A DNA stretch of 64,000 nt from Anaerocolumna aminovalerica (GTDB lineage: Bacteria; Bacillota; Clostridia; Lachnospirales; Lachnospiraceae), in assembly GCF_900115365.1 (NCBI RefSeq), contig NZ_FOWD01000007.1, positions 62,001-126,000 of the forward strand, written 5' to 3'. Both the position numbers and the translations under genes were made by a program. A model generated the notes under the pieces. That model did not search any database. It was not told the DNA's origin and saw nothing but the letters and a program-made list of their open reading frames with translations. This document shows, one piece after another, positions 1 to 64,000 of this stretch (positions within the stretch are counted from its first letter, which is position 1; each line of letters begins with the position of its first letter).

Positions 1-454
1 AGCCAAAAGCGATGAAATAAGTAAAGTAGTAGGTTTAGAAGTAGGTTCCGATGACTATTTGGTAAAACCTTTCGGTGTGCATGAATTAATTGCTAGAATA
101 AAAGCAGTTATGCGAAGAAGCGAAGGCAGTTTTCAGGAAGAGGAAACAGAAAAAGAAGATAAGATAATCATTGATTATTTAGAAATCAACCGAACCAGAA
201 GAAGCGTAACGGTGAATGGGAATTTGGTGGAATTATCTTATAAAGAATTTGAACTATTATATCTTTTGGCAAAAAATCGTGGAATTGTTTTTACAAGAGA
301 TAATCTTTTAGAAAAAGTATGGGGTTATGATTATATAGGTGAAACAAGAACCGTTGATGTTCACATCAGTAACTTACGTAAAAAAATAGAATTAGATGAA
401 AGCCAGCCTGTATTCATAAAAACAGTTAGAGGCATGGGCTATAAATTTGCTTAA
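1..454 (+). CDS. OmpR/PhoB-family response regulator, 5' end outside window
   Basis: The reading frame is open from base 2, so the gene starts upstream and only the C-terminal part is visible. The first residues (GSDDYLVKPF) are the end of a receiver domain with the conserved Lys of the KPF motif; the phospho-accepting Asp lies outside the window. A winged-helix DNA-binding domain follows (about the last 95 residues, including YKEFELLYLLAKN and RTVDVHISNLRKKIE, ending in VRGMGYKF). It should regulate transcription when phosphorylated by the kinase that follows 31 bp downstream. It resembles PhoB/WalR regulators, but the target genes cannot be told from the sequence. Confidence 0.95.
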   Translation, partial: AKSDEISKVVGLEVGSDDYLVKPFGVHELIARIKAVMRRSEGSFQEEETEKEDKIIIDYLEINRTRRSVTVNGNLVELSYKEFELLYLLAKNRGIVFTRDNLLEKVWGYDYIGETRTVDVHISNLRKKIELDESQPVFIKTVRGMGYKFA

Positions 455-485
455 GAGGCGCTAAAATGCCGGAATTGAGGATATC
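455..485 (+). repeat. Start-codon-linked hairpin repeat, copy A (short form)
   Basis: This spacer runs directly from the stop codon of the regulator to the ATG of the kinase. It contains GGCGCTAAAATGCC (imperfect hairpin), then GGAATTGAGG and five bases before ATG. It matches the 3' half of the elements at 6729-6808, 15135-15213 and 49340-49420. In all four copies the hairpin ends 15 nt before the ATG and GAGG lies 5 nt before the ATG. Only the second hairpin of the full element is present here. Confidence 0.7.
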
Positions 486-2237
486 ATGCAGAAAAAGTTA
501 TTAGTTAGCTTTGTGGCTATTATATTTATTGCAATCGGTATCTCTATTGGTTCTTTTTGGATCAGAGGCTATCAATTTATTGATATGCAGAGCCAGGAAT
601 CTCATTTGACACAGGCACAGTTAATTGGAGATATCTTTTCGAAAGAGCCTTTTGCTTCTACCATAGATTTTCATGATTTTGTGGAAGAATACAGTGAAAA
701 ATACAGGGTAAGAATTACAATTATTGATAAATCAGGTGAAGTACTTGCAGATTCCAGTACTTCTGGGCATTTGGAAAATCATAAGGACAGAGATGAAATT
801 ATAGGTGCTTTAAAGGGAGAACATGTAACGGTAAACCGATATTCTCAAACCATGAAGAAGAATTACTCTTATAGTGCGGTACCGGTATCTAATGGTTCGT
901 TTAATGGAGTACTGCGTGTATCTTTGCCTTTATCCGCTTTATCTAAATTTGATAATGAGTTATTTAAAGCTACCATCTATGCAATTATTATATGTTTTCT
1001 GATTGCTACATTTGCGGCACTGGTGTTTACTAATATTTTGTTAAAGCCTATAGATGAAGTAACTAAAGCAGCAGTGAGAATTTCGGAAGGAAATTATAAA
1101 ACAAAGATTTATACCAGGGAAAAGAACCAAATTGGAAGACTGGCAGGTGCCTTTAATACTATGACAACAAACCTGAAAGAAACCATTGACAGTCTTACAC
1201 AAAGAAATATCGAACTGGAAGCTATGTTAACCAGTATGACCGGCGGTGTTGTGGCTATTGATGACTCCAATGAAATTCTATTCTTTAACAAAGCATTTTG
1301 TGATATTGTAAGACCTGTAAGCAATAAAATGCAAGGGCAGTCTTTATATAATATATTAAGAAATGCTGCCATATTCGATGCCATAGATGAGGTTAGAAAA
1401 ACCAATACCAACGTTACCATGGAAGGAATGTTGTTGTCGGACACCAATAAAAATATACGGGTTACAGCTACTCCGCTGGGAAGAGAAGATAAGAAGTGGT
1501 TTGGAGTATTGCTTATTATTGAGGATGTAACCCAGATTAAGAAATTAGAGCGTATGCGAAGCGACTTTGTATCTAATGTAACCCATGAATTAAAGACACC
1601 CCTTACCTCTATTCGAGGATTTATAGATACTTTAAAGAATGGTGCAATCAAAGATGAAAAAGTTGCAGCTAAATTTATTGATATTATAGATATTGAAGCA
1701 GAACGTTTATACGGTCTGATACAGGATATCTTACTGTTATCTGAGATTGAGTCCAAAAAAGATTATGATACCCAGCCTGTTGATATAAACCAATGTGCTT
1801 TAGAGGTTATTGACTTGTTGGAACCTAAACTTAACGGCAAGGTTGAAATAACATTCGAACCTCAACCAAAATTAAGACCGTTTATCTGTAATCCGGGACG
1901 GATGAAACAACTGCTTATTAATTTACTGGATAATGCAATCAAATATACGGAAGAAGGTAGAGTATCCCTAACTTGCCAGGAAGAAACAGACAGACTTATT
2001 ATTAAGGTAAAAGATACCGGAATTGGTATGGAGAAAGAACATCTATCCAGAATCTTTGAAAGATTCTACAGGGTAGATAAAGGAAGAGCCCGGAAACAAG
2101 GGGGAACCGGTCTGGGATTATCTATAGTCAAACATATTGTAGAATTATATAACGGGACTATTTATGTAGACAGCCAATTAGGCCAGGGAACGGAATTTGT
2201 GATTCAATTACCGTATATTTCTGAAAATGAATCATAG
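486..2237 (+). CDS. Membrane sensor histidine kinase (PhoR/WalK-like)
   Basis: This is a 583-residue sensor kinase. A membrane segment lies at about residues 6-26, then an extracytoplasmic sensor region of about 130 residues, then a second membrane segment near 165-187. A HAMP linker (KPIDEVTKAAVRISEGNY), a PAS domain (about 245-350) and the HisKA helix with VTHELKTPL follow; the phospho-accepting His is residue 367. The ATP-binding domain shows the N box (NLLDNAIKYT), G1 (DTGIGM), F box (IFERFYR) and G2 (GTGLGLSI). It phosphorylates the regulator encoded just upstream. The order TM-sensor-TM-HAMP-PAS-HisKA-HATPase is that of PhoR/WalK kinases; the signal is unknown. Translation is probably set by the GAGG within the repeat at 455-485. 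Confidence 0.95.
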   Translation: MQKKLLVSFVAIIFIAIGISIGSFWIRGYQFIDMQSQESHLTQAQLIGDIFSKEPFASTIDFHDFVEEYSEKYRVRITIIDKSGEVLADSSTSGHLENHKDRDEIIGALKGEHVTVNRYSQTMKKNYSYSAVPVSNGSFNGVLRVSLPLSALSKFDNELFKATIYAIIICFLIATFAALVFTNILLKPIDEVTKAAVRISEGNYKTKIYTREKNQIGRLAGAFNTMTTNLKETIDSLTQRNIELEAMLTSMTGGVVAIDDSNEILFFNKAFCDIVRPVSNKMQGQSLYNILRNAAIFDAIDEVRKTNTNVTMEGMLLSDTNKNIRVTATPLGREDKKWFGVLLIIEDVTQIKKLERMRSDFVSNVTHELKTPLTSIRGFIDTLKNGAIKDEKVAAKFIDIIDIEAERLYGLIQDILLLSEIESKKDYDTQPVDINQCALEVIDLLEPKLNGKVEITFEPQPKLRPFICNPGRMKQLLINLLDNAIKYTEEGRVSLTCQEETDRLIIKVKDTGIGMEKEHLSRIFERFYRVDKGRARKQGGTGLGLSIVKHIVELYNGTIYVDSQLGQGTEFVIQLPYISENES

Positions 2238-2313
2238 AAAGAGAAAGAGGGGATTGCCGCTTTTAATAATGTTTAAAAGAAGTAATAAATTAAAATTGAA
2301 AAGAAAAATACGA

Positions 2314-2374
2314 AACTGTCATTCTGGTATAGCATTCAGTTTAACTGATATTATCCTCAGAATGACAGTTTTTT
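2314..2374. repeat. Palindromic TGTCATTCTG repeat acting as terminator, copy 1
   Basis: AACTGTCATTCTG at 2314-2326 pairs perfectly with CAGAATGACAGTT at 2358-2370, followed by a T run. It lies between the convergent kinase and DUF1461 genes and looks like an intrinsic terminator. The arm sequence is shared with elements at 25779, 31582 and 55386. Confidence 0.75.
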
Positions 2375-2390
2375 ATAGACGTCTTTTTAT

Positions 2391-3065
2391 TTATTTGTAA
2401 TAAATGGTTCTGCGCCTGCGGTATTGAACCCTACTGTTTGTCCAAAAGTAGGATATAAGAAGAAGGATACTGCCCAGAAGGACAAAAGCGATGATTACCA
2501 GTAAGCTGTGTAAAAAGAATGTAGCTGGCAGAATGGTAATTACCGGATCTTTGGCTGGGTCAAAAATCCATAAATCATTTCGGAAAAATATCTTGTGGAA
2601 TAATAGGAATATAGCGTCAAAGTTTATAATACTTCCTAATGCGGCTATAACAGGTATTACTAAAACGGTAATAGAAGATACTAATAAATAGCTGTTATCT
2701 TTTTTACTACGTTTATAAAATATAATCAATAAACTGATTATAATGGATATAGCAGCAATATAATAAAAAGCGGTAAATATAGTTTTAACCTCTGCAAAAT
2801 GTTGTAATCCCCCAGGGGAAGAGGGAAGACCGGGGAGTTTCAAATCTCCTTTATAAAAGGGTGAATTATACCGGATCAAGGCATCATAATTTTCAATAAT
2901 TACATCTTTCTCCAACCCTGATGTTTGGCTGATATTCAAACGATCTATATCCAGATAATATATAAATCTAAAATTAACAGCAGCTATAACACCAATGGAT
3001 ATAAATAATAAGGTGAAGACGAAACCAATTAATATATCTGTTATTTTAAACTTTCTCATAAACAC
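2391..3065 (-). CDS. DUF1461 / TIGR01906-type integral membrane protein
   Basis: This 224-residue protein has four predicted membrane spans: one near the N-terminus (about 10-30), two in the middle (about 100-120 and 128-150), and one near the C-terminus (about 185-212). A long extracytoplasmic loop after the first span contains SPFYKGDLKLPGLPSSPGGLQHFAEVK cut here in two motifs: a DALIRYNSPF stretch and an LQHFAEVK stretch. Both are typical of the DUF1461 family as I recall it. Function is unknown in that family. The gene is monocistronic and convergent with the upstream kinase. Upstream lies an AT-rich spacer shared with the start of the next, divergent operon. Confidence 0.75.
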   Translation of the reverse strand: MFMRKFKITDILIGFVFTLLFISIGVIAAVNFRFIYYLDIDRLNISQTSGLEKDVIIENYDALIRYNSPFYKGDLKLPGLPSSPGGLQHFAEVKTIFTAFYYIAAISIIISLLIIFYKRSKKDNSYLLVSSITVLVIPVIAALGSIINFDAIFLLFHKIFFRNDLWIFDPAKDPVITILPATFFLHSLLVIIAFVLLGSILLLISYFWTNSRVQYRRRRTIYYK

Positions 3066-3278
3066 TCCTATCTAGTTATATATATATATTTGCAATTCTA
3101 CTTAATAACTTTTAATATATAATATGAGTAGAATTATACAACATTGTTTTTACAAATTCAATGAAGTTATTTGCTAAAGCACATAAATACTTGGTTAAGA
3201 TTAAAGGAAAATTAAAGGTTTATAGTTTAGTTTTACTATAGAAAGCAGTACGAGCATGCTTTCAGAAAGGAGCGGCCT

Positions 3279-3974
3279 ATGAAAATCCTCTACGTTGAAG
3301 ACGAAAAATATATGGCCCGTGCTGTAGCACAAGTATTACGAAAAAACAACTACAGCGTGGACTTAGCTTATGATGGCGAAAACGGACTTGACTTGGTTTC
3401 TTCCGGCTTATACGACATTGTTATACTGGATATTATGCTGCCCAAATTAGACGGAATCGGTGTTCTGCATGAAATGAGGAAGCGCAGTATTCTGACCCCG
3501 GTAATACTTCTGACTGCGAAAGGAGAAACGGAAGATAAGGTAAAAGGGCTGGACAGCGGAGCAGATGATTATTTGGTAAAACCCTTTCAAACAGAGGAAC
3601 TAATGGCTAGACTTCGTGCGCTGGGACGGCGGCGGGGACAGTTTACCGCTGATAACATTCTTTGCTATGGCGACATTGAATTAAATTACAACACCCTGGA
3701 TTTATTAGGAAATGGGCAGACATTTCACCTGACGTTAAAAGAGAGCCAGCTTCTGGAATTACTGATTACCAACAAGGGGCAAGCAATTACCACTGAGATA
3801 ATTATTGAAAAACTGTGGGGATGGAATTCTGATACGGAGGACAGTCACGTTCAGGTACAGGTGGCGTTCTTGCGCAAGAAATTATCATTAATAACAAAGC
3901 GGGTAAAAATCAAAACAGTGCGGGGGATCGGCTATATGCTCATACTGGACGAGGAAGTAACCACTGATGTTTAA
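3279..3974 (+). CDS. OmpR-family response regulator
   Basis: The 231-residue protein has a complete receiver domain with acidic pair (VEDE, residues 6-9), phospho-acceptor Asp51 in VILDIMLPKLDG and Lys in DDYLVKPF. A winged-helix DNA-binding domain runs from about 130 to 225 (VQVQVAFLRKKLS, KTVRGIGYML). The ATG follows a good Shine-Dalgarno (GAAAGGAG). The 3' end overlaps the kinase gene by 8 bp, so the two are translationally coupled. Next downstream are VTC, DUF4956 and CotH genes, which are the likely regulated functions. The DNA from here to about 8750 looks richer in GC and in CGG/GCC-type codons than the flanks, which suggests a different origin. Confidence 0.95.
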   Translation: MKILYVEDEKYMARAVAQVLRKNNYSVDLAYDGENGLDLVSSGLYDIVILDIMLPKLDGIGVLHEMRKRSILTPVILLTAKGETEDKVKGLDSGADDYLVKPFQTEELMARLRALGRRRGQFTADNILCYGDIELNYNTLDLLGNGQTFHLTLKESQLLELLITNKGQAITTEIIIEKLWGWNSDTEDSHVQVQVAFLRKKLSLITKRVKIKTVRGIGYMLILDEEVTTDV

Positions 3975-5253
3975 GAAGCTTCGCAACAATATGATGTTAT
4001 TCAATATGCTGACGGTTTCTCTCGTTATGCTGGCTGCATTTACTGTGATATATCTTGTGACATACAGCAATATTGAACGGGAGAATCAGCAGCGGTTAAA
4101 ATCCGTATCAGCTATGTTCTTCGTACCGAACCACACACCGCCCGCTGGTGTGACCAACGGAGATTTGGAACCGCCTACTGCATCGGAACGTTTTTCAGTG
4201 GATTATGGCGTTTCTTTCGTATTATTTGTCAAAGATGGCAGGCTTGAGAACGTCAATAGCCAGCTTGATTTTGAGTATAGCGTTTATAGGGAGGCTTTTG
4301 AAAAAGCAGGGGCAGCAGATAGGGGCAAGATAACCCTAGCAGATAGAGAATGGCTCTTTGCGGTTGCTCCTGCACCGCCGCCGAAGGGAGAAAATTTAAA
4401 CAGGTTACCAGGTGATATGCAATACAACCGCATTGTTTTTCTCGACATAACAAATGGAACCAGGATTCTACGGACCCTTATGCTCACTCTTACCAGTGTG
4501 GGGGTTGGAGTGCTGCTGGCTCTTTTCTGGCTTTCTTACCGATTTGCCCTTCGTGCTGTTAAGCCTATTGAAGAAAGCTACAATAAGCAAAAGCGTTTTA
4601 TTGCGGATGCTTCTCATGAACTGCGGACACCTCTCGCTATTATTGGTGCAAATGTAGATGCCATTGAAAGCAATGGTGAAGAATCGGTTGATAGTCAAAA
4701 GGAATGGTTTGAATATATTCACGCTGCATTGAATCGAACAGGCAGGTTGTTAGATGATTTATTATATCTGGCCAAGTCTGATGGACCCAAAAACGAAGAC
4801 AATCTTCCCTTTGATTTAAGTATGGTCTGTGATAGGGTCTGTGCGTCTATGGAAGCGGTGTTGTATGATAACGGCGTATCTATGGAAACGGATATTGAGA
4901 AAGACGTAATCGCTGTTGCAGATAGTGAAAAAATCAGTCAAGTCTTCTATATTCTGCTGGATAATGCCAGTAAATACACCCCCCCTGGCGGCAAAATCCT
5001 GTTTACCCTTACCCGTACAAATGACAGGGCTGTTGCTGGAGTAACCAACTCCGGTGATGGCATTGGGGTGGAAGATTTGCCAAAAGTTTTTGACCGATTT
5101 TATCGCACCGATGCTTCCCGTTCCACTGAAACAGGTGGATTTGGTTTGGGACTGTCTATTGCCAAGGCCATTGTAGACCGCTCCGGAGGGGTGATAACTG
5201 CCGAGAGTAGGGGTGGGTTGACTACATTTACTGTAAAATTAAAACTAGGCTAA
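3967..5253 (+). CDS. Sensor histidine kinase
   Basis: This 428-residue kinase pairs with the regulator it overlaps. Membrane spans lie at about residues 11-32 and 165-185, with a short extracytoplasmic domain of about 130 residues containing proline-rich patches (NHTPPAG, APAPPPKG). There is no clear full HAMP domain; the second span leads quickly into the HisKA helix with ASHELRTPL, where the phospho-accepting His is residue 217. The ATPase domain shows the N box (LLDNASKYTPP), GDGIG, FDRFYRTD and GFGLGLSIAK. It is smaller and simpler than the kinase at 486. Co-location suggests that it senses a surface or envelope condition controlling the VTC/CotH genes, which is inference. Confidence 0.93.
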   Translation: MFKKLRNNMMLFNMLTVSLVMLAAFTVIYLVTYSNIERENQQRLKSVSAMFFVPNHTPPAGVTNGDLEPPTASERFSVDYGVSFVLFVKDGRLENVNSQLDFEYSVYREAFEKAGAADRGKITLADREWLFAVAPAPPPKGENLNRLPGDMQYNRIVFLDITNGTRILRTLMLTLTSVGVGVLLALFWLSYRFALRAVKPIEESYNKQKRFIADASHELRTPLAIIGANVDAIESNGEESVDSQKEWFEYIHAALNRTGRLLDDLLYLAKSDGPKNEDNLPFDLSMVCDRVCASMEAVLYDNGVSMETDIEKDVIAVADSEKISQVFYILLDNASKYTPPGGKILFTLTRTNDRAVAGVTNSGDGIGVEDLPKVFDRFYRTDASRSTETGGFGLGLSIAKAIVDRSGGVITAESRGGLTTFTVKLKLG

Positions 5254-5334
5254 AATATTTTTCCTTATTAAAGGTAAATTAAAGAACCAGATATTATAAT
5301 CGCTCTCAAATAAAGCAAAGGGGGCGATTTTATT

Positions 5335-6009
5335 ATGCAAGCACGGCACGAGTTTAAGCACAGTCTAAATTACGGAGATTATGTTATCCTCCGAAGCAGA
5401 CTGGGGCACGTAATGGCTCGGGACCCACACGGGGATGAAAAGGGGGAATACAGGGTTCGAAGCCTGTACTTTGATACCCCGGGGGATAAGGCTCTGCGGG
5501 AGAAAATCGATGGCGCAGACAAACGGGAAAAATTCCGGATACGCCGCTATCTCGGTAACACAGATTATATTAGACTTGAAAAGAAGAGCAAAGTCCACGG
5601 AATGTGCTGCAAGCAGTCGATAAAGATTCTTGCTGAGGAAGTTACCGCACTTCAAAATGGAGATTTGACGTGGATGGCGGAAGATCACCGGGAACTTATC
5701 CGGGAACTGTACACCAAAATGCGGAGCCAGCAGCTAAAACCGAAAACCCTGGTTGATTACATTCGGGAGCCGTTTATCTGTAGAGCAGGAAATGTTCGTA
5801 TTACTTTCGACAGGGATATTAGAACAGGGCTGTTTTCCACAGATTTTATGAAGGACAATTTACCCACCATCAAAGCGGGGGACGAGATTGTTCTGCTGGA
5901 AGTAAAATACGACCAGTTTATACCGGAACATATCGTAAAAGTACTTCAACTGGAAGCAAGACGTGCTTCTGCTGTTTCAAAATATGCGCTGTGCAGAATG
6001 TACGGCTAA
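5335..6009 (+). CDS. VTC-domain protein (polyphosphate polymerase-like)
   Basis: The 224-residue protein looks like a stand-alone VTC domain, the tunnel-fold catalytic domain of eukaryotic vacuolar polyphosphate synthase. Visible basic and acidic strand motifs are RHEFKHSLN near the N-terminus, VRSLYFDTP, KFRIRRYLG, YIRLEKKSK, VRITFDRDIRTG and VLLEVKYDQF; alternating Lys/Arg/Glu of this kind line the triphosphate tunnel. There is no membrane segment, so it is probably cytoplasmic and docked to the DUF4956 membrane protein encoded 22 bp downstream. Bacterial VTC genes often sit with DUF4956 and CotH, as here. Polyphosphate synthesis has been shown for the eukaryotic enzymes; activity of this bacterial form is inferred. 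Confidence 0.85.
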   Translation: MQARHEFKHSLNYGDYVILRSRLGHVMARDPHGDEKGEYRVRSLYFDTPGDKALREKIDGADKREKFRIRRYLGNTDYIRLEKKSKVHGMCCKQSIKILAEEVTALQNGDLTWMAEDHRELIRELYTKMRSQQLKPKTLVDYIREPFICRAGNVRITFDRDIRTGLFSTDFMKDNLPTIKAGDEIVLLEVKYDQFIPEHIVKVLQLEARRASAVSKYALCRMYG

Positions 6010-6031
6010 GAAATTATAAGGAGAAATTACA

Positions 6032-6703
6032 ATGACTTTCAAAGATATTTTCAAATCCAGTTTTCTGGAGAACATCAACAGTGTAACTATTCTGGATATG
6101 GTACTTGCATTGACCCTGGCCTTTGGAATCGGAGTTTTCATTTTTCTAGTATATAAAAAGACCTTCAAAGGAGTAATGTACTCATCCAGCTTTGGTGTAA
6201 CCCTTATCGCTTTGACGATGATAAGTACGCTGGTAATTCTTGCGGTGACCAGCAACGTGGTCCTTTCACTGGGTATGGTAGGTGCACTGTCAATCGTGCG
6301 TTTCCGTACGGCAATAAAGGAACCTCTTGACATCGCATTCCTGTTCTGGTCTATCGCCGTTGGGATCGTCCTGGCAGCGGGAATGATCCCCCTTGCCGTG
6401 TTCGGCAGCATCGTAATCGGCGTAATGCTGATTGTATTCGTAAACAAAAAAAACCACGACAATCCGTACATAGTTGTAATCCATTGCTCCGACGGGGAAG
6501 CTGAGAGCAAAGTTCTTTCTTCTCTGAAAGATTATGTGCAGAAATACGTAGTCAAAAGCAAAACAGTCACCGCCGATTCTGTTGAACTCCACTATGAGGT
6601 ACGGCTGAAGTCCGAGGACACCTCCTTTGTAAATGCCTTATCTTCAACGCAGGGTGTTTCCCACGTGGTACTGGTAAGTTACAACGGAGATTATATGGGG
6701 TGA
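6032..6703 (+). CDS. DUF4956 membrane protein
   Basis: This 223-residue protein has about four membrane spans in the first 150 residues (near 20-40, 50-75, 80-100 and 110-135) and a soluble C-terminal domain of about 75 residues. The conserved signature SLGMVGALSIVRFRTAIK between spans is the hallmark of DUF4956. A Shine-Dalgarno (AAGGAG) precedes the ATG. It follows the VTC gene by 22 bp and precedes the CotH gene, the usual order for this cassette. Function is unknown; a membrane partner for the VTC enzyme is a reasonable guess. Confidence 0.85.
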   Translation: MTFKDIFKSSFLENINSVTILDMVLALTLAFGIGVFIFLVYKKTFKGVMYSSSFGVTLIALTMISTLVILAVTSNVVLSLGMVGALSIVRFRTAIKEPLDIAFLFWSIAVGIVLAAGMIPLAVFGSIVIGVMLIVFVNKKNHDNPYIVVIHCSDGEAESKVLSSLKDYVQKYVVKSKTVTADSVELHYEVRLKSEDTSFVNALSSTQGVSHVVLVSYNGDYMG

Positions 6704-6728
6704 CGTTACTTAACAATAACAGGGAAGT

Positions 6729-6808
6729 TTTTTCAATCAGCAATTGTGCTGGCGCATAAAGTTGCTGTTACTATTTAGAGGAGCTAAAGCGCTAGAAATG
6801 AGGATACT
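6729..6808 (+). repeat. Start-codon-linked two-hairpin repeat, copy B
   Basis: The first hairpin lies at 6738-6767 (CAGCAATTGTGC pairing with GCATAAAGTTGCTG) and the second, weaker, near 6780-6793 (GAGCTAAAGCGCT). AGAAATGAGGATACT follows and the ATG of the CotH gene starts at 6809. The layout equals copies C and D: two hairpins, 15 nt from the second hairpin to ATG, GAGG 5 nt before ATG. Substitutions in the arms are partly compensated, which suggests that the folded form matters. Confidence 0.7.
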
Positions 6809-8749
6809 ATGTCAAAACATAAATATACTACTACTATTTGCGTTACAATCGTTATCGCAATGCTTGCTATAACCGTAGCATTTATGGCAAGCCGGAATTT
6901 CGGCGTAACCATAGCACATATGCAGCCTGCCTATGCCGAGAAGCTGTTCAGCACCGACAGGGTTCACACAATTGATATTGTGGTAAAAGAATCTGACTGG
7001 GACCAAATGATAGCAAACGCAGCACAAAAGGAATATATACAGTGTTCTGTTATAATTGATAATGAATCCGTTAAGAACGTGGGAATCCGTCCCAAAGGTA
7101 ATTCATCCCTGTTTATGATAACAAGTACAGACTCAGACAGATATAGCTTTAAAATCGAGTTCGATCACTATGAGAAGGGCAAAAACTATTTCGGGCTTGA
7201 CAAACTTGCATTAAATAATATTGTGCAGGATAATACCTATATGAAGGATTACGTCACTTATCAGATGATGAATGCCATGGGTGCAGACGGGCCACTTTCA
7301 AGCTTCATCTGGGTGACGGTCAATGGTGAGGACTGGGGTCTGTATCTGGCCGCCGAGGGCATTGAGGAATCTTTCGCACAGCGTGTTTATGGTAACGATT
7401 TCGGTGCGATTTATAAACCTGACAGTATGAATATGGGTGGCAGGTTAGGCGGTGAAAATGACAAGGGTTTCCATGAAAAGGGACAAATACCGGAATGGGA
7501 TGGTGAAATGCCACAGATGCAGGAATCTGCCAACGGGCAAGATGGCATCCTGCAGCAACAAGACGGTGAAAATATAAAATTAAGAGATAATGATTTGGGA
7601 ATGGATGGCGGGGCTTCCCTCATCTATTCGGACGATAATCCGGACAGTTACTCCGATATTATCGACAATGCTGTATTTGATATATCAAATGCAGACAAAG
7701 CCCGCTTGATTGCCGCTATAAAACAGCTGAACGCTGGTGAGGACATTGACCAAGTGGTGGATGTGGACGAAGTTATACGCTATTTTGTTGTACATAACTT
7801 CGTACTGAACTCCGACAGTTATACAGGCAGTATGACCCACAACTATTATCTTGCTGAAAATGACGGTAAACTTAGTATGATTGCATGGGATTACAACCTT
7901 GCTTTCGGAGGTATGGGGGGCATCGGCGTAGGAAGGTTTGGTAATGCCCAGGAAACGGAAACAGCCACAGATAATGCCACCTCTCTAGTGAACTATCCCA
8001 TAGATTCACCTATGCTTACTGGATCTGCCGAAGACAAACCCATGATTGCATGGATTTTTGATAACCAGGCATATCTGGCTAAGTATCATGAAGTTTACGC
8101 CCAGTATATGGAGTATTTCAACAGCGGTAAATTTACCGAAATGTATGATAATGCTATAACTCTCATTTCGCCTTATGTTGAAAAAGACCCCTCAGCGTTC
8201 TGCACCTACGAGGAATTTCAAAAGGGCAGCGCAGCTTTACGTGAGTTTTGTTTGTGCAGAGCTGAGAGCATAAACGGTCAGCTTAAGGGTACAATCGCTA
8301 TAACAAGTGAGCAGCAGACCGCCACAGCCAATGCCGGATTCATTGACGCTTCGGATATTAATATTGAAAGTATGGGTTCAAATTCCATGGGGTTCGGTGG
8401 TGCTGGGGGCGGGCAAATTCCAGTTTGGAACAGAAACGGCGGAACCAAAATCTCCGACTCCTCTGTAAATGATGGAAATGAAACTACAATGCCAGAGGAT
8501 GAAGACAATTTCACACCGCCTGACCCACAGGTTGATTTTCCCTCTGAAGTTAGGGAGGCAGGGCAGAACAAACCAGATACAGCCCCAGGGACCGGGACAG
8601 ATAATAACAGGCCTATGTTACCAAAGATAGAGGCAGGCTCGTTGGTAGAATCTTCATCCTTCCCAATATCAGTAAACGAAGCGGTACTCCTGCTGATATG
8701 TATGGTTTTGCTGATTGGGGGCGTACTATTTGCAAAAAGGCGGCGGTGA
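6809..8749 (+). CDS. CotH-kinase-family cell-surface protein
   Basis: This 646-residue protein has an N-terminal signal or anchor segment (about residues 9-29) and a second membrane span near the C-terminus (about 625-642) followed by KRRR, so most of it is outside the membrane. The central part matches the CotH fold: VKESDWDQMI, a VGIRPKGNSS motif, a segment around WGLYLAAEGIEESFAQR, and LSMIAWDYNLAFGG. CotH in Bacillus spores is an atypical protein kinase; activity here is inferred. The region around residues 205-260 is Gly/Met/Gln-rich and the region 530-620 is Pro/Asn/Glu-rich, so both are probably disordered. It is the last gene of the VTC-DUF4956-CotH cassette. Confidence 0.85.
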   Translation: MSKHKYTTTICVTIVIAMLAITVAFMASRNFGVTIAHMQPAYAEKLFSTDRVHTIDIVVKESDWDQMIANAAQKEYIQCSVIIDNESVKNVGIRPKGNSSLFMITSTDSDRYSFKIEFDHYEKGKNYFGLDKLALNNIVQDNTYMKDYVTYQMMNAMGADGPLSSFIWVTVNGEDWGLYLAAEGIEESFAQRVYGNDFGAIYKPDSMNMGGRLGGENDKGFHEKGQIPEWDGEMPQMQESANGQDGILQQQDGENIKLRDNDLGMDGGASLIYSDDNPDSYSDIIDNAVFDISNADKARLIAAIKQLNAGEDIDQVVDVDEVIRYFVVHNFVLNSDSYTGSMTHNYYLAENDGKLSMIAWDYNLAFGGMGGIGVGRFGNAQETETATDNATSLVNYPIDSPMLTGSAEDKPMIAWIFDNQAYLAKYHEVYAQYMEYFNSGKFTEMYDNAITLISPYVEKDPSAFCTYEEFQKGSAALREFCLCRAESINGQLKGTIAITSEQQTATANAGFIDASDINIESMGSNSMGFGGAGGGQIPVWNRNGGTKISDSSVNDGNETTMPEDEDNFTPPDPQVDFPSEVREAGQNKPDTAPGTGTDNNRPMLPKIEAGSLVESSSFPISVNEAVLLLICMVLLIGGVLFAKRRR

Positions 8750-8900
8750 TTTGTGACAAATTAATTTTTGATGAATGCCTTTGAGTAAATTTAAGCTTAT
8801 ACAATGGAAATCAATTTGAATCATAAGCTGTTGTTATGTTGTTTATTAATAAAAAGTAATTGAAAATCACTAGTTTATCAGTTACACTTAATTAAGATGA
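8750..8900. other. AT-rich spacer before ZTP riboswitch
   Basis: No gene is seen. The stretch carries the CotH gene's 3' flank and probably the purH promoter, but no convincing -35/-10 pair could be fixed. Confidence 0.4.
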
Positions 8901-8975
8901 ATTGTATGACTGGCGGAAAATGAGAATAAACTCACAGGGAGTACAATGTTTAAAATATGCCGACCGCCTGGGCAG
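8901..8975 (+). ncRNA. ZTP (pfl) riboswitch aptamer
   Basis: ATTGTA at 8901 pairs with TACAAT at 8942 to form P1. TGACTGGCGGAA follows, then a TGAG/CTCA hairpin and CAGGGAG, which match the conserved 5' core of the ZTP aptamer. After a linker the second conserved block GACCGCCTGGGC appears at about 8962-8973. The core matches the pfl motif I know, and the regulated gene purH uses the precursor ZMP/ZTP, as expected. Ligand binding should turn on the downstream gene. Confidence 0.9.
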
Positions 8976-9052
8976 CCTAAGATAACCTGACATATAAAAT
9001 GTGTTTTTACATTCTATGTGTAAGATTATTGGGTTACCTGGGTGGTTTTTTT
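8960..9052 (+). terminator. Riboswitch-controlled terminator of purH leader
   Basis: The 3' part of the aptamer (ACCGCCTGGGCAGCC, from 8963) can pair with GGGTTACCTGGGTGGT at 9031-9046, followed by a run of T. Pairing would consume the aptamer's second conserved block, so ligand binding and termination are mutually exclusive, as in known ZTP switches. Confidence 0.8.
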
Positions 9053-9146
9053 ATTTGAGTTTTGAAGAATAAGGTGACAGCATTATGTCTGAATGGTTGA
9101 AAAGAATTTAATTTTTCAAATACTTTGAAAGGAGCACATTATTTAA

Positions 9147-10700
9147 ATGAGAGCATTAGTTAGTGTATCAGACAAAACTGGTATTGTAGATTTTACTAAG
9201 GAATTAGCAGCACTGGGAATTGAGATTATTTCTACAGGGGGAACCTATAACAAATTAAAAGAAGCAGGGGTGCCTGCTATAGAAATCTCTGAATTAACAG
9301 GATTCCCGGAATGTTTGGAGGGACGTGTGAAAACATTACATCCCATAGTCCATGCAGGTCTATTGGCAATGAAAAGTAAGCCGGAACATATGAATCAACT
9401 GGCTGACTTAAAGATTCAAACCATTGATATGGCAGTTGTTAACTTATATCCCTTTAAGGCAACTATTTTAAAAGAAGGTGTTACCAGAGAGGAAGCCATT
9501 GAAAATATTGATATAGGCGGTCCAACAATGCTTCGTTCTGCAGCAAAAAATTATCAGGACGTAACAGTTGTAGTAGACCCAAGAGATTACGAAAAGGTAC
9601 TAAGGGAATTAAAAGAAAAGAAAGAAGTGTCTTTAGATACTAAGTTCTATCTGATGCAAAAAGTATTTATGCACACTTCTCATTATGATACTATGATTGC
9701 TGATTACCTAAAGAAGCAACGGAATGATTATGAAATGCCGGAAACTTTAACTATGACCTTTGAGAAAGTACAGGATATGCGTTATGGTGAAAATCCTCAC
9801 CAAAAAGCAGCATTTTATAGAGAGATTGGAAAGAAAACAGGTTCTATTACCGATGCAGTACAAGTAAACGGCAAAGAATTATCCTTCAATAATATAAATG
9901 ATACAAACGGTGCTCTTGAATTGCTAAAAGAATTCACAGAACCTACTGTTGTGGCTTGTAAACATGGAAACCCATGCGGCGTGGGAAGTGGAGATACTAT
10001 ATTGGATGCATGGAAGAAAGCTTTTGCGGCAGATAAAGTATCCATATACGGCGGAATCGTAGTGGTAAACAGAGAAGTTACCCTTGCCCTTGCGGAAGAG
10101 ATGAAACAGGTATTCTTAGAAGTAGTAGCAGCGCCTAAGTTTGAAAAGGAAGCTTTGGAATTATTACAAACAAAGAAAAATGTTCGTTTATTGGAATTAA
10201 AAGATATTGGTGTTCCTCAAGACGAAAACGCATACGATTTAAAAAAAGTAAATGGGGGATTAATCGTTCAAACTATTGACAGCAAATTGTTAGTAGAAGA
10301 GGAATTAAAAGTAGTAACCCATCGAATTCCTACGGACAAAGAAATGGAGGACTTAAGATTTGCCTGGAAGGTTGTTAAATTCGTTAAGTCCAATGGTATT
10401 GCTCTGGCTAAAGACAAACAGACAGTAGGAATCGGTCCGGGACAGGTAAACCGTGTGTGGGCAGCAAAACAAAGCATAGAACATGCAGAAGAATTAATTG
10501 ATCCGGATGCAACAAAAGGAGCAGTACTTGCTTCCGATGCATTCTTCCCATTTGATGACTGTGTTGAAGCAGCACACCAGGCAGGTATTACAGCTATTAT
10601 ACAACCTGGAGGTTCTATTCGTGATGATGATTCTATTAAAAAATGCAACGAATATGGAATTGCCATGGTATTTACCGGAATGAGACATTTTAAGCATTAA
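9147..10700 (+). CDS. purH: Bifunctional AICAR formyltransferase / IMP cyclohydrolase
   Basis: PurH catalyses the last two steps of IMP synthesis: formylation of AICAR (ZMP) and ring closure. At 517 residues it is full length. The IMP cyclohydrolase domain occupies about residues 1-190 ([50 protein letters not shown]) and the formyltransferase domain the rest ([20 protein letters not shown] with the catalytic Lys-His, and [13 protein letters not shown]). It is a single gene under a ZTP riboswitch, so it rises when ZMP/ZTP accumulates, for example under folate shortage. The other pur genes in the window (51719-55367, 61542) lie elsewhere. The Shine-Dalgarno (AAAGGAG) is rather far from the ATG. 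Confidence 0.97.
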
Positions 10701-10708
10701 AAAAAATT

Positions 10709-10756
10709 GGCGCACTATATTATAACTTAAAAGTTATAGTACAGTGCGCCTTTGTT
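10709..10756. terminator. Bidirectional terminator between convergent genes
   Basis: GGCGCACT...TATAACTT pairs with AAGTTATA...AGTGCGCC across a two-base loop (10709-10750). T runs follow on both strands (TTTGTT on plus, a long T run on minus), serving purH and the convergent gene at 10763. Confidence 0.85.
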
Positions 10757-10762
10757 GCAGAT

Positions 10763-11659
10763 TTATGAGATAATACCATTTTCATCAAGTAATAGTATAC
10801 CATACCCTTTTCCGGGTTTTCTGCCCTTCTCCAGATATTCTGCAAATATTTTCTGCAATGAGGTGTCTCTTGGCAGGTCTTTGGGAAGTTTATTGGCATC
10901 TTTACCAAAAATTCGCCAGGCATCATGGAATTCATCTGTGTATGCATGTATATAAGAGAAGTCGTTCATAAAACCCCGTATATTGGAATGTGCCGGAAGT
11001 ATATCTTTTAATTCAGGATATAAAAGCCAGGAACTGCAAACTACAGGTATTGGCCTGCCCACAAAGTCCTTTTTGTAAAATTCATAAGCCTTATGATAGG
11101 ACTCCATACGCTTATCTTCTGCAAAGGAGCCGGAAGCAGGAATATGCATATTGATTACTTTATCATCTTTTTTTACAGTGAAGCCGCCTATGGAATATTC
11201 CTCTAATTGAAATATAGAGTATTCGTATTGCATGCGGCCTAAAGCGAACCGGGACATCTGATAAAACCGGGGAAACCATTCCCGTACAAAAGTACCCCAG
11301 ATACCGTATAACTGATAACATTCATTTAATTTACAGGTAAGATCTTCTACCGTATTCCAGTAAATATCTTCCGAGATATTTCTCTCATGATAAAGCTTTA
11401 ATAATGGTTTACAGCTTAATACTAATAATAGCATGGACATAATATAGCTGTGAACACTCATGTCTTTTGCTAATATATCTATTTGTTCAAAGGCTTGTAT
11501 AGTGAAATTATTCATAAACATACTAATTAGGGAATCCATCCGATTCTTGTAATCAGAATCCATCAATATTTTCCCATACAGTTCTTGAAAGACTTCTTGC
11601 GCTTCTTTCGGAAAATTATCTTTTTCTAAAAAATAAATTAAAAATTCCTGCTCATTCAT
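10763..11659 (-). CDS. Conserved protein, possibly acyltransferase-like (NAT_N/GNAT_C type)
   Basis: This 298-residue soluble protein has no signal peptide or membrane span. The N-terminal half is helical (NEQEFLIYFLEKDNFPKEAQEVF) and the C-terminal half has strand-like motifs: NMHIPASGSF, a YHKAYEFYKKDF helix, PVVCSSWLLYPEL and a closing FMNDFSYIHAY. I recall this pattern from proteins annotated as acyltransferase-domain (N-terminal NAT plus GNAT-like C-terminal domain), but the match is from memory. The gene stands alone, convergent with purH and divergent from the carbohydrate locus. The function is not known. Confidence 0.5.
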   Translation of the reverse strand: MNEQEFLIYFLEKDNFPKEAQEVFQELYGKILMDSDYKNRMDSLISMFMNNFTIQAFEQIDILAKDMSVHSYIMSMLLLVLSCKPLLKLYHERNISEDIYWNTVEDLTCKLNECYQLYGIWGTFVREWFPRFYQMSRFALGRMQYEYSIFQLEEYSIGGFTVKKDDKVINMHIPASGSFAEDKRMESYHKAYEFYKKDFVGRPIPVVCSSWLLYPELKDILPAHSNIRGFMNDFSYIHAYTDEFHDAWRIFGKDANKLPKDLPRDTSLQKIFAEYLEKGRKPGKGYGILLLDENGIIS

Positions 11660-11886
11660 CTGATTTCACCCATCCTTTCATATTTACCCGGCAATTTATT
11701 TATATAATCTGTCTTTACATTATTTTATATAGAGCCAATGATTTGTCAATATTTATTTAAGGAATAGCAATATTGAGTAATTTTTCACCTCTTTTTCGAC
11801 AAGATTGCGTTAGTAATAGTAATAGATATTTGTTAGAATCAGAATAGATTTAATACATTATTACCAAAAAGGAAGGAGACGGTGTT

Positions 11887-13110
11887 ATGAAGGTAATTAT
11901 TTTAGGAGCCGGAGGCAGAGGAAGAAATTACACAAGATTTTGCAGGCAATATGGTGCTGAAATTGTTGGTATTGCTGATCCGGACACTAAGAAATTAGAA
12001 AAACTGGCGATGGATTTTAATATAAGTGAAGATAAAATGTTTCACGATTGGGCAGAAATAATGGCCAAAGAGAAATTTGCAGATGCTGTTATTAATGCAA
12101 CACCGGACAAGGTTCATTATGTATCTACAATGGAGGCATTGGAGAAAGGATACCATGTTCTATTAGAAAAGCCTATGTCCGATAATGAGCAGGAATGTAT
12201 CAACATGGTTGAAAAAGCAGAAAAGAAAAATGTAATTCTCATGGTGTGTCATGTATTACGTTATGCACCTTTTTTTGAAAAATTAAAGGAAATTATTGAT
12301 GAAGAGCGAATCGGACAGCTTGTTAATATAGAAATGACTGAAAATTGTGCTTATTGGCATTTCGTACATTCATATGTAAGAGGTGTTTTTCGAAACGAAA
12401 CAATATCCAGTCCTTTTATATTGGCTAAATCTTGTCATGATTTAGACTTAATCGGTTACCTGACCGGTAAGAAATGTTTGTCCGTGGTCTCGGAGGGAAA
12501 TCTTAAATATTACAGGAAAGAGAATGCACCGGAAGGTGCACCTGATTATTGCCTTGATGGATGTCCTCATGAAACTACATGTCCTTACTTTGCACCAAGG
12601 TTGTATTTGAAACAGATATCTTTAGTTGGCTGGCCTACTCAAACTATATCTGCTGATACTTCCTTTGCAGCCAGATATGAGGCATTAAAAAATGGACAAT
12701 ATGGACGCTGTGTATTTCATTGTGACAATGATGTGTGTGATCATCAAACCGCAATTTTTAATATGGAAGATGGATTAATAGCCTCTTTCAACATGACGGG
12801 CTTTTCAAGTGAAAATACCAGGACATTACGGTTTTATGGCACAAAGGGAGATATTCGCGGACATTTAGAACGGGGAGAATTGGAAGTGTTTGACTTTTTA
12901 ACAAAAGAAAAAGAGGTAATCAAAATCCAATATGAAACCATTCAATCAGGTCACGGAGGGGGAGATTTAAGACTTTTATATGACTTCCTGGATGGAGTTG
13001 ACAAAAAAGGAACAAATCTAAAAACCCTGGCACGTTTATCCCTGCAAAGCCATTTAATGGCATTTGCCGCCGAAAGATCGAGAAAAGAAGGCAAACGGAT
13101 TTATTTATAA
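11887..13110 (+). CDS. Gfo/Idh/MocA-family oxidoreductase with Cys cluster (first copy)
   Basis: This 407-residue NAD(P)-dependent dehydrogenase family protein has an N-terminal Rossmann fold with VIILGAGGRGR and the conserved EKP motif in HVLLEKPMSD. A second-domain CHDLDLIGYL motif takes the place of the usual catalytic His-Asp helix. An extra cysteine cluster (CLDGCPHETTCPY, about residues 216-228) sits in the substrate domain and looks metal-binding; such clusters occur in a subset of Gfo/Idh proteins near glycan genes. Shine-Dalgarno AAGGAGA precedes the ATG. It is first in a run with an esterase, a second Gfo/Idh and an ABC importer, so oxidation of an imported sugar or glycoside is likely. 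Substrate is unknown. Confidence 0.88.
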   Translation: MKVIILGAGGRGRNYTRFCRQYGAEIVGIADPDTKKLEKLAMDFNISEDKMFHDWAEIMAKEKFADAVINATPDKVHYVSTMEALEKGYHVLLEKPMSDNEQECINMVEKAEKKNVILMVCHVLRYAPFFEKLKEIIDEERIGQLVNIEMTENCAYWHFVHSYVRGVFRNETISSPFILAKSCHDLDLIGYLTGKKCLSVVSEGNLKYYRKENAPEGAPDYCLDGCPHETTCPYFAPRLYLKQISLVGWPTQTISADTSFAARYEALKNGQYGRCVFHCDNDVCDHQTAIFNMEDGLIASFNMTGFSSENTRTLRFYGTKGDIRGHLERGELEVFDFLTKEKEVIKIQYETIQSGHGGGDLRLLYDFLDGVDKKGTNLKTLARLSLQSHLMAFAAERSRKEGKRIYL

Positions 13111-13127
13111 GGAGAAAGGGGTTTGCT

Positions 13128-15119
13128 ATGACTATAAGAGAATTTGAAAATTATGATCCCTCTCATTTTTATGATATGAAAAGTCAGCTTAAGGATTATA
13201 TCTATGATAGAACACGTAAGTCCTTGGAAAAGGGTAGAATCCACCGTTCTCAGATAAGCACAAAAGAACAGCTTAAGAAGCGGCAGGCTTATATTAGAAA
13301 ATTGTTCTTAGACTCTTTGGGAGGCATTCCATCTTGTGAAACACCTTTAAAGCCTCAAGTTACGGGTACTATAACAGGGAATGGATTCCATATTGAAAAA
13401 GTGATTTATCAATCAAGACCGGATTGTTTTGTAACGGCTAACCTGTATATTCCTAATGGATTGCAAAAGCCCTCCGGGGCAGTTTTGTTCCTTTGCGGCC
13501 ATGATCCGCTGGCTAAACATAGTGAGGAGTATCAGATGGTATGCCAATGTCTTACTAAAAGAGGGCTTATCGTGTTAGCTTTGGATCCCATTGGGCAAGG
13601 GGAACGGCTTAGCTATTATGACAATGGAATAGAAGTAATAAATCAGGGAACCACGGAACATACCCATGCAGGATTTCAATGCCTTATGACAGGGTATCCC
13701 TCTGCCAGATATTTTCTCCATGATGCCCTGCGGGGAATTGATTATCTGCTGACCCGCCCTGAAGTAGATCCGGCAAATATTGGAGTAACCGGCAATTCAG
13801 GGGGAGGAACCCAGACCAGTATGCTTATGCTGTGGGATGACAGGGTCAAAGCTTTTGCTCCCGGAACATTTATTACAGGTTATGAAGAAAATTTGTTGAC
13901 AGGGGTACCTCAGGATGCCGAGCAAAACTGGCCAGGGTTAATTCAATATGGTTTTGATCATGAAGATATACTGTTAAGTGTTGCACCAAAGCCTGTTGCA
14001 GTTTTGGCAGCATCCTATGATTTCTTTCCAATAGAAGGAACCAGAAAAACCGTGGAAGCAGCCCGAAAATATTGGGAAATATGGGGTAAGGAAGAAGATT
14101 TACATTATATAGAGGATGTTTCAAAACATAGCTATTCTTATCAGCTAGCACAGGCAGCTGGGGAATTTTTTGCAAAGACATTGGGAGTTACTGCCGGAGA
14201 GGCAATTCCTTACGAAGATATAAAACTTTTTGAACAGTCGGAACTTTGGTGTACCGGTAAAGGGCAAATCAGAGAGGAGAGAAAGAACACAAGATTTATT
14301 TTTGAAGAAAATCTAACATTGTTAACCCGGCTGCAGGAGGAAAGAGAAATTCAGGAGGAGGAAAACAGAAAAAAGGACAGAGTATATAACTGGCTAAAGG
14401 AACAAGTCTTTTATCAGCGTGTTCCATGTCCTGTAAATTTAAGAGATATTGGGGAATTCGACTATTATAATTTGTCGGTTAAATCTTATATATGGAGATC
14501 CCAGGAAAGAATAATGAATCATTGTCTTGCTTTTAAAGACCATACCTTTCATAATACAGCATCCTGTCCCATAATTGCTGTTTGGGATGGAGGAACCGGC
14601 AAATTAGAGGAGCATATAGATTGGATCAAAGGACAGTGCCAAAAAGGAAAAACAATATTTGTTTTAAATACTTCCGGTGTTGGAGGGATTTCGCCATATC
14701 CTATAGGAATCCGCGGCATGGGGGATATGTTTGGGACCATGTATAAACTTGCAGATGATCTGATCCGGTTTGGAGATAGCTTATGTGCACTGCGTATATA
14801 TGATGTAATTCGAATGGTGGATATGCTGCAGGAATTTGACGGAACGGATCATGAGAACATCCATATATATGCTCATGGAAAACAGGGTGTGTATGGTATT
14901 TTGGCAGCATTTATTGACAAAAGAATAAAAAACCTATCCATAGAACAGCCTATGCCAAGTTACGGGAGCTGGGTAGGTGACCGCTGTTATACTATGGAAG
15001 ATGCTATGAGCATTATCTTACCTCAGGCCCTTAAATTTTTTGACCTGGATGAAATATATGAATGGTTGATGAAGGAAGAAAGATTGGAACAACCTTTAAG
15101 AAAAGAAAGGGGAAAGTAG
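13128..15119 (+). CDS. Large alpha/beta-hydrolase (esterase-like) with degenerate second half
   Basis: The 663-residue protein has two hydrolase-like halves. In the first (about 60-350) an oxyanion strand AVLFLCGHDPLAKHS, a DPIGQGER turn and the nucleophile motif GNSGGG (Ser224) are followed by a candidate acid and His near the VSKHSYSYQL segment (about residue 330). The second half (about 420-640) repeats the fold pattern but has HGKQG where GxSxG would be expected, so it is probably inactive. No signal peptide is seen, so it acts inside the cell. It starts 17 bp after the first oxidoreductase and 94 bp before the second. Deacylation of an imported sugar is the simplest role; similar proteins are often annotated as acetylxylan-esterase-like. 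Confidence 0.75.
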   Translation: MTIREFENYDPSHFYDMKSQLKDYIYDRTRKSLEKGRIHRSQISTKEQLKKRQAYIRKLFLDSLGGIPSCETPLKPQVTGTITGNGFHIEKVIYQSRPDCFVTANLYIPNGLQKPSGAVLFLCGHDPLAKHSEEYQMVCQCLTKRGLIVLALDPIGQGERLSYYDNGIEVINQGTTEHTHAGFQCLMTGYPSARYFLHDALRGIDYLLTRPEVDPANIGVTGNSGGGTQTSMLMLWDDRVKAFAPGTFITGYEENLLTGVPQDAEQNWPGLIQYGFDHEDILLSVAPKPVAVLAASYDFFPIEGTRKTVEAARKYWEIWGKEEDLHYIEDVSKHSYSYQLAQAAGEFFAKTLGVTAGEAIPYEDIKLFEQSELWCTGKGQIREERKNTRFIFEENLTLLTRLQEEREIQEEENRKKDRVYNWLKEQVFYQRVPCPVNLRDIGEFDYYNLSVKSYIWRSQERIMNHCLAFKDHTFHNTASCPIIAVWDGGTGKLEEHIDWIKGQCQKGKTIFVLNTSGVGGISPYPIGIRGMGDMFGTMYKLADDLIRFGDSLCALRIYDVIRMVDMLQEFDGTDHENIHIYAHGKQGVYGILAAFIDKRIKNLSIEQPMPSYGSWVGDRCYTMEDAMSIILPQALKFFDLDEIYEWLMKEERLEQPLRKERGK

Positions 15120-15134
15120 GTTGAAAAGCAAGCT

Positions 15135-15213
15135 TTTTAACCGGCAATTTGTGCTGAAACACAAAATTGCCATTATTATTAAAAGGTGCTGAAGCACCAG
15201 AATCGAGGTTAAA
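15135..15213 (+). repeat. Start-codon-linked two-hairpin repeat, copy C
   Basis: The first hairpin is GGCAATTTGTG (15143-15153) with CACAAAATTGCC (15160-15171). The second is GGTGC (15185-15189) with GCACC (15194-15198). AGAATCGAGGTTAAA then leads to ATG at 15214. GAGG is the only Shine-Dalgarno for the gene. Copy D at 49340 has the same arrangement with different arm bases that still pair. Confidence 0.75.
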
Positions 15214-16440
15214 ATGAAAAAATATGTTATAGCAGGCGCAGGCATGAGAGGTTACTACATGTTTGGAAAGCGCATTTTGGCAGAAGAATATAAAGATTAT
15301 GCTTCCATAGAAGGAATCTATGATATAAATCCGGTACGGGCCCGTGAGTTTGCAAAGGATTGCGGTGAGATTCCGGTATATGATGATTTTGACAAAATGC
15401 TGAAAGATGTGAGGCCGGATTATGTAATTGTAACCACGGTAGATTGTTATCATCATGAATACATCATAAAGGCTTTGGAAGCCGGATGTAATGTGATTTC
15501 AGAAAAGCCCATGACTATTGACCATGAAAAATGTAATGCAATCTTAGAAGCAGAGAAAAGAACAGGAAAGCAGGTACAAGTTACATTTAATATGCGGTTC
15601 ATGCCATATATGCAAAAGATTAAGGAATTGATACAAAGTGGGATTATTGGAAAAGTTCTTACCGTTGATCTGGAGTGGCATTTAGATACCAGACATGGTG
15701 CGGATTATTTTAGAAGATGGCATAGATATATTGAAAAAAGCGGCGGACTATTATTACATAAATCAACACACCATTTTGACATTATTAATTGGTGGCTGAA
15801 TTCTTATCCGGAGGAAGTAAGTGCATTGGGAACCAGGAACTTTTATGGACCTGTCCGGGAAGAAAGAGGTACCAGATGTTTAACCTGCCGGTATAAAGAC
15901 ACCTGTGAATTTTACTGGAATATAGAAGACGGAGGAGATCCTTTTTACAAGAGATTCTACCTTGAAGCAGAACATGAGGATGGTTACATCAGAGATTCCT
16001 GCGTTTTTGATGAAAGCATTGATATTTATGATAATATGGCGGTGAATGTAAAGTATAAATCAGGAGCATTGTTATCCTATTCCCTTATTGCTCACAGTCC
16101 CTATGAGGGATGGAATGCTTCCATTAATGGAAGCGAAGGAAGGCTTGAGGTTGGCGAAATCTATTCCGGACATGGTGAAGAAGATAACTGCAATCATATA
16201 AAGTTTTATAATAGAAAGGGAGAACTGATCACCTATGATATTCCCAAATTAAAGGGCAGCCATGGCGGAGGAGATGATAAGCTGATACGAATGCTGATTA
16301 AGAATGACATAAAGGATGACCTGGGAGTTTTTGCTGCTTCTATAGATGGTGCGATGTCCTTACTAATAGGTGCCGCAGCCAATATTTCCATTACAAAGAA
16401 GCAAGTTGTTAGTATTGAGGATTTGTTGAAACGCCCATGA
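15214..16440 (+). CDS. Gfo/Idh/MocA-family oxidoreductase with Cys cluster (second copy)
   Basis: The 408-residue protein has the same architecture as the one at 11887 but is clearly diverged. The nucleotide-binding loop is VIAGAGMRGYYM, the EKP motif is VISEKPMTID, and the active-site helix has KSTHHFDIINWWL with the expected His-Asp. A cysteine cluster CLTCRYKDTC (about residues 227-236) again interrupts the substrate domain. Two different oxidoreductases around one esterase suggest successive or paired oxidation and reduction steps on the same substrate. The start is the ATG following the repeat with its GAGG. An ABC importer starts 46 bp after the stop. Confidence 0.9.
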   Translation: MKKYVIAGAGMRGYYMFGKRILAEEYKDYASIEGIYDINPVRAREFAKDCGEIPVYDDFDKMLKDVRPDYVIVTTVDCYHHEYIIKALEAGCNVISEKPMTIDHEKCNAILEAEKRTGKQVQVTFNMRFMPYMQKIKELIQSGIIGKVLTVDLEWHLDTRHGADYFRRWHRYIEKSGGLLLHKSTHHFDIINWWLNSYPEEVSALGTRNFYGPVREERGTRCLTCRYKDTCEFYWNIEDGGDPFYKRFYLEAEHEDGYIRDSCVFDESIDIYDNMAVNVKYKSGALLSYSLIAHSPYEGWNASINGSEGRLEVGEIYSGHGEEDNCNHIKFYNRKGELITYDIPKLKGSHGGGDDKLIRMLIKNDIKDDLGVFAASIDGAMSLLIGAAANISITKKQVVSIEDLLKRP

Positions 16441-16486
16441 TAAATATTAGGGTTTTCATATAATAATTTTAAAAGGAGAGGTAAAT

Positions 16487-17860
16487 ATGAAGAGAAGATT
16501 AATTAGTGTATTACTTATTATGGTGATGGCAATGTCACTATTAAGTGGATGTGGTCCTTCATCCGGGAAAGAAGAAACTAAAACAACGGATCAATCCGTT
16601 TCCGGTACAAAAGAAGAAAATAAGACAGAAGAAGAGAAGAAAGAAGAATCAAAACCAGTTACCCTAACCATTGGATTACCGGGAGGTTATGATGTAACCA
16701 GCAAAGAGATTATTGACGGTTTCAGAGCTGCATACCCTCATATTACTCTTGTAATTGATGAAGCACCCTGGGGTGATTTTACAAAGAAAATAACAACACA
16801 AATAGCCGGCGGTAATGCGCCTGATATTTGGTTCCAGGAAAATGCTGCTGTATTAGGCTATGGTGATATGGGTGCCGCAGAAGATTTAATGCCTTATATT
16901 AAAAGAGATTTAAAGTTAGAGGAGTATGCATCAAATCTTTTCTCGGCTCAGGAAGGTGAAAAGGTTTGGGGTGTACCCCATGGGGGCAATCCTATTGCAT
17001 TAGCTTATAACAAAGATATATTTGATGCTGCAAATGTTCCCTATCCTACCGATGACTGGACCTATGAAGATATGATTGAAGCCGCAAAACTACTTACAAA
17101 GGATACAAATGGGGATGGTACAACAGATGTTTATGGCTTGCTTACAGCAGGAGGAATTACAGACGGATGGTTCCCATGGATTAATTCTGCCGGCGGTCAG
17201 GCTTTAGATGAAACAAAGAGAAATGCTGTTTTCAACGATGAGAAATCCCTGAAAGGTATAACAGAATGGGTTAATACGATTCATACTTACAAAATAAGTC
17301 CATCCCGTTCAACTAATAATGAACTTGGGGGAACGGCTCAGATGTTTGGCAACGGAATGGGAGCTATGATGTTTTTACAATATAGCTTAGGAAGTGCTGT
17401 GTTAAATACAAACTTCCCGGATTTAAATTATGATACCGCTAAGATTCCTTTAACATTCGATGGAAGTGAAAGGGTTGTTCCTAATGTCAGCAACACCTGG
17501 CTGATCTTCTCAAAAGCAAAGGAAGATAACAAAGAAGCAGCATGGACATTTTTAAAATATTACTTGAGTGCGGATGTACAAAAGCTTGTTGCGGAAAGCG
17601 GCTCTACTATTCCGGTTAACAAAGAAGCACTTGCATATGTGGATACATTACAATCCAAACCATTAAATAAAAAGGCTTATACCGAAGGCGTTGATGTAGC
17701 CGGTGTAACTTTGGATGAGAATAAATGCTGGAATGAATGGAGAACAGCGGCACAGCCGATTTTTAACGACATAATGGACGGGAAAACCGATCCCCAGACA
17801 GGATTAAATCAAATAAAGACAGATGTTCAAAAGATACTGGATGAAAATTTTAATGAATAG
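16487..17860 (+). CDS. Sugar ABC transporter substrate-binding lipoprotein
   Basis: The 457-residue protein begins with a lipoprotein signal peptide (MKRRLISVLLIMVMAMS, lipobox LLSGC), so it is tethered to the outer face of the membrane. A Lys/Glu/Thr-rich linker (about 25-55) precedes a solute-binding family 1 fold (VTLTIGLPGGYD, AGGNAPDIWFQENAA, YNKDIFDAANVPYPTDDWTYEDM). This is the binding component of a CUT1-type carbohydrate importer with the two permeases that follow. Shine-Dalgarno is AAAGGAGAGG. A structured spacer (17870-17998) separates it from the first permease and probably sets a higher level for the binding protein. Confidence 0.95.
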   Translation: MKRRLISVLLIMVMAMSLLSGCGPSSGKEETKTTDQSVSGTKEENKTEEEKKEESKPVTLTIGLPGGYDVTSKEIIDGFRAAYPHITLVIDEAPWGDFTKKITTQIAGGNAPDIWFQENAAVLGYGDMGAAEDLMPYIKRDLKLEEYASNLFSAQEGEKVWGVPHGGNPIALAYNKDIFDAANVPYPTDDWTYEDMIEAAKLLTKDTNGDGTTDVYGLLTAGGITDGWFPWINSAGGQALDETKRNAVFNDEKSLKGITEWVNTIHTYKISPSRSTNNELGGTAQMFGNGMGAMMFLQYSLGSAVLNTNFPDLNYDTAKIPLTFDGSERVVPNVSNTWLIFSKAKEDNKEAAWTFLKYYLSADVQKLVAESGSTIPVNKEALAYVDTLQSKPLNKKAYTEGVDVAGVTLDENKCWNEWRTAAQPIFNDIMDGKTDPQTGLNQIKTDVQKILDENFNE

Positions 17861-17869
17861 CTGAATAAT

Positions 17870-17998
17870 GGGAAAAGTCTCTGAATGTTAAGTGTAATAG
17901 TAATTAACATTACCATAAAATGTGATGGTGCTATTCTGAGCATCAGGAAGAAGCTGGAAAGTGCTAATTCTTAAGATGCTCAGAAGCAGGGATTTTCT
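17870..17998 (+). promoter_or_regulatory. Structured intercistronic RNA between binding protein and permeases
   Basis: GGAAAAGTCTCTG (from 17871) can pair with CAGGGATTTTCT (17986-17997), enclosing two more stems: one around 17896-17935 (AATAG with CTATT ends) and a perfect 9-bp stem CTGAGCATC (17936-17944) with GATGCTCAG (17975-17983). Stems after a binding-protein gene commonly stabilise its mRNA and lower read-through to the permeases. No long T run follows, so it is not a simple terminator. Confidence 0.6.
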
Positions 17999-18046
17999 AA
18001 CTTATGAGTTACAAGGAAATATACAATTTTAGTAAAGGAGGCTGCA

Positions 18047-18925
18047 ATGAGAAAAAGCAATTTTTGGGGCTTATTATTTGTTTCACCATTTATTATAGGA
18101 ATTATTGTTTTTTTTGTATTTCCTGTTTTATTTTCAGGATATATTTCTTTTACTAAATGGGATATGTTTAACCCGCCTAAATTTGTGGGATTGAAGAATT
18201 GGATTGATTCTGTAACTAATCCGGTTTTTTGGATTTCCTTCCGGAATGTTTTCTATTTTGCATTAATATTTGTACCCCTTCAAACCATCTTTGCTCTTAT
18301 TATTGCCCATATGTTAAATCACAAGATAAGATTAAAGGGATTTTTCAGAGCATGCTATTTTCTTCCTAATATAACCCCTTGGGTGGCAGGAGCTATTGTA
18401 TGGAAATTCTTATATGGCTATGATTTTGGTTTGATTAACCATATCTTAAGATTATTGGGACTAAACGGTTCTTACTGGTACGATAGTGAAAAGTGGTGGG
18501 TAGCTATTGGAAGTCTTGCTTTGATGAATGTATGGAAGGGTATGGGGCAAACCATGGTAATATTGCTGGCTGCCATGCAGAATGTACCAACAGAGATTGT
18601 GGAAGCGGCAAAAGCGGAAGGAGCAGGCAGAACCACCATATTTAGAAAAATCACAGTTCCCATGATATCTCCAATGGTATTTTTAACAATGATTTTATCA
18701 ACTATATCTGCATTTACAGCTTTTGATGTATTTCTTACTATGTTTGACGTATATTCTTTACCTGACAGAAATAGCGTTGTTAATCTGATGGTTTACAGGG
18801 AAGCATTTATGTACGGAAAAATGGGTCCGGCATCTACTCTTGCATGGATGTTGTTTATTATCATATTAATTATTACTGTGATACAAAGAAAGTTTGAAAA
18901 GAGGTGGGTGCATTATGAAAACTAA
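18047..18925 (+). CDS. Sugar ABC transporter permease (UgpA/MalF type)
   Basis: This 292-residue protein has about six membrane spans, the first at about residues 8-30. The cytoplasmic EAA loop EAAKAEGAGRTTIFRKITVP, which docks to the ATPase subunit, is at about 190-210. It forms a heterodimer with the next protein. No ATPase gene lies in this cluster, which is usual for CUT1 importers in Clostridia that share one MsmK/UgpC-type ATPase encoded elsewhere. Good Shine-Dalgarno (AAAGGAGG). The 3' end overlaps the next gene by 11 bp. Confidence 0.93.
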   Translation: MRKSNFWGLLFVSPFIIGIIVFFVFPVLFSGYISFTKWDMFNPPKFVGLKNWIDSVTNPVFWISFRNVFYFALIFVPLQTIFALIIAHMLNHKIRLKGFFRACYFLPNITPWVAGAIVWKFLYGYDFGLINHILRLLGLNGSYWYDSEKWWVAIGSLALMNVWKGMGQTMVILLAAMQNVPTEIVEAAKAEGAGRTTIFRKITVPMISPMVFLTMILSTISAFTAFDVFLTMFDVYSLPDRNSVVNLMVYREAFMYGKMGPASTLAWMLFIIILIITVIQRKFEKRWVHYEN

Positions 18926-19748
18926 ATATATAAAAAGATATTTCTATTATATCATATTAGCAATAGGTGCTTTCATAATGCTGATACCTTTCTTATGGGT
19001 GTTTTCTAACTCATTAAAAACACCGGAGAATGTTTTAAGAATACCTCCTCAGTACATACCAAATCCATTAACTCTGGAAAACTTCAAAATTGTATTAAAA
19101 GAACTTTCCTTTATGCGGTATATGGCCAATAGCTTTTTTGTTGTAATCATGAATTTAATCGGTACTGTATTTTCCTCAGCTCTTATTGGCTTTGGCTTTG
19201 CCATGTTTGACTTTAAGGGGAAAAAACTATTATTTACATTAATGTTGGCAACACTTATGATGCCATCCCAGGTAACTATGATTCCTACCTATTTTATATG
19301 GTCAAAAGCAGGATTTTTAGATACCTATGCTCCGTTAATTATTCCAGGTTTTTTAGGCCAGGCCACGGGCATATTCTTATTTCATCAAAACTACAAAAGT
19401 ATGCCTAATGTACTGTATGAGTCAGCTTTGATAGATGGCTGCAATCCCCTGGGGATCTTATTCAGAATATACTTCCCCTTATCCAAGCCAACTGTGATGA
19501 CTTTGGTAATTCTCACTTTTATCGGTGCTTGGAATAATACCATGGGACCTTTACTATATTTACAAACGAGAGAGAAATATACATTAACTATGGGGCTATT
19601 GACTTTGAATTCGTCTCCCATAGCAGGTGCCAATATGGGCGTAAGAATGGCAGGTGCAGTAATAACCATGGCACCGGTTATCCTTGTTTTCCTATTTGCA
19701 CAAAAGTATTTTGTGCAAGGGAATATAAGTTCAGGAGTTAAGGGATAG
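18915..19748 (+). CDS. Sugar ABC transporter permease (UgpE/MalG type)
   Basis: This 277-residue protein has about six membrane spans and the periplasmic-loop signature of the MalG family (FLWVFSNSLKTPENV near the N-terminus). The EAA-loop variant YESALIDGCNPLGILFRIYF lies at about 180-200. The ATG at 18915 is chosen because GAGGTGG lies 7 nt upstream inside the preceding gene; an in-frame start 21 bp earlier has no better ribosome site. It completes the importer with the binding protein and the previous permease. Its stop is one base from the end of the convergent AraC gene. Confidence 0.92.
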   Translation: MKTKYIKRYFYYIILAIGAFIMLIPFLWVFSNSLKTPENVLRIPPQYIPNPLTLENFKIVLKELSFMRYMANSFFVVIMNLIGTVFSSALIGFGFAMFDFKGKKLLFTLMLATLMMPSQVTMIPTYFIWSKAGFLDTYAPLIIPGFLGQATGIFLFHQNYKSMPNVLYESALIDGCNPLGILFRIYFPLSKPTVMTLVILTFIGAWNNTMGPLLYLQTREKYTLTMGLLTLNSSPIAGANMGVRMAGAVITMAPVILVFLFAQKYFVQGNISSGVKG

Positions 19749-19749
19749 C

Positions 19750-20610
19750 TTACCGGATATTTTTACGAAAAGCATTGGGAGTACAATTGTAATTTTTGGA
19801 GAAAAGATTTATAAAATGACCTACACTGTTAAAGCCTACGGAATGACATACTTCTGTTATGCTTAATGTAGAATAGCGCAGTAACCGCTCCGCTTCAGAA
19901 AGTCGTTTTTTATTAATAAAATGGATAACCGTAACTCCTGTAATTTCTTTAAAGGTATGGCATAAGTGATATTTACTTACAAATAATTTCTCGCAGATGG
20001 CATCAAGGGTAATATCCAAGGTATAGTTTTCATTTATGTATCTTATAACATTATAAACCAGCTTTTCCTTTGGAGAAAGCATAGGAGTGGAATTTTCCAC
20101 TGTTTCATCAGAAGATAAGTCACAGATAGTAGTAAACAGTTCTATTAAAGCACATTGCATTTTAATAGCTTTGTAAGAAGAATTCATAACGGAGGTGTTA
20201 TAAAGGTGCATAACTGCATCATAAAGTAACTTTTTACTTTTCTCACTTTGCAAAGAAAACTTTTTTTTCGTTAAGAAAAAATCCCTTACTTTATGGGAGA
20301 ATTCATCGTTTTCTAATATACTTATCTGTTGTAACAATTTAGGGTGAAAAAGTATAAGGATACGGCTTTTTTCGCTGCCGGGCTTATAGACAGTACGATG
20401 AAACAGATATGGCTGAATGAATACCATATCATTATTGCTAATGGAGTACACTTTATTATCAATAAAGTAATTCATTTCATTTCCCAGATAATAATATATT
20501 TCATAAAAGTCGTGATAATGGTCCCATCTTTTGGAAGTGTTTGAAAAATCATTGGTTCTGTTAACTAACAGATTTTCATCAAAAGTTTTAAAAATATAGG
20601 GATCATGCAT
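19750..20610 (-). CDS. AraC-family transcriptional regulator
   Basis: This 286-residue regulator has an N-terminal cupin-like sensor domain (about 15-150, with WDHYHDFYEIYYYL and YLFHRTVYKPGSE) and a C-terminal double helix-turn-helix (about 185-285: LDAICEKLFVSKYHLCHTFK, then ITEVCHSVGFNSVGHFINLF). The start MHDPYIF is chosen because GGCGGTG lies 5 nt before this ATG; an in-frame ATG 18 bp upstream lacks a site. It converges with the ABC operon and diverges from nagB, so it may control either. The inducer is probably a sugar; this is inferred from context. Confidence 0.92.
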   Translation of the reverse strand: MHDPYIFKTFDENLLVNRTNDFSNTSKRWDHYHDFYEIYYYLGNEMNYFIDNKVYSISNNDMVFIQPYLFHRTVYKPGSEKSRILILFHPKLLQQISILENDEFSHKVRDFFLTKKKFSLQSEKSKKLLYDAVMHLYNTSVMNSSYKAIKMQCALIELFTTICDLSSDETVENSTPMLSPKEKLVYNVIRYINENYTLDITLDAICEKLFVSKYHLCHTFKEITGVTVIHFINKKRLSEAERLLRYSTLSITEVCHSVGFNSVGHFINLFSKNYNCTPNAFRKNIR

Positions 20611-20707
20611 ACTAACACCGCCTTTCATGGAATAAAAGTAACTACTTGTATTATATGTTATTCCAAATATATTGTAAAGAAGTGAAAAGTTTTTAAAAAA
20701 TTTACCG

Positions 20708-20726
20708 ATGGCTGGTACCTAGCCAT
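20708..20726. promoter_or_regulatory. Palindrome between AraC regulator and nagB, candidate operator
   Basis: ATGGCT at 20708-20713 is inverted as AGCCAT at 20721-20726 around GGTACC, itself a palindrome. It lies in the divergent control region between the regulator and nagB. A TTGACA-like box follows at about 20753. No second copy was noticed in the window. Confidence 0.4.
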
Positions 20727-20836
20727 AAACCGAAGACACAGTTTTTAAATATTTGACATATTGGTATAAATAAAAAGGCTTATTTATATGACAACAGGTT
20801 TAAAAGAAATATATTAAGAAAGGATAGATTGCTAAG

Positions 20837-21562
20837 ATGAACATTAAAATACTAAAAGACTCAATAGAATTAGGACAGGAGGCTGCAAAGTATTCTGCCC
20901 ATATTATTAACAGAGCCATAACTGAGAAAGGAAAGGCAAGAATTATTCTTTCTACAGGTGCTTCCCAATTTGACACATTAAAAGCACTGATTGAGTCAGA
21001 CATTGATTGGAGTAAAGTAGAAATGTTTCACTTGGATGAATACATAAATTTACCCATCAGTCATCCGGCAAGTTTTAGAAAGTATTTAAAGGAGCGTTTT
21101 ATTGATAAAATTAATCTTAAATCGGCTTACCTGGTAAATGGAGAGGGAGATATTAAACAAACCATTGAAGAATTAACAAAAGAAATCAGAAAAGAGCCTA
21201 TTGATCTGGGACTTATTGGAATAGGAGAAAATGCTCATATTGCATTTAATGATCCACCGGCAGATTTTGGGACAGAAGATGCTTATATTGTAGTAAATCT
21301 GGATGAGGCATGCAAACAACAACAGGTTTCTGAAGGCTGGTTCCCATCCGTTAAGGAAGTTCCTGACCAGGCAATTTCCATGTCTGTATATCAAATCATG
21401 CAGTGTAAGAATATAGTTTCCAGTGTTCCTTTTAAAGTAAAGGCTAATGCTATTAAAAATATGATGGAGAATCCGGTTAGCCAGCGTATTCCTGCAACCA
21501 TACTTAAAATGCATAACAGCATGGCACTTTTCCTGGATAAGGATTCCGCATTTTATTTATAG
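20837..21562 (+). CDS. nagB: Glucosamine-6-phosphate deaminase-like protein
   Basis: This 241-residue protein belongs to the NagB/6-phosphogluconolactonase family. It shows the phosphate-binding STGASQFDTLKAL loop, catalytic-region HLDEYINL, and GIGENAHIAFNDPPADF (most NagB proteins have GENGHIAFNEP, so one Gly is Ala here). NagB turns glucosamine-6-phosphate into fructose-6-phosphate and ammonia. The C-terminal third is less like classical NagB, so a related isomerase/deaminase acting on another phosphorylated amino sugar is possible. Next is nagA, whose product would feed it. Shine-Dalgarno is AAGAAAGGA. Confidence 0.82.
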   Translation: MNIKILKDSIELGQEAAKYSAHIINRAITEKGKARIILSTGASQFDTLKALIESDIDWSKVEMFHLDEYINLPISHPASFRKYLKERFIDKINLKSAYLVNGEGDIKQTIEELTKEIRKEPIDLGLIGIGENAHIAFNDPPADFGTEDAYIVVNLDEACKQQQVSEGWFPSVKEVPDQAISMSVYQIMQCKNIVSSVPFKVKANAIKNMMENPVSQRIPATILKMHNSMALFLDKDSAFYL

Positions 21563-21625
21563 TATTAAATTTACATATTGTGCTGTCACCCAAATATGGG
21601 GTATTTCGGCAGAATGGAGATTTCT

Positions 21626-22813
21626 ATGAAGAGAATCTTATTTAAAAATGCCAGTATTATAACAACTACAGGTATTAAGCAGGGAGAACTTTTGACGGCA
21701 GGAAGCAAAATTCATAGAGTTGTCTATAACGGTGTTATTGAAGAAACTTATGATGAAATTATAAATGTAGAGGGCAAATACCTTTCTCCTGGGTTTATTG
21801 ATATCCATACCCATGGAGGAGGCGGATATGATTTTATGGATGGAAGCTTAGATGCTATTTATAACGCTTCTAAGTCACATATGGAGTATGGAACTACATC
21901 TATTGTACCTACCACCATTACAGGTACCCACAAATCTTTGCTTGATTTTATAGACTTATTTAATCAAGCAGACCTAAGCAGAGAAAGTTGTCCCAATATT
22001 TTAGGATTACACCTGGAAGGTCCGTATTTTTCATATAATCAAAGAGGAGCTCAAGATCCAAGGTATTTAAGAAATCCGGATAAAAAAGAATATTTGGAGG
22101 TGTTAGCTAAAACAGACCGAATTATTCGCTGGTCTTTTGCAGTAGAATTAGAAGGCTCAAAAGATTTTCTCGGTGTACTTAGAGAAAACAATATTGTAAG
22201 TTCCCTGGCACATTCGGACGCTACTTGCGAAGAAGTATATAAAAGTTTTAAAAACGGACTGGGGGCATTAACTCATTTTTATTCTGCTATGTCAACGGTA
22301 ACCAGAAAGAATTCTTACCGGGTGGCAGGGGCTGTGGAAGCCGGTTATCTCCTTGATGATTTATATGTGGAAGTGATTGCAGACGGGAAGCATTTGCCCA
22401 AAGAATTACTTCAGTTAATTTATAAGGTGAAAGGCCCGGATAAAATATGTCTTGTTACAGATTCTATGCGGGCGGCAGGTATGCCTGACGGCATCTATGT
22501 CTTAGGCAATAAGGATATTGGATTGGAGGTAATTGTGGAGGATGAAGTAGCAAAACTACCGGACAGAAGTTCCTTTGCAGGCAGTGTGGCAACTGCAGAC
22601 AGGCTTGTACGGACCTTTTACAGATTAACGGAGGCCCCTTTATATCAGGTTGTGAAGATGATGACTTTTAACCCGGCAAGGCTCCTTAAGATAGATTCAT
22701 CCAAGGGGTCTATTGAAGAAGGCAAAGATGCAGATTTGATTATTTTTGATGAGAATATTCTGGTTGATTTTGTTATGGTAAAAGGAAGGATTAATAAAAA
22801 TCAGATGAAATAG
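21626..22813 (+). CDS. nagA: N-acetylglucosamine-6-phosphate deacetylase
   Basis: The 395-residue amidohydrolase removes the acetyl group from N-acetylglucosamine-6-phosphate. Metal-site and substrate motifs are visible: GFIDIHTHGGGGYDFMDG, LHLEGPYFS with the metal Glu, LAHSDATCEE, ALTHFYSAMS, and LVTDSMRAAGMPDG with the catalytic Asp. The ATG at 21626 is preferred because GGAG precedes it by a normal distance and the protein begins with the usual MKRILFKNA; an in-frame ATG 48 bp upstream would add an unrelated tail. It is transcribed with nagB across a 63-bp spacer holding a small hairpin. Confidence 0.93.
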   Translation: MKRILFKNASIITTTGIKQGELLTAGSKIHRVVYNGVIEETYDEIINVEGKYLSPGFIDIHTHGGGGYDFMDGSLDAIYNASKSHMEYGTTSIVPTTITGTHKSLLDFIDLFNQADLSRESCPNILGLHLEGPYFSYNQRGAQDPRYLRNPDKKEYLEVLAKTDRIIRWSFAVELEGSKDFLGVLRENNIVSSLAHSDATCEEVYKSFKNGLGALTHFYSAMSTVTRKNSYRVAGAVEAGYLLDDLYVEVIADGKHLPKELLQLIYKVKGPDKICLVTDSMRAAGMPDGIYVLGNKDIGLEVIVEDEVAKLPDRSSFAGSVATADRLVRTFYRLTEAPLYQVVKMMTFNPARLLKIDSSKGSIEEGKDADLIIFDENILVDFVMVKGRINKNQMK

Positions 22814-22817
22814 ATAT

Positions 22818-22994
22818 TTAATAATTATCTTGCAACTCATATAGCAAATTCATTGTTTTTTGAGGGTATGGACAGTCACTAACATAATCACCTAAAAAGA
22901 TGAAGTGTATAATTCCTCTATGTAAAGCATGTTCAATACATGTATTTAAGGCAGTATAGTTACTGTGTATATCACTTAAAATAGCTATGTTCAT
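22818..22994 (-). pseudogene. Truncated metallophosphoesterase remnant
   Basis: A 58-codon reading frame encodes MNIAILSDIHSNYTALNTC... and FIFLGDYVSDCPYPQ. These are the first two metal-binding motifs (DxH and GDxV/GD) of the YfcE-like metallophosphatase family. A whole member is about 240 residues with GNHD and GHTH motifs further on, none of which occur here: the frame ends a few bases from the nagA stop. A ribosome site (AGAGGA) still precedes the ATG. It is probably a gene truncated by recombination at this point. Confidence 0.7.
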
Positions 22995-23067
22995 TTTATT
23001 CCTCTTTATAATGTTATGGTTTTTAAAATTAAAAACAGTCCCTTTTTATTATATATAACGTAAAAGA

Positions 23068-23153
23068 CCTTCAAGAGTATATTATTGTAATTTATACGAA
23101 TTAACCTATTCATATAATAATACTATACTCTTGAAGGTCCTTTTACTATTTTC
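23068..23153 (-). terminator. Long stem-loop after cold-shock gene
   Basis: AAAAGACCTTCAAGAGTATATTATT (from about 23069) is repeated inverted as AATAATACTATACTCTTGAAGGTCCTTTT (to about 23147). The stem is about 25 bp with one bulge and lies just downstream of the cold-shock gene on the minus strand. A, T-rich flanks give T runs on both strands. Confidence 0.7.
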
Positions 23154-23168
23154 AAGGGAAAGCACCAA

Positions 23169-23369
23169 TTAAAGCTTAGTTACATTTGCCGCTTGAGGTC
23201 CCTTTTCGCCGTTTACTATTTCAAATTGAACTTCTTGTCCTTCTTCTAAGGCTTTGAAGCCATCCATATTAAGTGCGGAAAAGTGAACGAATACGTCATT
23301 GCCTTCTTCGTCAGTAATGAAACCAAAACCTTTTTTTGCATTAAACCACTTGACTGTACCCTTTTTCAT
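23169..23369 (-). CDS. Cold-shock protein, CspA family
   Basis: The 66-residue protein is one cold-shock domain. It starts [18 protein letters not shown] and carries the two RNA-binding motifs, KGFGFI (RNP1) and VFVHF (RNP2). It binds single-stranded RNA/DNA and keeps mRNA unfolded. Length and composition are normal. AGGAGGG precedes the ATG by 5-6 nt. It has its own promoter and a long stem-loop terminator, so it is monocistronic; the 5' leader is about 50 nt. Confidence 0.97.
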
Positions 23370-23427
23370 ATAACCCTCCTAAAAGCATAAGAATATTCTA
23401 TCGATACAAAAATATAACGATACAATT

Positions 23428-23456
23428 AATTTATCACATAGAAAGAAAAATGTCAA
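23428..23456 (-). promoter_or_regulatory. Sigma-A promoter of the cold-shock gene
   Basis: On the minus strand TTGACA (23451-23456) is followed by a 17-bp spacer and TAAATT (23428-23433), 50-60 bp upstream of the ATG. Confidence 0.65.
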
Positions 23457-23689
23457 ATTATTCTTAAAATAGAAAAAATTACACATATAAAGGTGTTGAT
23501 TAAGCTATAATTCAAAAGTTTTTTAATCTATTTTTTAACTGATACTAAAATGATTTTAATTGAGTATGTATATATTAGTACTATCAAAATCTTTTCCAGT
23601 ATTGTATAATAAATACAAAATACAAATCTTTACCATGTAAAACATAGAAGTTTTTAATACATGTCCTGAAAAGTAAGGAGGAAGTTCTT
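23457..23689. other. AT-rich divergent spacer
   Basis: No gene. A TATAAT hexamer at about 23606 may be the -10 box of the downstream NfeD-like/flotillin operon, but no matching -35 box was found. Confidence 0.4.
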
Positions 23690-24229
23690 TTGTTAACGGT
23701 ATTTCAAGTTTGTTTTTTTGTGGGAATAGGACTTATGTTATTATCTCTAATATTCGGTAACATCTTTGAAGTAATAGGTATTGACGGCCTGGACTTGGAT
23801 TTTGATATTGGACTTAGTCTTTTTATTCCTATCAGCCCAATTTTGCTGATATTTTTTATAACTGTTTATGGAGGAGTAGGATGGCTTATATGGAATGCCT
23901 TTCCTGCTTTGGAGGTTATTTTTATTATTTTGTTGGCCTTTGCTGCCGGAATAGTATTGTCCACCTTAATGAATCTGTTTGTCATCAGACCCTTAAAGAA
24001 AGCGCAGAATACCAGTACCCCTGATTCAGAGGATCTTGTAGGTCTTCGGGCTAAGGTTACGGAAACAATATTGGAAAACGGGTTTGGAGAAATATCCTAT
24101 GTGATAAACGGAAACAGTTATACATCCCCTGCCAAAGGTATACACGGAGAGGCATTTAAAGCAGGGCAGGAAGTGGTAATCTGCTGGATAACAGATTATA
24201 TATTTTATGTGTCTCTTTTTGATATTTAG
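23690..24229 (+). CDS. NfeD-like membrane protein paired with flotillin
   Basis: This 179-residue protein has three or four membrane spans (about 5-25, 43-65, 70-95) and a C-terminal beta-rich domain of about 60 residues of the OB-fold kind (LVGLRAKVTETILENGFGEI, GEAFKAGQEVVICWI). This is the NfeD/YuaF-like architecture that accompanies flotillins. The start is TTG: AAGGAGG lies 7 nt upstream and no ATG near it fits. It is followed by the flotillin gene after 54 bp. It is probably a membrane partner of the flotillin scaffold. Confidence 0.82.
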   Translation: MLTVFQVCFFVGIGLMLLSLIFGNIFEVIGIDGLDLDFDIGLSLFIPISPILLIFFITVYGGVGWLIWNAFPALEVIFIILLAFAAGIVLSTLMNLFVIRPLKKAQNTSTPDSEDLVGLRAKVTETILENGFGEISYVINGNSYTSPAKGIHGEAFKAGQEVVICWITDYIFYVSLFDI

Positions 24230-24283
24230 TGTAGGTTTTTTGAACCTGCATGAAATATAAATAATTTTTAAGGAGGATACAGT

Positions 24284-25771
24284 ATGGAAGCAATTTTTAT
24301 AGCAGGAATTGCTATTGGGGTCATCTTGCTTTTTATCATTTTAATCACCACTATGTGGAAAAGGGTTCCCCAAGACAAAGCACTTGTTGTAACCGGTTTA
24401 AAGAAAAGGGTTATATCCGGCGGAGGCGGATTTGTTGTACCTTTACTGGAGCGTACCGATAAAATCTCTTTGGAAAACATGAAGATTGAGGTAAGAACAG
24501 AAAGTGCAATGACAGAACAAGGTGTTGACATACGTGCAGATGGTGTAGCAGTTATAAAAGTTAAGAGCGATAAAGAAAGTATTTTAAACGCCATTGAGCA
24601 GTTTAATACAGGCAGAGAGCAGCAAACCATCGACATTATTAAAGATACTTCCAAAGACGTACTGGAAGGAAAACTTCGTGAAATCATTTCCAAAATGACA
24701 GTAGAAGAGATTTATAAGGACAGAGAAAAATTTGCTTCACAGGTTCAAGAGGTTGCAGCAGTTGGACTGGCAACTATGGGATTGGAATTAAAAGCATTTA
24801 CCATCCGTGATATATCCGATAAAAACGGATACTTGGAAGCACTGGGTAAACCAAGAATTGCAGAAGTTAAGAGAGATGCAGCAGTAGCAGAGGCAGAAGC
24901 AAGAAGGGAGACACAGGTTAAAACCTCTGAGTCAGAAAGACTGGGAGCAGAAGCCAAGATTTTAGCAGACACCCATGTTGCAGAAGCCAGTAAAGAAAAA
25001 GAATTAAAAGTCCAGGCCTATCGTGAAGAACAGGAAACAGCAAAGGCTAGAGCAGACTTGGCTTATGAGATTGAGAAAAATAAAGTAGCCAAAGAAGTAA
25101 CGGAAACAGCCATGTTAGTTGAGCTAACCAGGAAGGAAAAAGAAAGTGAGATTCAGGATAAAGAAGCTGTCAGACGTGAAAAAGAACTTCTTGCCACTGT
25201 AAATAAGCAAGCAGATGCAGATGCCTATAGAATCGGTAAAGAAGCAGATGCGAGAAAATATTCAGAATTAAAAGAAGCAGAAGCATACAGTATGGCTATT
25301 AAGGTAAAAGCAGAGGCAGAAGCAGAAGCCATTCGTATAAAAGGTGAAGCAGAGGCTGCGGCTATACGTGCCAAAGGTATGGCGGAAGCGGAAACCATGG
25401 AAAAGAAAGCAGAAGCATACAAATTATATAACAATGCAGCGGTTACTCAGATGATTGTTGAAAAACTTCCTGAAATTGCAGCTTCAGTTGCCGAACCATT
25501 AACAAAAACTGAAAAAATTGTTATTATTGATAATGGAAATGGTTCAGATTCCCAAGGTGCTGCAAAGGTATCCGGGTATGTTACAGAAATTATCAGCCAG
25601 TTACCGGAAACAATAGAAGCTATGACAGGATTTAACTTTATGGAGGCATTAAAATCTAAGGTATCCAAGGAAAAAGAGACAGAGGATATGAAAGAGAATA
25701 ATGCAGAAGTTGTTTCTGAAGCAGAAGGTACAGAAGTAGTTAAAACAGAAGTATTTAATGAAATAGAATAA
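24284..25771 (+). CDS. floT: Flotillin-like SPFH protein
   Basis: The 495-residue protein has an N-terminal membrane segment (about residues 4-24), an SPFH domain (about 30-190, with ALVVTGLKKRVISGGGGFVVP) and a long coiled coil (about 205-400) made of Ala/Glu/Lys repeats such as EAEAEAIRIKGEAEAAAIRAK cut short here, which form the flotillin oligomer. The tail is acidic. Flotillins organise ordered membrane domains in Bacillus and other Firmicutes. Shine-Dalgarno AAGGAGG precedes the ATG. It forms an operon with the NfeD-like gene. A palindromic terminator follows. Confidence 0.93.
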   Translation: MEAIFIAGIAIGVILLFIILITTMWKRVPQDKALVVTGLKKRVISGGGGFVVPLLERTDKISLENMKIEVRTESAMTEQGVDIRADGVAVIKVKSDKESILNAIEQFNTGREQQTIDIIKDTSKDVLEGKLREIISKMTVEEIYKDREKFASQVQEVAAVGLATMGLELKAFTIRDISDKNGYLEALGKPRIAEVKRDAAVAEAEARRETQVKTSESERLGAEAKILADTHVAEASKEKELKVQAYREEQETAKARADLAYEIEKNKVAKEVTETAMLVELTRKEKESEIQDKEAVRREKELLATVNKQADADAYRIGKEADARKYSELKEAEAYSMAIKVKAEAEAEAIRIKGEAEAAAIRAKGMAEAETMEKKAEAYKLYNNAAVTQMIVEKLPEIAASVAEPLTKTEKIVIIDNGNGSDSQGAAKVSGYVTEIISQLPETIEAMTGFNFMEALKSKVSKEKETEDMKENNAEVVSEAEGTEVVKTEVFNEIE

Positions 25772-25778
25772 CTTATAA

Positions 25779-25823
25779 AAAATGTCATTCTAAGAGAAAA
25801 AATTCTCAAAGAATGACATTTTT
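25779..25823. repeat. Palindromic TGTCATTCT repeat acting as terminator, copy 2
   Basis: AATGTCATTCT (25781-25791) pairs with AGAATGACATT (25810-25820), with an inner GAGAA/TTCTC stem, followed by T. It separates the convergent flotillin and BIG2 genes. Confidence 0.75.
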
Positions 25824-25911
25824 AATTCTTTTTATTATCTTATTTGTTTACTAACTATTATAATATTACTTTTCACTAAGCTTACTAACAAGCTGATTTT
25901 ATTAGCCTTGT

Positions 25912-26610
25912 TTATTCTTTTTTATCTGCTTTTTTACTTTCTTTGGTCTCATTTTGACTTTTACTATCTTGACTTGTTTGTTCACTAGTTTCTTCTTCTG
26001 TTACAGTAACTTTGCACATATCATATTTTCCATTGTCAATGGATGCAAAAATATAGGTTACACCTGCTGATTTCGCTGTAATACGTCCCCCTACACTAAC
26101 GGTTGCGATGGAAGTATCATTACTGGAGAATTTAGCTTCTTCTACTGTATTATTGGGTTTTAAAATAACGGTTAATGTAGTATTACGTCCAACAGATAAT
26201 GTGATTTCTGACTTAGTTAATTTAACGCTAAGTGCAGGTGGTCCCACAGTAACTTCACATTCTAATGTTGTGACGGTTTTAAAACCATCTTTTACAGTAA
26301 CAGTAATCGTCGCATCACCAAAATCAACACCTGTAATGACTCCATCTCCATCTACTTTTGCAATGGAATCAGAACTGGATTTAAAAGTTACTTTGTGATT
26401 GTCAGCTATATTATATACTTTTAATGCATAAGTACGTTCTTTTATAATAGATACTTTCTTAACATTAAGTTTAATGTCGCTTTGCTCCGCCTGTGTGTCT
26501 GAAGCTCTTGCAACTATAATATTACCGGCAACCGGAATAGGAACGAATATAGTGAAGAATAAAAACAAGCCCAGTACAATGAAACACTTTTTTAATAAGT
26601 TATTTCTCAT
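25912..26610 (-). CDS. Secreted or surface protein with two bacterial Ig-like (BIG2) domains
   Basis: The 232-residue protein begins with a signal peptide (MRNNLLKKCFIVLGLFLFF, then a possible cleavage after ARA near residue 35). Two BIG2-type domains follow, about 45-125 (KVDGDGVITGVDFGDATITV) and 127-205 (TVSVGGRITAKSAGVTYIFA). The tail is Glu/Ser/Lys-rich and disordered. No LPXTG motif or cell-wall-binding repeat is seen, so the mode of attachment is unknown. It stands alone. BIG2 domains occur in adhesins and in polysaccharide-binding surface proteins. Confidence 0.88.
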   Translation of the reverse strand: MRNNLLKKCFIVLGLFLFFTIFVPIPVAGNIIVARASDTQAEQSDIKLNVKKVSIIKERTYALKVYNIADNHKVTFKSSSDSIAKVDGDGVITGVDFGDATITVTVKDGFKTVTTLECEVTVGPPALSVKLTKSEITLSVGRNTTLTVILKPNNTVEEAKFSSNDTSIATVSVGGRITAKSAGVTYIFASIDNGKYDMCKVTVTEEETSEQTSQDSKSQNETKESKKADKKE

Positions 26611-26990
26611 GGCTGTATCCTCTCCAATATGAAATATTCAGTTATTTAAAATATTTCATTCATTCTGATTCTATGATAAAATCATAGAAATCTTTCAACT
26701 ATACAGTGATTATATATTCAATTTTTGTCAGAATGATGGCAAATCTTAAAAAAATCGTAAGAATTTAATAGAGGTTAAAAACATAATTTACCCTTGTTTT
26801 TGAACATGGACTTACGATATAATGATTACCATAGGTTTAATTGGAGAAAAGGTTTTATAATACAAATTATAATCTGCCTTTTCTTTTTGAATTGCATAAA
26901 AGCAATTAGAAAGCATTATACGGAATGCTTGCTGAATAAATATAGAAGTATACATTCAATGTATAAAGTAATAATAAGGAGGATTGTGCT
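26611..26990. other. Control region before third two-component operon
   Basis: No gene is supported; a 71-codon frame here lacks family features. A possible promoter is TTGTTT (26794-26799), 18-bp spacer, TATAAT (26818-26823), which would give a leader of about 160 nt. Confidence 0.35.
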
Positions 26991-27683
26991 ATGCAATATA
27001 TACTTATAGCAGATGATAATCATGATATTACCGATGTATTATCTACTTATACGAAAAAGGAAGGATATGAACCGGTGGTTGCTTATGATGGAGAAGAAGC
27101 GCTACGGTTATTTGAACATTATAATCCGGCGGCGGTACTTTTAGATGTTATGATGCCAAAGGAAGACGGATATGAAGTTTGCAGAAAGATTAGGGCTAAA
27201 TCCAATGTTCCGGTTATTTTAATTACAGCCAGAGGCGAAGATTTTGAACGAATTATGGGTTTGGACATTGGTGCAGATGATTATATAGTAAAACCTTTCA
27301 GCCCAAGTGAAGTTATGGCCAGAATCAGAGCAGTTTTAAGAAGAATGACCAGAACAGAAAAGGATATAAAGTCCGGTAATACCATAACAATAAGCAATTT
27401 GATAATTAATCTGGATGAGTATACATTACATATCGGAGGAAAAAAGGTATCCCTTACAAAGAAAGAAATAGAGACTATGTGGACCCTTGCTAAGAATCCG
27501 AATAAAGTATTCACAAGAGATAACTTATTAGACAGCCTGTGGGGATTTGACTATTTTGGAGACAGCAGAACAGTTGATTCCCATATTAAACGTTTAAGAG
27601 CAAAGCTGGATAAGGTAGACCATCCGAATTGGGAGATCAAGACAATCTGGGGAGTAGGATACAAATTCGAAGTGGAAGAATAA
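26991..27683 (+). CDS. OmpR-family response regulator
   Basis: This 230-residue regulator has a full receiver domain (acidic pair at residues 8-9, phospho-acceptor Asp52 in VLLDVMMPKEDG, Lys in DDYIVKPF) and a C-terminal winged helix (about 135-228, with RTVDSHIKRLRAKL and TIWGVGYKFE). AAGGAGG precedes the ATG by about 7 nt. The sensor kinase starts 28 bp downstream. Its targets are unknown. Confidence 0.95.
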   Translation: MQYILIADDNHDITDVLSTYTKKEGYEPVVAYDGEEALRLFEHYNPAAVLLDVMMPKEDGYEVCRKIRAKSNVPVILITARGEDFERIMGLDIGADDYIVKPFSPSEVMARIRAVLRRMTRTEKDIKSGNTITISNLIINLDEYTLHIGGKKVSLTKKEIETMWTLAKNPNKVFTRDNLLDSLWGFDYFGDSRTVDSHIKRLRAKLDKVDHPNWEIKTIWGVGYKFEVEE

Positions 27684-27711
27684 AGCCTGTGAATATGAGG
27701 AAAAAGTAAAT

Positions 27712-29202
27712 ATGCAAAAAATGAATAAGGTAAAAGCAAAGAATAGGCTTTTTGTGAAAGTGTACTTCAATTATGCTGTTATGCTGACCGTTTTTGCAGT
27801 TTTAATCGGTATTATTTTTATGAAATTATATGAAACCAATACCATGAATGATTATAAAGATAAACTGGAAAAACAGGCAAAAAGTATTTCCCGACGTTTG
27901 CAGCAGGCCATCATTAATGATGAAGAGGAAAGCTATCTGGAATATCTTGTAATACTTGGTGAGCTTGATGATGAGGAGCCGGATGTCTGGACAATATCCA
28001 ATCCAAATGCTGTAAAGCCCATGGATAAAAGTCTTGAGAATGTAGTAATGGATAATATTGACCTGCCGGAAGATGCCAGAGAAGTTATTGGAGGTGTATT
28101 CCTTCAGAATCAGCCCATGTCCCGGAATGGTTATTATGAACAATTTGGCGGTGTTTCAGTGATTGTAGGGGAACCCATTCGCGTCAATGGCGAAGTAGTG
28201 GGAGCTGTTATGCTGGTTTCTCAGATAGAAGGACAGAATAGAATAATTAAAGATAGTATGTCTTTAATTATTCTTAGTATTTTAGTGGCATTATTTATAT
28301 CTTTTATTATAGCTATAGTATTTGCCAAAGGGTTATCCAATCCCATATCGAAAATGCGTATTACAGCTTTAGAATTGGCAAATGGAAAATACCAAAGTAA
28401 AACTGACATTAATAGACAGGATGAAATTGGTGATTTAGCAAGATCCATTGATATTCTGGCAGATGAACTGGCGGAAAATGAGATAGAAAGGCAAAACAGG
28501 GATCAAATGCGTATAGATTTCTTTGCAAATGTATCCCATGAACTTCGTACGCCCATTACTGTTATTCGTGCATATACGGAAACTTTAGTGGACGGTGTAG
28601 TGACCGATCCGGAGAAAATAGCTCAGTATTATGACAGAATGTTAAAAGAATGCAAGGGCATGGAACGTCTGGTAGGGGATTTATTATTGCTTTCTAAAAT
28701 GCAAAATCCAGATTTTATAATAGAAAAAGAGCCTGTAAATGTGGTTCAGATATTCGATAATTTAATAAGAAGTATCTCCGCCATTAGCAGTGAAAAGAAT
28801 ATTACCGTTGAAATGAATCGTGACCGGACTTGTTATATGATGATGGGTGATTACGATCGATTGAGACAGATGTTTCTTATTATTTTGGATAATGCCATTA
28901 AATTTACGCCGGAAAATTCTTCTATACACATAAATTTATCAATACAGGATAAACTAAGAGTATCCATTCGGGATGAAGGAATTGGTATACCGGAAGATGA
29001 TTTAAAGAGTATTTTTAATAAGTTCTATAAATCAAAACTAAAGCAAAATGAAAAAGGCTCTGGACTTGGTCTTGCTATAGCCAGACAAATAGCCATAAAG
29101 CATGATGGAGTCATTGAAGTTTACAGTGAAGTGGGAGTAGGAACAGAGTTTGTGTTCTATTTTCAATGTTTAGAAGATTATGTCGGAAGACTTGATATCT
29201 AA
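27712..29202 (+). CDS. Membrane sensor histidine kinase
   Basis: This 496-residue kinase has membrane spans at about residues 15-37 and 180-205, an extracytoplasmic sensor of about 140 residues, a HAMP domain (NPISKMRITALELANGKY), a HisKA helix with VSHELRTPI (phospho-accepting His276), and an ATPase domain with N box (LDNAIKFTPEN), DEGIGIP, FNKFYKS and GSGLGLAIAR. It pairs with the regulator at 26991. The ligand is unknown. Terminal sequence reads normally and there is no frameshift. Confidence 0.95.
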   Translation: MQKMNKVKAKNRLFVKVYFNYAVMLTVFAVLIGIIFMKLYETNTMNDYKDKLEKQAKSISRRLQQAIINDEEESYLEYLVILGELDDEEPDVWTISNPNAVKPMDKSLENVVMDNIDLPEDAREVIGGVFLQNQPMSRNGYYEQFGGVSVIVGEPIRVNGEVVGAVMLVSQIEGQNRIIKDSMSLIILSILVALFISFIIAIVFAKGLSNPISKMRITALELANGKYQSKTDINRQDEIGDLARSIDILADELAENEIERQNRDQMRIDFFANVSHELRTPITVIRAYTETLVDGVVTDPEKIAQYYDRMLKECKGMERLVGDLLLLSKMQNPDFIIEKEPVNVVQIFDNLIRSISAISSEKNITVEMNRDRTCYMMMGDYDRLRQMFLIILDNAIKFTPENSSIHINLSIQDKLRVSIRDEGIGIPEDDLKSIFNKFYKSKLKQNEKGSGLGLAIARQIAIKHDGVIEVYSEVGVGTEFVFYFQCLEDYVGRLDI

Positions 29203-29336
29203 TATATGATATGTCTTTCGAGGAATGGATAAGTATTTAGTTTATTGAAATTAAGGAAATAGAGAAAATGGCTTGTTTTGTCTCAAATTATTGCATTTAG
29301 ACATGTTCTGTATTGTACATTTTTTGACATAAATAC

Positions 29337-29365
29337 TTGAACATTTCATCTAAATAAGATATAAT
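29337..29365 (+). promoter_or_regulatory. Sigma-A promoter of 6S RNA
   Basis: TTGAAC (29337-29342), a 17-bp spacer and TATAAT (29360-29365) lie just upstream of the 6S RNA, giving a start near 29372. Confidence 0.75.
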
Positions 29366-29371
29366 AAATAC

Positions 29372-29562
29372 AAAGATAAGGTTCCTGGAATGTTCGACAC
29401 TCTCGTTATTTTGAACCTACATGATATAAAATGGGACTCCTACATCTATAAGATTATGTCAGGCCACCGTTTGCAGTGGAAGACAGAGGCTTATATGCGG
29501 AAACCCACCTAGCTTTGCTAGGAGTCAAAATACGAGAAACGGCGTTTCGGGTTCATTAACCA
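29372..29562 (+). ncRNA. ssrS: 6S RNA
   Basis: A roughly 190-nt structured RNA. The terminal stem pairs CCTGGAATGTT with AACGGCGTTTCGGG; a second stem pairs CTCGTTATTTTGA with TCAAAATACGAG. A central region with little pairing follows, and a CCTAGC-TTT-GCTAGG hairpin lies near the 3' end. The 5' TGGAATGTTCGACACTCTCG and 3' ACGAGAAACGGCGTTTCGGG line up with the two conserved ends of E. coli 6S RNA (UGAGAUGUUCG, GCGGCAUCUCGG). 6S RNA sequesters the housekeeping RNA polymerase in stationary phase. It has its own promoter and terminator and lies in front of nadE. Confidence 0.85.
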
Positions 29563-29570
29563 AAGAGAAA

Positions 29571-29593
29571 GGGCAGCATTAGCTGCCTTTTTT
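29571..29593 (+). terminator. Intrinsic terminator of 6S RNA
   Basis: GGCAGC, loop ATTA, GCTGCC, then TTTTTT. It lies 33 bp before nadE, so nadE is either read through or uses another promoter. Confidence 0.85.
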
Positions 29594-29626
29594 AGAATTC
29601 AAAATCTGAAAGGCATTGGTGCTGAT

Positions 29627-31567
29627 ATGAAAGATGGATTTATTAAGGTTGCAGCCGCTACCCCTAAGATTCAGGTAGCAGGATGTAATTTCAATGGAGA
29701 CAGAATAAAGGAAATAATTGATATTGCAGAAGAGAATCAGGTAAAAGTCTTGGTTTTCCCTGAATTATGTATCACAGGTTATACCTGCGGTGATTTATTT
29801 TTACAGGATACTCTACTTAACAGTGCAAAAGAACAGCTTATGAATATTGTGGATTACACTAAAGGCTTGGATGTACTTGCAGCTGTAGGGCTTCCAATAT
29901 GTAAAGAGGGTAAGCTGTATAATGTGGCGGCAGTGATACAGAATGGAGAATTGCTAGGCTTGATTTCAAAGAAAAATCTGCCCAACTATTCTGAATTCTA
30001 TGAAGCAAGACATTTTAATCCGGGTAATAGTAACCCTGAATATATAAAAGTAAGAGATAAAGAGGTACCCTTTGGAACCAATATATTGTTCCGCTGCAAG
30101 AACCTGCCTGCTCTTACTATCGGTGTTGAAATATGTGAAGATTTATGGGTGGCTGCTCCTCCAAGTGTAGGACATGCTTTGGCAGGTGCAAGTTTAATTC
30201 TTAATTTATCTGCCAGTGATGAGACTACCGGTAAGGATATTTACAGGCGTGATTTGGTGAAAAATCAGTCAGCCAGATTAGTCTGCGGATATATTTATGC
30301 GGATGCAGGAGAAGGAGAATCCACTACGGATTTGGTATTTGCAGGGCATAACTTAATTGCCGAGAATGGCACTGTATTAAGTGAGTCAAAACGATTCGAA
30401 AATCAATTTATAACATCAGAAATAGATATTCAAAGGTTAATGAATGAACGCCGCAGAATGTCTACCTTTATACCAAAGGGTCAACAGGAACATGTTGTAG
30501 TGGAGTTTCAGTTTACGAAAATCATGGAACTTTCGGAAACTTATTTAACAAGATATATTAATAAATCCCCATTTGTACCAAGTATAAAGGCTGACAGAGA
30601 CAGACGATGTGAGGAAATCAGTAATATTCAGGCATATGGATTGAAGAAAAGGCTGGAGCATACCGGCCTAAAATCGGCTGTTATCGGATTGTCCGGAGGT
30701 CTTGATTCTACCCTGGCTTTGCTTATTGTTTGTAAAGCTTTTGATTTGCTGGAATTAGACCGAAAGGGCATCATAGCAGTAACCATGCCTTGTTTTGGAA
30801 CAACGGACAGAACTTACCAAAATGCCTTGTTACTGTCAAAGTACCTTGGAACTACCTTAAAGGAAATTCCTATTAAAGAGGCAGTAACCCTCCATTTTAG
30901 AGATATTGGCCACGACAGCAAAGTTCACGATATAACCTATGAGAATGCTCAGGCAAGGGAACGAACTCAGATACTTATGGATATTTCCAATCAATATAAT
31001 GGTTTAGTTATCGGAACCGGTGATATGTCAGAGCTTGCACTTGGCTGGGCTACCTATAACGGAGACCATATGTCCATGTATGGTGTAAATGCCTCTGTGC
31101 CGAAAACCTTAGTACGGTATCTGGTATCCTATTTTGCAGAAACAGCAAATGCTGTAAAAGAAGAATCCTTAAAAGAAGTACTTTTGGATATACTAGATAC
31201 GCCGGTAAGTCCTGAATTATTACCACCGGTAGATGGAAAAATATCACAAAAAACAGAGGATTTGGTTGGGCCTTATGAACTTCATGACTTTTTCATGTAT
31301 TATATATTACGTTTTGGCTTTACACCATCAAAGATATTCAGACTGGCAGTTGCTGCCTTTCAAGACGAATATGAGAAAGAGATTATATATAAATGGCTTA
31401 CAACCTTTTACCGCCGCTTCTTTTCACAACAATTTAAACGTTCCTGTTTACCGGATGGACCTAAAGTTGGTTCTGTAGCTCTATCACCAAGAGGTGACCT
31501 TCGTATGCCAAGCGATGCCAGTGCAGCCTTATGGCTGGAGGACTTACAAAAGATAAATTTAAAATAG
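29627..31567 (+). CDS. nadE: Glutamine-dependent NAD+ synthetase
   Basis: The 646-residue protein is the long, glutamine-dependent form. An N-terminal nitrilase-type glutaminase (about 1-290) shows the Glu (VFPELCITGYT), Lys (SKKNLPNYSEFYE) and Cys (GVEICEDLW) of the catalytic triad. The C-terminal synthetase domain (about 320-640) has the pyrophosphatase P-loop GLSGGLDSTLAL and GTGDMSELALGWATYNGD. It converts nicotinic acid adenine dinucleotide to NAD+ using ammonia channelled from glutamine. The ribosome site is weak (GAAAGG rather far from the ATG). A palindromic element follows the gene. Confidence 0.96.
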   Translation: MKDGFIKVAAATPKIQVAGCNFNGDRIKEIIDIAEENQVKVLVFPELCITGYTCGDLFLQDTLLNSAKEQLMNIVDYTKGLDVLAAVGLPICKEGKLYNVAAVIQNGELLGLISKKNLPNYSEFYEARHFNPGNSNPEYIKVRDKEVPFGTNILFRCKNLPALTIGVEICEDLWVAAPPSVGHALAGASLILNLSASDETTGKDIYRRDLVKNQSARLVCGYIYADAGEGESTTDLVFAGHNLIAENGTVLSESKRFENQFITSEIDIQRLMNERRRMSTFIPKGQQEHVVVEFQFTKIMELSETYLTRYINKSPFVPSIKADRDRRCEEISNIQAYGLKKRLEHTGLKSAVIGLSGGLDSTLALLIVCKAFDLLELDRKGIIAVTMPCFGTTDRTYQNALLLSKYLGTTLKEIPIKEAVTLHFRDIGHDSKVHDITYENAQARERTQILMDISNQYNGLVIGTGDMSELALGWATYNGDHMSMYGVNASVPKTLVRYLVSYFAETANAVKEESLKEVLLDILDTPVSPELLPPVDGKISQKTEDLVGPYELHDFFMYYILRFGFTPSKIFRLAVAAFQDEYEKEIIYKWLTTFYRRFFSQQFKRSCLPDGPKVGSVALSPRGDLRMPSDASAALWLEDLQKINLK

Positions 31568-31581
31568 GGTTGTCCACTATA

Positions 31582-31700
31582 AAACTGCCATTCTGAGCGT
31601 AAATTCAGCATAGATGAATTAAGCGAAGAATCTCCTTATTAGGTAAGATTCTTCGAATATAGAATTCAGCCATGCTGAATTTACGCTCAGAATGACAGTT
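31582..31700. repeat. Long palindromic TGTCATTCTGAGCG repeat, copy 3
   Basis: AACTGCCATTCTGAGCG with AAATTCAGCA (31583-31610) is repeated inverted at 31673-31700, and an inner palindrome includes GCGAAGAATCT and AGATTCTTCG. The whole 118-bp unit can fold into one long hairpin. It lies between convergent nadE and the gene at 31747. The GTCATTCTGAGCG...GAAGAATC motif is one I have seen recurring in many bacterial genomes, so this is probably a dispersed repeat. Confidence 0.75.
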
Positions 31701-31746
31701 ATTTTTTATAACGGCTTATTATATGTCAAAAAATATTTGTTATGTA

Positions 31747-32205
31747 TTATTTATCCGGGGTAACCTTTTCCGCTTTGGCTATGGTTGCTTTTACTGCATC
31801 AAGAAGTAATTGCTGGGTATATTTATGATTCTCAGAAATAGTAATGGAATCAAGGCTAACACCATCTTCTAACTGTTCAGTAATGTCATCTAAAGCAGGT
31901 TCTATCAATGGATACATAGCAGTAACAGCTTCGTCAATGTTTACAACACGCACGGAATTGATGTGATCTTCATCCAGTACAACTTCTATATTAAGTGATG
32001 TATCGTTTATAAGAATTGATGAAGACCATACGCCTGGTGTATATTTGGGAGTTGCCATGGTGGGTGCGGAATCATCCTTCTTATTCAGGAACATTATAAT
32101 AAGTAAAAGAATCAGAAGAATACCCAGCCCAGCAAATATTGCCGTATATATAATTTCTTTTAAGTGAATTACGAAAATCTTCGTTCTTGACATATGATGC
32201 ACCAT
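31747..32205 (-). CDS. Small membrane-anchored protein, possibly FMN-binding-domain-like
   Basis: The 152-residue protein has one membrane span near the N-terminus (about residues 18-40) and an outside domain. The repeated pattern YTPGVWSSSILIN, LNIEVVLDEDHINSVRVVN and YTQQLLLDAVKATIAKAEKV resembles FMN-binding-domain proteins, but the SGAT-like flavin attachment motif is absent. Start is uncertain: ATG at 32205, GTG at 32202 and ATG at 32193 are all in frame, with AAGG closest to suit the GTG. It is monocistronic and convergent with nadE. The function is unknown. Confidence 0.6.
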   Translation of the reverse strand: MVHHMSRTKIFVIHLKEIIYTAIFAGLGILLILLLIIMFLNKKDDSAPTMATPKYTPGVWSSSILINDTSLNIEVVLDEDHINSVRVVNIDEAVTAMYPLIEPALDDITEQLEDGVSLDSITISENHKYTQQLLLDAVKATIAKAEKVTPDK

Positions 32206-32329
32206 GCCTTTCTGGTATAAGTTCAGTTATGCTTTATATATCTTATTAATGAAAAAGAAAAATTATGATTACTTTTTCTACGGTAATTCAAATGAAAACA
32301 TATTAAATTAATACTAAGTTTTTATCCAA

Positions 32330-32375
32330 GATAAAAAAGAGATACTACACTATGAAAGGGTAGAATCTCTTTATA
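32330..32375 (-). terminator. Terminator of the MATE gene
   Basis: On the minus strand AGAGATTCTAC (from about 32371) pairs with GTAGTATCTCT, followed by a run of six T. Confidence 0.7.
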
Positions 32376-32437
32376 AAACATAATAGAATAAATCTTAAGG
32401 AGTTAAGCGGCAGACAATAGTTTGTCAGAACTTCAGG

Positions 32438-33784
32438 TCAAGATAAATTTTTTAGTTTCTTTAAACTATAGAACAATAAAAAACCTGAAGTTGATGCAGA
32501 AATAAGATCAGCGATAGGCTCAGAATAGAAAACCCCCATAACTCCAAAAAAGTTAGGTAATATAATTGCCATTGGAATTAAAAGGATTACCTTACGTAAA
32601 AGAGCGATAAACAAGGATTTCCCTGCTTGTCCCGTTCCTACAAAGAACATCTGAGATGTCATTTGTACGCCAAATAACCACATACCACCCATAAATATTG
32701 GAAGAATCTTAGCTACTAAGTTTAGTAAATCTGCTTCTGAAGTAAAGATCCTTGCAAATAGATGAGGGAAAAAGAATACCAATACATAATATCCTGCGGT
32801 AGCACCAACCGTGATTTTTAAGGATAATTTCATAGTTTCTTTTAAACGGTCATATTTCCCGGCCCCATAGTTGTAACTGACAATTGGTTGTGTTCCTTGT
32901 ATAAGTCCTTGGATTGGAATGGTTAATAATTGCATGACGCTTTGCATAATGGTCATGGTTCCAACATATATATCACCACCATATTTTAATAAACCGTTAT
33001 TAAATACAATTAATATAGCAGATTCGGTAACCTGCATAGTAAAAGAAGAAACCCCCAGAGAGAGTGTCTTTATTGCATATTGAGCATTTAATTTCAGATA
33101 TTTAAATCTAATACGAATGATGGACTTATTGGACACTAAAAATGCCACAACAAAAGCAGCGCTTAAAGCTTGTGAAAATACCGTGGCTATGGCAGCCCCC
33201 CTAACTCCCATATTAAATCCATAGATTAAGATGGGGTCTAAAATAATGTTAGTTATTGCTCCGATTAAGACGGAAAACATGGCAATCTTGGTTTTACCCT
33301 GGCAAGTGATAAACAGGTTCAGGCCTAATGCGAACTGTACAAATAGGGTGCCCAATAAATAGATAGTGGTATATTCATTAGCATAGGGAAAAGTAACATC
33401 ACTTGCACCAAAGAGATAAAGCAAAGGTTCTTTAAATATAAATACACCTATAGTTAAGGCTATGGATAGGATGATTAATATAACGGTTCCGGTACCTAAT
33501 ATTTTTTCTGCTTCCTCTTTATCATTTTTACCTAAGGCAATAGCAGCTAAAGGTGCACCCCCTCCGCCTACAAACATACTAAATGCTGATACAATTAGTA
33601 TCAAAGGTGCACTGACTCCTAGACCCGTTAAAGCATTTGCCCCAACTTCAGGAATATGTCCAACATACATACGGTCAACAATATTGTATAAAACGTTAAT
33701 TACCTGGGCAATGATGGTTGGAAGAGACAAGCGCAGCATTAGTTTGCTGATCTTTTCAGTACCCATGTTTGAATTTTGTTCCAA
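32438..33784 (-). CDS. MATE-family efflux transporter
   Basis: This 448-residue protein has about 12 membrane spans in two bundles of six, the MATE fold. Typical features are the SLPTIIAQVINVLYNIVDRM start, ALGKNDKEEAEKILG in the loop between spans 2 and 3, and a second-half GTQPIVSYNYGAGKYDRLKE loop. MATE pumps export drugs or metabolites using Na+ or H+. The start is TTG (33784) with AAAGGA about 11 nt upstream; an ATG 18 bp downstream is an alternative. A MarR regulator lies 16 bp upstream in the same operon, the usual partner for such pumps. Confidence 0.93.
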   Translation of the reverse strand: MEQNSNMGTEKISKLMLRLSLPTIIAQVINVLYNIVDRMYVGHIPEVGANALTGLGVSAPLILIVSAFSMFVGGGGAPLAAIALGKNDKEEAEKILGTGTVILIILSIALTIGVFIFKEPLLYLFGASDVTFPYANEYTTIYLLGTLFVQFALGLNLFITCQGKTKIAMFSVLIGAITNIILDPILIYGFNMGVRGAAIATVFSQALSAAFVVAFLVSNKSIIRIRFKYLKLNAQYAIKTLSLGVSSFTMQVTESAILIVFNNGLLKYGGDIYVGTMTIMQSVMQLLTIPIQGLIQGTQPIVSYNYGAGKYDRLKETMKLSLKITVGATAGYYVLVFFFPHLFARIFTSEADLLNLVAKILPIFMGGMWLFGVQMTSQMFFVGTGQAGKSLFIALLRKVILLIPMAIILPNFFGVMGVFYSEPIADLISASTSGFLLFYSLKKLKNLS

Positions 33785-33800
33785 AACTATTTCAATCCTT

Positions 33801-34223
33801 TCACTTTAAAATATTTTGTTTCATCTTTTCTAAGGTTTCTTGAAAGGCGAGAAACTCTTCTTGTGATATATTATCTGTTAATTTCTTCATAAAATCGCTT
33901 CGTAAAGTTCTAAGGGTAGAAGCAATTTCTTCGCCTTTTTCAGTAAGCTTTAAATGGGTGAAACGTTTATCCCCCTGATCAGGTTCTTTTCTTATGTAAC
34001 CTTGATCTACCAAAGAGTCTGCGGAACGGGTTAACAGTGACTTTGAAGCACCGGTTTCTTTTACAAAATCAATAGCAGTATCTGCTTTGTTATTAGCAAG
34101 GAAAAGCATTAAATTCATTTCATTCGGTGAAAAAGAAGAATTTTTCATGAATTCTTGAATAAATTGCTGATATGTTTTTGTAATATAAGAAAAATGAATG
34201 AGTGTATTGATATTTTCTTTCAT
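33801..34223 (-). CDS. MarR-family transcriptional regulator
   Basis: This 140-residue protein has the winged-helix core (ETGASKSLLTRSADSLVDQGYIRKEPDQGDKRFTHLKLT split here by domain: recognition helix near residues 55-70, wing near 80-95). The start at 34223 is chosen because a strong GGAGG lies 5-6 nt upstream; an in-frame ATG 27 bp earlier does not use it. It probably represses its own operon and the MATE pump until a ligand binds. No palindromic operator was identified in the spacer. Confidence 0.9.
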   Translation of the reverse strand: MKENINTLIHFSYITKTYQQFIQEFMKNSSFSPNEMNLMLFLANNKADTAIDFVKETGASKSLLTRSADSLVDQGYIRKEPDQGDKRFTHLKLTEKGEEIASTLRTLRSDFMKKLTDNISQEEFLAFQETLEKMKQNILK

Positions 34224-34386
34224 AAGAACCTCCTTCCGAATAAAAAACATTATACAATAAATTAGTTCAAAAGTAAACTAATATTTAATTACCTTACAAA
34301 GAAGTGATTGACATCGACTTAGGTAATAATGTATTATGTTGTAAATAGGAATTTATGGCATTTGTTGAAAGTGAAAAGGTGATTGT

Positions 34387-35100
34387 ATGGAAGATATTAT
34401 TGTATTAAATATAAAGTATAAGTTTGGAGATACGGAAGAAATAATTTATCCGGTTATTTTAAAAGACAATAAAGAGATGATACTGGTGGACTGCGGATAT
34501 ACAGGGTTCCTGCCTGTTATAGAAGATGCCATGAAAGAAAAAGGTTTGGATTGTAACCAACTGACCAAGATATGTATAACTCATCAGGACCATGACCATA
34601 TGGGTTCTTTGGCAGATTTTAAACTAAAATATCCCAATATCAAAATTGTTGCAAGTAAGATCGAAGCTCCTTATATTACGGGGGAAAAGAAAAACTTGAG
34701 GTTAGAACAGGCAGAGGCAATGCAAAGTACCTTAAGCGAAGAGGAAAAAGCATTTGGAGAAGCATTTTGTGAAATGTTAAGAGCGGTAAAACCGGTTAAG
34801 GTGGATATTCTTGTACAGGACGGTGAAATTATGGATTGGTGTGGAGGGTGTGAAATCGTTGAAACTCCCGGGCATACGCCGGGTCACATTTCTTTATATA
34901 TAAAGAATCAAAAGACGATGGTAACTGGCGATGCCGCTGTTTTAGAGGATGACCGGTTAGTTATAGCCAATCCGCAATTTACTTTAGACTTGGATAGTGC
35001 CAATACTTCATTTGTAAAACTAATGAAGTATGATGTGGAAACATTTATTTGCTATCATGGTGGTATTTTAAAAAGTTTTAAAAACAGTAGTTTACTATAA
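34387..35100 (+). CDS. MBL-fold metallohydrolase
   Basis: The 237-residue protein has the metallo-beta-lactamase fold. The metal-site motif is HQDHDH (HxxDH, about residues 65-70) within CITHQDHDHMGS, with further ligands at GHTPGH (His pair), GDAA (Asp) and a C-terminal CYHGG His. It is probably a hydrolase of thioester, lactone or phosphoester type; substrate is unknown. It stands alone, divergent from the MarR-MATE operon, and has a weak ribosome site (AAAAGGTG). Confidence 0.9.
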   Translation: MEDIIVLNIKYKFGDTEEIIYPVILKDNKEMILVDCGYTGFLPVIEDAMKEKGLDCNQLTKICITHQDHDHMGSLADFKLKYPNIKIVASKIEAPYITGEKKNLRLEQAEAMQSTLSEEEKAFGEAFCEMLRAVKPVKVDILVQDGEIMDWCGGCEIVETPGHTPGHISLYIKNQKTMVTGDAAVLEDDRLVIANPQFTLDLDSANTSFVKLMKYDVETFICYHGGILKSFKNSSLL

Positions 35101-35152
35101 AATTAGTACGATTTTAAACCGATGTTTTATGTATTTATTACGGGGGCGCTAT

Positions 35153-35371
35153 ATGGCTATTCCAGAAATTAAAGTTAATATATCAGATATAGAATTCAAT
35201 ACTCAATCAATTGCGGAATTATTATATCATGGTTTTTCAGAGAATAATAAGACTTTGCCATTTAAAGATAGGGTATTTCGCGCATTTCCTCAATTAGCTT
35301 TAACTATAAATAATCAAATGACTAATGAGGAGATTTATAGTGCAGTTAAGGATGATGTACAAGGAGTATGA
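35153..35371 (+). CDS. Small protein, probably first part of a split gene
   Basis: A 72-residue frame starts MAIPEIKVNISDIEF. Its end (NEEIYSAVKDDVQ) overlaps the next frame by 17 bp at 35355-35371. The two frames differ by one base shift and read like one protein, so the pair may be a frameshifted gene or a translationally coupled pair. GGGGGCG precedes the ATG. No family was recognised. Confidence 0.45.
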   Translation: MAIPEIKVNISDIEFNTQSIAELLYHGFSENNKTLPFKDRVFRAFPQLALTINNQMTNEEIYSAVKDDVQGV

Positions 35372-35933
35372 GAATAATGCTGATGAAATAGAAAAGAGAA
35401 AAGCTGAACTTTTAAGGAAATTTGAAGTGTTTCCATCTGTTATTATTCCTAAAATGTTAGATTTGTTTGAGGTTGAATGGCCAAAAGGATATCAGGATAT
35501 TACATGCTACTTAGGACTATATGCAGTTTTTCCAAGAAATGTACTTACCAAAGAGTATTGGATACATTATAAGACAGCGGAAGATGTTATTATACGAGCA
35601 TCCATACATGAGATAAATCATTTCATATTATTTGAAAAGTGGAAAGCAATGCATGGATATACGCTGCAAGAACAGCCTTCCTATCCGGATGTATTGTGGT
35701 ACTTAGAAGAAATGGCTGTTGACCCCACTTTGAATACAAAGGAGATGCAGGAAGCTGCACCGTATCCACAAAAAGCGTATCAGATTTTTTATGATAACAC
35801 TTTAAATGATATTCCAATAGAGGAGTATATTATTAAGTTGTTTGAAGAACGAAAAAATATGGCTGATTTTTTAGATAGGGCATACAAGTTTATTGAGGAT
35901 AATCATAAAGATATCATTACTAAATGTGGATAG
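35355..35933 (+). CDS. HEINH-motif protein (metalloprotease-like), probably split from the preceding frame
   Basis: This 192-residue protein carries HEINHF (about residue 88), a variant of the HExxH zinc site of metallopeptidases; a further Glu may come from LWYLEEMAVD about 30 residues on. The surroundings look like a soluble protein. The ATG at 35355 has AAGG four bases away, but the upstream frame 35153 may supply the true N-terminus. No signal peptide is seen. The family was not recognised, so peptidase activity is only a hint from the motif. Confidence 0.55.
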   Translation: MYKEYENNADEIEKRKAELLRKFEVFPSVIIPKMLDLFEVEWPKGYQDITCYLGLYAVFPRNVLTKEYWIHYKTAEDVIIRASIHEINHFILFEKWKAMHGYTLQEQPSYPDVLWYLEEMAVDPTLNTKEMQEAAPYPQKAYQIFYDNTLNDIPIEEYIIKLFEERKNMADFLDRAYKFIEDNHKDIITKCG

Positions 35934-36118
35934 AAATAGTTTATAGTGATGAACTTTATAATTACAAAGTATTATGATTTATTAAATATACATAATCTAT
36001 CTATATGCAGAACAAAGCGGAGCACTCCATCGGATGTTCATAGTCTGAAAGATGTAGGTGCCAATATTGTGAATTGCAAAGTCTACTGGAAGTAATATAA
36101 AAACGGGTGGTGATTAAT

Positions 36119-36613
36119 ATGCTATACATAGTATTCTTTATAATTGCATTAGCCAGTATGATAATATTGTTGTATTTTAATGTTAATATTATTATGTCAT
36201 TCCTTATTACTTTTATTATCTTAATGGTAATGAACTATATCGTAGGTTATATTATTAGTAAGAAGCGTAGAAAAGCTTTGGACTCTGATTGTGACCCGGA
36301 ACGGTATTTAAAAATGCTGGATAACCATGGGAAGAGACATAATAACAAACCAATAATCGTAAGTTATCTTGCTGTTAATCGTGCTGCCGGTCATATGCTA
36401 TTGGGTGATTATCAAACTGCAAAAGAATACTTGGAAGGGATAGACCACTCATATTTATCTGAGAAAAATGGTTCATTACTGGCATATACAATTAATCTTA
36501 TCCTATGCTATTACGAGTTGGGCGAAATAGAAAAAGCCGAAATATTATATGAAACCAGCTTGGTACGACTTTGTCCTTTTGGAAGTAGACTAAAAAAATG
36601 TTGGAGAGCATGA
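36119..36613 (+). CDS. Two-span membrane protein with TPR-like tail, probably C-terminally truncated
   Basis: The 164-residue protein has two membrane spans at about residues 2-22 and 26-48, then a helical part with repeats resembling TPR (AAGHMLLGDYQTAKEYLEG, ILCYYELGEIEKAEILYE). The last residues (SRLKKCWRA) do not continue a TPR pattern, so the end may be a frameshift or truncation. ATG at 36119 is chosen because GGGTGGTG lies 6 nt upstream. A terminator hairpin follows. No specific function is seen. Confidence 0.5.
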   Translation: MLYIVFFIIALASMIILLYFNVNIIMSFLITFIILMVMNYIVGYIISKKRRKALDSDCDPERYLKMLDNHGKRHNNKPIIVSYLAVNRAAGHMLLGDYQTAKEYLEGIDHSYLSEKNGSLLAYTINLILCYYELGEIEKAEILYETSLVRLCPFGSRLKKCWRA

Positions 36614-36626
36614 AAAAATAAAAAAT

Positions 36627-36677
36627 AAGAAGCCTATATCTTTAGCTACTAAGTTAATCAAGATATAGGCTTTATTA
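36627..36677 (+). terminator. Intrinsic terminator
   Basis: AGCCTATATCTT pairs with AAGATATAGGCT around a loop, followed by TTATT. Confidence 0.7.
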
Positions 36678-36841
36678 TATGTAAGTACTTCTGAAAGGAA
36701 ATCATATGTAGTTGTTATTCCTATAAAAAAATGTTAGTATAATCGTAATAAGAAGAAAGAAATTTGACAATTTATTAGTAAACATTACTTATGATATAAG
36801 TTTGCATAAACTTAAAAGTACAACGTAAGGAGGCAAAGAAG

Positions 36842-39800
36842 ATGTCATTGCAGCTGATTCTAGGAAGCTCCGGAGCAGGAAAATCCTATCAATTATATAA
36901 AGAAGTAATATCAAAATCCATGGATAATCCGGACACCAATTATCTGGTTATCGTACCGGAACAGTTTACGCTGCAGACGCAGAAAGATATTGTTTCCATG
37001 CACCCAAACCGCGGTACTATGAATATAGATATTTTAAGTTTCCTCCGTCTGGCATACCGAATATTTGACGAAGTAGGAGGAAATGATGTACCGGTTCTCG
37101 AGGACACCGGTAAAAGTATGGTCCTTCGTAAGATTGTTGCCAACAAGAAAAAAGAATTAGAACTATTCAATCATGACGTTCAAAAGCAGGGTTTTATTGA
37201 TGAATTAAAATCGCTGATTTCTGAAATTTATCAGTACAGCATTGGAGTAGAGCAGCTTCAGGAAATGGAGGAGTTAGCCAAGAACAAACCAATGCTTCGG
37301 GCAAAACTCCATGATATTGTTATTATTTATAATGGCTTTAAAGAGTATATGAATGAGAAGTACATAACAGCGGAAGAAATTCTAGATGTCTTATGTAATG
37401 TGATAGATCAGTCACAGATAATAGCAAATAGTATTATCTGTTTGGATGGATTTACAGGATTTACTCCGGCTCAGTACAAACTATTAACCATTTTAATGAA
37501 GAAAGCTAAAAAGGTTCTCATTACGGTAACGATTGATCCAAGAGAAGATATCCGTAGAGTTGATGAGGAGTTTAAGCTGTTTCATTTAAGTAAGAAAACA
37601 ATTAAGAGATTAATGGATATGGCAAAGGAGGAAGAGATTGAAGTAGATAAACCAATCTATGGGGAAGAACTGTCCTCTAAGATACCCTACCGTTATCTGA
37701 ATTGTCCTCCTTTAGCTGCCTTAGAGCGAAATATTTTCAGATATCCTAATGTAAGTTATGATAAGGAACAGGACAGCATTCGTATTCATGCAGCCCGTGA
37801 CGGTAAGAAAGAGATAGGGTATGTTATCCGTGAAATCAAACATTTAATCAGAACTGAGGATTACCGGTATCAGGATATTGCCCTAATTACCGGAGATATT
37901 GCAGGCTATGGAAGGATTGCAGAGCAGGAATTTGAAAAGGCGGGCATTCCTTGTTTTATAGACAGGAAAAAAGATATTTTATCTAATCCGTTTGTGGAAT
38001 TTATCCGTTCCGTATTAGATATTGCAAAGAATGATTTTGACTATGAAAGTGTATTCCGTTATCTAAGGTGCGGAATGGGAAGTATAGACCGGGAAGAGGC
38101 AGATATTCTCGAAAATTACGTAATTGCTCTGGGGATTCGTGGAAGAAAGCGTTGGAATACCCAGTGGACAAGAACTTATCGCGGGCAAAAAGAAGGGGAA
38201 CTAAACCGGATCAATGAATTAAGGAAACAGCTTTGTGAGGAGCTTATGCCTCTTTATGAAGTGCTGTCCGACCGTAGTAAGAATGTGACGGAATATACGA
38301 CTGCTCTTTATGAATTTGGTGTAAAAATGGATGCAGTAGGTAAGCTTGAAAGTTACAGAGTGTATTTTGAGGAACAGAATATGTTGTCGACTGCAAAGGA
38401 ATACCAACAAATCTATGGTATTGTTATAGAGTTATATGAAAAGTTAGTAGAACTGTTAGGGGAAGAGACGTTATCTTTAAAGGAATATACGGAAGTCTTA
38501 GAGGCTGGCTTAGCAGAAGCAAAGGTGGGCCTGATTCCCCCAGGGCTTGACCAGGTAGTGATAGGTGACATAGAGCGTACCAGATTAAAAGATATTAAAG
38601 CTTTGTTTTTTGTAGGTGTTAATGATGGTATTATTCCAAAAAGTAATACAGGGGGAGGAATACTTTCTGATTTAGAAAGAGAAATGCTTGCAGAGCACGA
38701 AATTGAAATGGCTCCTACTAAGAGACAGGCTGCATATACGGAACAATTTTATTTATATCTGAACATGACCAAACCTCAGGAGAAATTGTATGTTACCTTT
38801 AGTAAAGTAAGTGAAGATGGCAAGGCATTAAGGCCTTCTTACCTGATAGGGGTGCTCCAGAAGTTATTTTCCAAACTCACCATTGACGAAGATGAGGAAT
38901 CAGAAGAATTAGAACAGATCATAAGTAATGATAGAGGGCTGGATTATTTAATTGATGGATTAAGGCGGTTTCCTTATGAAGATGTATCCGATACCTGGAA
39001 GGAATTATTCCGTTATTATAATTCCAGGGAGGAGTATCAGCAAACCATACATAATCTGATAGATGCAGTATTTTATGTAAATACGGACATGGGATTATCC
39101 AAGCGGATTGCAAAGGAACTATACGGAAGCAATCTTATGGGCAGTGTTACCAGATTTGAGCAGTTTGCAGCATGTGCATTTGCCCATTACATTAGTTTTG
39201 GATTAGAACTAAGGGAAAGGCAGGAATACCGTCTGGCTGTACCGGATATGGGGAATATTTTTCATAATGCCATTGAAGGCTTTTCCAGAAAATTATCTGC
39301 CAGTGAATATAACTGGCACACCATTCCTGATGATATCAGAGATGCCTGGAGTGAAGAATGTGTACGTGAAGCAGCAGAAGGATATGGCAATGCCATCTTA
39401 ACCAGTTCGAAACGTCTGGAGTATATCATTAAGAGAGTGGAACGTATTACCAAGCGGACTCTTTGGGCATTGTGCCAACAGATAAAAAAAGGTGATTTTG
39501 AACCGGCTGCTTTTGAATTGTTTTTCTCAGACCGAAACCAATTAAATAGTTTAACCTTAGATTTATCAGGGGAAGAACGGATCCGATTACAGGGAAGAAT
39601 TGACCGTCTGGATATTTATGAAGAAAAGGACAAGCTCATGGTTAAGGTAATTGACTATAAGTCCGGTAATACCACATTTGACCTTTTATCCGTTTACTAT
39701 GGCTTACAATTACAGTTGGCAATTTATCTGAATGCCGCCATGGAATTATTGGAAAGGGAGAATCCGGATAAAGAAGTTATCCCCGGAGCCATTCTTTATT

Positions 39801-40315
39801 ATAATATTGATGATCCTATTGTTGAAAAAAGCGACTATGTAGAGGCAAGTATATTGAAAGAGCTTAAGATGAACGGGATTGTAAACAGCAATACAGAAGT
39901 GGTGAAACATTTGGATCATAGTTTTAAGTCCGAAGACGGTGGAATTATGCCATCGGTGAAATCGGATACTATTCCAGTAGAATCAAATAAAGAGGGTTTA
40001 TTTACAAAACGCTCCAGCGTGGCAGAATTAGCACAATTAAAAAGTATGGAGGATTTTGTGAAGGAAACTGTATCCCGATTTGGACGAAAGATTTTAGACG
40101 GTGATACGGGAATTAAGCCGTACCGGATGGGAAAACGTACTGCTTGTGATTATTGTCCTTATAATAGTATATGCGGTTTTGATATTAGAATCGAAGGTAA
40201 TAGTTACCGTAATCTGCATTCCCTATCCAAGGAGGATATATGGGAGGAAATGGTAGAAAGGAGGGACAAGAATGGCGGAAATGAAGTGGACAGAGGAACA
40301 GAAGAAAGTAATTGA
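36842..40315 (+). CDS. addB: ATP-dependent helicase/nuclease subunit B
   Basis: AddB is the second subunit of the AddAB helicase-nuclease that processes double-strand breaks for RecA. At 1157 residues it is normal length. It begins with the Walker A-like GSSGAGKSY motif; the C-terminal RecB-type nuclease shows VIDYKSGNTTFD. Cysteine ligands for a 4Fe-4S cluster are seen: one in FEQFAACAFA and three in TACDYCPYNSIC. AAGGAGG precedes the ATG. Its last 44 bp overlap addA, so the two are coupled. A single promoter likely lies upstream; TTGACA occurs at about 36764 without a well-placed -10. Confidence 0.97.
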   Translation: MSLQLILGSSGAGKSYQLYKEVISKSMDNPDTNYLVIVPEQFTLQTQKDIVSMHPNRGTMNIDILSFLRLAYRIFDEVGGNDVPVLEDTGKSMVLRKIVANKKKELELFNHDVQKQGFIDELKSLISEIYQYSIGVEQLQEMEELAKNKPMLRAKLHDIVIIYNGFKEYMNEKYITAEEILDVLCNVIDQSQIIANSIICLDGFTGFTPAQYKLLTILMKKAKKVLITVTIDPREDIRRVDEEFKLFHLSKKTIKRLMDMAKEEEIEVDKPIYGEELSSKIPYRYLNCPPLAALERNIFRYPNVSYDKEQDSIRIHAARDGKKEIGYVIREIKHLIRTEDYRYQDIALITGDIAGYGRIAEQEFEKAGIPCFIDRKKDILSNPFVEFIRSVLDIAKNDFDYESVFRYLRCGMGSIDREEADILENYVIALGIRGRKRWNTQWTRTYRGQKEGELNRINELRKQLCEELMPLYEVLSDRSKNVTEYTTALYEFGVKMDAVGKLESYRVYFEEQNMLSTAKEYQQIYGIVIELYEKLVELLGEETLSLKEYTEVLEAGLAEAKVGLIPPGLDQVVIGDIERTRLKDIKALFFVGVNDGIIPKSNTGGGILSDLEREMLAEHEIEMAPTKRQAAYTEQFYLYLNMTKPQEKLYVTFSKVSEDGKALRPSYLIGVLQKLFSKLTIDEDEESEELEQIISNDRGLDYLIDGLRRFPYEDVSDTWKELFRYYNSREEYQQTIHNLIDAVFYVNTDMGLSKRIAKELYGSNLMGSVTRFEQFAACAFAHYISFGLELRERQEYRLAVPDMGNIFHNAIEGFSRKLSASEYNWHTIPDDIRDAWSEECVREAAEGYGNAILTSSKRLEYIIKRVERITKRTLWALCQQIKKGDFEPAAFELFFSDRNQLNSLTLDLSGEERIRLQGRIDRLDIYEEKDKLMVKVIDYKSGNTTFDLLSVYYGLQLQLAIYLNAAMELLERENPDKEVIPGAILYYNIDDPIVEKSDYVEASILKELKMNGIVNSNTEVVKHLDHSFKSEDGGIMPSVKSDTIPVESNKEGLFTKRSSVAELAQLKSMEDFVKETVSRFGRKILDGDTGIKPYRMGKRTACDYCPYNSICGFDIRIEGNSYRNLHSLSKEDIWEEMVERRDKNGGNEVDRGTEESN

Positions 40316-43300
40316 TCTTAGAAACCGTAATATATTAGTTTCTGCTGCGGCTGGCTCCGGTAAGACGGCTGTGTTAGTAGAACGTATTATATCCATGATT
40401 TCTGAAGGAGACCATCCTGTGGATATAGACAGGCTGTTAATAGTTACCTTTACCAATAAAGCAGCCGCAGAAATGCGTGAAAGAATCGGAAAAGCCATTG
40501 ATAATAAAATCAAAGAAATGCCTGAGAATTCGCATTTGCAAAAACAGATGACCTTAATTCACAGTGCACAGATCACTACCATTCATAGTTTCTGTCTGAA
40601 TGTTATACGAAATCATTTTAATACCATAGATTTGGATCCTTCCTTTCGAATTGCAGATGAAGCAGAACTTACTTTGTTAAAATCCGATGTTCTTGGGGAA
40701 TTATTAGAGAATTACTATGAGGAAGGAGGGGAAGACTTCCTGGATTTTATAGAAAGTTTTTCAGCAGGAAAATCCGATGATGAAATCGAAGAATTGGTTT
40801 TAAAATTATATCATTTCTCCATGAGTTATCCTTGGCCTGATGAGTGGTTGGAGGAGAAGAAGAGCACATTTAACCTTAGTTCCGTAGAAGATATGAAAAA
40901 ATCTGACTGGATGAAGGCATTGCTCCATAATATCAATTCCATGGTAAAGGATATGCTGGAAAGATGCAGGGAAGCTTTAAATATATGTAATGAGAGCGAT
41001 GGCCCAAGGGCTTATACTACTGCACTGCAAAGTGATATGGAATTATTGGAGGCATTAATAAAGCTTGAAGATTATGAGGAATGTGGTGCTGCTCTTTCAG
41101 ACTTTAAATTTGCAAGGCTTTCCGGTAAAAAGGAAGAAGGGGTAAGTGATGAAAAGAAGAGTCAGGTAAAGTCCATCAGGGATGACATTAAGAAGGTAAT
41201 CAATGACCTGAAAAAGAATTATTACTTTCAGTCCCCGGAGGAAATGCTTGCAGACCTTCAGGCAATGAGCCGGCAGGTAGAAGTATTAATTAATTTGACC
41301 AAGGATTTTGCGGCTGCATTTGCTGATAAAAAATCAGATAAGAACTTGGTGGATTTTAATGACCTGGAACATTTTGCACTGAATATACTGGTTCATAAGG
41401 AAAATGGCATAGAAAAACCATCTCTTGCAGCAGATGAGTTAAGTGAATATTATGAAGAGATATTAATTGATGAGTATCAGGATAGTAACTTCGTTCAGGA
41501 AAAGATTCTAAACAGTATTTCAAAAGAACGGATTGGAAGACCGAATCTATTTATGGTTGGTGATGTAAAGCAGAGTATCTATAAATTTAGGCTGGCTAGG
41601 CCGGAATTATTTATGGAAAAGTATATGGAATATAGCACAGAAGATAATCTCTATCAACGAATTGACCTTCATAAGAACTTCCGAAGCAGAGAAGTGGTTT
41701 TAAACAGCATAAATTTCCTGTTTGAGCAGATTATGACGAAGAAACTGGGTAACATTGAATATGATGATAAGGTAGCTTTGTATCCGGGAGCTGATTTTGG
41801 AACGGAAGAAAAGGGAATTCCAAAGGATACTGAGCTTATGCTGGTAAAAATAGAACCAAATGAAGAAAAGGAGGATGAAGAAGGAAATTTTGCAATTCCT
41901 TCTGCGGATGAAGAGGCCAGTGAAGAGGAAGAGGAATATACTGCAAAGGAAATTGAAGCAAAAGCCATTGCCAGACGGATTAAAGAGTTAATCAATCCGG
42001 AAACAGGAATGGTTATCAAGGATGGTAATACATTTCGTCCTGCACAGTATAGGGATATTGTTATATTACTCAGAACCATGAGCAACTGGTCGGAAGTCTT
42101 TGCAGATACCTTAGGAGCAGAGGATATTCCTGCTCACACAGATACGGGATCAGGGTATTTTTCTACCACAGAGATACGTACTATTTTAAATCTATTGAAA
42201 ATTATAGATAATCCAAGACAGGATATACCTTTTACCTCCGTTCTCCGTTCACCTGTGGTTGGATTAAACAGCAATGAATTAGCAGAGATACGAATACCTC
42301 ACAGGGAAAAATCTATGTATGAAGCCGTAGTAGATTATGTAAAGGATCATACCATCATAGAAGATATGGATGAAGACATGCCATCTAATGCTGTAGAAGC
42401 GGATAATGTAAAAAAACAGGAAGAAGAAAGTTGTATTATACATAAAAATGAAGTAATAGAATCTAAAATAGAACATATGGGCAGTTCTAAATGTATTGTA
42501 CAAAGTAATCTAAGAGAAAATCAATTAAGAAATGATAAATCGGAAGATAATGAATTGGACAGTGAGGAAAAGAATGGGGGTTATCTAAGAAAAAGTAATT
42601 TATTAAATGATAAAAATATTGATAAAAACCAGATTAGTTCAGATTTAACAGGCGGTATAGCTGATGTTAAAGAAAGTCTGAAACAATTACATGGGAATCA
42701 AGTCGACAGCCAATTATCTAGCTATACTGACAATCAAGCTGACGACAAAATTTATTATAATGACCACATTAGAACCGAAAATCGATATGATAATTATTCC
42801 AATAATCAAACTGGCAACCTATCTTACAATGAACAACATAAAGATGATAACCATGATAAAGAAAAAATTTTAGCAGATAAATTAAGAAACTTCCTTCATC
42901 AGCTGGATAAGTTCCGTAATATGGTTTGTTTCTTATCCATTCATCAGCTTATTTTAAAAGTACTGGATGATACCGGTTATTATCATTTTGCAGCTGCAAT
43001 GCCGGGAGGAGAAAAGCGGAAAGCCAATATAGATATGTTGGTTCAAAGGGCGGTTCAATTTGAAAACACCAGCTATTCCGGATTATTTCATTTTGTCCGG
43101 TATATTGAAAAACTTCATAAATATGATATTGATTTTGGAGAAGCCACCATTGCAGGAGAGAATGATAATACGGTTAAGATTATGAGTATTCACAAAAGTA
43201 AGGGTCTGGAGTTTCCGGTTGTTTTTGTGGCAGGTACAGGAAAGGTCTTTAATAACCAGGATTCCAGGGGTAAGTTACTAATTCATCCTGACTTAGGTTT

Positions 43301-44525
43301 AGGACCGGATTATGTGAATCATAAACTCAGAATAAAAGCACCTACATTAGTGAAGAAAGTGATACAGAAGGAACTGGTGCTGGAAAACTTAGGAGAAGAA
43401 CTGAGAGTTCTATATGTTGCACTTACCAGAGCCAAGGAAAAATTAATCATCACCGGTGGTGTGAAAAAGTTAGAAGATAAGCTGAAGAAGTGGAGTTCCA
43501 TTTGTAAGCAGAAAGAAAAGCAGCTTTTATTTTATCAGCTAAGTACGGCAGGTAACTATCTTGACTGGATTGTTCCAGCTGCCATGCGGTATAAAGGATT
43601 TGAAGACATACTAAAAGACTATGGGGTCTTTCAGGATAAAAGTAATCCATTATATAATGCCAACATAGAAATAATAGTAAAGGAAGTTACTTATGAGGAA
43701 TTAGCCAGGGAAGAATTGGGAGAACAAATCTTTAAAAAGGTGAATAAAGACCAACTCCTACACTGGAATAACCATCTGATTTATAACGAGAGCATATGGA
43801 ATGAAATTCAGTCATTGATGGAGTATCAATACCCTTATGAGGCGGAAACCAACATTCATACGAAACTTACCGTATCAGAATTAAAGCGCCTTGGGCAAAT
43901 GGAAGCAGAGGAACTGGGAATGCCGTTAAAAGGAATAGAACGGTCTATGGATGAGGTACAGGTACCGGTTCCAAACTTTATTAAGCAGTCAGAAAAGCCC
44001 ACCAAAGCCGGAATTGGTACAATCTATCACAGTGTATTAGAAAACATGAATCTTTTAGAAACTTATACTTTGGAAGATGTGGAAAGATGCCTTTCCAGGC
44101 TGGTTCTTGCAGGTAAAATCAGTGAAAAAGAGCTGGAATTATTAGATAAAGATAAGCTATGTACATTTGTAGAAAGTAATACGGCAGAGAGAATGCGAAA
44201 TGCCATGAAGGATGGAAGACTTTATAAAGAACGTCAATTTGTTATGGGTATAAAAGCAAATGAGATCAATAAAAGTTTCCACAGTGAAGAATTAATACTA
44301 GTCCAAGGTGTTATTGATGTGTATTTTAAAGAAGGAGACCAGTGGATTTTATTAGATTATAAAACAGATGATGTGGATAAAGAACATGGGGAAGAAATAT
44401 TAAGAAAAAGATATAAGGTTCAAATGGATTATTATCAGAAAGCCTTAGAACAACTCACCGGAATATGCGTTGGTGAGAGAATGATATATTCCTTTGCATT
44501 GGGGAAGGGAATCAGAACCACCTAA
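40272..44525 (+). CDS. addA: ATP-dependent helicase/nuclease subunit A, with long insertion
   Basis: AddA is the UvrD-like helicase plus nuclease subunit. The N-terminal Walker A is SAAAGSGKTAVL, then TFTNKAAAEM, the DEYQDSN motif II, GDVKQSIYKFRLA, and in helicase 2 IHKSKGLEFPVVFV and VALTRAK. The C-terminal nuclease has LLDYKTDD. Most AddA proteins are about 1200-1250 residues; this one is 1417. The extra length lies mainly at about residues 712-866, a Asn/Asp/Lys/Gln-rich low-complexity insertion. The ATG follows a strong AAAGGAGGG. The reading frame is open throughout the insertion, so the gene is likely functional. Confidence 0.96.
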   Translation: MAEMKWTEEQKKVIDLRNRNILVSAAAGSGKTAVLVERIISMISEGDHPVDIDRLLIVTFTNKAAAEMRERIGKAIDNKIKEMPENSHLQKQMTLIHSAQITTIHSFCLNVIRNHFNTIDLDPSFRIADEAELTLLKSDVLGELLENYYEEGGEDFLDFIESFSAGKSDDEIEELVLKLYHFSMSYPWPDEWLEEKKSTFNLSSVEDMKKSDWMKALLHNINSMVKDMLERCREALNICNESDGPRAYTTALQSDMELLEALIKLEDYEECGAALSDFKFARLSGKKEEGVSDEKKSQVKSIRDDIKKVINDLKKNYYFQSPEEMLADLQAMSRQVEVLINLTKDFAAAFADKKSDKNLVDFNDLEHFALNILVHKENGIEKPSLAADELSEYYEEILIDEYQDSNFVQEKILNSISKERIGRPNLFMVGDVKQSIYKFRLARPELFMEKYMEYSTEDNLYQRIDLHKNFRSREVVLNSINFLFEQIMTKKLGNIEYDDKVALYPGADFGTEEKGIPKDTELMLVKIEPNEEKEDEEGNFAIPSADEEASEEEEEYTAKEIEAKAIARRIKELINPETGMVIKDGNTFRPAQYRDIVILLRTMSNWSEVFADTLGAEDIPAHTDTGSGYFSTTEIRTILNLLKIIDNPRQDIPFTSVLRSPVVGLNSNELAEIRIPHREKSMYEAVVDYVKDHTIIEDMDEDMPSNAVEADNVKKQEEESCIIHKNEVIESKIEHMGSSKCIVQSNLRENQLRNDKSEDNELDSEEKNGGYLRKSNLLNDKNIDKNQISSDLTGGIADVKESLKQLHGNQVDSQLSSYTDNQADDKIYYNDHIRTENRYDNYSNNQTGNLSYNEQHKDDNHDKEKILADKLRNFLHQLDKFRNMVCFLSIHQLILKVLDDTGYYHFAAAMPGGEKRKANIDMLVQRAVQFENTSYSGLFHFVRYIEKLHKYDIDFGEATIAGENDNTVKIMSIHKSKGLEFPVVFVAGTGKVFNNQDSRGKLLIHPDLGLGPDYVNHKLRIKAPTLVKKVIQKELVLENLGEELRVLYVALTRAKEKLIITGGVKKLEDKLKKWSSICKQKEKQLLFYQLSTAGNYLDWIVPAAMRYKGFEDILKDYGVFQDKSNPLYNANIEIIVKEVTYEELAREELGEQIFKKVNKDQLLHWNNHLIYNESIWNEIQSLMEYQYPYEAETNIHTKLTVSELKRLGQMEAEELGMPLKGIERSMDEVQVPVPNFIKQSEKPTKAGIGTIYHSVLENMNLLETYTLEDVERCLSRLVLAGKISEKELELLDKDKLCTFVESNTAERMRNAMKDGRLYKERQFVMGIKANEINKSFHSEELILVQGVIDVYFKEGDQWILLDYKTDDVDKEHGEEILRKRYKVQMDYYQKALEQLTGICVGERMIYSFALGKGIRTT

Positions 44526-44674
44526 CAAAAGTTTACTCATAAAGGTATGAAATAAATATAACAAGGCTACACTTTATATAGCATATTTGTGGTAATTTTT
44601 ACACAATCAGATTAAAAATATGGTTGTGCAGAAGAGCCATAATATGTTAATATTTAAGAAGGAAGCGGCATATT

Positions 44675-44890
44675 ATGAGTAAGAAGAAATTAGACCCGGA
44701 AAAATTTGTTTTAAGTGAATTAAAACCGGACGAACGATTAAAATATGAAATCGCAGCAGAACTTGGACTTTTTGATAAAGTTATGAAAGATGGATGGAAA
44801 TCTTTATCAGCAAAAGAAACAGGCCGTATTGGCGGAATAATGACAAAGAGAAAAAAACAGACAGGAAAGGGTGATTTAAATAAATCATGA
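44675..44890 (+). CDS. Alpha/beta-type small acid-soluble spore protein-like
   Basis: This 71-residue protein has the two halves of alpha/beta-type SASP: LKYEIAAELGL, close to the germination-protease site KFEIASEFGV, and KETGRIGGIMTKRKK, close to the conserved REAGSIGG block. SASPs coat and protect DNA in dormant spores. The N-terminal extension and Lys-rich tail make it divergent, so it may be a minor SASP or a related DNA-binding protein. AAGGAAGCGG precedes the ATG. The stop overlaps the lipid kinase start by 4 bp. Confidence 0.8.
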   Translation: MSKKKLDPEKFVLSELKPDERLKYEIAAELGLFDKVMKDGWKSLSAKETGRIGGIMTKRKKQTGKGDLNKS

Positions 44891-45819
44891 AAAAAAAATT
44901 ATTATTTATCTATAATCCCCATGCAGGTAAAGGTAAGATAAAGAGTTGGTTATCTGATATCATCGAATTGTTTGTAAAGCATGATTATGAAGTAACTGTT
45001 TATACCACCTTAAAAAAAGAAAGCGGTACAAAAATAGTAGAAGAATGCCTTGAAAAAGAAGAGTATGACCAAATTGTATGCTCCGGGGGCGATGGAACTT
45101 TAAATGAAGTAATCTGCGGTCTTATGAATAGTAATGTAAATATTCCCGTAGGATACATCCCTTCCGGAACTACCAATGATTTTGCTTATACCCTGTCTTT
45201 GCCTAAACATATGCTGAAAGCTGCAAAAGTGGCTATTAAAGGAAAAGAATTTCCCTTTGACGTTGGAGTTATCAATGGGAAATACTTTACATATACCGCT
45301 GCCTTTGGGCTTTTTACCGACGCTTCTTATGAAACACCACAAACAACCAAGAATCTATTAGGCCGCCTTGCTTATATTTTAGAAGGTGTTAAAAGACTGC
45401 CTAATTGGAAGTCTTATAGTATGGAAATTACCTGCGGTGATATCTGTATCGAAGATAATTTTATCTTTGGAATGGTAACTAGTTCCACTTCCGTAGGAGG
45501 TTTTAAAGGCATTACCGGAAAAGATGTATTGTTAGATGACGGTATTTTTGAGGGCATCTTTATTAAAACACCACAAAATGTACTGGAGTTTCAAAGTATA
45601 ATAAACGATTTATTAACAGGTAAATTAAACAGTGATCATATCTACTATTTTCCTGTAAAAGATATACAAATGGTATCGAAAGAACCTGTTCCCTGGTCAA
45701 CCGACGGGGAATTTGGCGGTGAATACAGCAAAATAAACATTCAAATAATCAAACAGGCATTAACCATTATGAGAAGTACAAATGAATTAAAAGGAAATCA
45801 TTTAGAGGATAAAATATAA
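44887..45819 (+). CDS. Diacylglycerol kinase-family lipid kinase (YegS/BmrU-like)
   Basis: The 310-residue protein has the diacylglycerol kinase catalytic domain: NPHAGKGK at the start, VCSGGDGTLNEV (nucleotide-binding GGDGT) and PSGTTNDFAY. The second domain ends with STDGEFGG. It is soluble, as YegS/DgkB-type kinases are, and would phosphorylate diacylglycerol or a related lipid at the membrane. It overlaps the SASP-like gene by 4 bp and is probably translated with it. The ribosome site is GGGTGATT-like and weak. Confidence 0.9.
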   Translation: MKKKLLFIYNPHAGKGKIKSWLSDIIELFVKHDYEVTVYTTLKKESGTKIVEECLEKEEYDQIVCSGGDGTLNEVICGLMNSNVNIPVGYIPSGTTNDFAYTLSLPKHMLKAAKVAIKGKEFPFDVGVINGKYFTYTAAFGLFTDASYETPQTTKNLLGRLAYILEGVKRLPNWKSYSMEITCGDICIEDNFIFGMVTSSTSVGGFKGITGKDVLLDDGIFEGIFIKTPQNVLEFQSIINDLLTGKLNSDHIYYFPVKDIQMVSKEPVPWSTDGEFGGEYSKINIQIIKQALTIMRSTNELKGNHLEDKI

Positions 45820-45844
45820 TACCACGTAAGAGTAAAAAAATACA

Positions 45845-45892
45845 AAAAGAATATATCCAAGGAAATAAGCTCCAAAGATATATTCTTATGAA
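45845..45892 (-). terminator. Terminator of the ROK gene
   Basis: On the minus strand AGAATATATC pairs with GATATATTCT, followed by TTTTTG and a further run of seven T. Confidence 0.75.
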
Positions 45893-45940
45893 TAAGAGAA
45901 TTTAATAAAAGATAATTTAATTCTATTAATAAGCGAATAT

Positions 45941-47128
45941 TTATTTTGAAGGATATCTTTTTGGCGTTTTATAATATTCGTAACTGGTATAATTAATATC
46001 GTTAATATTCAGGAAGTTCTTAATTGAAATGCAGATTCCACCAAGTAAAACAGCTGAAATTCCAAGTGTAGAGGGGACAAGGTTTAATTTACTTTTTATG
46101 TTCTTATTTAGCCTTTCCTTTATCTGATCAATCAGTTGAGGTAAATAAGTGGTAAAGGAACTGTTGATAATAACAATATCGGAATTAAAGGCATTTATAA
46201 TATTATTGACGCATACTGCCATATATTTTGTAAAGGTATCTGCAGTTTTCATTGCAACTTCATCGCCATTGTTATACAGGGATAAAAATTGTTCAAAACT
46301 AACCTGTTCCATGTTTTTTTCTCTGGCAAATTCCTTTAGAAGAGACTGTTCGGAAAGATATTGTTCCAGACATCCATGATTTCCGCAAGGACATTCCCTG
46401 CCATCTACTTCTACAATGGTGTGACCGATTTCTCCAGCATGGCCAAGGCTTCCGGTATACAAGTTTTGATTGATAATAACCCCCATACCAATACCGGAGT
46501 ATATCATTATACTGCTCATATTTTCATAGTTGTATAGAAATGCTTTTTCTCCTAGAACAGAAAGATTTGCTACATTTTCTAAAATAACAGGCGTTTGAAA
46601 ATGTTCTTCAATTGCTCCGGCCAAATCTACATTTTCCAAGTTATAATGAGGTGTAAACTGTATAGTATTATTCTGTATAACACCGTGAATTCCTAAAGTA
46701 ATTCCGATTAATCCATAAGGAAGAGCTTTTATATCCGGCTCCATATCTTCGATTAATTGTATTAAAACAGGGGTAATGTCTTCTTTCTTACCCGGAGTTT
46801 TTATTTGCCTTAAGCTTTTTTTCTCTCCTATTAAATCCGTCATAATTGCAGAAATGGTTTCGATTCCTATGTCTATGCTGATGACATATCCTGCATCCTT
46901 ATTTAAGCTTAGCAGGATTGGCTTTCTTCCAACTAAAGTGTCATCACATCCATTCTCCAGAACTAGTTTTTTCTGTATCAAATCCTGGACAATATTAGTT
47001 ATAGTTGCTTTAGTCAGCCCTAATTTTTTGGCAATGGCTGCTCTTGAAATATATCTGGAACCAAAGATGGTTTCTAATACTAAAGTGGTATTTATGTCAC
47101 GAATTAATTCTTTACTTCCGGTTATCAT
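45941..47128 (-). CDS. ROK-family transcriptional repressor (NagC/XylR-like)
   Basis: The 395-residue protein has an N-terminal winged helix (RAAIAKKLGLTKATITNIVQD) and a C-terminal ROK domain: ISIDIGIETISAIMTDLIGE (phosphate loop), ILENVANLSVLGE, SIMIYSGIGMGVI and CPCGNHGCLEQY, the zinc-binding cysteine motif. It is a sugar-responsive repressor; targets are unknown, though amino-sugar genes lie at 20837. The start MITGSKEL is chosen because AAAGGA lies upstream; in-frame starts further up would add an unrelated tail. Upstream and divergent is the FRG gene. Confidence 0.92.
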   Translation of the reverse strand: MITGSKELIRDINTTLVLETIFGSRYISRAAIAKKLGLTKATITNIVQDLIQKKLVLENGCDDTLVGRKPILLSLNKDAGYVISIDIGIETISAIMTDLIGEKKSLRQIKTPGKKEDITPVLIQLIEDMEPDIKALPYGLIGITLGIHGVIQNNTIQFTPHYNLENVDLAGAIEEHFQTPVILENVANLSVLGEKAFLYNYENMSSIMIYSGIGMGVIINQNLYTGSLGHAGEIGHTIVEVDGRECPCGNHGCLEQYLSEQSLLKEFAREKNMEQVSFEQFLSLYNNGDEVAMKTADTFTKYMAVCVNNIINAFNSDIVIINSSFTTYLPQLIDQIKERLNKNIKSKLNLVPSTLGISAVLLGGICISIKNFLNINDINYTSYEYYKTPKRYPSK

Positions 47129-47434
47129 GGTATTCTTTCCTTTATTCTTAATATATATATATTTTAACATACAAATGATTAAGGTGTCAAAAGTATGGCA
47201 AGTTACATTTAAATACAAAATTTGGCAATGTTGCAAAAAACGACACTTTTTTTGTTTTTTTTCATACTATATCTATAATACTAATCCTTATTTAACCTTT
47301 CCAAGAAATCAGCCAAAACCCATATTTCCAAGTATGTAACTTCCCTTTGTTTTTCTGCTGGGTTTTTTGGAGACTTATAATCGGGTTTAGTATAGACAAT
47401 GCTCTTGTCAAAGTTGTTAGAAAGGGGATAGGAT
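47129..47434. other. Divergent promoter region, no gene
   Basis: AT-rich stretch between the ROK and FRG genes. It has a T-rich run at 47246-47262 and no hairpin of note. An open frame across part of it on the plus strand lacks protein features. Confidence 0.4.
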
Positions 47435-48400
47435 ATGACAGATGCCATGCATATGGAAAACATGGATTCTGAAGGGAAAAAAACAAAAAGCACATCAGAA
47501 GCTTTAAAAATGGAAGGACAAAATATATGCGACCAGAATCAAACCAATAATATTAAGGAAGTGATACGTGTAAAATCTGTGGCTGAATATCTGGAGGCGG
47601 TAGATATAATATTTACTACCTTATGTAATATTAATCAAGGAAGTAATTGTCAATTATGGTATCGGGGCCATGCCCAGGAATCCTTTGATTTGCTGCCTAC
47701 CATTACAAGAAAGAGAAATGGGTTACAGCTAAACCCATTATTTGAAACTGCTTTTCTTTCTAAATTTAAATCCTCTGCCATAGCCTACGTAGAAAAGCTT
47801 CCTAAATTTCCTTTAAATGATGATGTAAATGCTTATTGGAACTGGCTTTTTATATTAAGACACTATGGGCTGCCTGCCAGAATATTGGATTGGAGCAGAG
47901 ATGCCCTAACCGGTTTATTTTTTGCAACAAACCCTGAGGATCCCAGTTTAACACCGGGAGTGGATGCAGCTGTTTGGCTCCTGAATCCGGTAAAATTGAA
48001 CGAAAGTTTTTCTTTTCACAGTTTTTTAAAACCCGGGTATATTCCCAGTGTAGAAGAGCCCTCCTTTAACCTGTTTTTTGGACCGGAAAGTGATATACTA
48101 AATACGTTAAAGCCTGCAGCAGCCATCGGGCCATTAAATACTACCAGAATTGTAGCCCAAAGAGGCACATTTACCGTATTTCCAAGAGTGAAAGCACTTC
48201 TTGCATTGAATAAGTTTGAAGATTCGGATAAGTACCTGACTAAAATAATTATTGACCACGAAAGTATAGATAAAATTCAAACCCAGTTAAGACACTATGG
48301 AATAACAAGACTGGCACTTTATCCGGATATGGAATCAATAGCCTCAGAAGTGTTCCAGGAAGTCATTGATGAAGGAATCAATACCACTGAAATAGATTAG
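47435..48400 (+). CDS. FRG-domain protein
   Basis: This 321-residue protein contains an FRG domain: LWYRGHAQESFDLLPTITRK with the (F/W)RG motif, LRHYGLPARILDWS, and LTGLFFATNPEDP. The N-terminal 50 residues are poorly ordered (MTDAMHMENMDSEGKK). Function of FRG domains is unknown; they are found in stand-alone and in defence-associated genes, but no defence neighbour is present. AAAGGGG precedes the ATG. The ROK gene is divergent and hisA follows after 130 bp. Confidence 0.88.
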   Translation: MTDAMHMENMDSEGKKTKSTSEALKMEGQNICDQNQTNNIKEVIRVKSVAEYLEAVDIIFTTLCNINQGSNCQLWYRGHAQESFDLLPTITRKRNGLQLNPLFETAFLSKFKSSAIAYVEKLPKFPLNDDVNAYWNWLFILRHYGLPARILDWSRDALTGLFFATNPEDPSLTPGVDAAVWLLNPVKLNESFSFHSFLKPGYIPSVEEPSFNLFFGPESDILNTLKPAAAIGPLNTTRIVAQRGTFTVFPRVKALLALNKFEDSDKYLTKIIIDHESIDKIQTQLRHYGITRLALYPDMESIASEVFQEVIDEGINTTEID

Positions 48401-48530
48401 CGGTGGTTAGAGGTTCAAGCATCGCCAGCACTACCAATACTCTTGCGGTTTTATTTGAATTATGTTATTATTTCCACGAAAGCAGATAAAAATACTGTCT
48501 GCAAGGAAAAGCATTAGATTGGAGTCGGAA

Positions 48531-49319
48531 ATGAAATTCAGACCTTGTATTGATATTCATAACGGAAAGGTGAAACAAATAATAGGAGGCAGCCTGCTGG
48601 ATAAAGACAATCAGGTGAAAGAGAACTTTGTGTCCCAGCAGGAGGCCGACTATTACGCAGCTTTATATAAAAAGGAACACTTAAAAGGCGGACATATAAT
48701 TCTGTTAAATCCCAGTAATACCACTTATTACGAAGAGGATTGTATTCAGGCAAGAAAGGCTTTGGAAGAATATCCGGGAGGTTTTCAGATAGGAGGAGGG
48801 ATTACCCATGAGAATGCTGCCGGTTTCCTGAATATGGGAGCCTCTCATGTTATTGTCACTTCCTTTGTATTTAAAGATGGAAAGATTTATTATGAGAATT
48901 TGGACAAACTGGTTCAGGCTGTAGGAAAAGAAAAATTGGTTCTGGATTTAAGCTGTAGAAAAAAAGATGGGTCTTATTATATTGTAACAGACCGTTGGCA
49001 GAAATTTACCCAGGTTAAGGTCAATAAGGAAACACTGAATGAATTGGCCGGGTATTGCGATGAATTTTTGATTCATGCAGTAGATGTGGAAGGAAAATCC
49101 ACAGGTATTGAAACCGAATTAGTTGCTTTACTTGGTGGCTGGAAAGGGATTCCCATTACTTATGCAGGAGGAGTGGGCAGCTTTGGGGATTTGGAAACTT
49201 TGTACAAGCTGGGTAAAGGACAACTTGATGTTACCATTGGAAGTGCTTTGGATTTATTTGGAGGCTCCATGGAGTATAAGAAAGTGCTTCAAAAGATTCA
49301 TCAGTTGAGCAGGCAATAA
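48531..49319 (+). CDS. hisA: Phosphoribosylformimino-AICAR-ribotide isomerase, eukaryotic HIS6 type
   Basis: This 262-residue TIM-barrel protein catalyses the fourth step of histidine synthesis. It reads like yeast HIS6 rather than bacterial HisA: CIDIHNGKVKQIIGG at the start, NFVSQQEADYYAALY, FQIGGGI, LDLSCRKKDGSYYI, EFLIHAVDVEGKSTGIE, and TYAGGVGSFGDLE. Bacterial HisA begins with PAIDL and lacks these. No other his gene is in the window. ATG at 48531 has GGAG 6 nt upstream; an in-frame ATG 69 bp earlier is less likely. It is probably an acquired or ancient family split; see findings. Confidence 0.9.
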   Translation: MKFRPCIDIHNGKVKQIIGGSLLDKDNQVKENFVSQQEADYYAALYKKEHLKGGHIILLNPSNTTYYEEDCIQARKALEEYPGGFQIGGGITHENAAGFLNMGASHVIVTSFVFKDGKIYYENLDKLVQAVGKEKLVLDLSCRKKDGSYYIVTDRWQKFTQVKVNKETLNELAGYCDEFLIHAVDVEGKSTGIETELVALLGGWKGIPITYAGGVGSFGDLETLYKLGKGQLDVTIGSALDLFGGSMEYKKVLQKIHQLSRQ

Positions 49320-49339
49320 AAAGAAAGATGGAAGAGAAC

Positions 49340-49420
49340 TTAGGTTAACCGGCAATTTGTACCGGATTACAAACTTGCTTCTTTATTAAATGGCGCTAAA
49401 GTGCCGGAATTGAGGTTACT
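49340..49420 (+). repeat. Start-codon-linked two-hairpin repeat, copy D
   Basis: The first hairpin is GCAATTTGTA (49352-49361) with TACAAACTTGC (49368-49378). The second is GGCGC-TAAA-GTGCC (49392-49405). GGAATTGAGGTTACT then leads to ATG at 49421. GAGG is 5 nt before ATG. Confidence 0.75.
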
Positions 49421-50317
49421 ATGCAGGCATATACTGGATTTGCACAGGTTTATGATATATTTATGGATAATGTACCCTACGATGAGTGGACAAATTATCT
49501 GGTTGGATTATTAAAGGAATATGGACTCCATTCCGGTCTGGTCTTGGAACTAGGTTGTGGGACAGGCTCCATTACAAGAAGACTGGCAGCAAAAGGTTTT
49601 GATATGATTGGTGTTGATATATCAGAAGAAATGTTAGAAATAGCCAGAGAAATAGAATATAACCGGGATTTTGACTGTTCTGAAGATTTCATAGAAGGAA
49701 ATGAACTGCCGGAAAGAAGCAATATCCTTTACTTACAACAGGATATGCGTGAATTTGAACTGTATGGGACTGTTTCTGCTGTTGTCAGTATTTGTGACAG
49801 TATGAACTATATTACATCGGAAGAAGACCTTCTTAAAGTATTTCAATTGGTTAACAATTATTTGGATGGTGGAGGAATCTTTATCTTTGATATGAATACT
49901 GTGTATAAATACAAAGATATATTAGGGGATAATACCATAGCAGAAAACAGAGAAGACTGTAGTTTTATATGGGACAACTACTATTATGAAGATAAAATGA
50001 TCAATGAATATGATGTTACTATCTTTGTGAAAGTGGATGAAGAGGTTGAAGATGAAGTGGAGGCAGATAAGAAAGAAGCTTTAAATGAAGGTCATGAAAA
50101 AAACAAGGATTCTTCCGTAAGCTTATATGAAAAATATGAAGAGCTTCACTATCAGAAGGCATATACCATAGATACGGTTATCCGGTTAATCGAAAAGGCG
50201 GGTATGGAATTTGTAACGGTATATGATGCCTTTACTCATAATCCCCCTGACGAAAAAAGCGAAAGAGTTTATTTTGTTGCCAGAGAAAAGCATCAGGAGA
50301 ATAAGTTATATATTTAA
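49421..50317 (+). CDS. Class I SAM-dependent methyltransferase
   Basis: The 298-residue protein has the SAM-binding motif LELGCGTGSITRRLAAKG and the acidic second motif GVDISEEMLEIA, followed by LQQDMREFEL. The fold is complete; the acceptor is unknown. About residues 205-235 form an acidic/basic insertion (VEDEVEADKKEALNEGHEKN) inside the beta-sheet part, of unknown use. The gene follows copy D of the repeat and has no obvious partner. Confidence 0.9.
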   Translation: MQAYTGFAQVYDIFMDNVPYDEWTNYLVGLLKEYGLHSGLVLELGCGTGSITRRLAAKGFDMIGVDISEEMLEIAREIEYNRDFDCSEDFIEGNELPERSNILYLQQDMREFELYGTVSAVVSICDSMNYITSEEDLLKVFQLVNNYLDGGGIFIFDMNTVYKYKDILGDNTIAENREDCSFIWDNYYYEDKMINEYDVTIFVKVDEEVEDEVEADKKEALNEGHEKNKDSSVSLYEKYEELHYQKAYTIDTVIRLIEKAGMEFVTVYDAFTHNPPDEKSERVYFVAREKHQENKLYI

Positions 50318-50537
50318 AATCTGATATAGATTAAAAAATATATGAGTAAATATTTTTCATACAAAAAAGATGTAAGAAAAAGTGCATAATAAATTACAAT
50401 ACGAAATAACATACAATTCAAAATAAAATACAATTATAAGATAATATAAAATAGATATAATAAAAATTAAGTAGGACGTAAAATACAACATAATAAAAAA
50501 TAGCAGATTATAAAAGTTAAATATTAAGGAGAACATT
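50318..50537. other. Very AT-rich spacer, no gene
   Basis: Contains repeated AATA/AAAATA stretches and no clear hairpin or riboswitch. Confidence 0.4.
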
Positions 50538-51422
50538 ATGTCAGATTATATAGTCAGAGCAACAGCTGCAGATGGGCAGATTCGGGCATTCGCAGCTACT
50601 ACAAGAGATTTGGTGGAATATGCAAAAAGTATTCATAATACAAGCCCAATTGCTACGGCTGCATTGGGAAGATTACTCACCGCCGGTTCCATGATGGGCA
50701 GTATGATGAAGGGAGAGGATGACCTGCTTACCCTCCAAATTACTTGTAACGGTCCAATAAAGGGTCTTACGGTTACCGCAGATGCAAAAGCAAATGTGAA
50801 AGGCTATGTCTACAATCCCGATGTGATGCTTCCACCTAGTCCAAAAGGTAAATTGGATGTAGGAGGAGCCGTTCAATCAGGTATTTTAAATGTAATTAAA
50901 GACATGGGATTAAAAGAACCCTATGTGGGACAAACAGAATTGGTTTCGGGAGAAATAGCGGAAGACATAACTTATTATTATGCAACCTCAGAGCAGGTAC
51001 CGTCCTGTGTAGCTTTAGGTGTATTAATGAACAAAGATAATACAGTAAAACAGGCAGGAGGATTTATTATTCAGTTATTGCCATTTGCTGATGAAGCTAT
51101 TATTGAACAGTTAGAGAAAAAAATAAGTGAAATTGATTCTATTACCGCACTTCTGGATAAACATGAAACACCTGAGATAATACTGGAACACATATTAGGG
51201 GATTTTGGACTTGAAATCTTAGATAAGGTAAATACTCAGTTCTTCTGCAATTGTACCAAGGAAAGAGTAGAAAAAGCCATTGTAAGTATAGGCAAGACGG
51301 ATATTCAGGAAATGATAGATGACAATGAACCTATAGAAGTAAATTGCCACTTTTGTAATAACCATTATCATTTTAGTGTAGATGAGCTAAAGGAAATCGT
51401 TAAAAGAAGCAGACAGAATTAA
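50538..51422 (+). CDS. hslO: Redox-regulated chaperone Hsp33
   Basis: This 294-residue protein is HslO/Hsp33, a holdase switched on by oxidation. The N-terminal substrate domain starts with SDYIVRATAADGQIRAFAA and contains PIATAALGRLLTAGSMMG. The C-terminal zinc switch has CNC (about residue 237) and CHFC (about 271), the four Cys that bind zinc when reduced. Shine-Dalgarno AAGGAGAA. It is monocistronic, between an AT-rich spacer and purC. Confidence 0.95.
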   Translation: MSDYIVRATAADGQIRAFAATTRDLVEYAKSIHNTSPIATAALGRLLTAGSMMGSMMKGEDDLLTLQITCNGPIKGLTVTADAKANVKGYVYNPDVMLPPSPKGKLDVGGAVQSGILNVIKDMGLKEPYVGQTELVSGEIAEDITYYYATSEQVPSCVALGVLMNKDNTVKQAGGFIIQLLPFADEAIIEQLEKKISEIDSITALLDKHETPEIILEHILGDFGLEILDKVNTQFFCNCTKERVEKAIVSIGKTDIQEMIDDNEPIEVNCHFCNNHYHFSVDELKEIVKRSRQN

Positions 51423-51718
51423 AATGCAGCAGGGTGTAGTGAACAAGATTTAGCCGCACAATCCTATGTAGAGTTATACTGCAGGAACAAAAGTTTCTTC
51501 GATTAATGTCTACTATAATAAATGATTATAATATAGATGAAAAATAATAATAAGTAAACCCGTTGCTTAAATGAAACAGTCAGTTATAATATAATTGAAT
51601 AAATTGATATACATTTATAATGAGAACTTAAAAGACTTTTCATATGCCATTTACTTGAAAGAATAATTAAGAAAGGAAAATTGCAACTGCCAAGATGTGG
51701 GATGCAATGGGTGTAATT
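51423..51718. other. Spacer before purC, no gene
   Basis: AT-rich; no conserved riboswitch core (purine G-box or ZTP) was found. Confidence 0.4.
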
Positions 51719-52423
51719 ATGAAAAAATTAGACATGCTATACGAAGGAAAAGCCAAGAAAGTATTTAAAACAGATGTTGAAGATGTTTATGTTGTGGACT
51801 ATAAAGATGATGCAACTGCATTTAATGGTTTGAAAAAGGGTACCATTGTAGGAAAAGGTGTTATCAATAATAGAATGTCAAATCACTTATTTCAGGTCCT
51901 TGAGAAGGAAGGAGTTCCCACACATTTTATTGAAGAGTTAAGCGAAAGAGAGACTGCTGTAAAGAAAGTAGAAATTATACCTTTAGAAGTTATTATCCGT
52001 AATTTTTCAGCAGGAAGTTTTGCTAAAAAACTAGGAATAGAGGAGGGAAGAAAACTTCTTATACCTACCTTGGAGTTTAGTTATAAAGATGATGATTTAG
52101 GGGATCCAATGATTAATGATTATTATGCCATTGCCATTGGAGTAGCAACAAGAGAAGAAATTGAAAGAATTTCAGAAATGGCTTTTAAAGTAAATGAAGT
52201 ATTAAAGAAATATTTTGCGGAATGCGGAATTGAATTAGTTGATTTTAAAATAGAATTTGGGAGACATAAGGATGAAATTATCTTAGCGGATGAAATCTCT
52301 CCCGATACTTGCAGACTATGGGATATTAACACTCACGAAAAACTGGACAAAGACCGTTTTAGAAGGGATTTAGGTAATGTAGAAGGTGCTTATAATGAAG
52401 TATTCAAACGTTTAGGTTTATAG
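51719..52423 (+). CDS. purC: SAICAR synthase
   Basis: PurC joins aspartate to CAIR in IMP synthesis. The 234-residue protein shows [37 protein letters not shown], and [11 protein letters not shown] with the catalytic region. The start is placed at MKKLDML because GGGTG lies 6 nt upstream and bacterial PurC proteins begin there; an in-frame ATG 24 bp earlier is possible. It begins a three-gene run with purF 24 bp after its stop and purB 46 bp after purF. Confidence 0.95.
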
Positions 52424-52447
52424 ACAGATTGTTTAGAAAGGGACAGT

Positions 52448-53887
52448 ATGAAGAATGATATAGAAAGTGCCTATATTACCGAAGGAATTCACGAAGAATG
52501 CGGTGTGTTCGGCATCTATGATTTTGACGGAAATGATGTTGCCTCTTCCATTTATTATGGACTATTTGCTTTGCAGCACAGAGGACAGGAAAGTTGTGGC
52601 ATTGCGGTAAGTGATACGAAAGGTTCAGGCGGTAAAGTTAAATCCATAAAGGGCATGGGACTGGTGAATGAAGTATTTACCCCGGATAGTTTTGAAAAGC
52701 TATCCGGTAACATAGGGGTAGGACATGTAAGATATTCTACTGCCGGAGGCAGTACTCCTGAAAATACCCAGCCTTTGGTTCTAAATTATGTTAAAGGAAC
52801 GTTAGCCCTGGCCCATAATGGGAATCTGGTAAATGCGTTGGAATTAAAAGATGAACTGGCTTATACCGGTGCTATCTTTCAAACCACTATTGATTCTGAA
52901 GTGATTGCCTATCTGATTGCCAGAGAACGGCTAAAGGCAGTTAGTTTAGAAGAAGCCATTAGAAAAACTATGGAAAAACTAAGGGGAGCCTATTCCCTTG
53001 TAATCATGAGTGCAAAAAAATTAATTGGTGCCAGAGATCCTTTTGGATTTAAACCATTGTGTATTGGAAAAAAGGACAATTGTTATGTTCTGGCCTCGGA
53101 AAGTTGTGCTTTGGATGGGGTGGATGCAGAATTCATTAGGGATGTGGAGCCGGGGGAAGTGGTTATGATAGATGAAGAGGGTATCCATTCTGACACTTCT
53201 TTAGTACAGTCTAAGAAAGCAAAATGTATATTTGAGTATATTTATTTTGCAAGGCCGGACAGTCATGTAGACAATGTTAGTGTATATAATTCCAGAATTA
53301 TGGCCGGAAGGTTATTAGCGCAAATTCATCCGGTAGAAGCGGATCTGGTTGTTGGAGTGCCGGACTCCGGTAATGCGGCAGCTATGGGATATTCCTTTGA
53401 ATCAGGTATCCAATATGCAACCGCATTTGTAAAGAACAGTTACGTAGGCCGAACCTTTATTAAACCAAAGCAAGCTATGAGAGAATCCAGTGTTCGGATT
53501 AAATTAAATGTGTTAACTGATGTAGTAAAAGGAAAACGGGTAATTATGATTGATGATTCTATTGTTAGAGGTACTACCAGCGAAAGAATCGTGAGAATGC
53601 TTAAGAATGCCGGAGCTACAGAAGTTCATGTAAGAATCAGTTCACCCCCCTTCTTGTATCCATGTTACTTTGGAACGGATGTACCTTCCGGTGACCAGTT
53701 AATTGCTTATAATAATACGGTGGAACAAATACGTGAAATTATTGGAGCTGACTCCCTTGGATATCTTAGTGTAGATCGATTAAGTGAATTGATTAAGGGA
53801 GATGAAGGATATTGTGATGCCTGTTTTTCGGGAAATTATCCAATTGAACCGCCGAAGCAGGATATTCGCGGGGAATTTGAGAGATAA
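52448..53887 (+). CDS. purF: Amidophosphoribosyltransferase (glutamine PRPP amidotransferase)
   Basis: PurF catalyses the first committed step of purine synthesis. The 479-residue protein begins with a short propeptide; Cys18 in HEECGVFGIYD is the glutaminase nucleophile after processing. The phosphoribosyltransferase domain has VIMIDDSIVRGTTS (PRPP loop). Cysteines fitting the 4Fe-4S cluster of B. subtilis PurF are present (KCIFEYIYF, YPCYFGTD, YCDACFSGNYP). Operon with purC and purB. Confidence 0.96.
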   Translation: MKNDIESAYITEGIHEECGVFGIYDFDGNDVASSIYYGLFALQHRGQESCGIAVSDTKGSGGKVKSIKGMGLVNEVFTPDSFEKLSGNIGVGHVRYSTAGGSTPENTQPLVLNYVKGTLALAHNGNLVNALELKDELAYTGAIFQTTIDSEVIAYLIARERLKAVSLEEAIRKTMEKLRGAYSLVIMSAKKLIGARDPFGFKPLCIGKKDNCYVLASESCALDGVDAEFIRDVEPGEVVMIDEEGIHSDTSLVQSKKAKCIFEYIYFARPDSHVDNVSVYNSRIMAGRLLAQIHPVEADLVVGVPDSGNAAAMGYSFESGIQYATAFVKNSYVGRTFIKPKQAMRESSVRIKLNVLTDVVKGKRVIMIDDSIVRGTTSERIVRMLKNAGATEVHVRISSPPFLYPCYFGTDVPSGDQLIAYNNTVEQIREIIGADSLGYLSVDRLSELIKGDEGYCDACFSGNYPIEPPKQDIRGEFER

Positions 53888-53933
53888 TTTAATTATTACC
53901 TTACACATTTAAAAATACAAACAGGAGGATTCC

Positions 53934-55367
53934 ATGAATAACGATAAATACATCAGCCCTTTTTCTGAACGATATGCCAGCAAAGAAATGCAATATATTT
54001 TCTCACCGGATAAAAAATTCAGGACATGGAGAAGATTATGGATTGCTTTAGCAGAGGCAGAAAAAGAACTTGGATTAAATATTACAGACCAACAAATTGA
54101 AGAATTAAAAAAACATCAGGATGATATTAATTATGATGTGGCAAATGCCAAGGAAGCAGAAGTACGTCATGATGTTATGTCCCATGTATATGCTTATGGG
54201 GTGCAATGTCCAAAAGCAAAAGGAATTATTCATTTGGGTGCAACCTCCTGCTATGTTGGGGACAATACGGATATTATCCTAATGACAGAAGGGTTAAAGC
54301 TGATTAAGAAAAAGCTTGTTAATGTTATGAATTTGCTATCAAACTTTGCTTATCAGCATAAAGGATTACCAACCTTAGCATTTACTCATTTTCAGCCGGC
54401 ACAGCCTACAACTGTGGGAAAGAGAGCTGCATTATGGCTAATGGAATTAAAACTGGATTATGATGATATTTCTTATCTTATTGATAATATGCTTTTGCTT
54501 GGTTCCAAAGGAACCACTGGTACCCAGGCAAGTTTTCTGGAATTATTTGATGGAGACCATGAGCGAATTAAGAAACTGGATCAATTAATTGCGGATAAGA
54601 TGGGATTTGCAGGGTGCTTTCCGGTATCCGGCCAGACTTATTCACGTAAAGTGGATACCAGAGTGGTAAATGTACTTGCAGGAATTGCAGCCAGTGCACA
54701 TAAATTCTCTAATGACATTCGCTTATTACAGCATTTAAAAGAAATAGAAGAACCATTTGAAAAACATCAGATTGGTTCCTCTGCCATGGCTTACAAACGT
54801 AATCCTATGAGAAGTGAAAGAATTGCTTCTTTGGCTAATTATGTAATGGCAGATGTCTTAAATCCGGCCATTACATCTGCTACCCAATGGTTTGAGAGAA
54901 CTTTAGACGATTCTGCCAATAAAAGAATCAGTATACCGGAAGCCTTTCTTGCAGTAGATGGTATCTTGGATTTATACATGAATGTAGTGGACGGATTGGT
55001 GGTTTATCCCAAGGTGATTCGTAAACACCTTATGGCAGAGCTTCCGTTTATGGCAACAGAGAATATTATGATGGATGCTGTAAAAGCCGGCGGTGACAGA
55101 CAGGAACTGCATGAAAGGATTCGTGTATTGTCTATGGAAGCCGGCAAGAATGTAAAAGAAAATGGCTTAGAGAACAACCTTCTTGAACTCATTGCGGCGG
55201 ATACTTCTTTTAACCTGACTTTGGAGGAATTGCAAAAGGCCATGGATCCAACAAAATACACAGGAAGAGCGGAGCAGCAGGTGGAAGAATTTCTGATTGA
55301 AGTAATTCAGCCCATACTGGATAATAATAAATCGGAACTAGGTTTAAAGGCAGATATAAAAGTCTGA
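53934..55367 (+). CDS. purB: Adenylosuccinate lyase
   Basis: PurB acts twice in purine synthesis, releasing fumarate from SAICAR and adenylosuccinate. The 477-residue protein belongs to the fumarase/aspartase superfamily: IHLGATSCYVGDN, FTHFQPAQPTTVGKR, and the signature SSAMAYKRNPMRSER, whose Ser loop is catalytic. AGGAGG precedes the ATG. It ends the purCFB run; a long palindromic element follows. Confidence 0.95.
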   Translation: MNNDKYISPFSERYASKEMQYIFSPDKKFRTWRRLWIALAEAEKELGLNITDQQIEELKKHQDDINYDVANAKEAEVRHDVMSHVYAYGVQCPKAKGIIHLGATSCYVGDNTDIILMTEGLKLIKKKLVNVMNLLSNFAYQHKGLPTLAFTHFQPAQPTTVGKRAALWLMELKLDYDDISYLIDNMLLLGSKGTTGTQASFLELFDGDHERIKKLDQLIADKMGFAGCFPVSGQTYSRKVDTRVVNVLAGIAASAHKFSNDIRLLQHLKEIEEPFEKHQIGSSAMAYKRNPMRSERIASLANYVMADVLNPAITSATQWFERTLDDSANKRISIPEAFLAVDGILDLYMNVVDGLVVYPKVIRKHLMAELPFMATENIMMDAVKAGGDRQELHERIRVLSMEAGKNVKENGLENNLLELIAADTSFNLTLEELQKAMDPTKYTGRAEQQVEEFLIEVIQPILDNNKSELGLKADIKV

Positions 55368-55385
55368 TTAAGTATATAAAATAAC

Positions 55386-55503
55386 TTTGTCATTCTGAAC
55401 ACAAAATTTTAGGCTTGAATGAAGAGTCCTGGAACTTTAAGTTTTTAGGACCTTCTTTTGTAATTCGGCTTATAAACAGATTGGAGTGTTTAGGATGACA
55501 ATT
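55386..55503. repeat. Long palindromic TGTCATTCTGA repeat, copy 4
   Basis: TGTCATTCTGAAC (55388-55400) pairs with GTTTAGGATGACA (55488-55500); an inner stem pairs GAAGAGTCCT with AGGACCTTC. The arms match copies 1-3. It follows purB in the same direction as the next gene. Confidence 0.7.
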
Positions 55504-55640
55504 TATTTGAAATTCTTTAGGTGGAAAATTTTGTATATCATCTTGTTTTTTCCCTGACAATTGTATTGATTGTGATATTATGTTAAAATACTATTTATTG
55601 AGGGTATGAACTTAAGAGGTCACGAATTGGAGAGGTGTAA

Positions 55641-56216
55641 ATGAAATGGATACAGCATTTAAGAACCATTAATCATCATAAATGGTTAGTTATGAAATAT
55701 TGTTTTCGAGCAGGTTTATATAAACAAGGAATTCTTCATGATTTATCTAAATATTCTCCCGTTGAATTTTTAGTTGGTGCTAAATACTTTCAAGGAAATC
55801 AAAGCCCCAATAATGCCGAGCGGTTTGATAAGGGCTATAGTTCTGCCTGGTTACATCATAAAGGAAAGAACAAACATCACTTGGAGTATTGGATCGACTA
55901 TAGTCTGGAACCGGATAAACCCATGACAGGTACCAGAATGCCTGTTAAATATGTAGTTGAAATGTTTTGTGACCGTTTAGCAGCCAGTAAAAATTATAAT
56001 AAAGAAAAATATAGAGACGGTGATCCTTTGGCATATTTTGAATCGTCAAAAGAACACTATTTAATTCATGAGGATACGAAAAATCTGCTGTACAAATTGC
56101 TTAGAATGTTAAAGGAGCGGGGGGAAGATGCTACTTTTCATTATATAAAGACACAGGTGTTAAAAAAAGGATATAAAGTTCTGAATAACAAGGGAAAGAA
56201 TAATAAAAAGCAGTAA
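55641..56216 (+). CDS. DUF5662 family protein
   Basis: This 191-residue soluble protein contains ILHDLSKYS, an HD-type His-Asp pair (about residue 33), and a second His-rich stretch SSAWLHHKGKNKHHLEYW. This pattern is that of the DUF5662 family as I recall it, found in Clostridia, with unknown function; the HD pair suggests metal-dependent phosphohydrolase chemistry but is unproven. GAGAGG precedes the ATG. It is followed after 14 bp by a small GNAT gene and probably shares its transcript. Confidence 0.7.
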   Translation: MKWIQHLRTINHHKWLVMKYCFRAGLYKQGILHDLSKYSPVEFLVGAKYFQGNQSPNNAERFDKGYSSAWLHHKGKNKHHLEYWIDYSLEPDKPMTGTRMPVKYVVEMFCDRLAASKNYNKEKYRDGDPLAYFESSKEHYLIHEDTKNLLYKLLRMLKERGEDATFHYIKTQVLKKGYKVLNNKGKNNKKQ

Positions 56217-56230
56217 TAGGAGGTAATTCT

Positions 56231-56509
56231 ATGGAATTTAAACATGAAAGTAATCGTATTTATATGGATAATGAGCAGGGGAGGACTATTGCCGAGGTAA
56301 CTTTTCCTGAGGTGAAGGATGGGGTTGTAGACATCAATCATACATTTGTAGATGAATCATTAAGAGGGCAAGGAATTGCCGGTAAATTAATGAAAGAAGC
56401 AGCAGAAAAATTAAGAAAAGAAAACAAGAAGGTAATTCTTACCTGTCCTTATGCAGTAGGATGGTTTGATAAGAATAAAGAGTATGATGATATTTTAGAA
56501 AAGAAATAA
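56231..56509 (+). CDS. Small GNAT N-acetyltransferase
   Basis: A 92-residue single-domain protein with VDESLRGQGIAGKLMKEA, the acetyl-CoA pyrophosphate-binding loop (RGQGxAxxL), and the short-form (YjdJ/GNAT-like) layout ending CPYAVGWF. Substrate is unknown. AGGAGG precedes the ATG. It lies 14 bp after the DUF5662 gene and 58 bp before the LysR gene. Confidence 0.85.
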   Translation: MEFKHESNRIYMDNEQGRTIAEVTFPEVKDGVVDINHTFVDESLRGQGIAGKLMKEAAEKLRKENKKVILTCPYAVGWFDKNKEYDDILEKK

Positions 56510-56567
56510 TTAAGTCAGGGGCTGGAAAAATACAATATTTAAAAGAAAGATCTAAGGAGAGAGATAC

Positions 56568-57449
56568 ATGAATGTGAATCTGGAATACTATAAGATATTC
56601 TATTACGTAACCAAATGCGGCAGCTTTACGGCTGCGGCAGAAGAATTGTGTATCTCTCAGCCTGCTGTCAGTCAGGCGATTAAACTGCTGGAGAATGTGT
56701 TAGGCAGCAGTCTTTACATCCGTACCCAAAAAGGAGTAAAACTTACCCCGGAAGGAGAAGTATTATTCTCTTATATTTCACGTGGTTATGAAACTATAAT
56801 ACTAGGTGAAACGAAATTTAAGAAGATGCTGGATTTAGAGAACGGGGAAATCAGAATTGGAGCCAGTGATATGACTCTACAATTCTATTTGCTGAAATTT
56901 TTGGAAGAATTTCATATGAAACACCCCAAAATTAAAGTAACGGTAACCAATGGTCCTACCCCTGAAACTTTGGAATATCTATATGAGGGTAAGATTGATT
57001 TTGGTGTTGTAAGTGTGCCTTTTCAGGCAAAACCGGAAGTAAACATAAAAGAGGTTCAGCCCATTAAGGATGTCTTTGTTGGAGGAATGGGTTTTAAAGA
57101 TCTTAGGGATAAGGAACTGGATTATAAAGATCTAGAACAACTTCCCATTATATGCTTGGAGAAAAATACAAGTACAAGAGCTTACATTGATGATTATCTA
57201 AAGGACAACGGAGTAGTTTTAGAACCTGAATTTGAATTGGCAACCAGTGATATTATAGTTCAGTTTACGTTAAGAAATTTTGGTATTGGCTCCGTTGTAA
57301 GAAATTTTGCTGAAAAATATATCGATAGCGGGGAATTATTTGAATTAAAATTTAAGAAGGAAATCCCAAATAGAAATTTCTGTATCATAACCAGTGATAA
57401 AAATCCAATATCAACAGCGGCTAAGGAATTATTGGGCATGCTAATTTAA
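56568..57449 (+). CDS. LysR-family transcriptional regulator
   Basis: The 293-residue protein has an N-terminal winged helix (SFTAAAEELCISQPAVSQAIKLLE) and a substrate-binding domain with two lobes (about 90-293, starting GEIRIGASDMTLQFYLL). The ligand is unknown. It is in the same direction as the GNAT gene and may be co-transcribed. AAGGAGAG precedes the ATG. Confidence 0.92.
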   Translation: MNVNLEYYKIFYYVTKCGSFTAAAEELCISQPAVSQAIKLLENVLGSSLYIRTQKGVKLTPEGEVLFSYISRGYETIILGETKFKKMLDLENGEIRIGASDMTLQFYLLKFLEEFHMKHPKIKVTVTNGPTPETLEYLYEGKIDFGVVSVPFQAKPEVNIKEVQPIKDVFVGGMGFKDLRDKELDYKDLEQLPIICLEKNTSTRAYIDDYLKDNGVVLEPEFELATSDIIVQFTLRNFGIGSVVRNFAEKYIDSGELFELKFKKEIPNRNFCIITSDKNPISTAAKELLGMLI

Positions 57450-57613
57450 GATAATATAGAAGAAAGAAATAGTTTAAAAAGCAGGAAAGAAATGTGAAGG
57501 AGAGTGATCTTCACCAATGGAAAGTAAGCCTTCCATTAGTAAAACTCAAAAATGAACTCCATAAAATTAAAAAAAGAAGAAGATTTAATAGAAACATAGA
57601 TAAGAGGTAAATA

Positions 57614-58126
57614 ATGAAGCGAATTGCAAAATTTCATAAAGTAAGCTTGGAACAATTTACAAAGGATTGGTCAGATACCTTTTCTGATTCCAATGAACAA
57701 AAAGCCAAAGAGGTATATGAACAGATAAGATTGCCCCAAAGGGCAACTGCTGGCTCCGCAGGATATGATTTCTATAGTCCAATAACTTTTACTTTGGCAC
57801 CTGGAGAAACTATTAAGATTCCTACGGGAATTCGGGTTGAAATAGAGGATGGCTGGGTACTAAAATGTTATCCGCGAAGCGGATTAGGGTTTAAATATCG
57901 CCTGCAATTGAATAATACAGTTGGTATTATAGATAGTGATTATTTTTATTCCGATAATGAAGGTCATATGTTCGCAAAAATCACCAATGATTCCAATGAG
58001 AGCAAAACTGCTGTGGTAGAGTCAGGTACAGGCTTTATGCAAGGAATATTTGTTGAGTATGGAATTACATATGATGACGAGGTAATGGAAAAAAGAAATG
58101 GTGGCTTTGGAAGTACTACGAAATAA
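57614..58126 (+). CDS. dut: dUTP diphosphatase-like protein
   Basis: The 170-residue protein has the dUTPase motifs: ATAGSAGYDFYSP (motif 1), YPRSGLGFKYR (motif 2), NTVGIIDSDYF (motif 3) and GGFGSTTK (motif 5, usually GGFGSTG). It hydrolyses dUTP to dUMP, keeping uracil out of DNA. The N-terminal 35 residues before motif 1 are longer than in short bacterial enzymes. TAAGAGG precedes the ATG. A hairpin terminator follows. Confidence 0.88.
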   Translation: MKRIAKFHKVSLEQFTKDWSDTFSDSNEQKAKEVYEQIRLPQRATAGSAGYDFYSPITFTLAPGETIKIPTGIRVEIEDGWVLKCYPRSGLGFKYRLQLNNTVGIIDSDYFYSDNEGHMFAKITNDSNESKTAVVESGTGFMQGIFVEYGITYDDEVMEKRNGGFGSTTK

Positions 58127-58144
58127 AGCAGAATAATAGTAGTG

Positions 58145-58176
58145 AAAAAACGAAGATAATTCCGTCTTCGTTTTTT
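58145..58176 (+). terminator. Intrinsic terminator after dut
   Basis: CGAAGA, loop, TCTTCG, followed by six T; flanking A run pairs with the T run. Confidence 0.8.
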
Positions 58177-58379
58177 CAATTATATGGGAGTAAAAATAAA
58201 ATTGCAAGGTATGAAAGTGTGTTTCCAGGTCTGGTACTTTTTAAGAAAAATAATTGCAGTGGATGCTAAATGTTACATAATTATTTAATAATATTGAAAT
58301 ATATTTAAAAATTTTGTAACAAATTGATTTCCATTTTTATGAAATGCCCTGGTTGCTTCTGTTTTCTTATTTAATTCCT

Positions 58380-58404
58380 AAAACCCTTGGTTTATCTGGG
58401 TTTT
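58380..58404 (+). other. Weak stem-loop in the CAP-gene leader
   Basis: AAAACCC pairs with GGGTTTT across an 11-base loop, followed by a short T-rich stretch. It could be a weak attenuator. Confidence 0.4.
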
Positions 58405-58494
58405 ATTAATGTTCCAATAATATACATGTTACAGCTTAACTGGAATAAATTTGGGTTTGTGTCAAGAATGTGTCAAATTTCCCATTTAATAACT

Positions 58495-58535
58495 GTTGCT
58501 TAGGGGGTAGTGCTATGTTAACCTTAGGGAGCAAC
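58495..58535 (+). other. Stem-loop just upstream of the CAP-domain gene
   Basis: GTTGCT (58495-58500) pairs with AGCAAC (58530-58535) and an inner AGG/CCT pair follows. It sits 30 bp before the start codon. No riboswitch core was recognised. Confidence 0.4.
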
Positions 58536-58564
58536 ATTTAATAATTATTTAAAGGAGGCAACAC

Positions 58565-59557
58565 ATGAAAGGTATCATTGTAACATCTTTATTAAGCTTA
58601 CAAATTGCAGGTTTATTTGGAGGAAATGCAAATACTAACTCTAATATAAATATTAATGAATTATTAAATAAGAATGCCAAAAATATTAATATAGAGTTAG
58701 CCAAGGATGCAATATCAAAATGCACACCGTCACTGGAGGCTGTTAAAAGTACAGATTCTTCTATTCAATTAGACATTAACAAAGAAGAAGGAGTAGATGG
58801 ATATTCCATCTATCGCGCATCTTCAAAAGATGGAGTTTTTGAATATGTAGGAGACACTAAGTCAGGTGATTTTACAGACAAGAACTTAGAATCAGATTCA
58901 TCCTATTGCTATACAGCAAAAGCTTATGCAATTGTAAATGGTAAAAAGGTAATAAGCCCTATATCCAATAAGGAAGTTGCAGTAACAAAGCCAGAGAAAA
59001 ATACCAATACAGATAAAAAAGAAACAACAACCCCTCCAAAAACTGAAACACCAAAAACCGAAACACCTAAAACTGAAACACCAAAAACCGAAACACCTAA
59101 AACTGAAACACCGAAAACCGAAACACCAAAAACAGAAGTACCAAAAACCGAAACACCTAATGAATCTTCTAATCAATATGACAGCAGTTTTGCAAGTCAG
59201 GTATTAAAGTTAGTGAATGCGGAACGTGTAAAAGGTGGATTACATGAACTTACAATGTCCTCTGCTTTAACAGCTCCAGCAAATAAAAGAGCTCAAGAAA
59301 TAAAAACTCAATTCTCTCATACAAGACCAAACGGTACTCAATGGTCAACTGTATTAAATGAATATGGTATAAGTGTACGTACAGCCGGTGAAAACCTTGC
59401 TTATGGTTATAATACTCCGGAAGCAGTAGTAGAAGGATGGATGAACTCTCCTGGACATAGAGCTAATATTATGAATAGCAACTTTAATCAAATTGGTATT
59501 GGTGTTTATAAAGATAGTAATGGAACAGTATATTGTACACAATTGTTCTCTAACTAG
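58565..59557 (+). CDS. Secreted CAP (SCP/PR-1) domain protein with Lys-Thr-Glu-Thr-Pro repeats
   Basis: The 330-residue protein begins with a signal-like hydrophobic segment (GIIVTSLLSLQIAGLFGG). A fibronectin-like domain lies at about 75-140 (VDGYSIYRASSKDGVFEYV). Eight five-residue repeats of the KTETP type follow (about 159-198), then a CAP domain (about 205-330: LVNAERVKGGLHELTMS, FSHTRPNG, ENLAYGYNTPEAVVEGWMNS, MNSNFNQIGIGVYK). CAP domains occur in spore-associated (YkwD/SafA-like) and secreted proteins. AAAGGAGG precedes the ATG. It is monocistronic. Confidence 0.9.
   Translation: MKGIIVTSLLSLQIAGLFGGNANTNSNININELLNKNAKNINIELAKDAISKCTPSLEAVKSTDSSIQLDINKEEGVDGYSIYRASSKDGVFEYVGDTKSGDFTDKNLESDSSYCYTAKAYAIVNGKKVISPISNKEVAVTKPEKNTNTDKKETTTPPKTETPKTETPKTETPKTETPKTETPKTETPKTEVPKTETPNESSNQYDSSFASQVLKLVNAERVKGGLHELTMSSALTAPANKRAQEIKTQFSHTRPNGTQWSTVLNEYGISVRTAGENLAYGYNTPEAVVEGWMNSPGHRANIMNSNFNQIGIGVYKDSNGTVYCTQLFSN
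59039..59158 (+). repeat. Eight 15-bp in-frame repeats coding KTETP
   Basis: Eight tandem 15-base units, mostly AAAACYGAAACACCN, inside the CAP gene. The seventh unit codes KTEVP. They form a proline-rich spacer between the two domains, as in cell-wall-crossing proteins. Confidence 0.9.
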
Positions 59558-59604
59558 TTAAAAGTGGGAGTACATTTTATAAATTTAATTAGTTCATATA
59601 AAAG

Positions 59605-59643
59605 GAAGCAAAGAGAAAACATAAACTCTTTGCTTTCTTTTTT
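59605..59643 (+). terminator. Intrinsic terminator after CAP gene
   Basis: GAAGCAAAGAG pairs with CTCTTTGCTTTC, followed by TTTTTT. Confidence 0.85.
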
Positions 59644-59727
59644 AAATAGTGATTGACATTTATTACATAATAATTTAGAATGATTATAAAGTTAGAAATA
59701 TTTTAAAAGTAAAAGGAGGAAATATAT

Positions 59728-60081
59728 ATGGCAGATCATTGGAGCGAAAATGAGTCACTATTAGATGAAGGAACCAGGAATAAATCAAGAGCGATTAAGA
59801 CACTTATGGAAGAAATTGAAGCGGTTATGTTCTATGAACAAAGAGCGGCAGTTACAGAAGATAAAGACTTAAAGGAAATAATGATACATAACAGAAATGA
59901 AGAGATCGAACATGCATGTATGACTTTGGAATGGCTGAGAAGAAACATGGATGGCTGGGATGAAGAGCTTAGAACATACCTGTTCAGTGAAGGTAATATC
60001 CTTGCAGTGGAAGAAGAAGCAGCCCATGGAAATAGTGATGAAAATAATGGTGGAAGCCTTCAGATAGGCTCACTGAAATAG
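59728..60081 (+). CDS. Encapsulated ferritin-like cargo protein
   Basis: The 117-residue helical protein has the short-ferritin layout: EEIEAVMFYEQRAA and NEEIEHACMTLEWL carry the Glu and ExxH residues of the encapsulated-ferritin di-iron site. The last residues are GGSLQIGSLK, a close match to the encapsulin cargo-loading peptide (GSLxIGSLK). It oxidises Fe2+ and mineralises iron in the shell. AAAGGAGG precedes the ATG by 7-8 nt. The shell gene starts 17 bp after it. Confidence 0.93.
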   Translation: MADHWSENESLLDEGTRNKSRAIKTLMEEIEAVMFYEQRAAVTEDKDLKEIMIHNRNEEIEHACMTLEWLRRNMDGWDEELRTYLFSEGNILAVEEEAAHGNSDENNGGSLQIGSLK

Positions 60082-60098
60082 TAAAGGAGGGTAATATT

Positions 60099-60878
60099 AT
60101 GTATAGAAATCTAGCGCCCATTGATAAAAGTGTTTGGGAGCAAATTGATCAAAGAGCCAAAGAAGTATTGGTATCTACTTTAACGGCAAGAAAAGCGGTT
60201 CACGTAACAGGACCATTAGGTGCAGGCCATACTGCCTATAATCATGGACGCCTTGGAGCCGTTATGAAAAAAGAAGATGTATCCTTTGCTTCTTATGAAG
60301 TAACTCCCCTTGTTGAAAGCAGAATTGAGTTTAAGTTAAATCGTTGGGAACTTGACAATGCAATTCGGGGAGATAGGAACATTGATTTTACCAATCTGGA
60401 AGAAGCAGTTAAGAAATCTGCTCTTTTTGAAGAAAATGCAATTTACACCGGACTAAAAGAAGGAGCTATCAGAGGTCTTTTAGAGGTTAAAGAAGAAGCT
60501 ATTAAACTTGGGGATACTGCATCTGATATTAAGAAAGCAGTGGCAGAAGGTGTTATTAAGCTGAGAAAAGCGTTTGCACATGGTGTAATGGATTTAATTG
60601 TTTCAGAAGAACTTTATACAAAGTTCTGGTCTGTGGAAAGCACCTACCCTCTTTTGGAATCCATTGAAAAAATTATAGGTGGAAAAGTAATTTCATCAGA
60701 AATTATGACCGGAGCAATTTTGATTCCACATGATGATGAAAATCTTTCATTGATTCTGGGTGAGGATTTTACTTTAGGGTATCAGGAACATGATAACAAT
60801 GAAGTTACTTTTTATGTTAAAGAATCATTTACATTCCAAATTCTTGATGATAATTTAGTTGTTCGGTTCCGGAACTAA
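60099..60878 (+). CDS. Encapsulin shell protein (family 1)
   Basis: The 259-residue protein matches family 1 encapsulins: it starts with NLAPIDKSVWEQIDQRAKEV, has LESRIEFKLNRWELDNAIRGD and ends FYVKESFTFQILDDN, in line with the T. maritima shell protein as I recall it. Sixty copies would form a T=1 cage, unless a larger form is made. AAAGGAGGG precedes the ATG. It lies between its cargo and the regulator in one operon. Confidence 0.95.
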   Translation: MYRNLAPIDKSVWEQIDQRAKEVLVSTLTARKAVHVTGPLGAGHTAYNHGRLGAVMKKEDVSFASYEVTPLVESRIEFKLNRWELDNAIRGDRNIDFTNLEEAVKKSALFEENAIYTGLKEGAIRGLLEVKEEAIKLGDTASDIKKAVAEGVIKLRKAFAHGVMDLIVSEELYTKFWSVESTYPLLESIEKIIGGKVISSEIMTGAILIPHDDENLSLILGEDFTLGYQEHDNNEVTFYVKESFTFQILDDNLVVRFRN

Positions 60879-60891
60879 TGGAGGTCAATAG

Positions 60892-61329
60892 TTGCACGAA
60901 TTAGAATTAAAACAACTTTCCAGTGCCGGAATTCGCTGTTCGCAGCAAAGATTATTCATTTTATCCTACCTTAATGAGCATATGAATGAACATTTAACGG
61001 TAGATGATATTTACCAGGATCTAAAAGGTATATATCCAGCTTTAGTGGTTGCAACGGTTTATAACACAATGAATCTTTTTAAAGAAAAAGGTTTTGTTAC
61101 AGCCATTGAATATCCGGGAGAAGAACTTCGTTACGACCGCCGCATAGAAGTACATGAGCATTTTAAATGTGAAGAATGCGGAAAGATATATGATCTTCCC
61201 ATGGAAAGTGAGAAGCTTAAGCAAGCAGAATATAATGGTTTTCTGATAAAAGAACGTTTTATACTACTAAAAGGCATATGTCCTGCTTGCAGAAAAGAAC
61301 CGAAGAGACAGGAATTGTCTGGGAACTGA
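60892..61329 (+). CDS. Fur-family regulator, PerR-like
   Basis: This 145-residue regulator starts at TTG with GGAGG 8 nt upstream. The N-terminal winged helix is LSSAGIRCSQQRLFILSYL; the dimer/metal domain has CEECG and CPAC, which hold structural zinc. PerR-type regulatory residues are in place: RYD, the HEH pair and IYDL. This favours a peroxide-sensing PerR over Fur. It follows the encapsulin gene by 13 bp and probably controls the ferritin-encapsulin operon, including itself. Confidence 0.9.
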   Translation: MHELELKQLSSAGIRCSQQRLFILSYLNEHMNEHLTVDDIYQDLKGIYPALVVATVYNTMNLFKEKGFVTAIEYPGEELRYDRRIEVHEHFKCEECGKIYDLPMESEKLKQAEYNGFLIKERFILLKGICPACRKEPKRQELSGN

Positions 61330-61415
61330 AATCGTCATAATTTCTAATTATGAAATCTATAATGAATATTGATTTTACTTATATTATTATTCAGGCTACA
61401 ATAAATAAGTAATAG

Positions 61416-61449
61416 GGCATTGTAACATGTTTTGTTACAATGCCTTTTT
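61416..61449 (+). terminator. Intrinsic terminator after PerR-like gene
   Basis: GGCATTGTAAC, loop ATGTTTT, GTTACAATGCC, then TTTTT. Confidence 0.9.
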
Positions 61450-61541
61450 GTATCATGCATACAAGGTTTTAAAGGCTCTTTGAATAAAAGGCATCAATAA
61501 CCTTCAAACTAAGAGTGAGAATCTTTAGGAGGAATTTCAGA

Positions 61542-62822
61542 ATGGTTAAAGCAATTGTAGGAGCTAATTGGGGCGATGAAGGCAAAGGCAAGATTACAGA
61601 TATGCTGAGTCAGGAATCGGATATTATTGTAAGATATCAAGGCGGCAGTAATGCTGGCCACACAATTATTAATAATTATGGTAAATTTGCACTTCATTTA
61701 TTACCATCCGGTGTTTTTTACAAGCACACTACCAGTATCATCGGCAATGGTGTAGCACTGAATATTCCTTACTTAATAAACGAAATAAACTCTATTGTAG
61801 AAAAAGGAGTTCCGGCTCCTAAGGTTTTAGTATCCGACAGGGCACAAATTATGATGCCATATCATATTCTTTTTGATCAATATGAAGAAGAAAGATTAGG
61901 AGGTAAATCCTTCGGGTCTACTAAGTCAGGTATTGCACCCTTTTATTCTGATAAATATGCCAAAATTGGATTTCAGGTTTCTGAACTATACGAAGAAGAA
62001 ACATTAAAAGAAAAAGTTTACCGGGTTGTGGAAATGAAAAATATTATGTTAGAGCATATGTATCATAAACCTGCTCTGAATCCAGAGGAAATCTATCAAT
62101 TATTACTTGATTATAAAAAACTGGTTGATCCCTATGTATGTGATACCGCACTATACCTTCACAATGCAATAAAAGAAGGTAAAAATATATTATTAGAAGG
62201 ACAGTTAGGAGCTTTAAAAGATACGGATTTTGGTATCTATCCTATGGTTACTTCTTCTTCTACATTAGCCGGATATGGGGCAATTGGCGGAGGAATTCCT
62301 CCTTATGAAATAAAAAGTATTATTGCTGTTGCAAAAGCATATTCCAGTGCTGTAGGAGCTGGAGAATTCGTTAGTGAAATCTTTGGAAAAGAAGCAGATG
62401 AATTAAGAAGACGTGGTGGTGATGGGGGCGAATTTGGTGCTACAACAGGAAGGCCCAGACGTATGGGATGGTTTGATGCAGTTGCCACCCGATATGGCTG
62501 TAGAATACAGGGTGCGACAGAAGTTGCTTTAACCGTACTTGATGTATTAGGTTATCTGGATGAATTGCCGGTATGCGTTGGATATGAAATGGATGGTCAG
62601 ATAATAAAAGACTTCCCTACAACGGTTAAACTTTCGAAAGCTAAACCGGTTTATGAAGTATTACCCGGTTGGAACCAAGAAATTCGCGGTATTAAAGAAT
62701 ATGAAGATTTGCCGGTGAATTGCAGAAAGTACATTGAATTTATTGAAAAAGAAATTCAAGTTCCCATTACTATGATTTCTAATGGACCGGGAAGAGAGGA
62801 AATCATTAAAAAACCAAGATAG
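61542..62822 (+). CDS. purA: Adenylosuccinate synthetase
   Basis: PurA joins IMP and aspartate with GTP to make adenylosuccinate. The 426-residue protein has the P-loop ANWGDEGKGKITDM, SNAGHTIIN, and GATTGRPRRMGWFDAV. The start MVKAIVG is chosen because AGGAGGA lies upstream; an in-frame start 27 bp earlier would cover that ribosome site. It is not in the purCFB run. Its product goes to PurB (53934). Confidence 0.96.
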   Translation: MVKAIVGANWGDEGKGKITDMLSQESDIIVRYQGGSNAGHTIINNYGKFALHLLPSGVFYKHTTSIIGNGVALNIPYLINEINSIVEKGVPAPKVLVSDRAQIMMPYHILFDQYEEERLGGKSFGSTKSGIAPFYSDKYAKIGFQVSELYEEETLKEKVYRVVEMKNIMLEHMYHKPALNPEEIYQLLLDYKKLVDPYVCDTALYLHNAIKEGKNILLEGQLGALKDTDFGIYPMVTSSSTLAGYGAIGGGIPPYEIKSIIAVAKAYSSAVGAGEFVSEIFGKEADELRRRGGDGGEFGATTGRPRRMGWFDAVATRYGCRIQGATEVALTVLDVLGYLDELPVCVGYEMDGQIIKDFPTTVKLSKAKPVYEVLPGWNQEIRGIKEYEDLPVNCRKYIEFIEKEIQVPITMISNGPGREEIIKKPR

Positions 62823-62959
62823 TCTGAAGTGTTGGAAGACTATAATAGATAATTTGATTTTCAGCAAAGTAAAAAATAAAGCATTCAGTGTGTATAAAGA
62901 TTCTTCAGGAATTTAACTTATTTTTAGTAACAAATTTATGTATTAGTGGAATAAAATAA

Positions 62960-63000
62960 AAACAGAGCCGCGATGGATTTTCACTGTCGCGGCTGTTGAT
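62960..63000 (-). terminator. Terminator of the LysR gene at the window end
   Basis: On the minus strand CAGCCGCGACAGTG pairs with CATCGCGGCT, followed by CTGTTTTTATTTTA. Confidence 0.8.
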
Positions 63001-63048
63001 ATTTCTGACGTACTATCAGTAGGAATGTATGTAGATTACGAAGGCTAT

Positions 63049-63939
63049 CTATTTTCTTTTATAAAATTCCTGTACAATTGTAATAAATGTTTGCATCTGT
63101 GAAGTTACCCATTTATTCTTATGATAAATAAGCTGGCTGCACATCTTAATAGTAGGGATATCTGTTTGAATCCGGGACAGCTTTCCCTGCTTGATAGCTT
63201 TTTCTACGGAGAACAGAGGTAAAAAGGAAACTCCCATGCCTTCTTCTAATAAATGGATGATAGTTTCAGTATTTCCGATTTCCAACACAGGTCTGATCTC
63301 CATCTCTTGTGCACTAAGAAGCCTTTCCAATTCGTAGCGGTAGCTGCCGCCTTTTTCCGTTAATATAAATGGTTCCTTGATAATTCTTTGCAGGTCAATC
63401 TTTTCCCCGTCTGTAAAGGAATGGCTGCTTGAAGTTACAAAAACAATGTCTTCCTCCTGCTGTACAGCTCTCACCCATTCTGAACCGTATACCATTTGAT
63501 CCAATGTAAAGAACAAATCAATGTCATTGCATTTAACCATATCTATCAGTTCCTCTGTTTTGGCCGTTCTTATAATGGTTTCTACCTGAGGGCAGATACG
63601 GTGGAATTGCAGTAATAGTTCCGGAAGTATTGCTGTACATAGTGATTCAACGCTTCCAATCCGAATTATCCCAGTGGGAACATCGTCATCCGATGCAAAA
63701 GTCTTGGCTGTATTGGTGACCCTCATGATTTCGTTAGCATGAAAGATAAAAGCTTCTCCTTGTTCTGTCAGGTTCACTTGTTTACCGATTCTTTCAAAGA
63801 GTTGTGTTCCAAGTTCTTTCTCTAATTGCTGCATCTGAATGGTGACAGTGGATTGCGAGTATCCCAGTTGCTCTGCCGCCTTAGAAAAATTCCCTGTTGC
63901 TGCCACCCTTAAAAAAGTTGCAATATTTCTGAACTCCAT
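63049..63939 (-). CDS. LysR-family transcriptional regulator
   Basis: This 296-residue regulator has an N-terminal winged helix (NFSKAAEQLGYSQSTVTIQMQQLEKEL) and a two-lobe ligand domain starting GIIRIGSVESLCTAILP. Start MEFRNIATF is chosen because GGGTG lies 5 nt upstream; an ATG 12 bp earlier is in frame. It lies convergent to purA and its target is probably the divergent gene outside the window. The ligand is unknown. Confidence 0.92.
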   Translation of the reverse strand: MEFRNIATFLRVAATGNFSKAAEQLGYSQSTVTIQMQQLEKELGTQLFERIGKQVNLTEQGEAFIFHANEIMRVTNTAKTFASDDDVPTGIIRIGSVESLCTAILPELLLQFHRICPQVETIIRTAKTEELIDMVKCNDIDLFFTLDQMVYGSEWVRAVQQEEDIVFVTSSSHSFTDGEKIDLQRIIKEPFILTEKGGSYRYELERLLSAQEMEIRPVLEIGNTETIIHLLEEGMGVSFLPLFSVEKAIKQGKLSRIQTDIPTIKMCSQLIYHKNKWVTSQMQTFITIVQEFYKRK

Positions 63940-64000
63940 ATTTACACCCATTGCATATCACATTGCCCACAGATGGAATACTCTGTTTTGCAGGTGTGAT
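63940..64000. other. Window end, upstream flank of LysR gene
   Basis: Too short to judge; likely divergent control region. Confidence 0.3.

Follow-up and report, generated by a model that had tools for sequence, protein, structure and literature searches.

A 64,000-nt stretch of Anaerocolumna aminovalerica DNA (the window) carries a hairpin repeat before four genes, which raises the question of what kind of element comes to end at a fixed distance from start codons. A sequence-only reading of the window had described two stem-loops per copy and a shared ten-base motif, with the last hairpin ending 15 nt and GAGG ending 5 nt before ATG. All four copies were present with exactly these distances, and the first indeed consisted of the last hairpin and the ribosome site only. 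The repeat is called family A here, and the features considered are as follows.

457..480, + strand: family A copy 1, 3'-only; hairpin 3 at 457-470, GAATTGAGG at 472-480
ATG 486: sensor histidine kinase gene after copy 1
6711..6803, + strand: family A copy 2, hairpin 1 degenerate; hairpin 3 at 6780-6793, GAGG at 6800-6803
ATG 6809: CotH protein gene after copy 2
15116..15208, + strand: family A copy 3, complete; hairpin 1 at 15119-15142, hairpin 2 at 15143-15171, and in its 3' part (+ strand) hairpin 3 at 15185-15198 and GAATCGAGG at 15200-15208
ATG 15214: Gfo/Idh/MocA oxidoreductase gene after copy 3
21589..21619, + strand: family C copy (see below), 3' part, ending in GGAG; ATG 21626, with TT, not TA, at -4
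49324..49415, + strand: family A copy 4, hairpin 1 degenerate; hairpin 3 at 49392-49405, GAGG at 49412-49415
ATG 49421: methyltransferase gene after copy 4
50516..50540, + strand: unoccupied start with an ordinary AAGGAG; ATG 50538, no TA at -4

The extents of copies 2, 3 and 4 were taken from matches of covariance model R1. A family A unit measures about 95 nt and comprises three hairpins followed by GAATCGAGG and one base. The order in a complete copy (a slash marks the element boundary here and below) is hairpin 1 (TA/GGTTGAAAAAA-loop-TTTTTTCAACC), hairpin 2 (GGCAATTTGTGC-loop-GCACAAATTGCT), an AT-rich linker, hairpin 3 (GGYGC-TAAA-GCRCC), GAATYGAGG, one base, TA, two bases and ATG. The two stem-loops described earlier are both real and correspond to hairpins 2 and 3, but the complete element has three, the additional one lying at 15119-15142 in copy 3. 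The ten-base motif alone occurred at chance level in the window (15 matches with up to one mismatch, 15.8 expected), whereas hairpin 3 plus the motif was well above chance, with 112 matches in the window's genome (G000, 4.62 Mb, up to two mismatches) and 0 for a reversed-pattern control.

Distance of family A copies to start codons

Covariance model R1, built without the spacer or ATG, gave 149 matches in G000 at E values up to 10. Because the first list of copies, with at least 101 distinct ones among the pattern matches, had been chosen by hairpin 3, the copies were recounted in fetched stretches with a full-length profile that likewise lacked spacer and ATG. This search yielded 138 copies in G000, a few of which may be false, since E values up to 0.05 were accepted. 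In 107 of them, GAGG was followed at exactly 5 nt by a start codon with at least 50 open codons, and another 10 had a start at 4, 6, 7, 9 or 12 nt; 8 were internal to arrays, and 13 passed no start filter. When these 13 were read individually, six showed an ATG at 5 nt with an ORF shorter than 50 codons and two preceded another hairpin unit, leaving five (L136, L088, L155, L161 and L090) with neither a start nor a next unit. The fixed distance proposed from four copies thus extended through the genome; neither a scarcity of further copies nor random distances were found.

Two other genomes showed the same arrangement. In G013, for which 53 copies were available in the stretches read (73 pattern matches overall), the start was at 5 nt in 32 copies and at 4 nt in one, 14 copies were array-internal, and six failed the filter. 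Three of these six had an ATG 4-5 nt away and the other three were followed by a further unit, leaving none of the 53 without a start or a further unit next to it. In G156, 10 of 11 copies had a start at 5 nt and one at 8 nt. The orientation of family A was always that of the downstream gene.

The downstream genes were as unrelated as the window had suggested, with no shared pathway among 20 proteins (the four of the window and 16 others, hand-picked from 40 drawn at random out of 117). They included a sensor kinase, CotH, oxidoreductases, a methyltransferase, ABC components, an FtsW/RodA/SpoVE protein, a class II tRNA synthetase (glyS), a phosphoribosyltransferase, a D-Ala-D-Ala carboxypeptidase, NeuB and a Y-family polymerase, among others. 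A further gene with family A was valS, which has an ordinary Shine-Dalgarno sequence in the relatives read. The names glyS, valS, apt and RAYT were assigned from reading the sequences, separately from the Pfam hits.

Empty sites and TA junctions

We joined 23 gene starts of G000 into one query and searched them in G013, where 10 places matched. One of these (71% identity) was dropped as a probable paralog, and nine orthologs were kept. The element was present in both genomes at apt and absent from G013 at the other eight. At glyS, both species share the left flank TTATTGAAAGGAATGAAAGTA and the right flank AGATGGAAAA, and G000 has 98 nt between them, ending in GAATCGAGGTTA. The empty G013 site at L045 reads GGAGGGAATTA/ATATG, with the G000 element at the slash, and those at L024 (GGAGGGAATTA/CAATG) and L070 (GGGAGGATA/CAATG) agree with insertion at the same point, as does L093 (GAGGGATA/ATATG), where G000 carries a D unit (described below) plus an A unit. 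In these five well-aligned sites, the element lies at TA/NNATG with TA on both sides. In the remaining three (L082, L084 and L009), the flanks are poorly aligned and the G013 sequence lacks TA at -4. One further 3'-only copy of G000 also has an empty G013 ortholog, which reads TA-AA-ATG. TA at -4/-3 was therefore found in 5/8 empty sites, compared with 5/47 window genes without the element, a set that rests on a crude ORF choice and was counted after one start had been corrected by hand (21626 for 21629). The 23-start ortholog set is free of the bias that affects the positions common to G000 and G013 in a broader comparison, where most G000 stretches had been chosen for carrying copies. For the window gene at 50538, G013 has an ortholog (L305) with a family A copy standing behind a different hairpin unit.

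The right junction had TA in 84/107 copies of G000, 27/32 of G013 and only 4/10 of G156, and the left junction in 31/48 copies of G000 and 21/24 of G013. TA at both junctions is as looked for in a miniature inverted-repeat element (MITE), and a duplicated target and an element that itself ends in TA would leave the same pattern. In the five aligned empty sites, the native GGAGG-like motif lies 3 to 9 nt from the insertion point, while the distance from the insertion to ATG is constant. The start codon and not the Shine-Dalgarno sequence thus sets the place of insertion; the latter, suggested as a target by old GGAGG-like motifs upstream of many copies, was ruled out on these grounds. The native Shine-Dalgarno ends up further upstream, and the GAGG of the element stands in its place.

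We interpret family A, with a probability of roughly 0.75, as a miniature non-autonomous mobile element whose insertion points are start codons and which supplies a ribosome site of its own. Insertion would take place in a single orientation, at a TA two bases ahead of the start codon (TA/NNATG), and would leave TA on both sides. The native Shine-Dalgarno would be pushed upstream and GAGG would substitute for it at a 5-nt spacing, so that the gene should still be translated; the new ribosome site presumably works, and the simplest function of the element would be to keep its host gene translated. As insertion would rebuild TA-NN-ATG, more copies could enter at the same spot and arrays would be extended next to the gene. 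The element would be moved by an enzyme supplied in trans, and insertion itself, rather than retention alone, would be specific for start codons. The part of the earlier proposal that saw a mobile or spreading module setting translation initiation is supported by the lineage-restricted copies (see below), the empty sites, the head-to-tail arrays and the Shine-Dalgarno sequence carried at fixed spacing.

Targeted insertion or selective retention as possible causes

The placement could also result from insertion at any TA, with copies being kept only where GAGG falls correctly before a start and serves as a ribosome site. Such selective retention agrees with TA at the junctions and with some D copies that have no gene start at their end, for example L234. 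However, TA occurs at 997 non-coding sites of the window and at -4 of only about ten starts, so that random insertion should leave many copies elsewhere, and in the fresher set of G013 no copy of 53 lay away from a start or another unit. We consider selective retention somewhat unlikely. The G013 placement, with all 53 copies at starts either directly or via a further unit, argues for targeting, although quick loss elsewhere could have the same outcome. A more specific form of targeting, possible though doubtful, is that insertion is guided by translation initiation itself, by a ribosome-bound machinery, at the mRNA level or by another guide; such an element would enter only at start codons, rebuild its own target and carry a ribosome-binding site.

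Arrays and truncated copies

Family A arrays run head to tail in units of nearly 95 nt joined as GAGGTTA/GGTTG. The first member was truncated in 14 of the 16 arrays with a readable 5' end, as would be seen if arrays are extended next to the gene while older members lose their 5' portions. Among the 130 G000 copies that were not array-internal, 52 were full, 31 partial and 47 consisted of the last hairpin only. The 3'-only copies were not more diverged in hairpin 3 (mean of 1.51 mismatches vs 2.20 in full copies, p = 0.17), and 29/36 had TA at the right junction. Either deletion with selection on the ribosome site or 5'-truncated insertion could account for them.

The second explanation would follow if a transcript of the element were turned back into DNA, so that the 3' end would be fixed and the 5' ends would vary. 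The range from full to last-hairpin-only copies, a divergence of the short ones no greater than that of full ones, TA at the right junction of most of them, and an orientation that is always that of the gene are consistent with RNA-mediated insertion. Loss of an unneeded upstream part in older copies explains the truncation equally well, however, and truncated copies are mostly the 5'-most array members, so we regard this route as quite unlikely.

Hairpin structure and possible regulation

Three fresh G013 copies folded into three hairpins with z-scores of -3.9 to -4.9, GAGG being unpaired in two and partly paired in one. Copy 3 of the window folded better than its shuffles (z of -4.8), in contrast to copies 2 and 4 (z of about -0.8 and -0.9). 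In an alignment of 49 copies, 91.5% of the cells pair and 10/26 pairs show two-sided changes. These changes numbered 27, as opposed to 8.9 in shuffles and 6-12 in slid controls, with the shuffles overstating the significance since the copies are related by descent. RNAalifold predicted only hairpin 3 from the first alignment, in which hairpins 1 and 2 were misaligned. The covariation indicates that the hairpins are maintained while the element spreads, either as DNA or as RNA.

Hairpins kept by covariation and a fixed position at the ribosome site would also suit a regulatory RNA module, that is, a protein-bound or temperature-responsive leader that spread by co-ordinating its genes. The 20 sampled genes have no common function, however, and orthologs exist without the element. 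Many copies are hairpin 3 only, and no Rfam family was matched at the family A copies searched. Nor is GAGG systematically sequestered: its mean unpaired probability was 0.45 in 45 G000 copies and 0.47 in 19 G013 copies, which is not lower than with shuffled upstream sequence (0.37 and 0.39, respectively). The temperature- or protein-controlled switch suggested earlier is not supported, given the pairing state of GAGG, the diversity of the genes and the short copies, and a regulatory module of this kind appears very unlikely.

Sister families

Families B, C and D have other hairpins than A but likewise end in GGAG or GGAGG. Family B had 17 matches in G000 and 7 in G013, with a start within 7-13 nt in 20/23, of which 14 were at 13 nt. 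Family C had five matches each in G000 and G003 and two in G013; the start followed GGAG by 6-7 nt in 11/12, and the remaining one precedes another unit. Family D was more widespread, with 48 matches across 9/15 genomes, 22 of them in G011. Of the 30 D matches that were read, 8 had a start, 11 had another unit next and 11 were scored as having neither, although one of the latter (L250) actually precedes an A unit. B and C therefore behave like A and D only partly so, and D, with a start at only 8/30 copies, weakens the start-codon rule.

Units of different families also occur side by side. In stretches centred on A, the D unit was 5' of A in 7/7 adjacent pairs, and a C unit was 5' of A once (L053). 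An E unit was seen in L187, L134 and L305. Remnants of A also lie 5' of a D unit (L093, E value of 0.05) and of an E unit (L134), so that no family is simply older than another.

Distribution among genomes

Family A was found in one of 14 congeners, G013, with 73 matches, and in none of the other 13 (completeness of 63-100%). G013 is a metagenome-assembled genome (MAG) that is 81% complete, and G000 is a draft. The G013 copies are fresher, with a mean of 0.85 mismatches per 24 nt in 27 full copies vs 2.20 in the 54 of G000. The search that included these congeners covered 41 genomes and gave one further hit, a single match in G035, which belongs to another taxonomic family. Among 397 genomes of the host's taxonomic family, searched with up to one mismatch, matches were obtained in G000 (69), G156 (9) and G185 (1). 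A stricter exact pattern was scanned in about 85,000 species with one genome per species, a set that may omit records close to the window, and hit 15 contigs of one uncultured Anaerocolumna MAG and one contig each in two Lachnoclostridium phytofermentans records. Copies are present in L. phytofermentans strain KNHs2131. No family A match was found in viral contigs with two exact patterns or in plasmids and phages queried with one copy.

Search for a mobilising enzyme

No autonomous family A copy was recognised among the left-end pattern matches read, which were short copies and members of sister family B, and searches for IS630-type, Y1 (IS200/IS605) and RAYT genes found no mobilising enzyme. 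DDE_3 (PF13358) was detected in one of 15 genomes of the genus (G001) and neither in the draft G000 nor in the MAG G013. By eye, no terminal inverted repeats were visible, the ends TA/GGTTGAAAA and GAATCGAGGT/TA not being inverted copies of each other. An IS630-type mobiliser, searched for by this one Pfam family, fits poorly.

If family A were an ordinary single-strand DNA element mobilised by a Y1 transposase of the host (IS200/IS605 or RAYT), this would account for hairpins near both ends without visible terminal inverted repeats and for a fixed orientation to the target, and Y1 genes are present in G000, G013 and G156. However, the IS200-type copies inspected in G156 and G000 (L214, L217, L221, L223 and L224), as judged by eye, have other ends and sit at terminators. 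In G013, the one RAYT-like gene has its own repeat, GGTGCCNGGCACC, in its flanks and not family A, and no RAYT gene was recognised in G000. In addition, G010 has six family D matches, three of them with the same variant, but no Y1 match. Mobilisation by a resident Y1 enzyme fits poorly with the ends of the copies inspected and seems unlikely to us. The absence of DDE_3 from G000 and G013, the unrelated ends of the Y1 elements inspected and the failure to match Y1 in G010, a genome with family D, together argue against the obvious enzymes.

Several observations count against a mobile element entering at start codons: 3/8 empty sites and the start at 50538 lack TA at -4, the right TA occurs in only 4/10 copies of G156, D has a start in 8/30, 47/130 copies are 3'-only, and neither an enzyme nor an autonomous copy was found.

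Comparison with known systems

Mobile elements normally avoid or damage genes. An element that inserts itself downstream of the native ribosome site, just before the start, and supplies a replacement could occupy even essential genes harmlessly; if this is true, carrying a ribosome-binding site turns such genes into safe landing sites. It would also give many unrelated genes similar ribosome sites, providing a natural experiment on translation initiation, for which G000 and G013 supply pairs of empty and filled sites. It might further serve as a tool for ribosome-site placement and point to a new means of locating start codons. To our knowledge, no other mobile element has such precise start-codon placement, and no description of such an element was found in the open-access literature searched.

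Family A works like a miniature palindromic mobile element, yet the tests applied place it neither among TA-target MITEs nor among REP/RAYT elements. MITEs of the IS630/Tc1 type are small, non-autonomous and TA-targeting. Family A resembles them in size, non-autonomy and TA at both junctions, but it lacks visible terminal inverted repeats, G000 and G013 have no DDE_3 gene, and its copies are placed at start codons. With REP/REPIN sequences and their RAYT, as far as described in the parts of PMC3116915 and PMC3733652 consulted, it shares short palindromic, non-autonomous units in many copies per genome and in tandem. According to the same parts of these sources, REPs lie mostly near the 3' ends of upstream ORFs (PMC3116915; PMC3733652); family A, unlike them, ends at start codons and carries a Shine-Dalgarno sequence, and the only RAYT gene seen has other repeats. 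The pneumococcal BOX, RUP and SPRITE repeats are likewise structured, interspersed and modular repeats of a Firmicute, and the sections of PMC3049150 consulted do not describe start-codon placement or a ribosome site supplied to the host gene. The TAACTGA repeats of Beggiatoaceae, in the portion of PMC4679880 consulted, lie mostly a few nt upstream of putative starts, before genes without a common function, and are patchily distributed, all of which holds for family A as well. They are heptamer direct repeats without hairpins, whereas family A is a 95-nt element with its own Shine-Dalgarno sequence and observed empty sites.

Reading frames meeting the repeats

At the left junction of copy 3, a complete family A copy in the window, the sequence has the TAG stop codon of the upstream reading frame (13128-15119) straddling the boundary (15117-15119, + strand). 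This stop codon consists of the target TA and the first G of the copy, and with copy 3 removed the same frame would end at a TAA stop. On the minus strand of locus L002, near 1501-1530, an upstream gene, which we take by eye to be transketolase subunit-like, apparently continues into a 3'-only element. Judged from the sequence, the C-terminus of its product would then be partly encoded by this element.

An array was located in the A. aminovalerica genome (G000):

98676-98957 of contig 43 (L015 / L124), three-member array

A reading-frame start (MKNKLIKKAM, read by eye) follows the second member and occupies the place expected for the 5' part of the third.

Hairpins departing from the family A pattern

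The copy of the sister family D at L234 (G000 contig 55, 34717-34748) has no start codon at its end, and an ordinary Shine-Dalgarno sequence lies downstream of it. Locus L066 of G000, the best match of one gene (L317) from the congener MAG G013, carries AGATAGGAG and ATG after a hairpin of a different kind, which may belong to another family.

Transposase genes and other structured RNAs

On contig 440 of G013 (L212 / L220), a RAYT-like gene (Y1_Tnp) is flanked by its own palindromes, GGTGCCNGGCACC, which were not found at any other locus among the 224 searched. IS200-type elements were present at many G000 contig ends (e.g., L223 and L224), apparently positioned behind terminators, and they probably caused the assembly breaks there. 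Rfam matches elsewhere in the window identified two structured RNAs:

8896-8980, + strand, ZMP/ZTP riboswitch
29379-29557, + strand, 6S RNA
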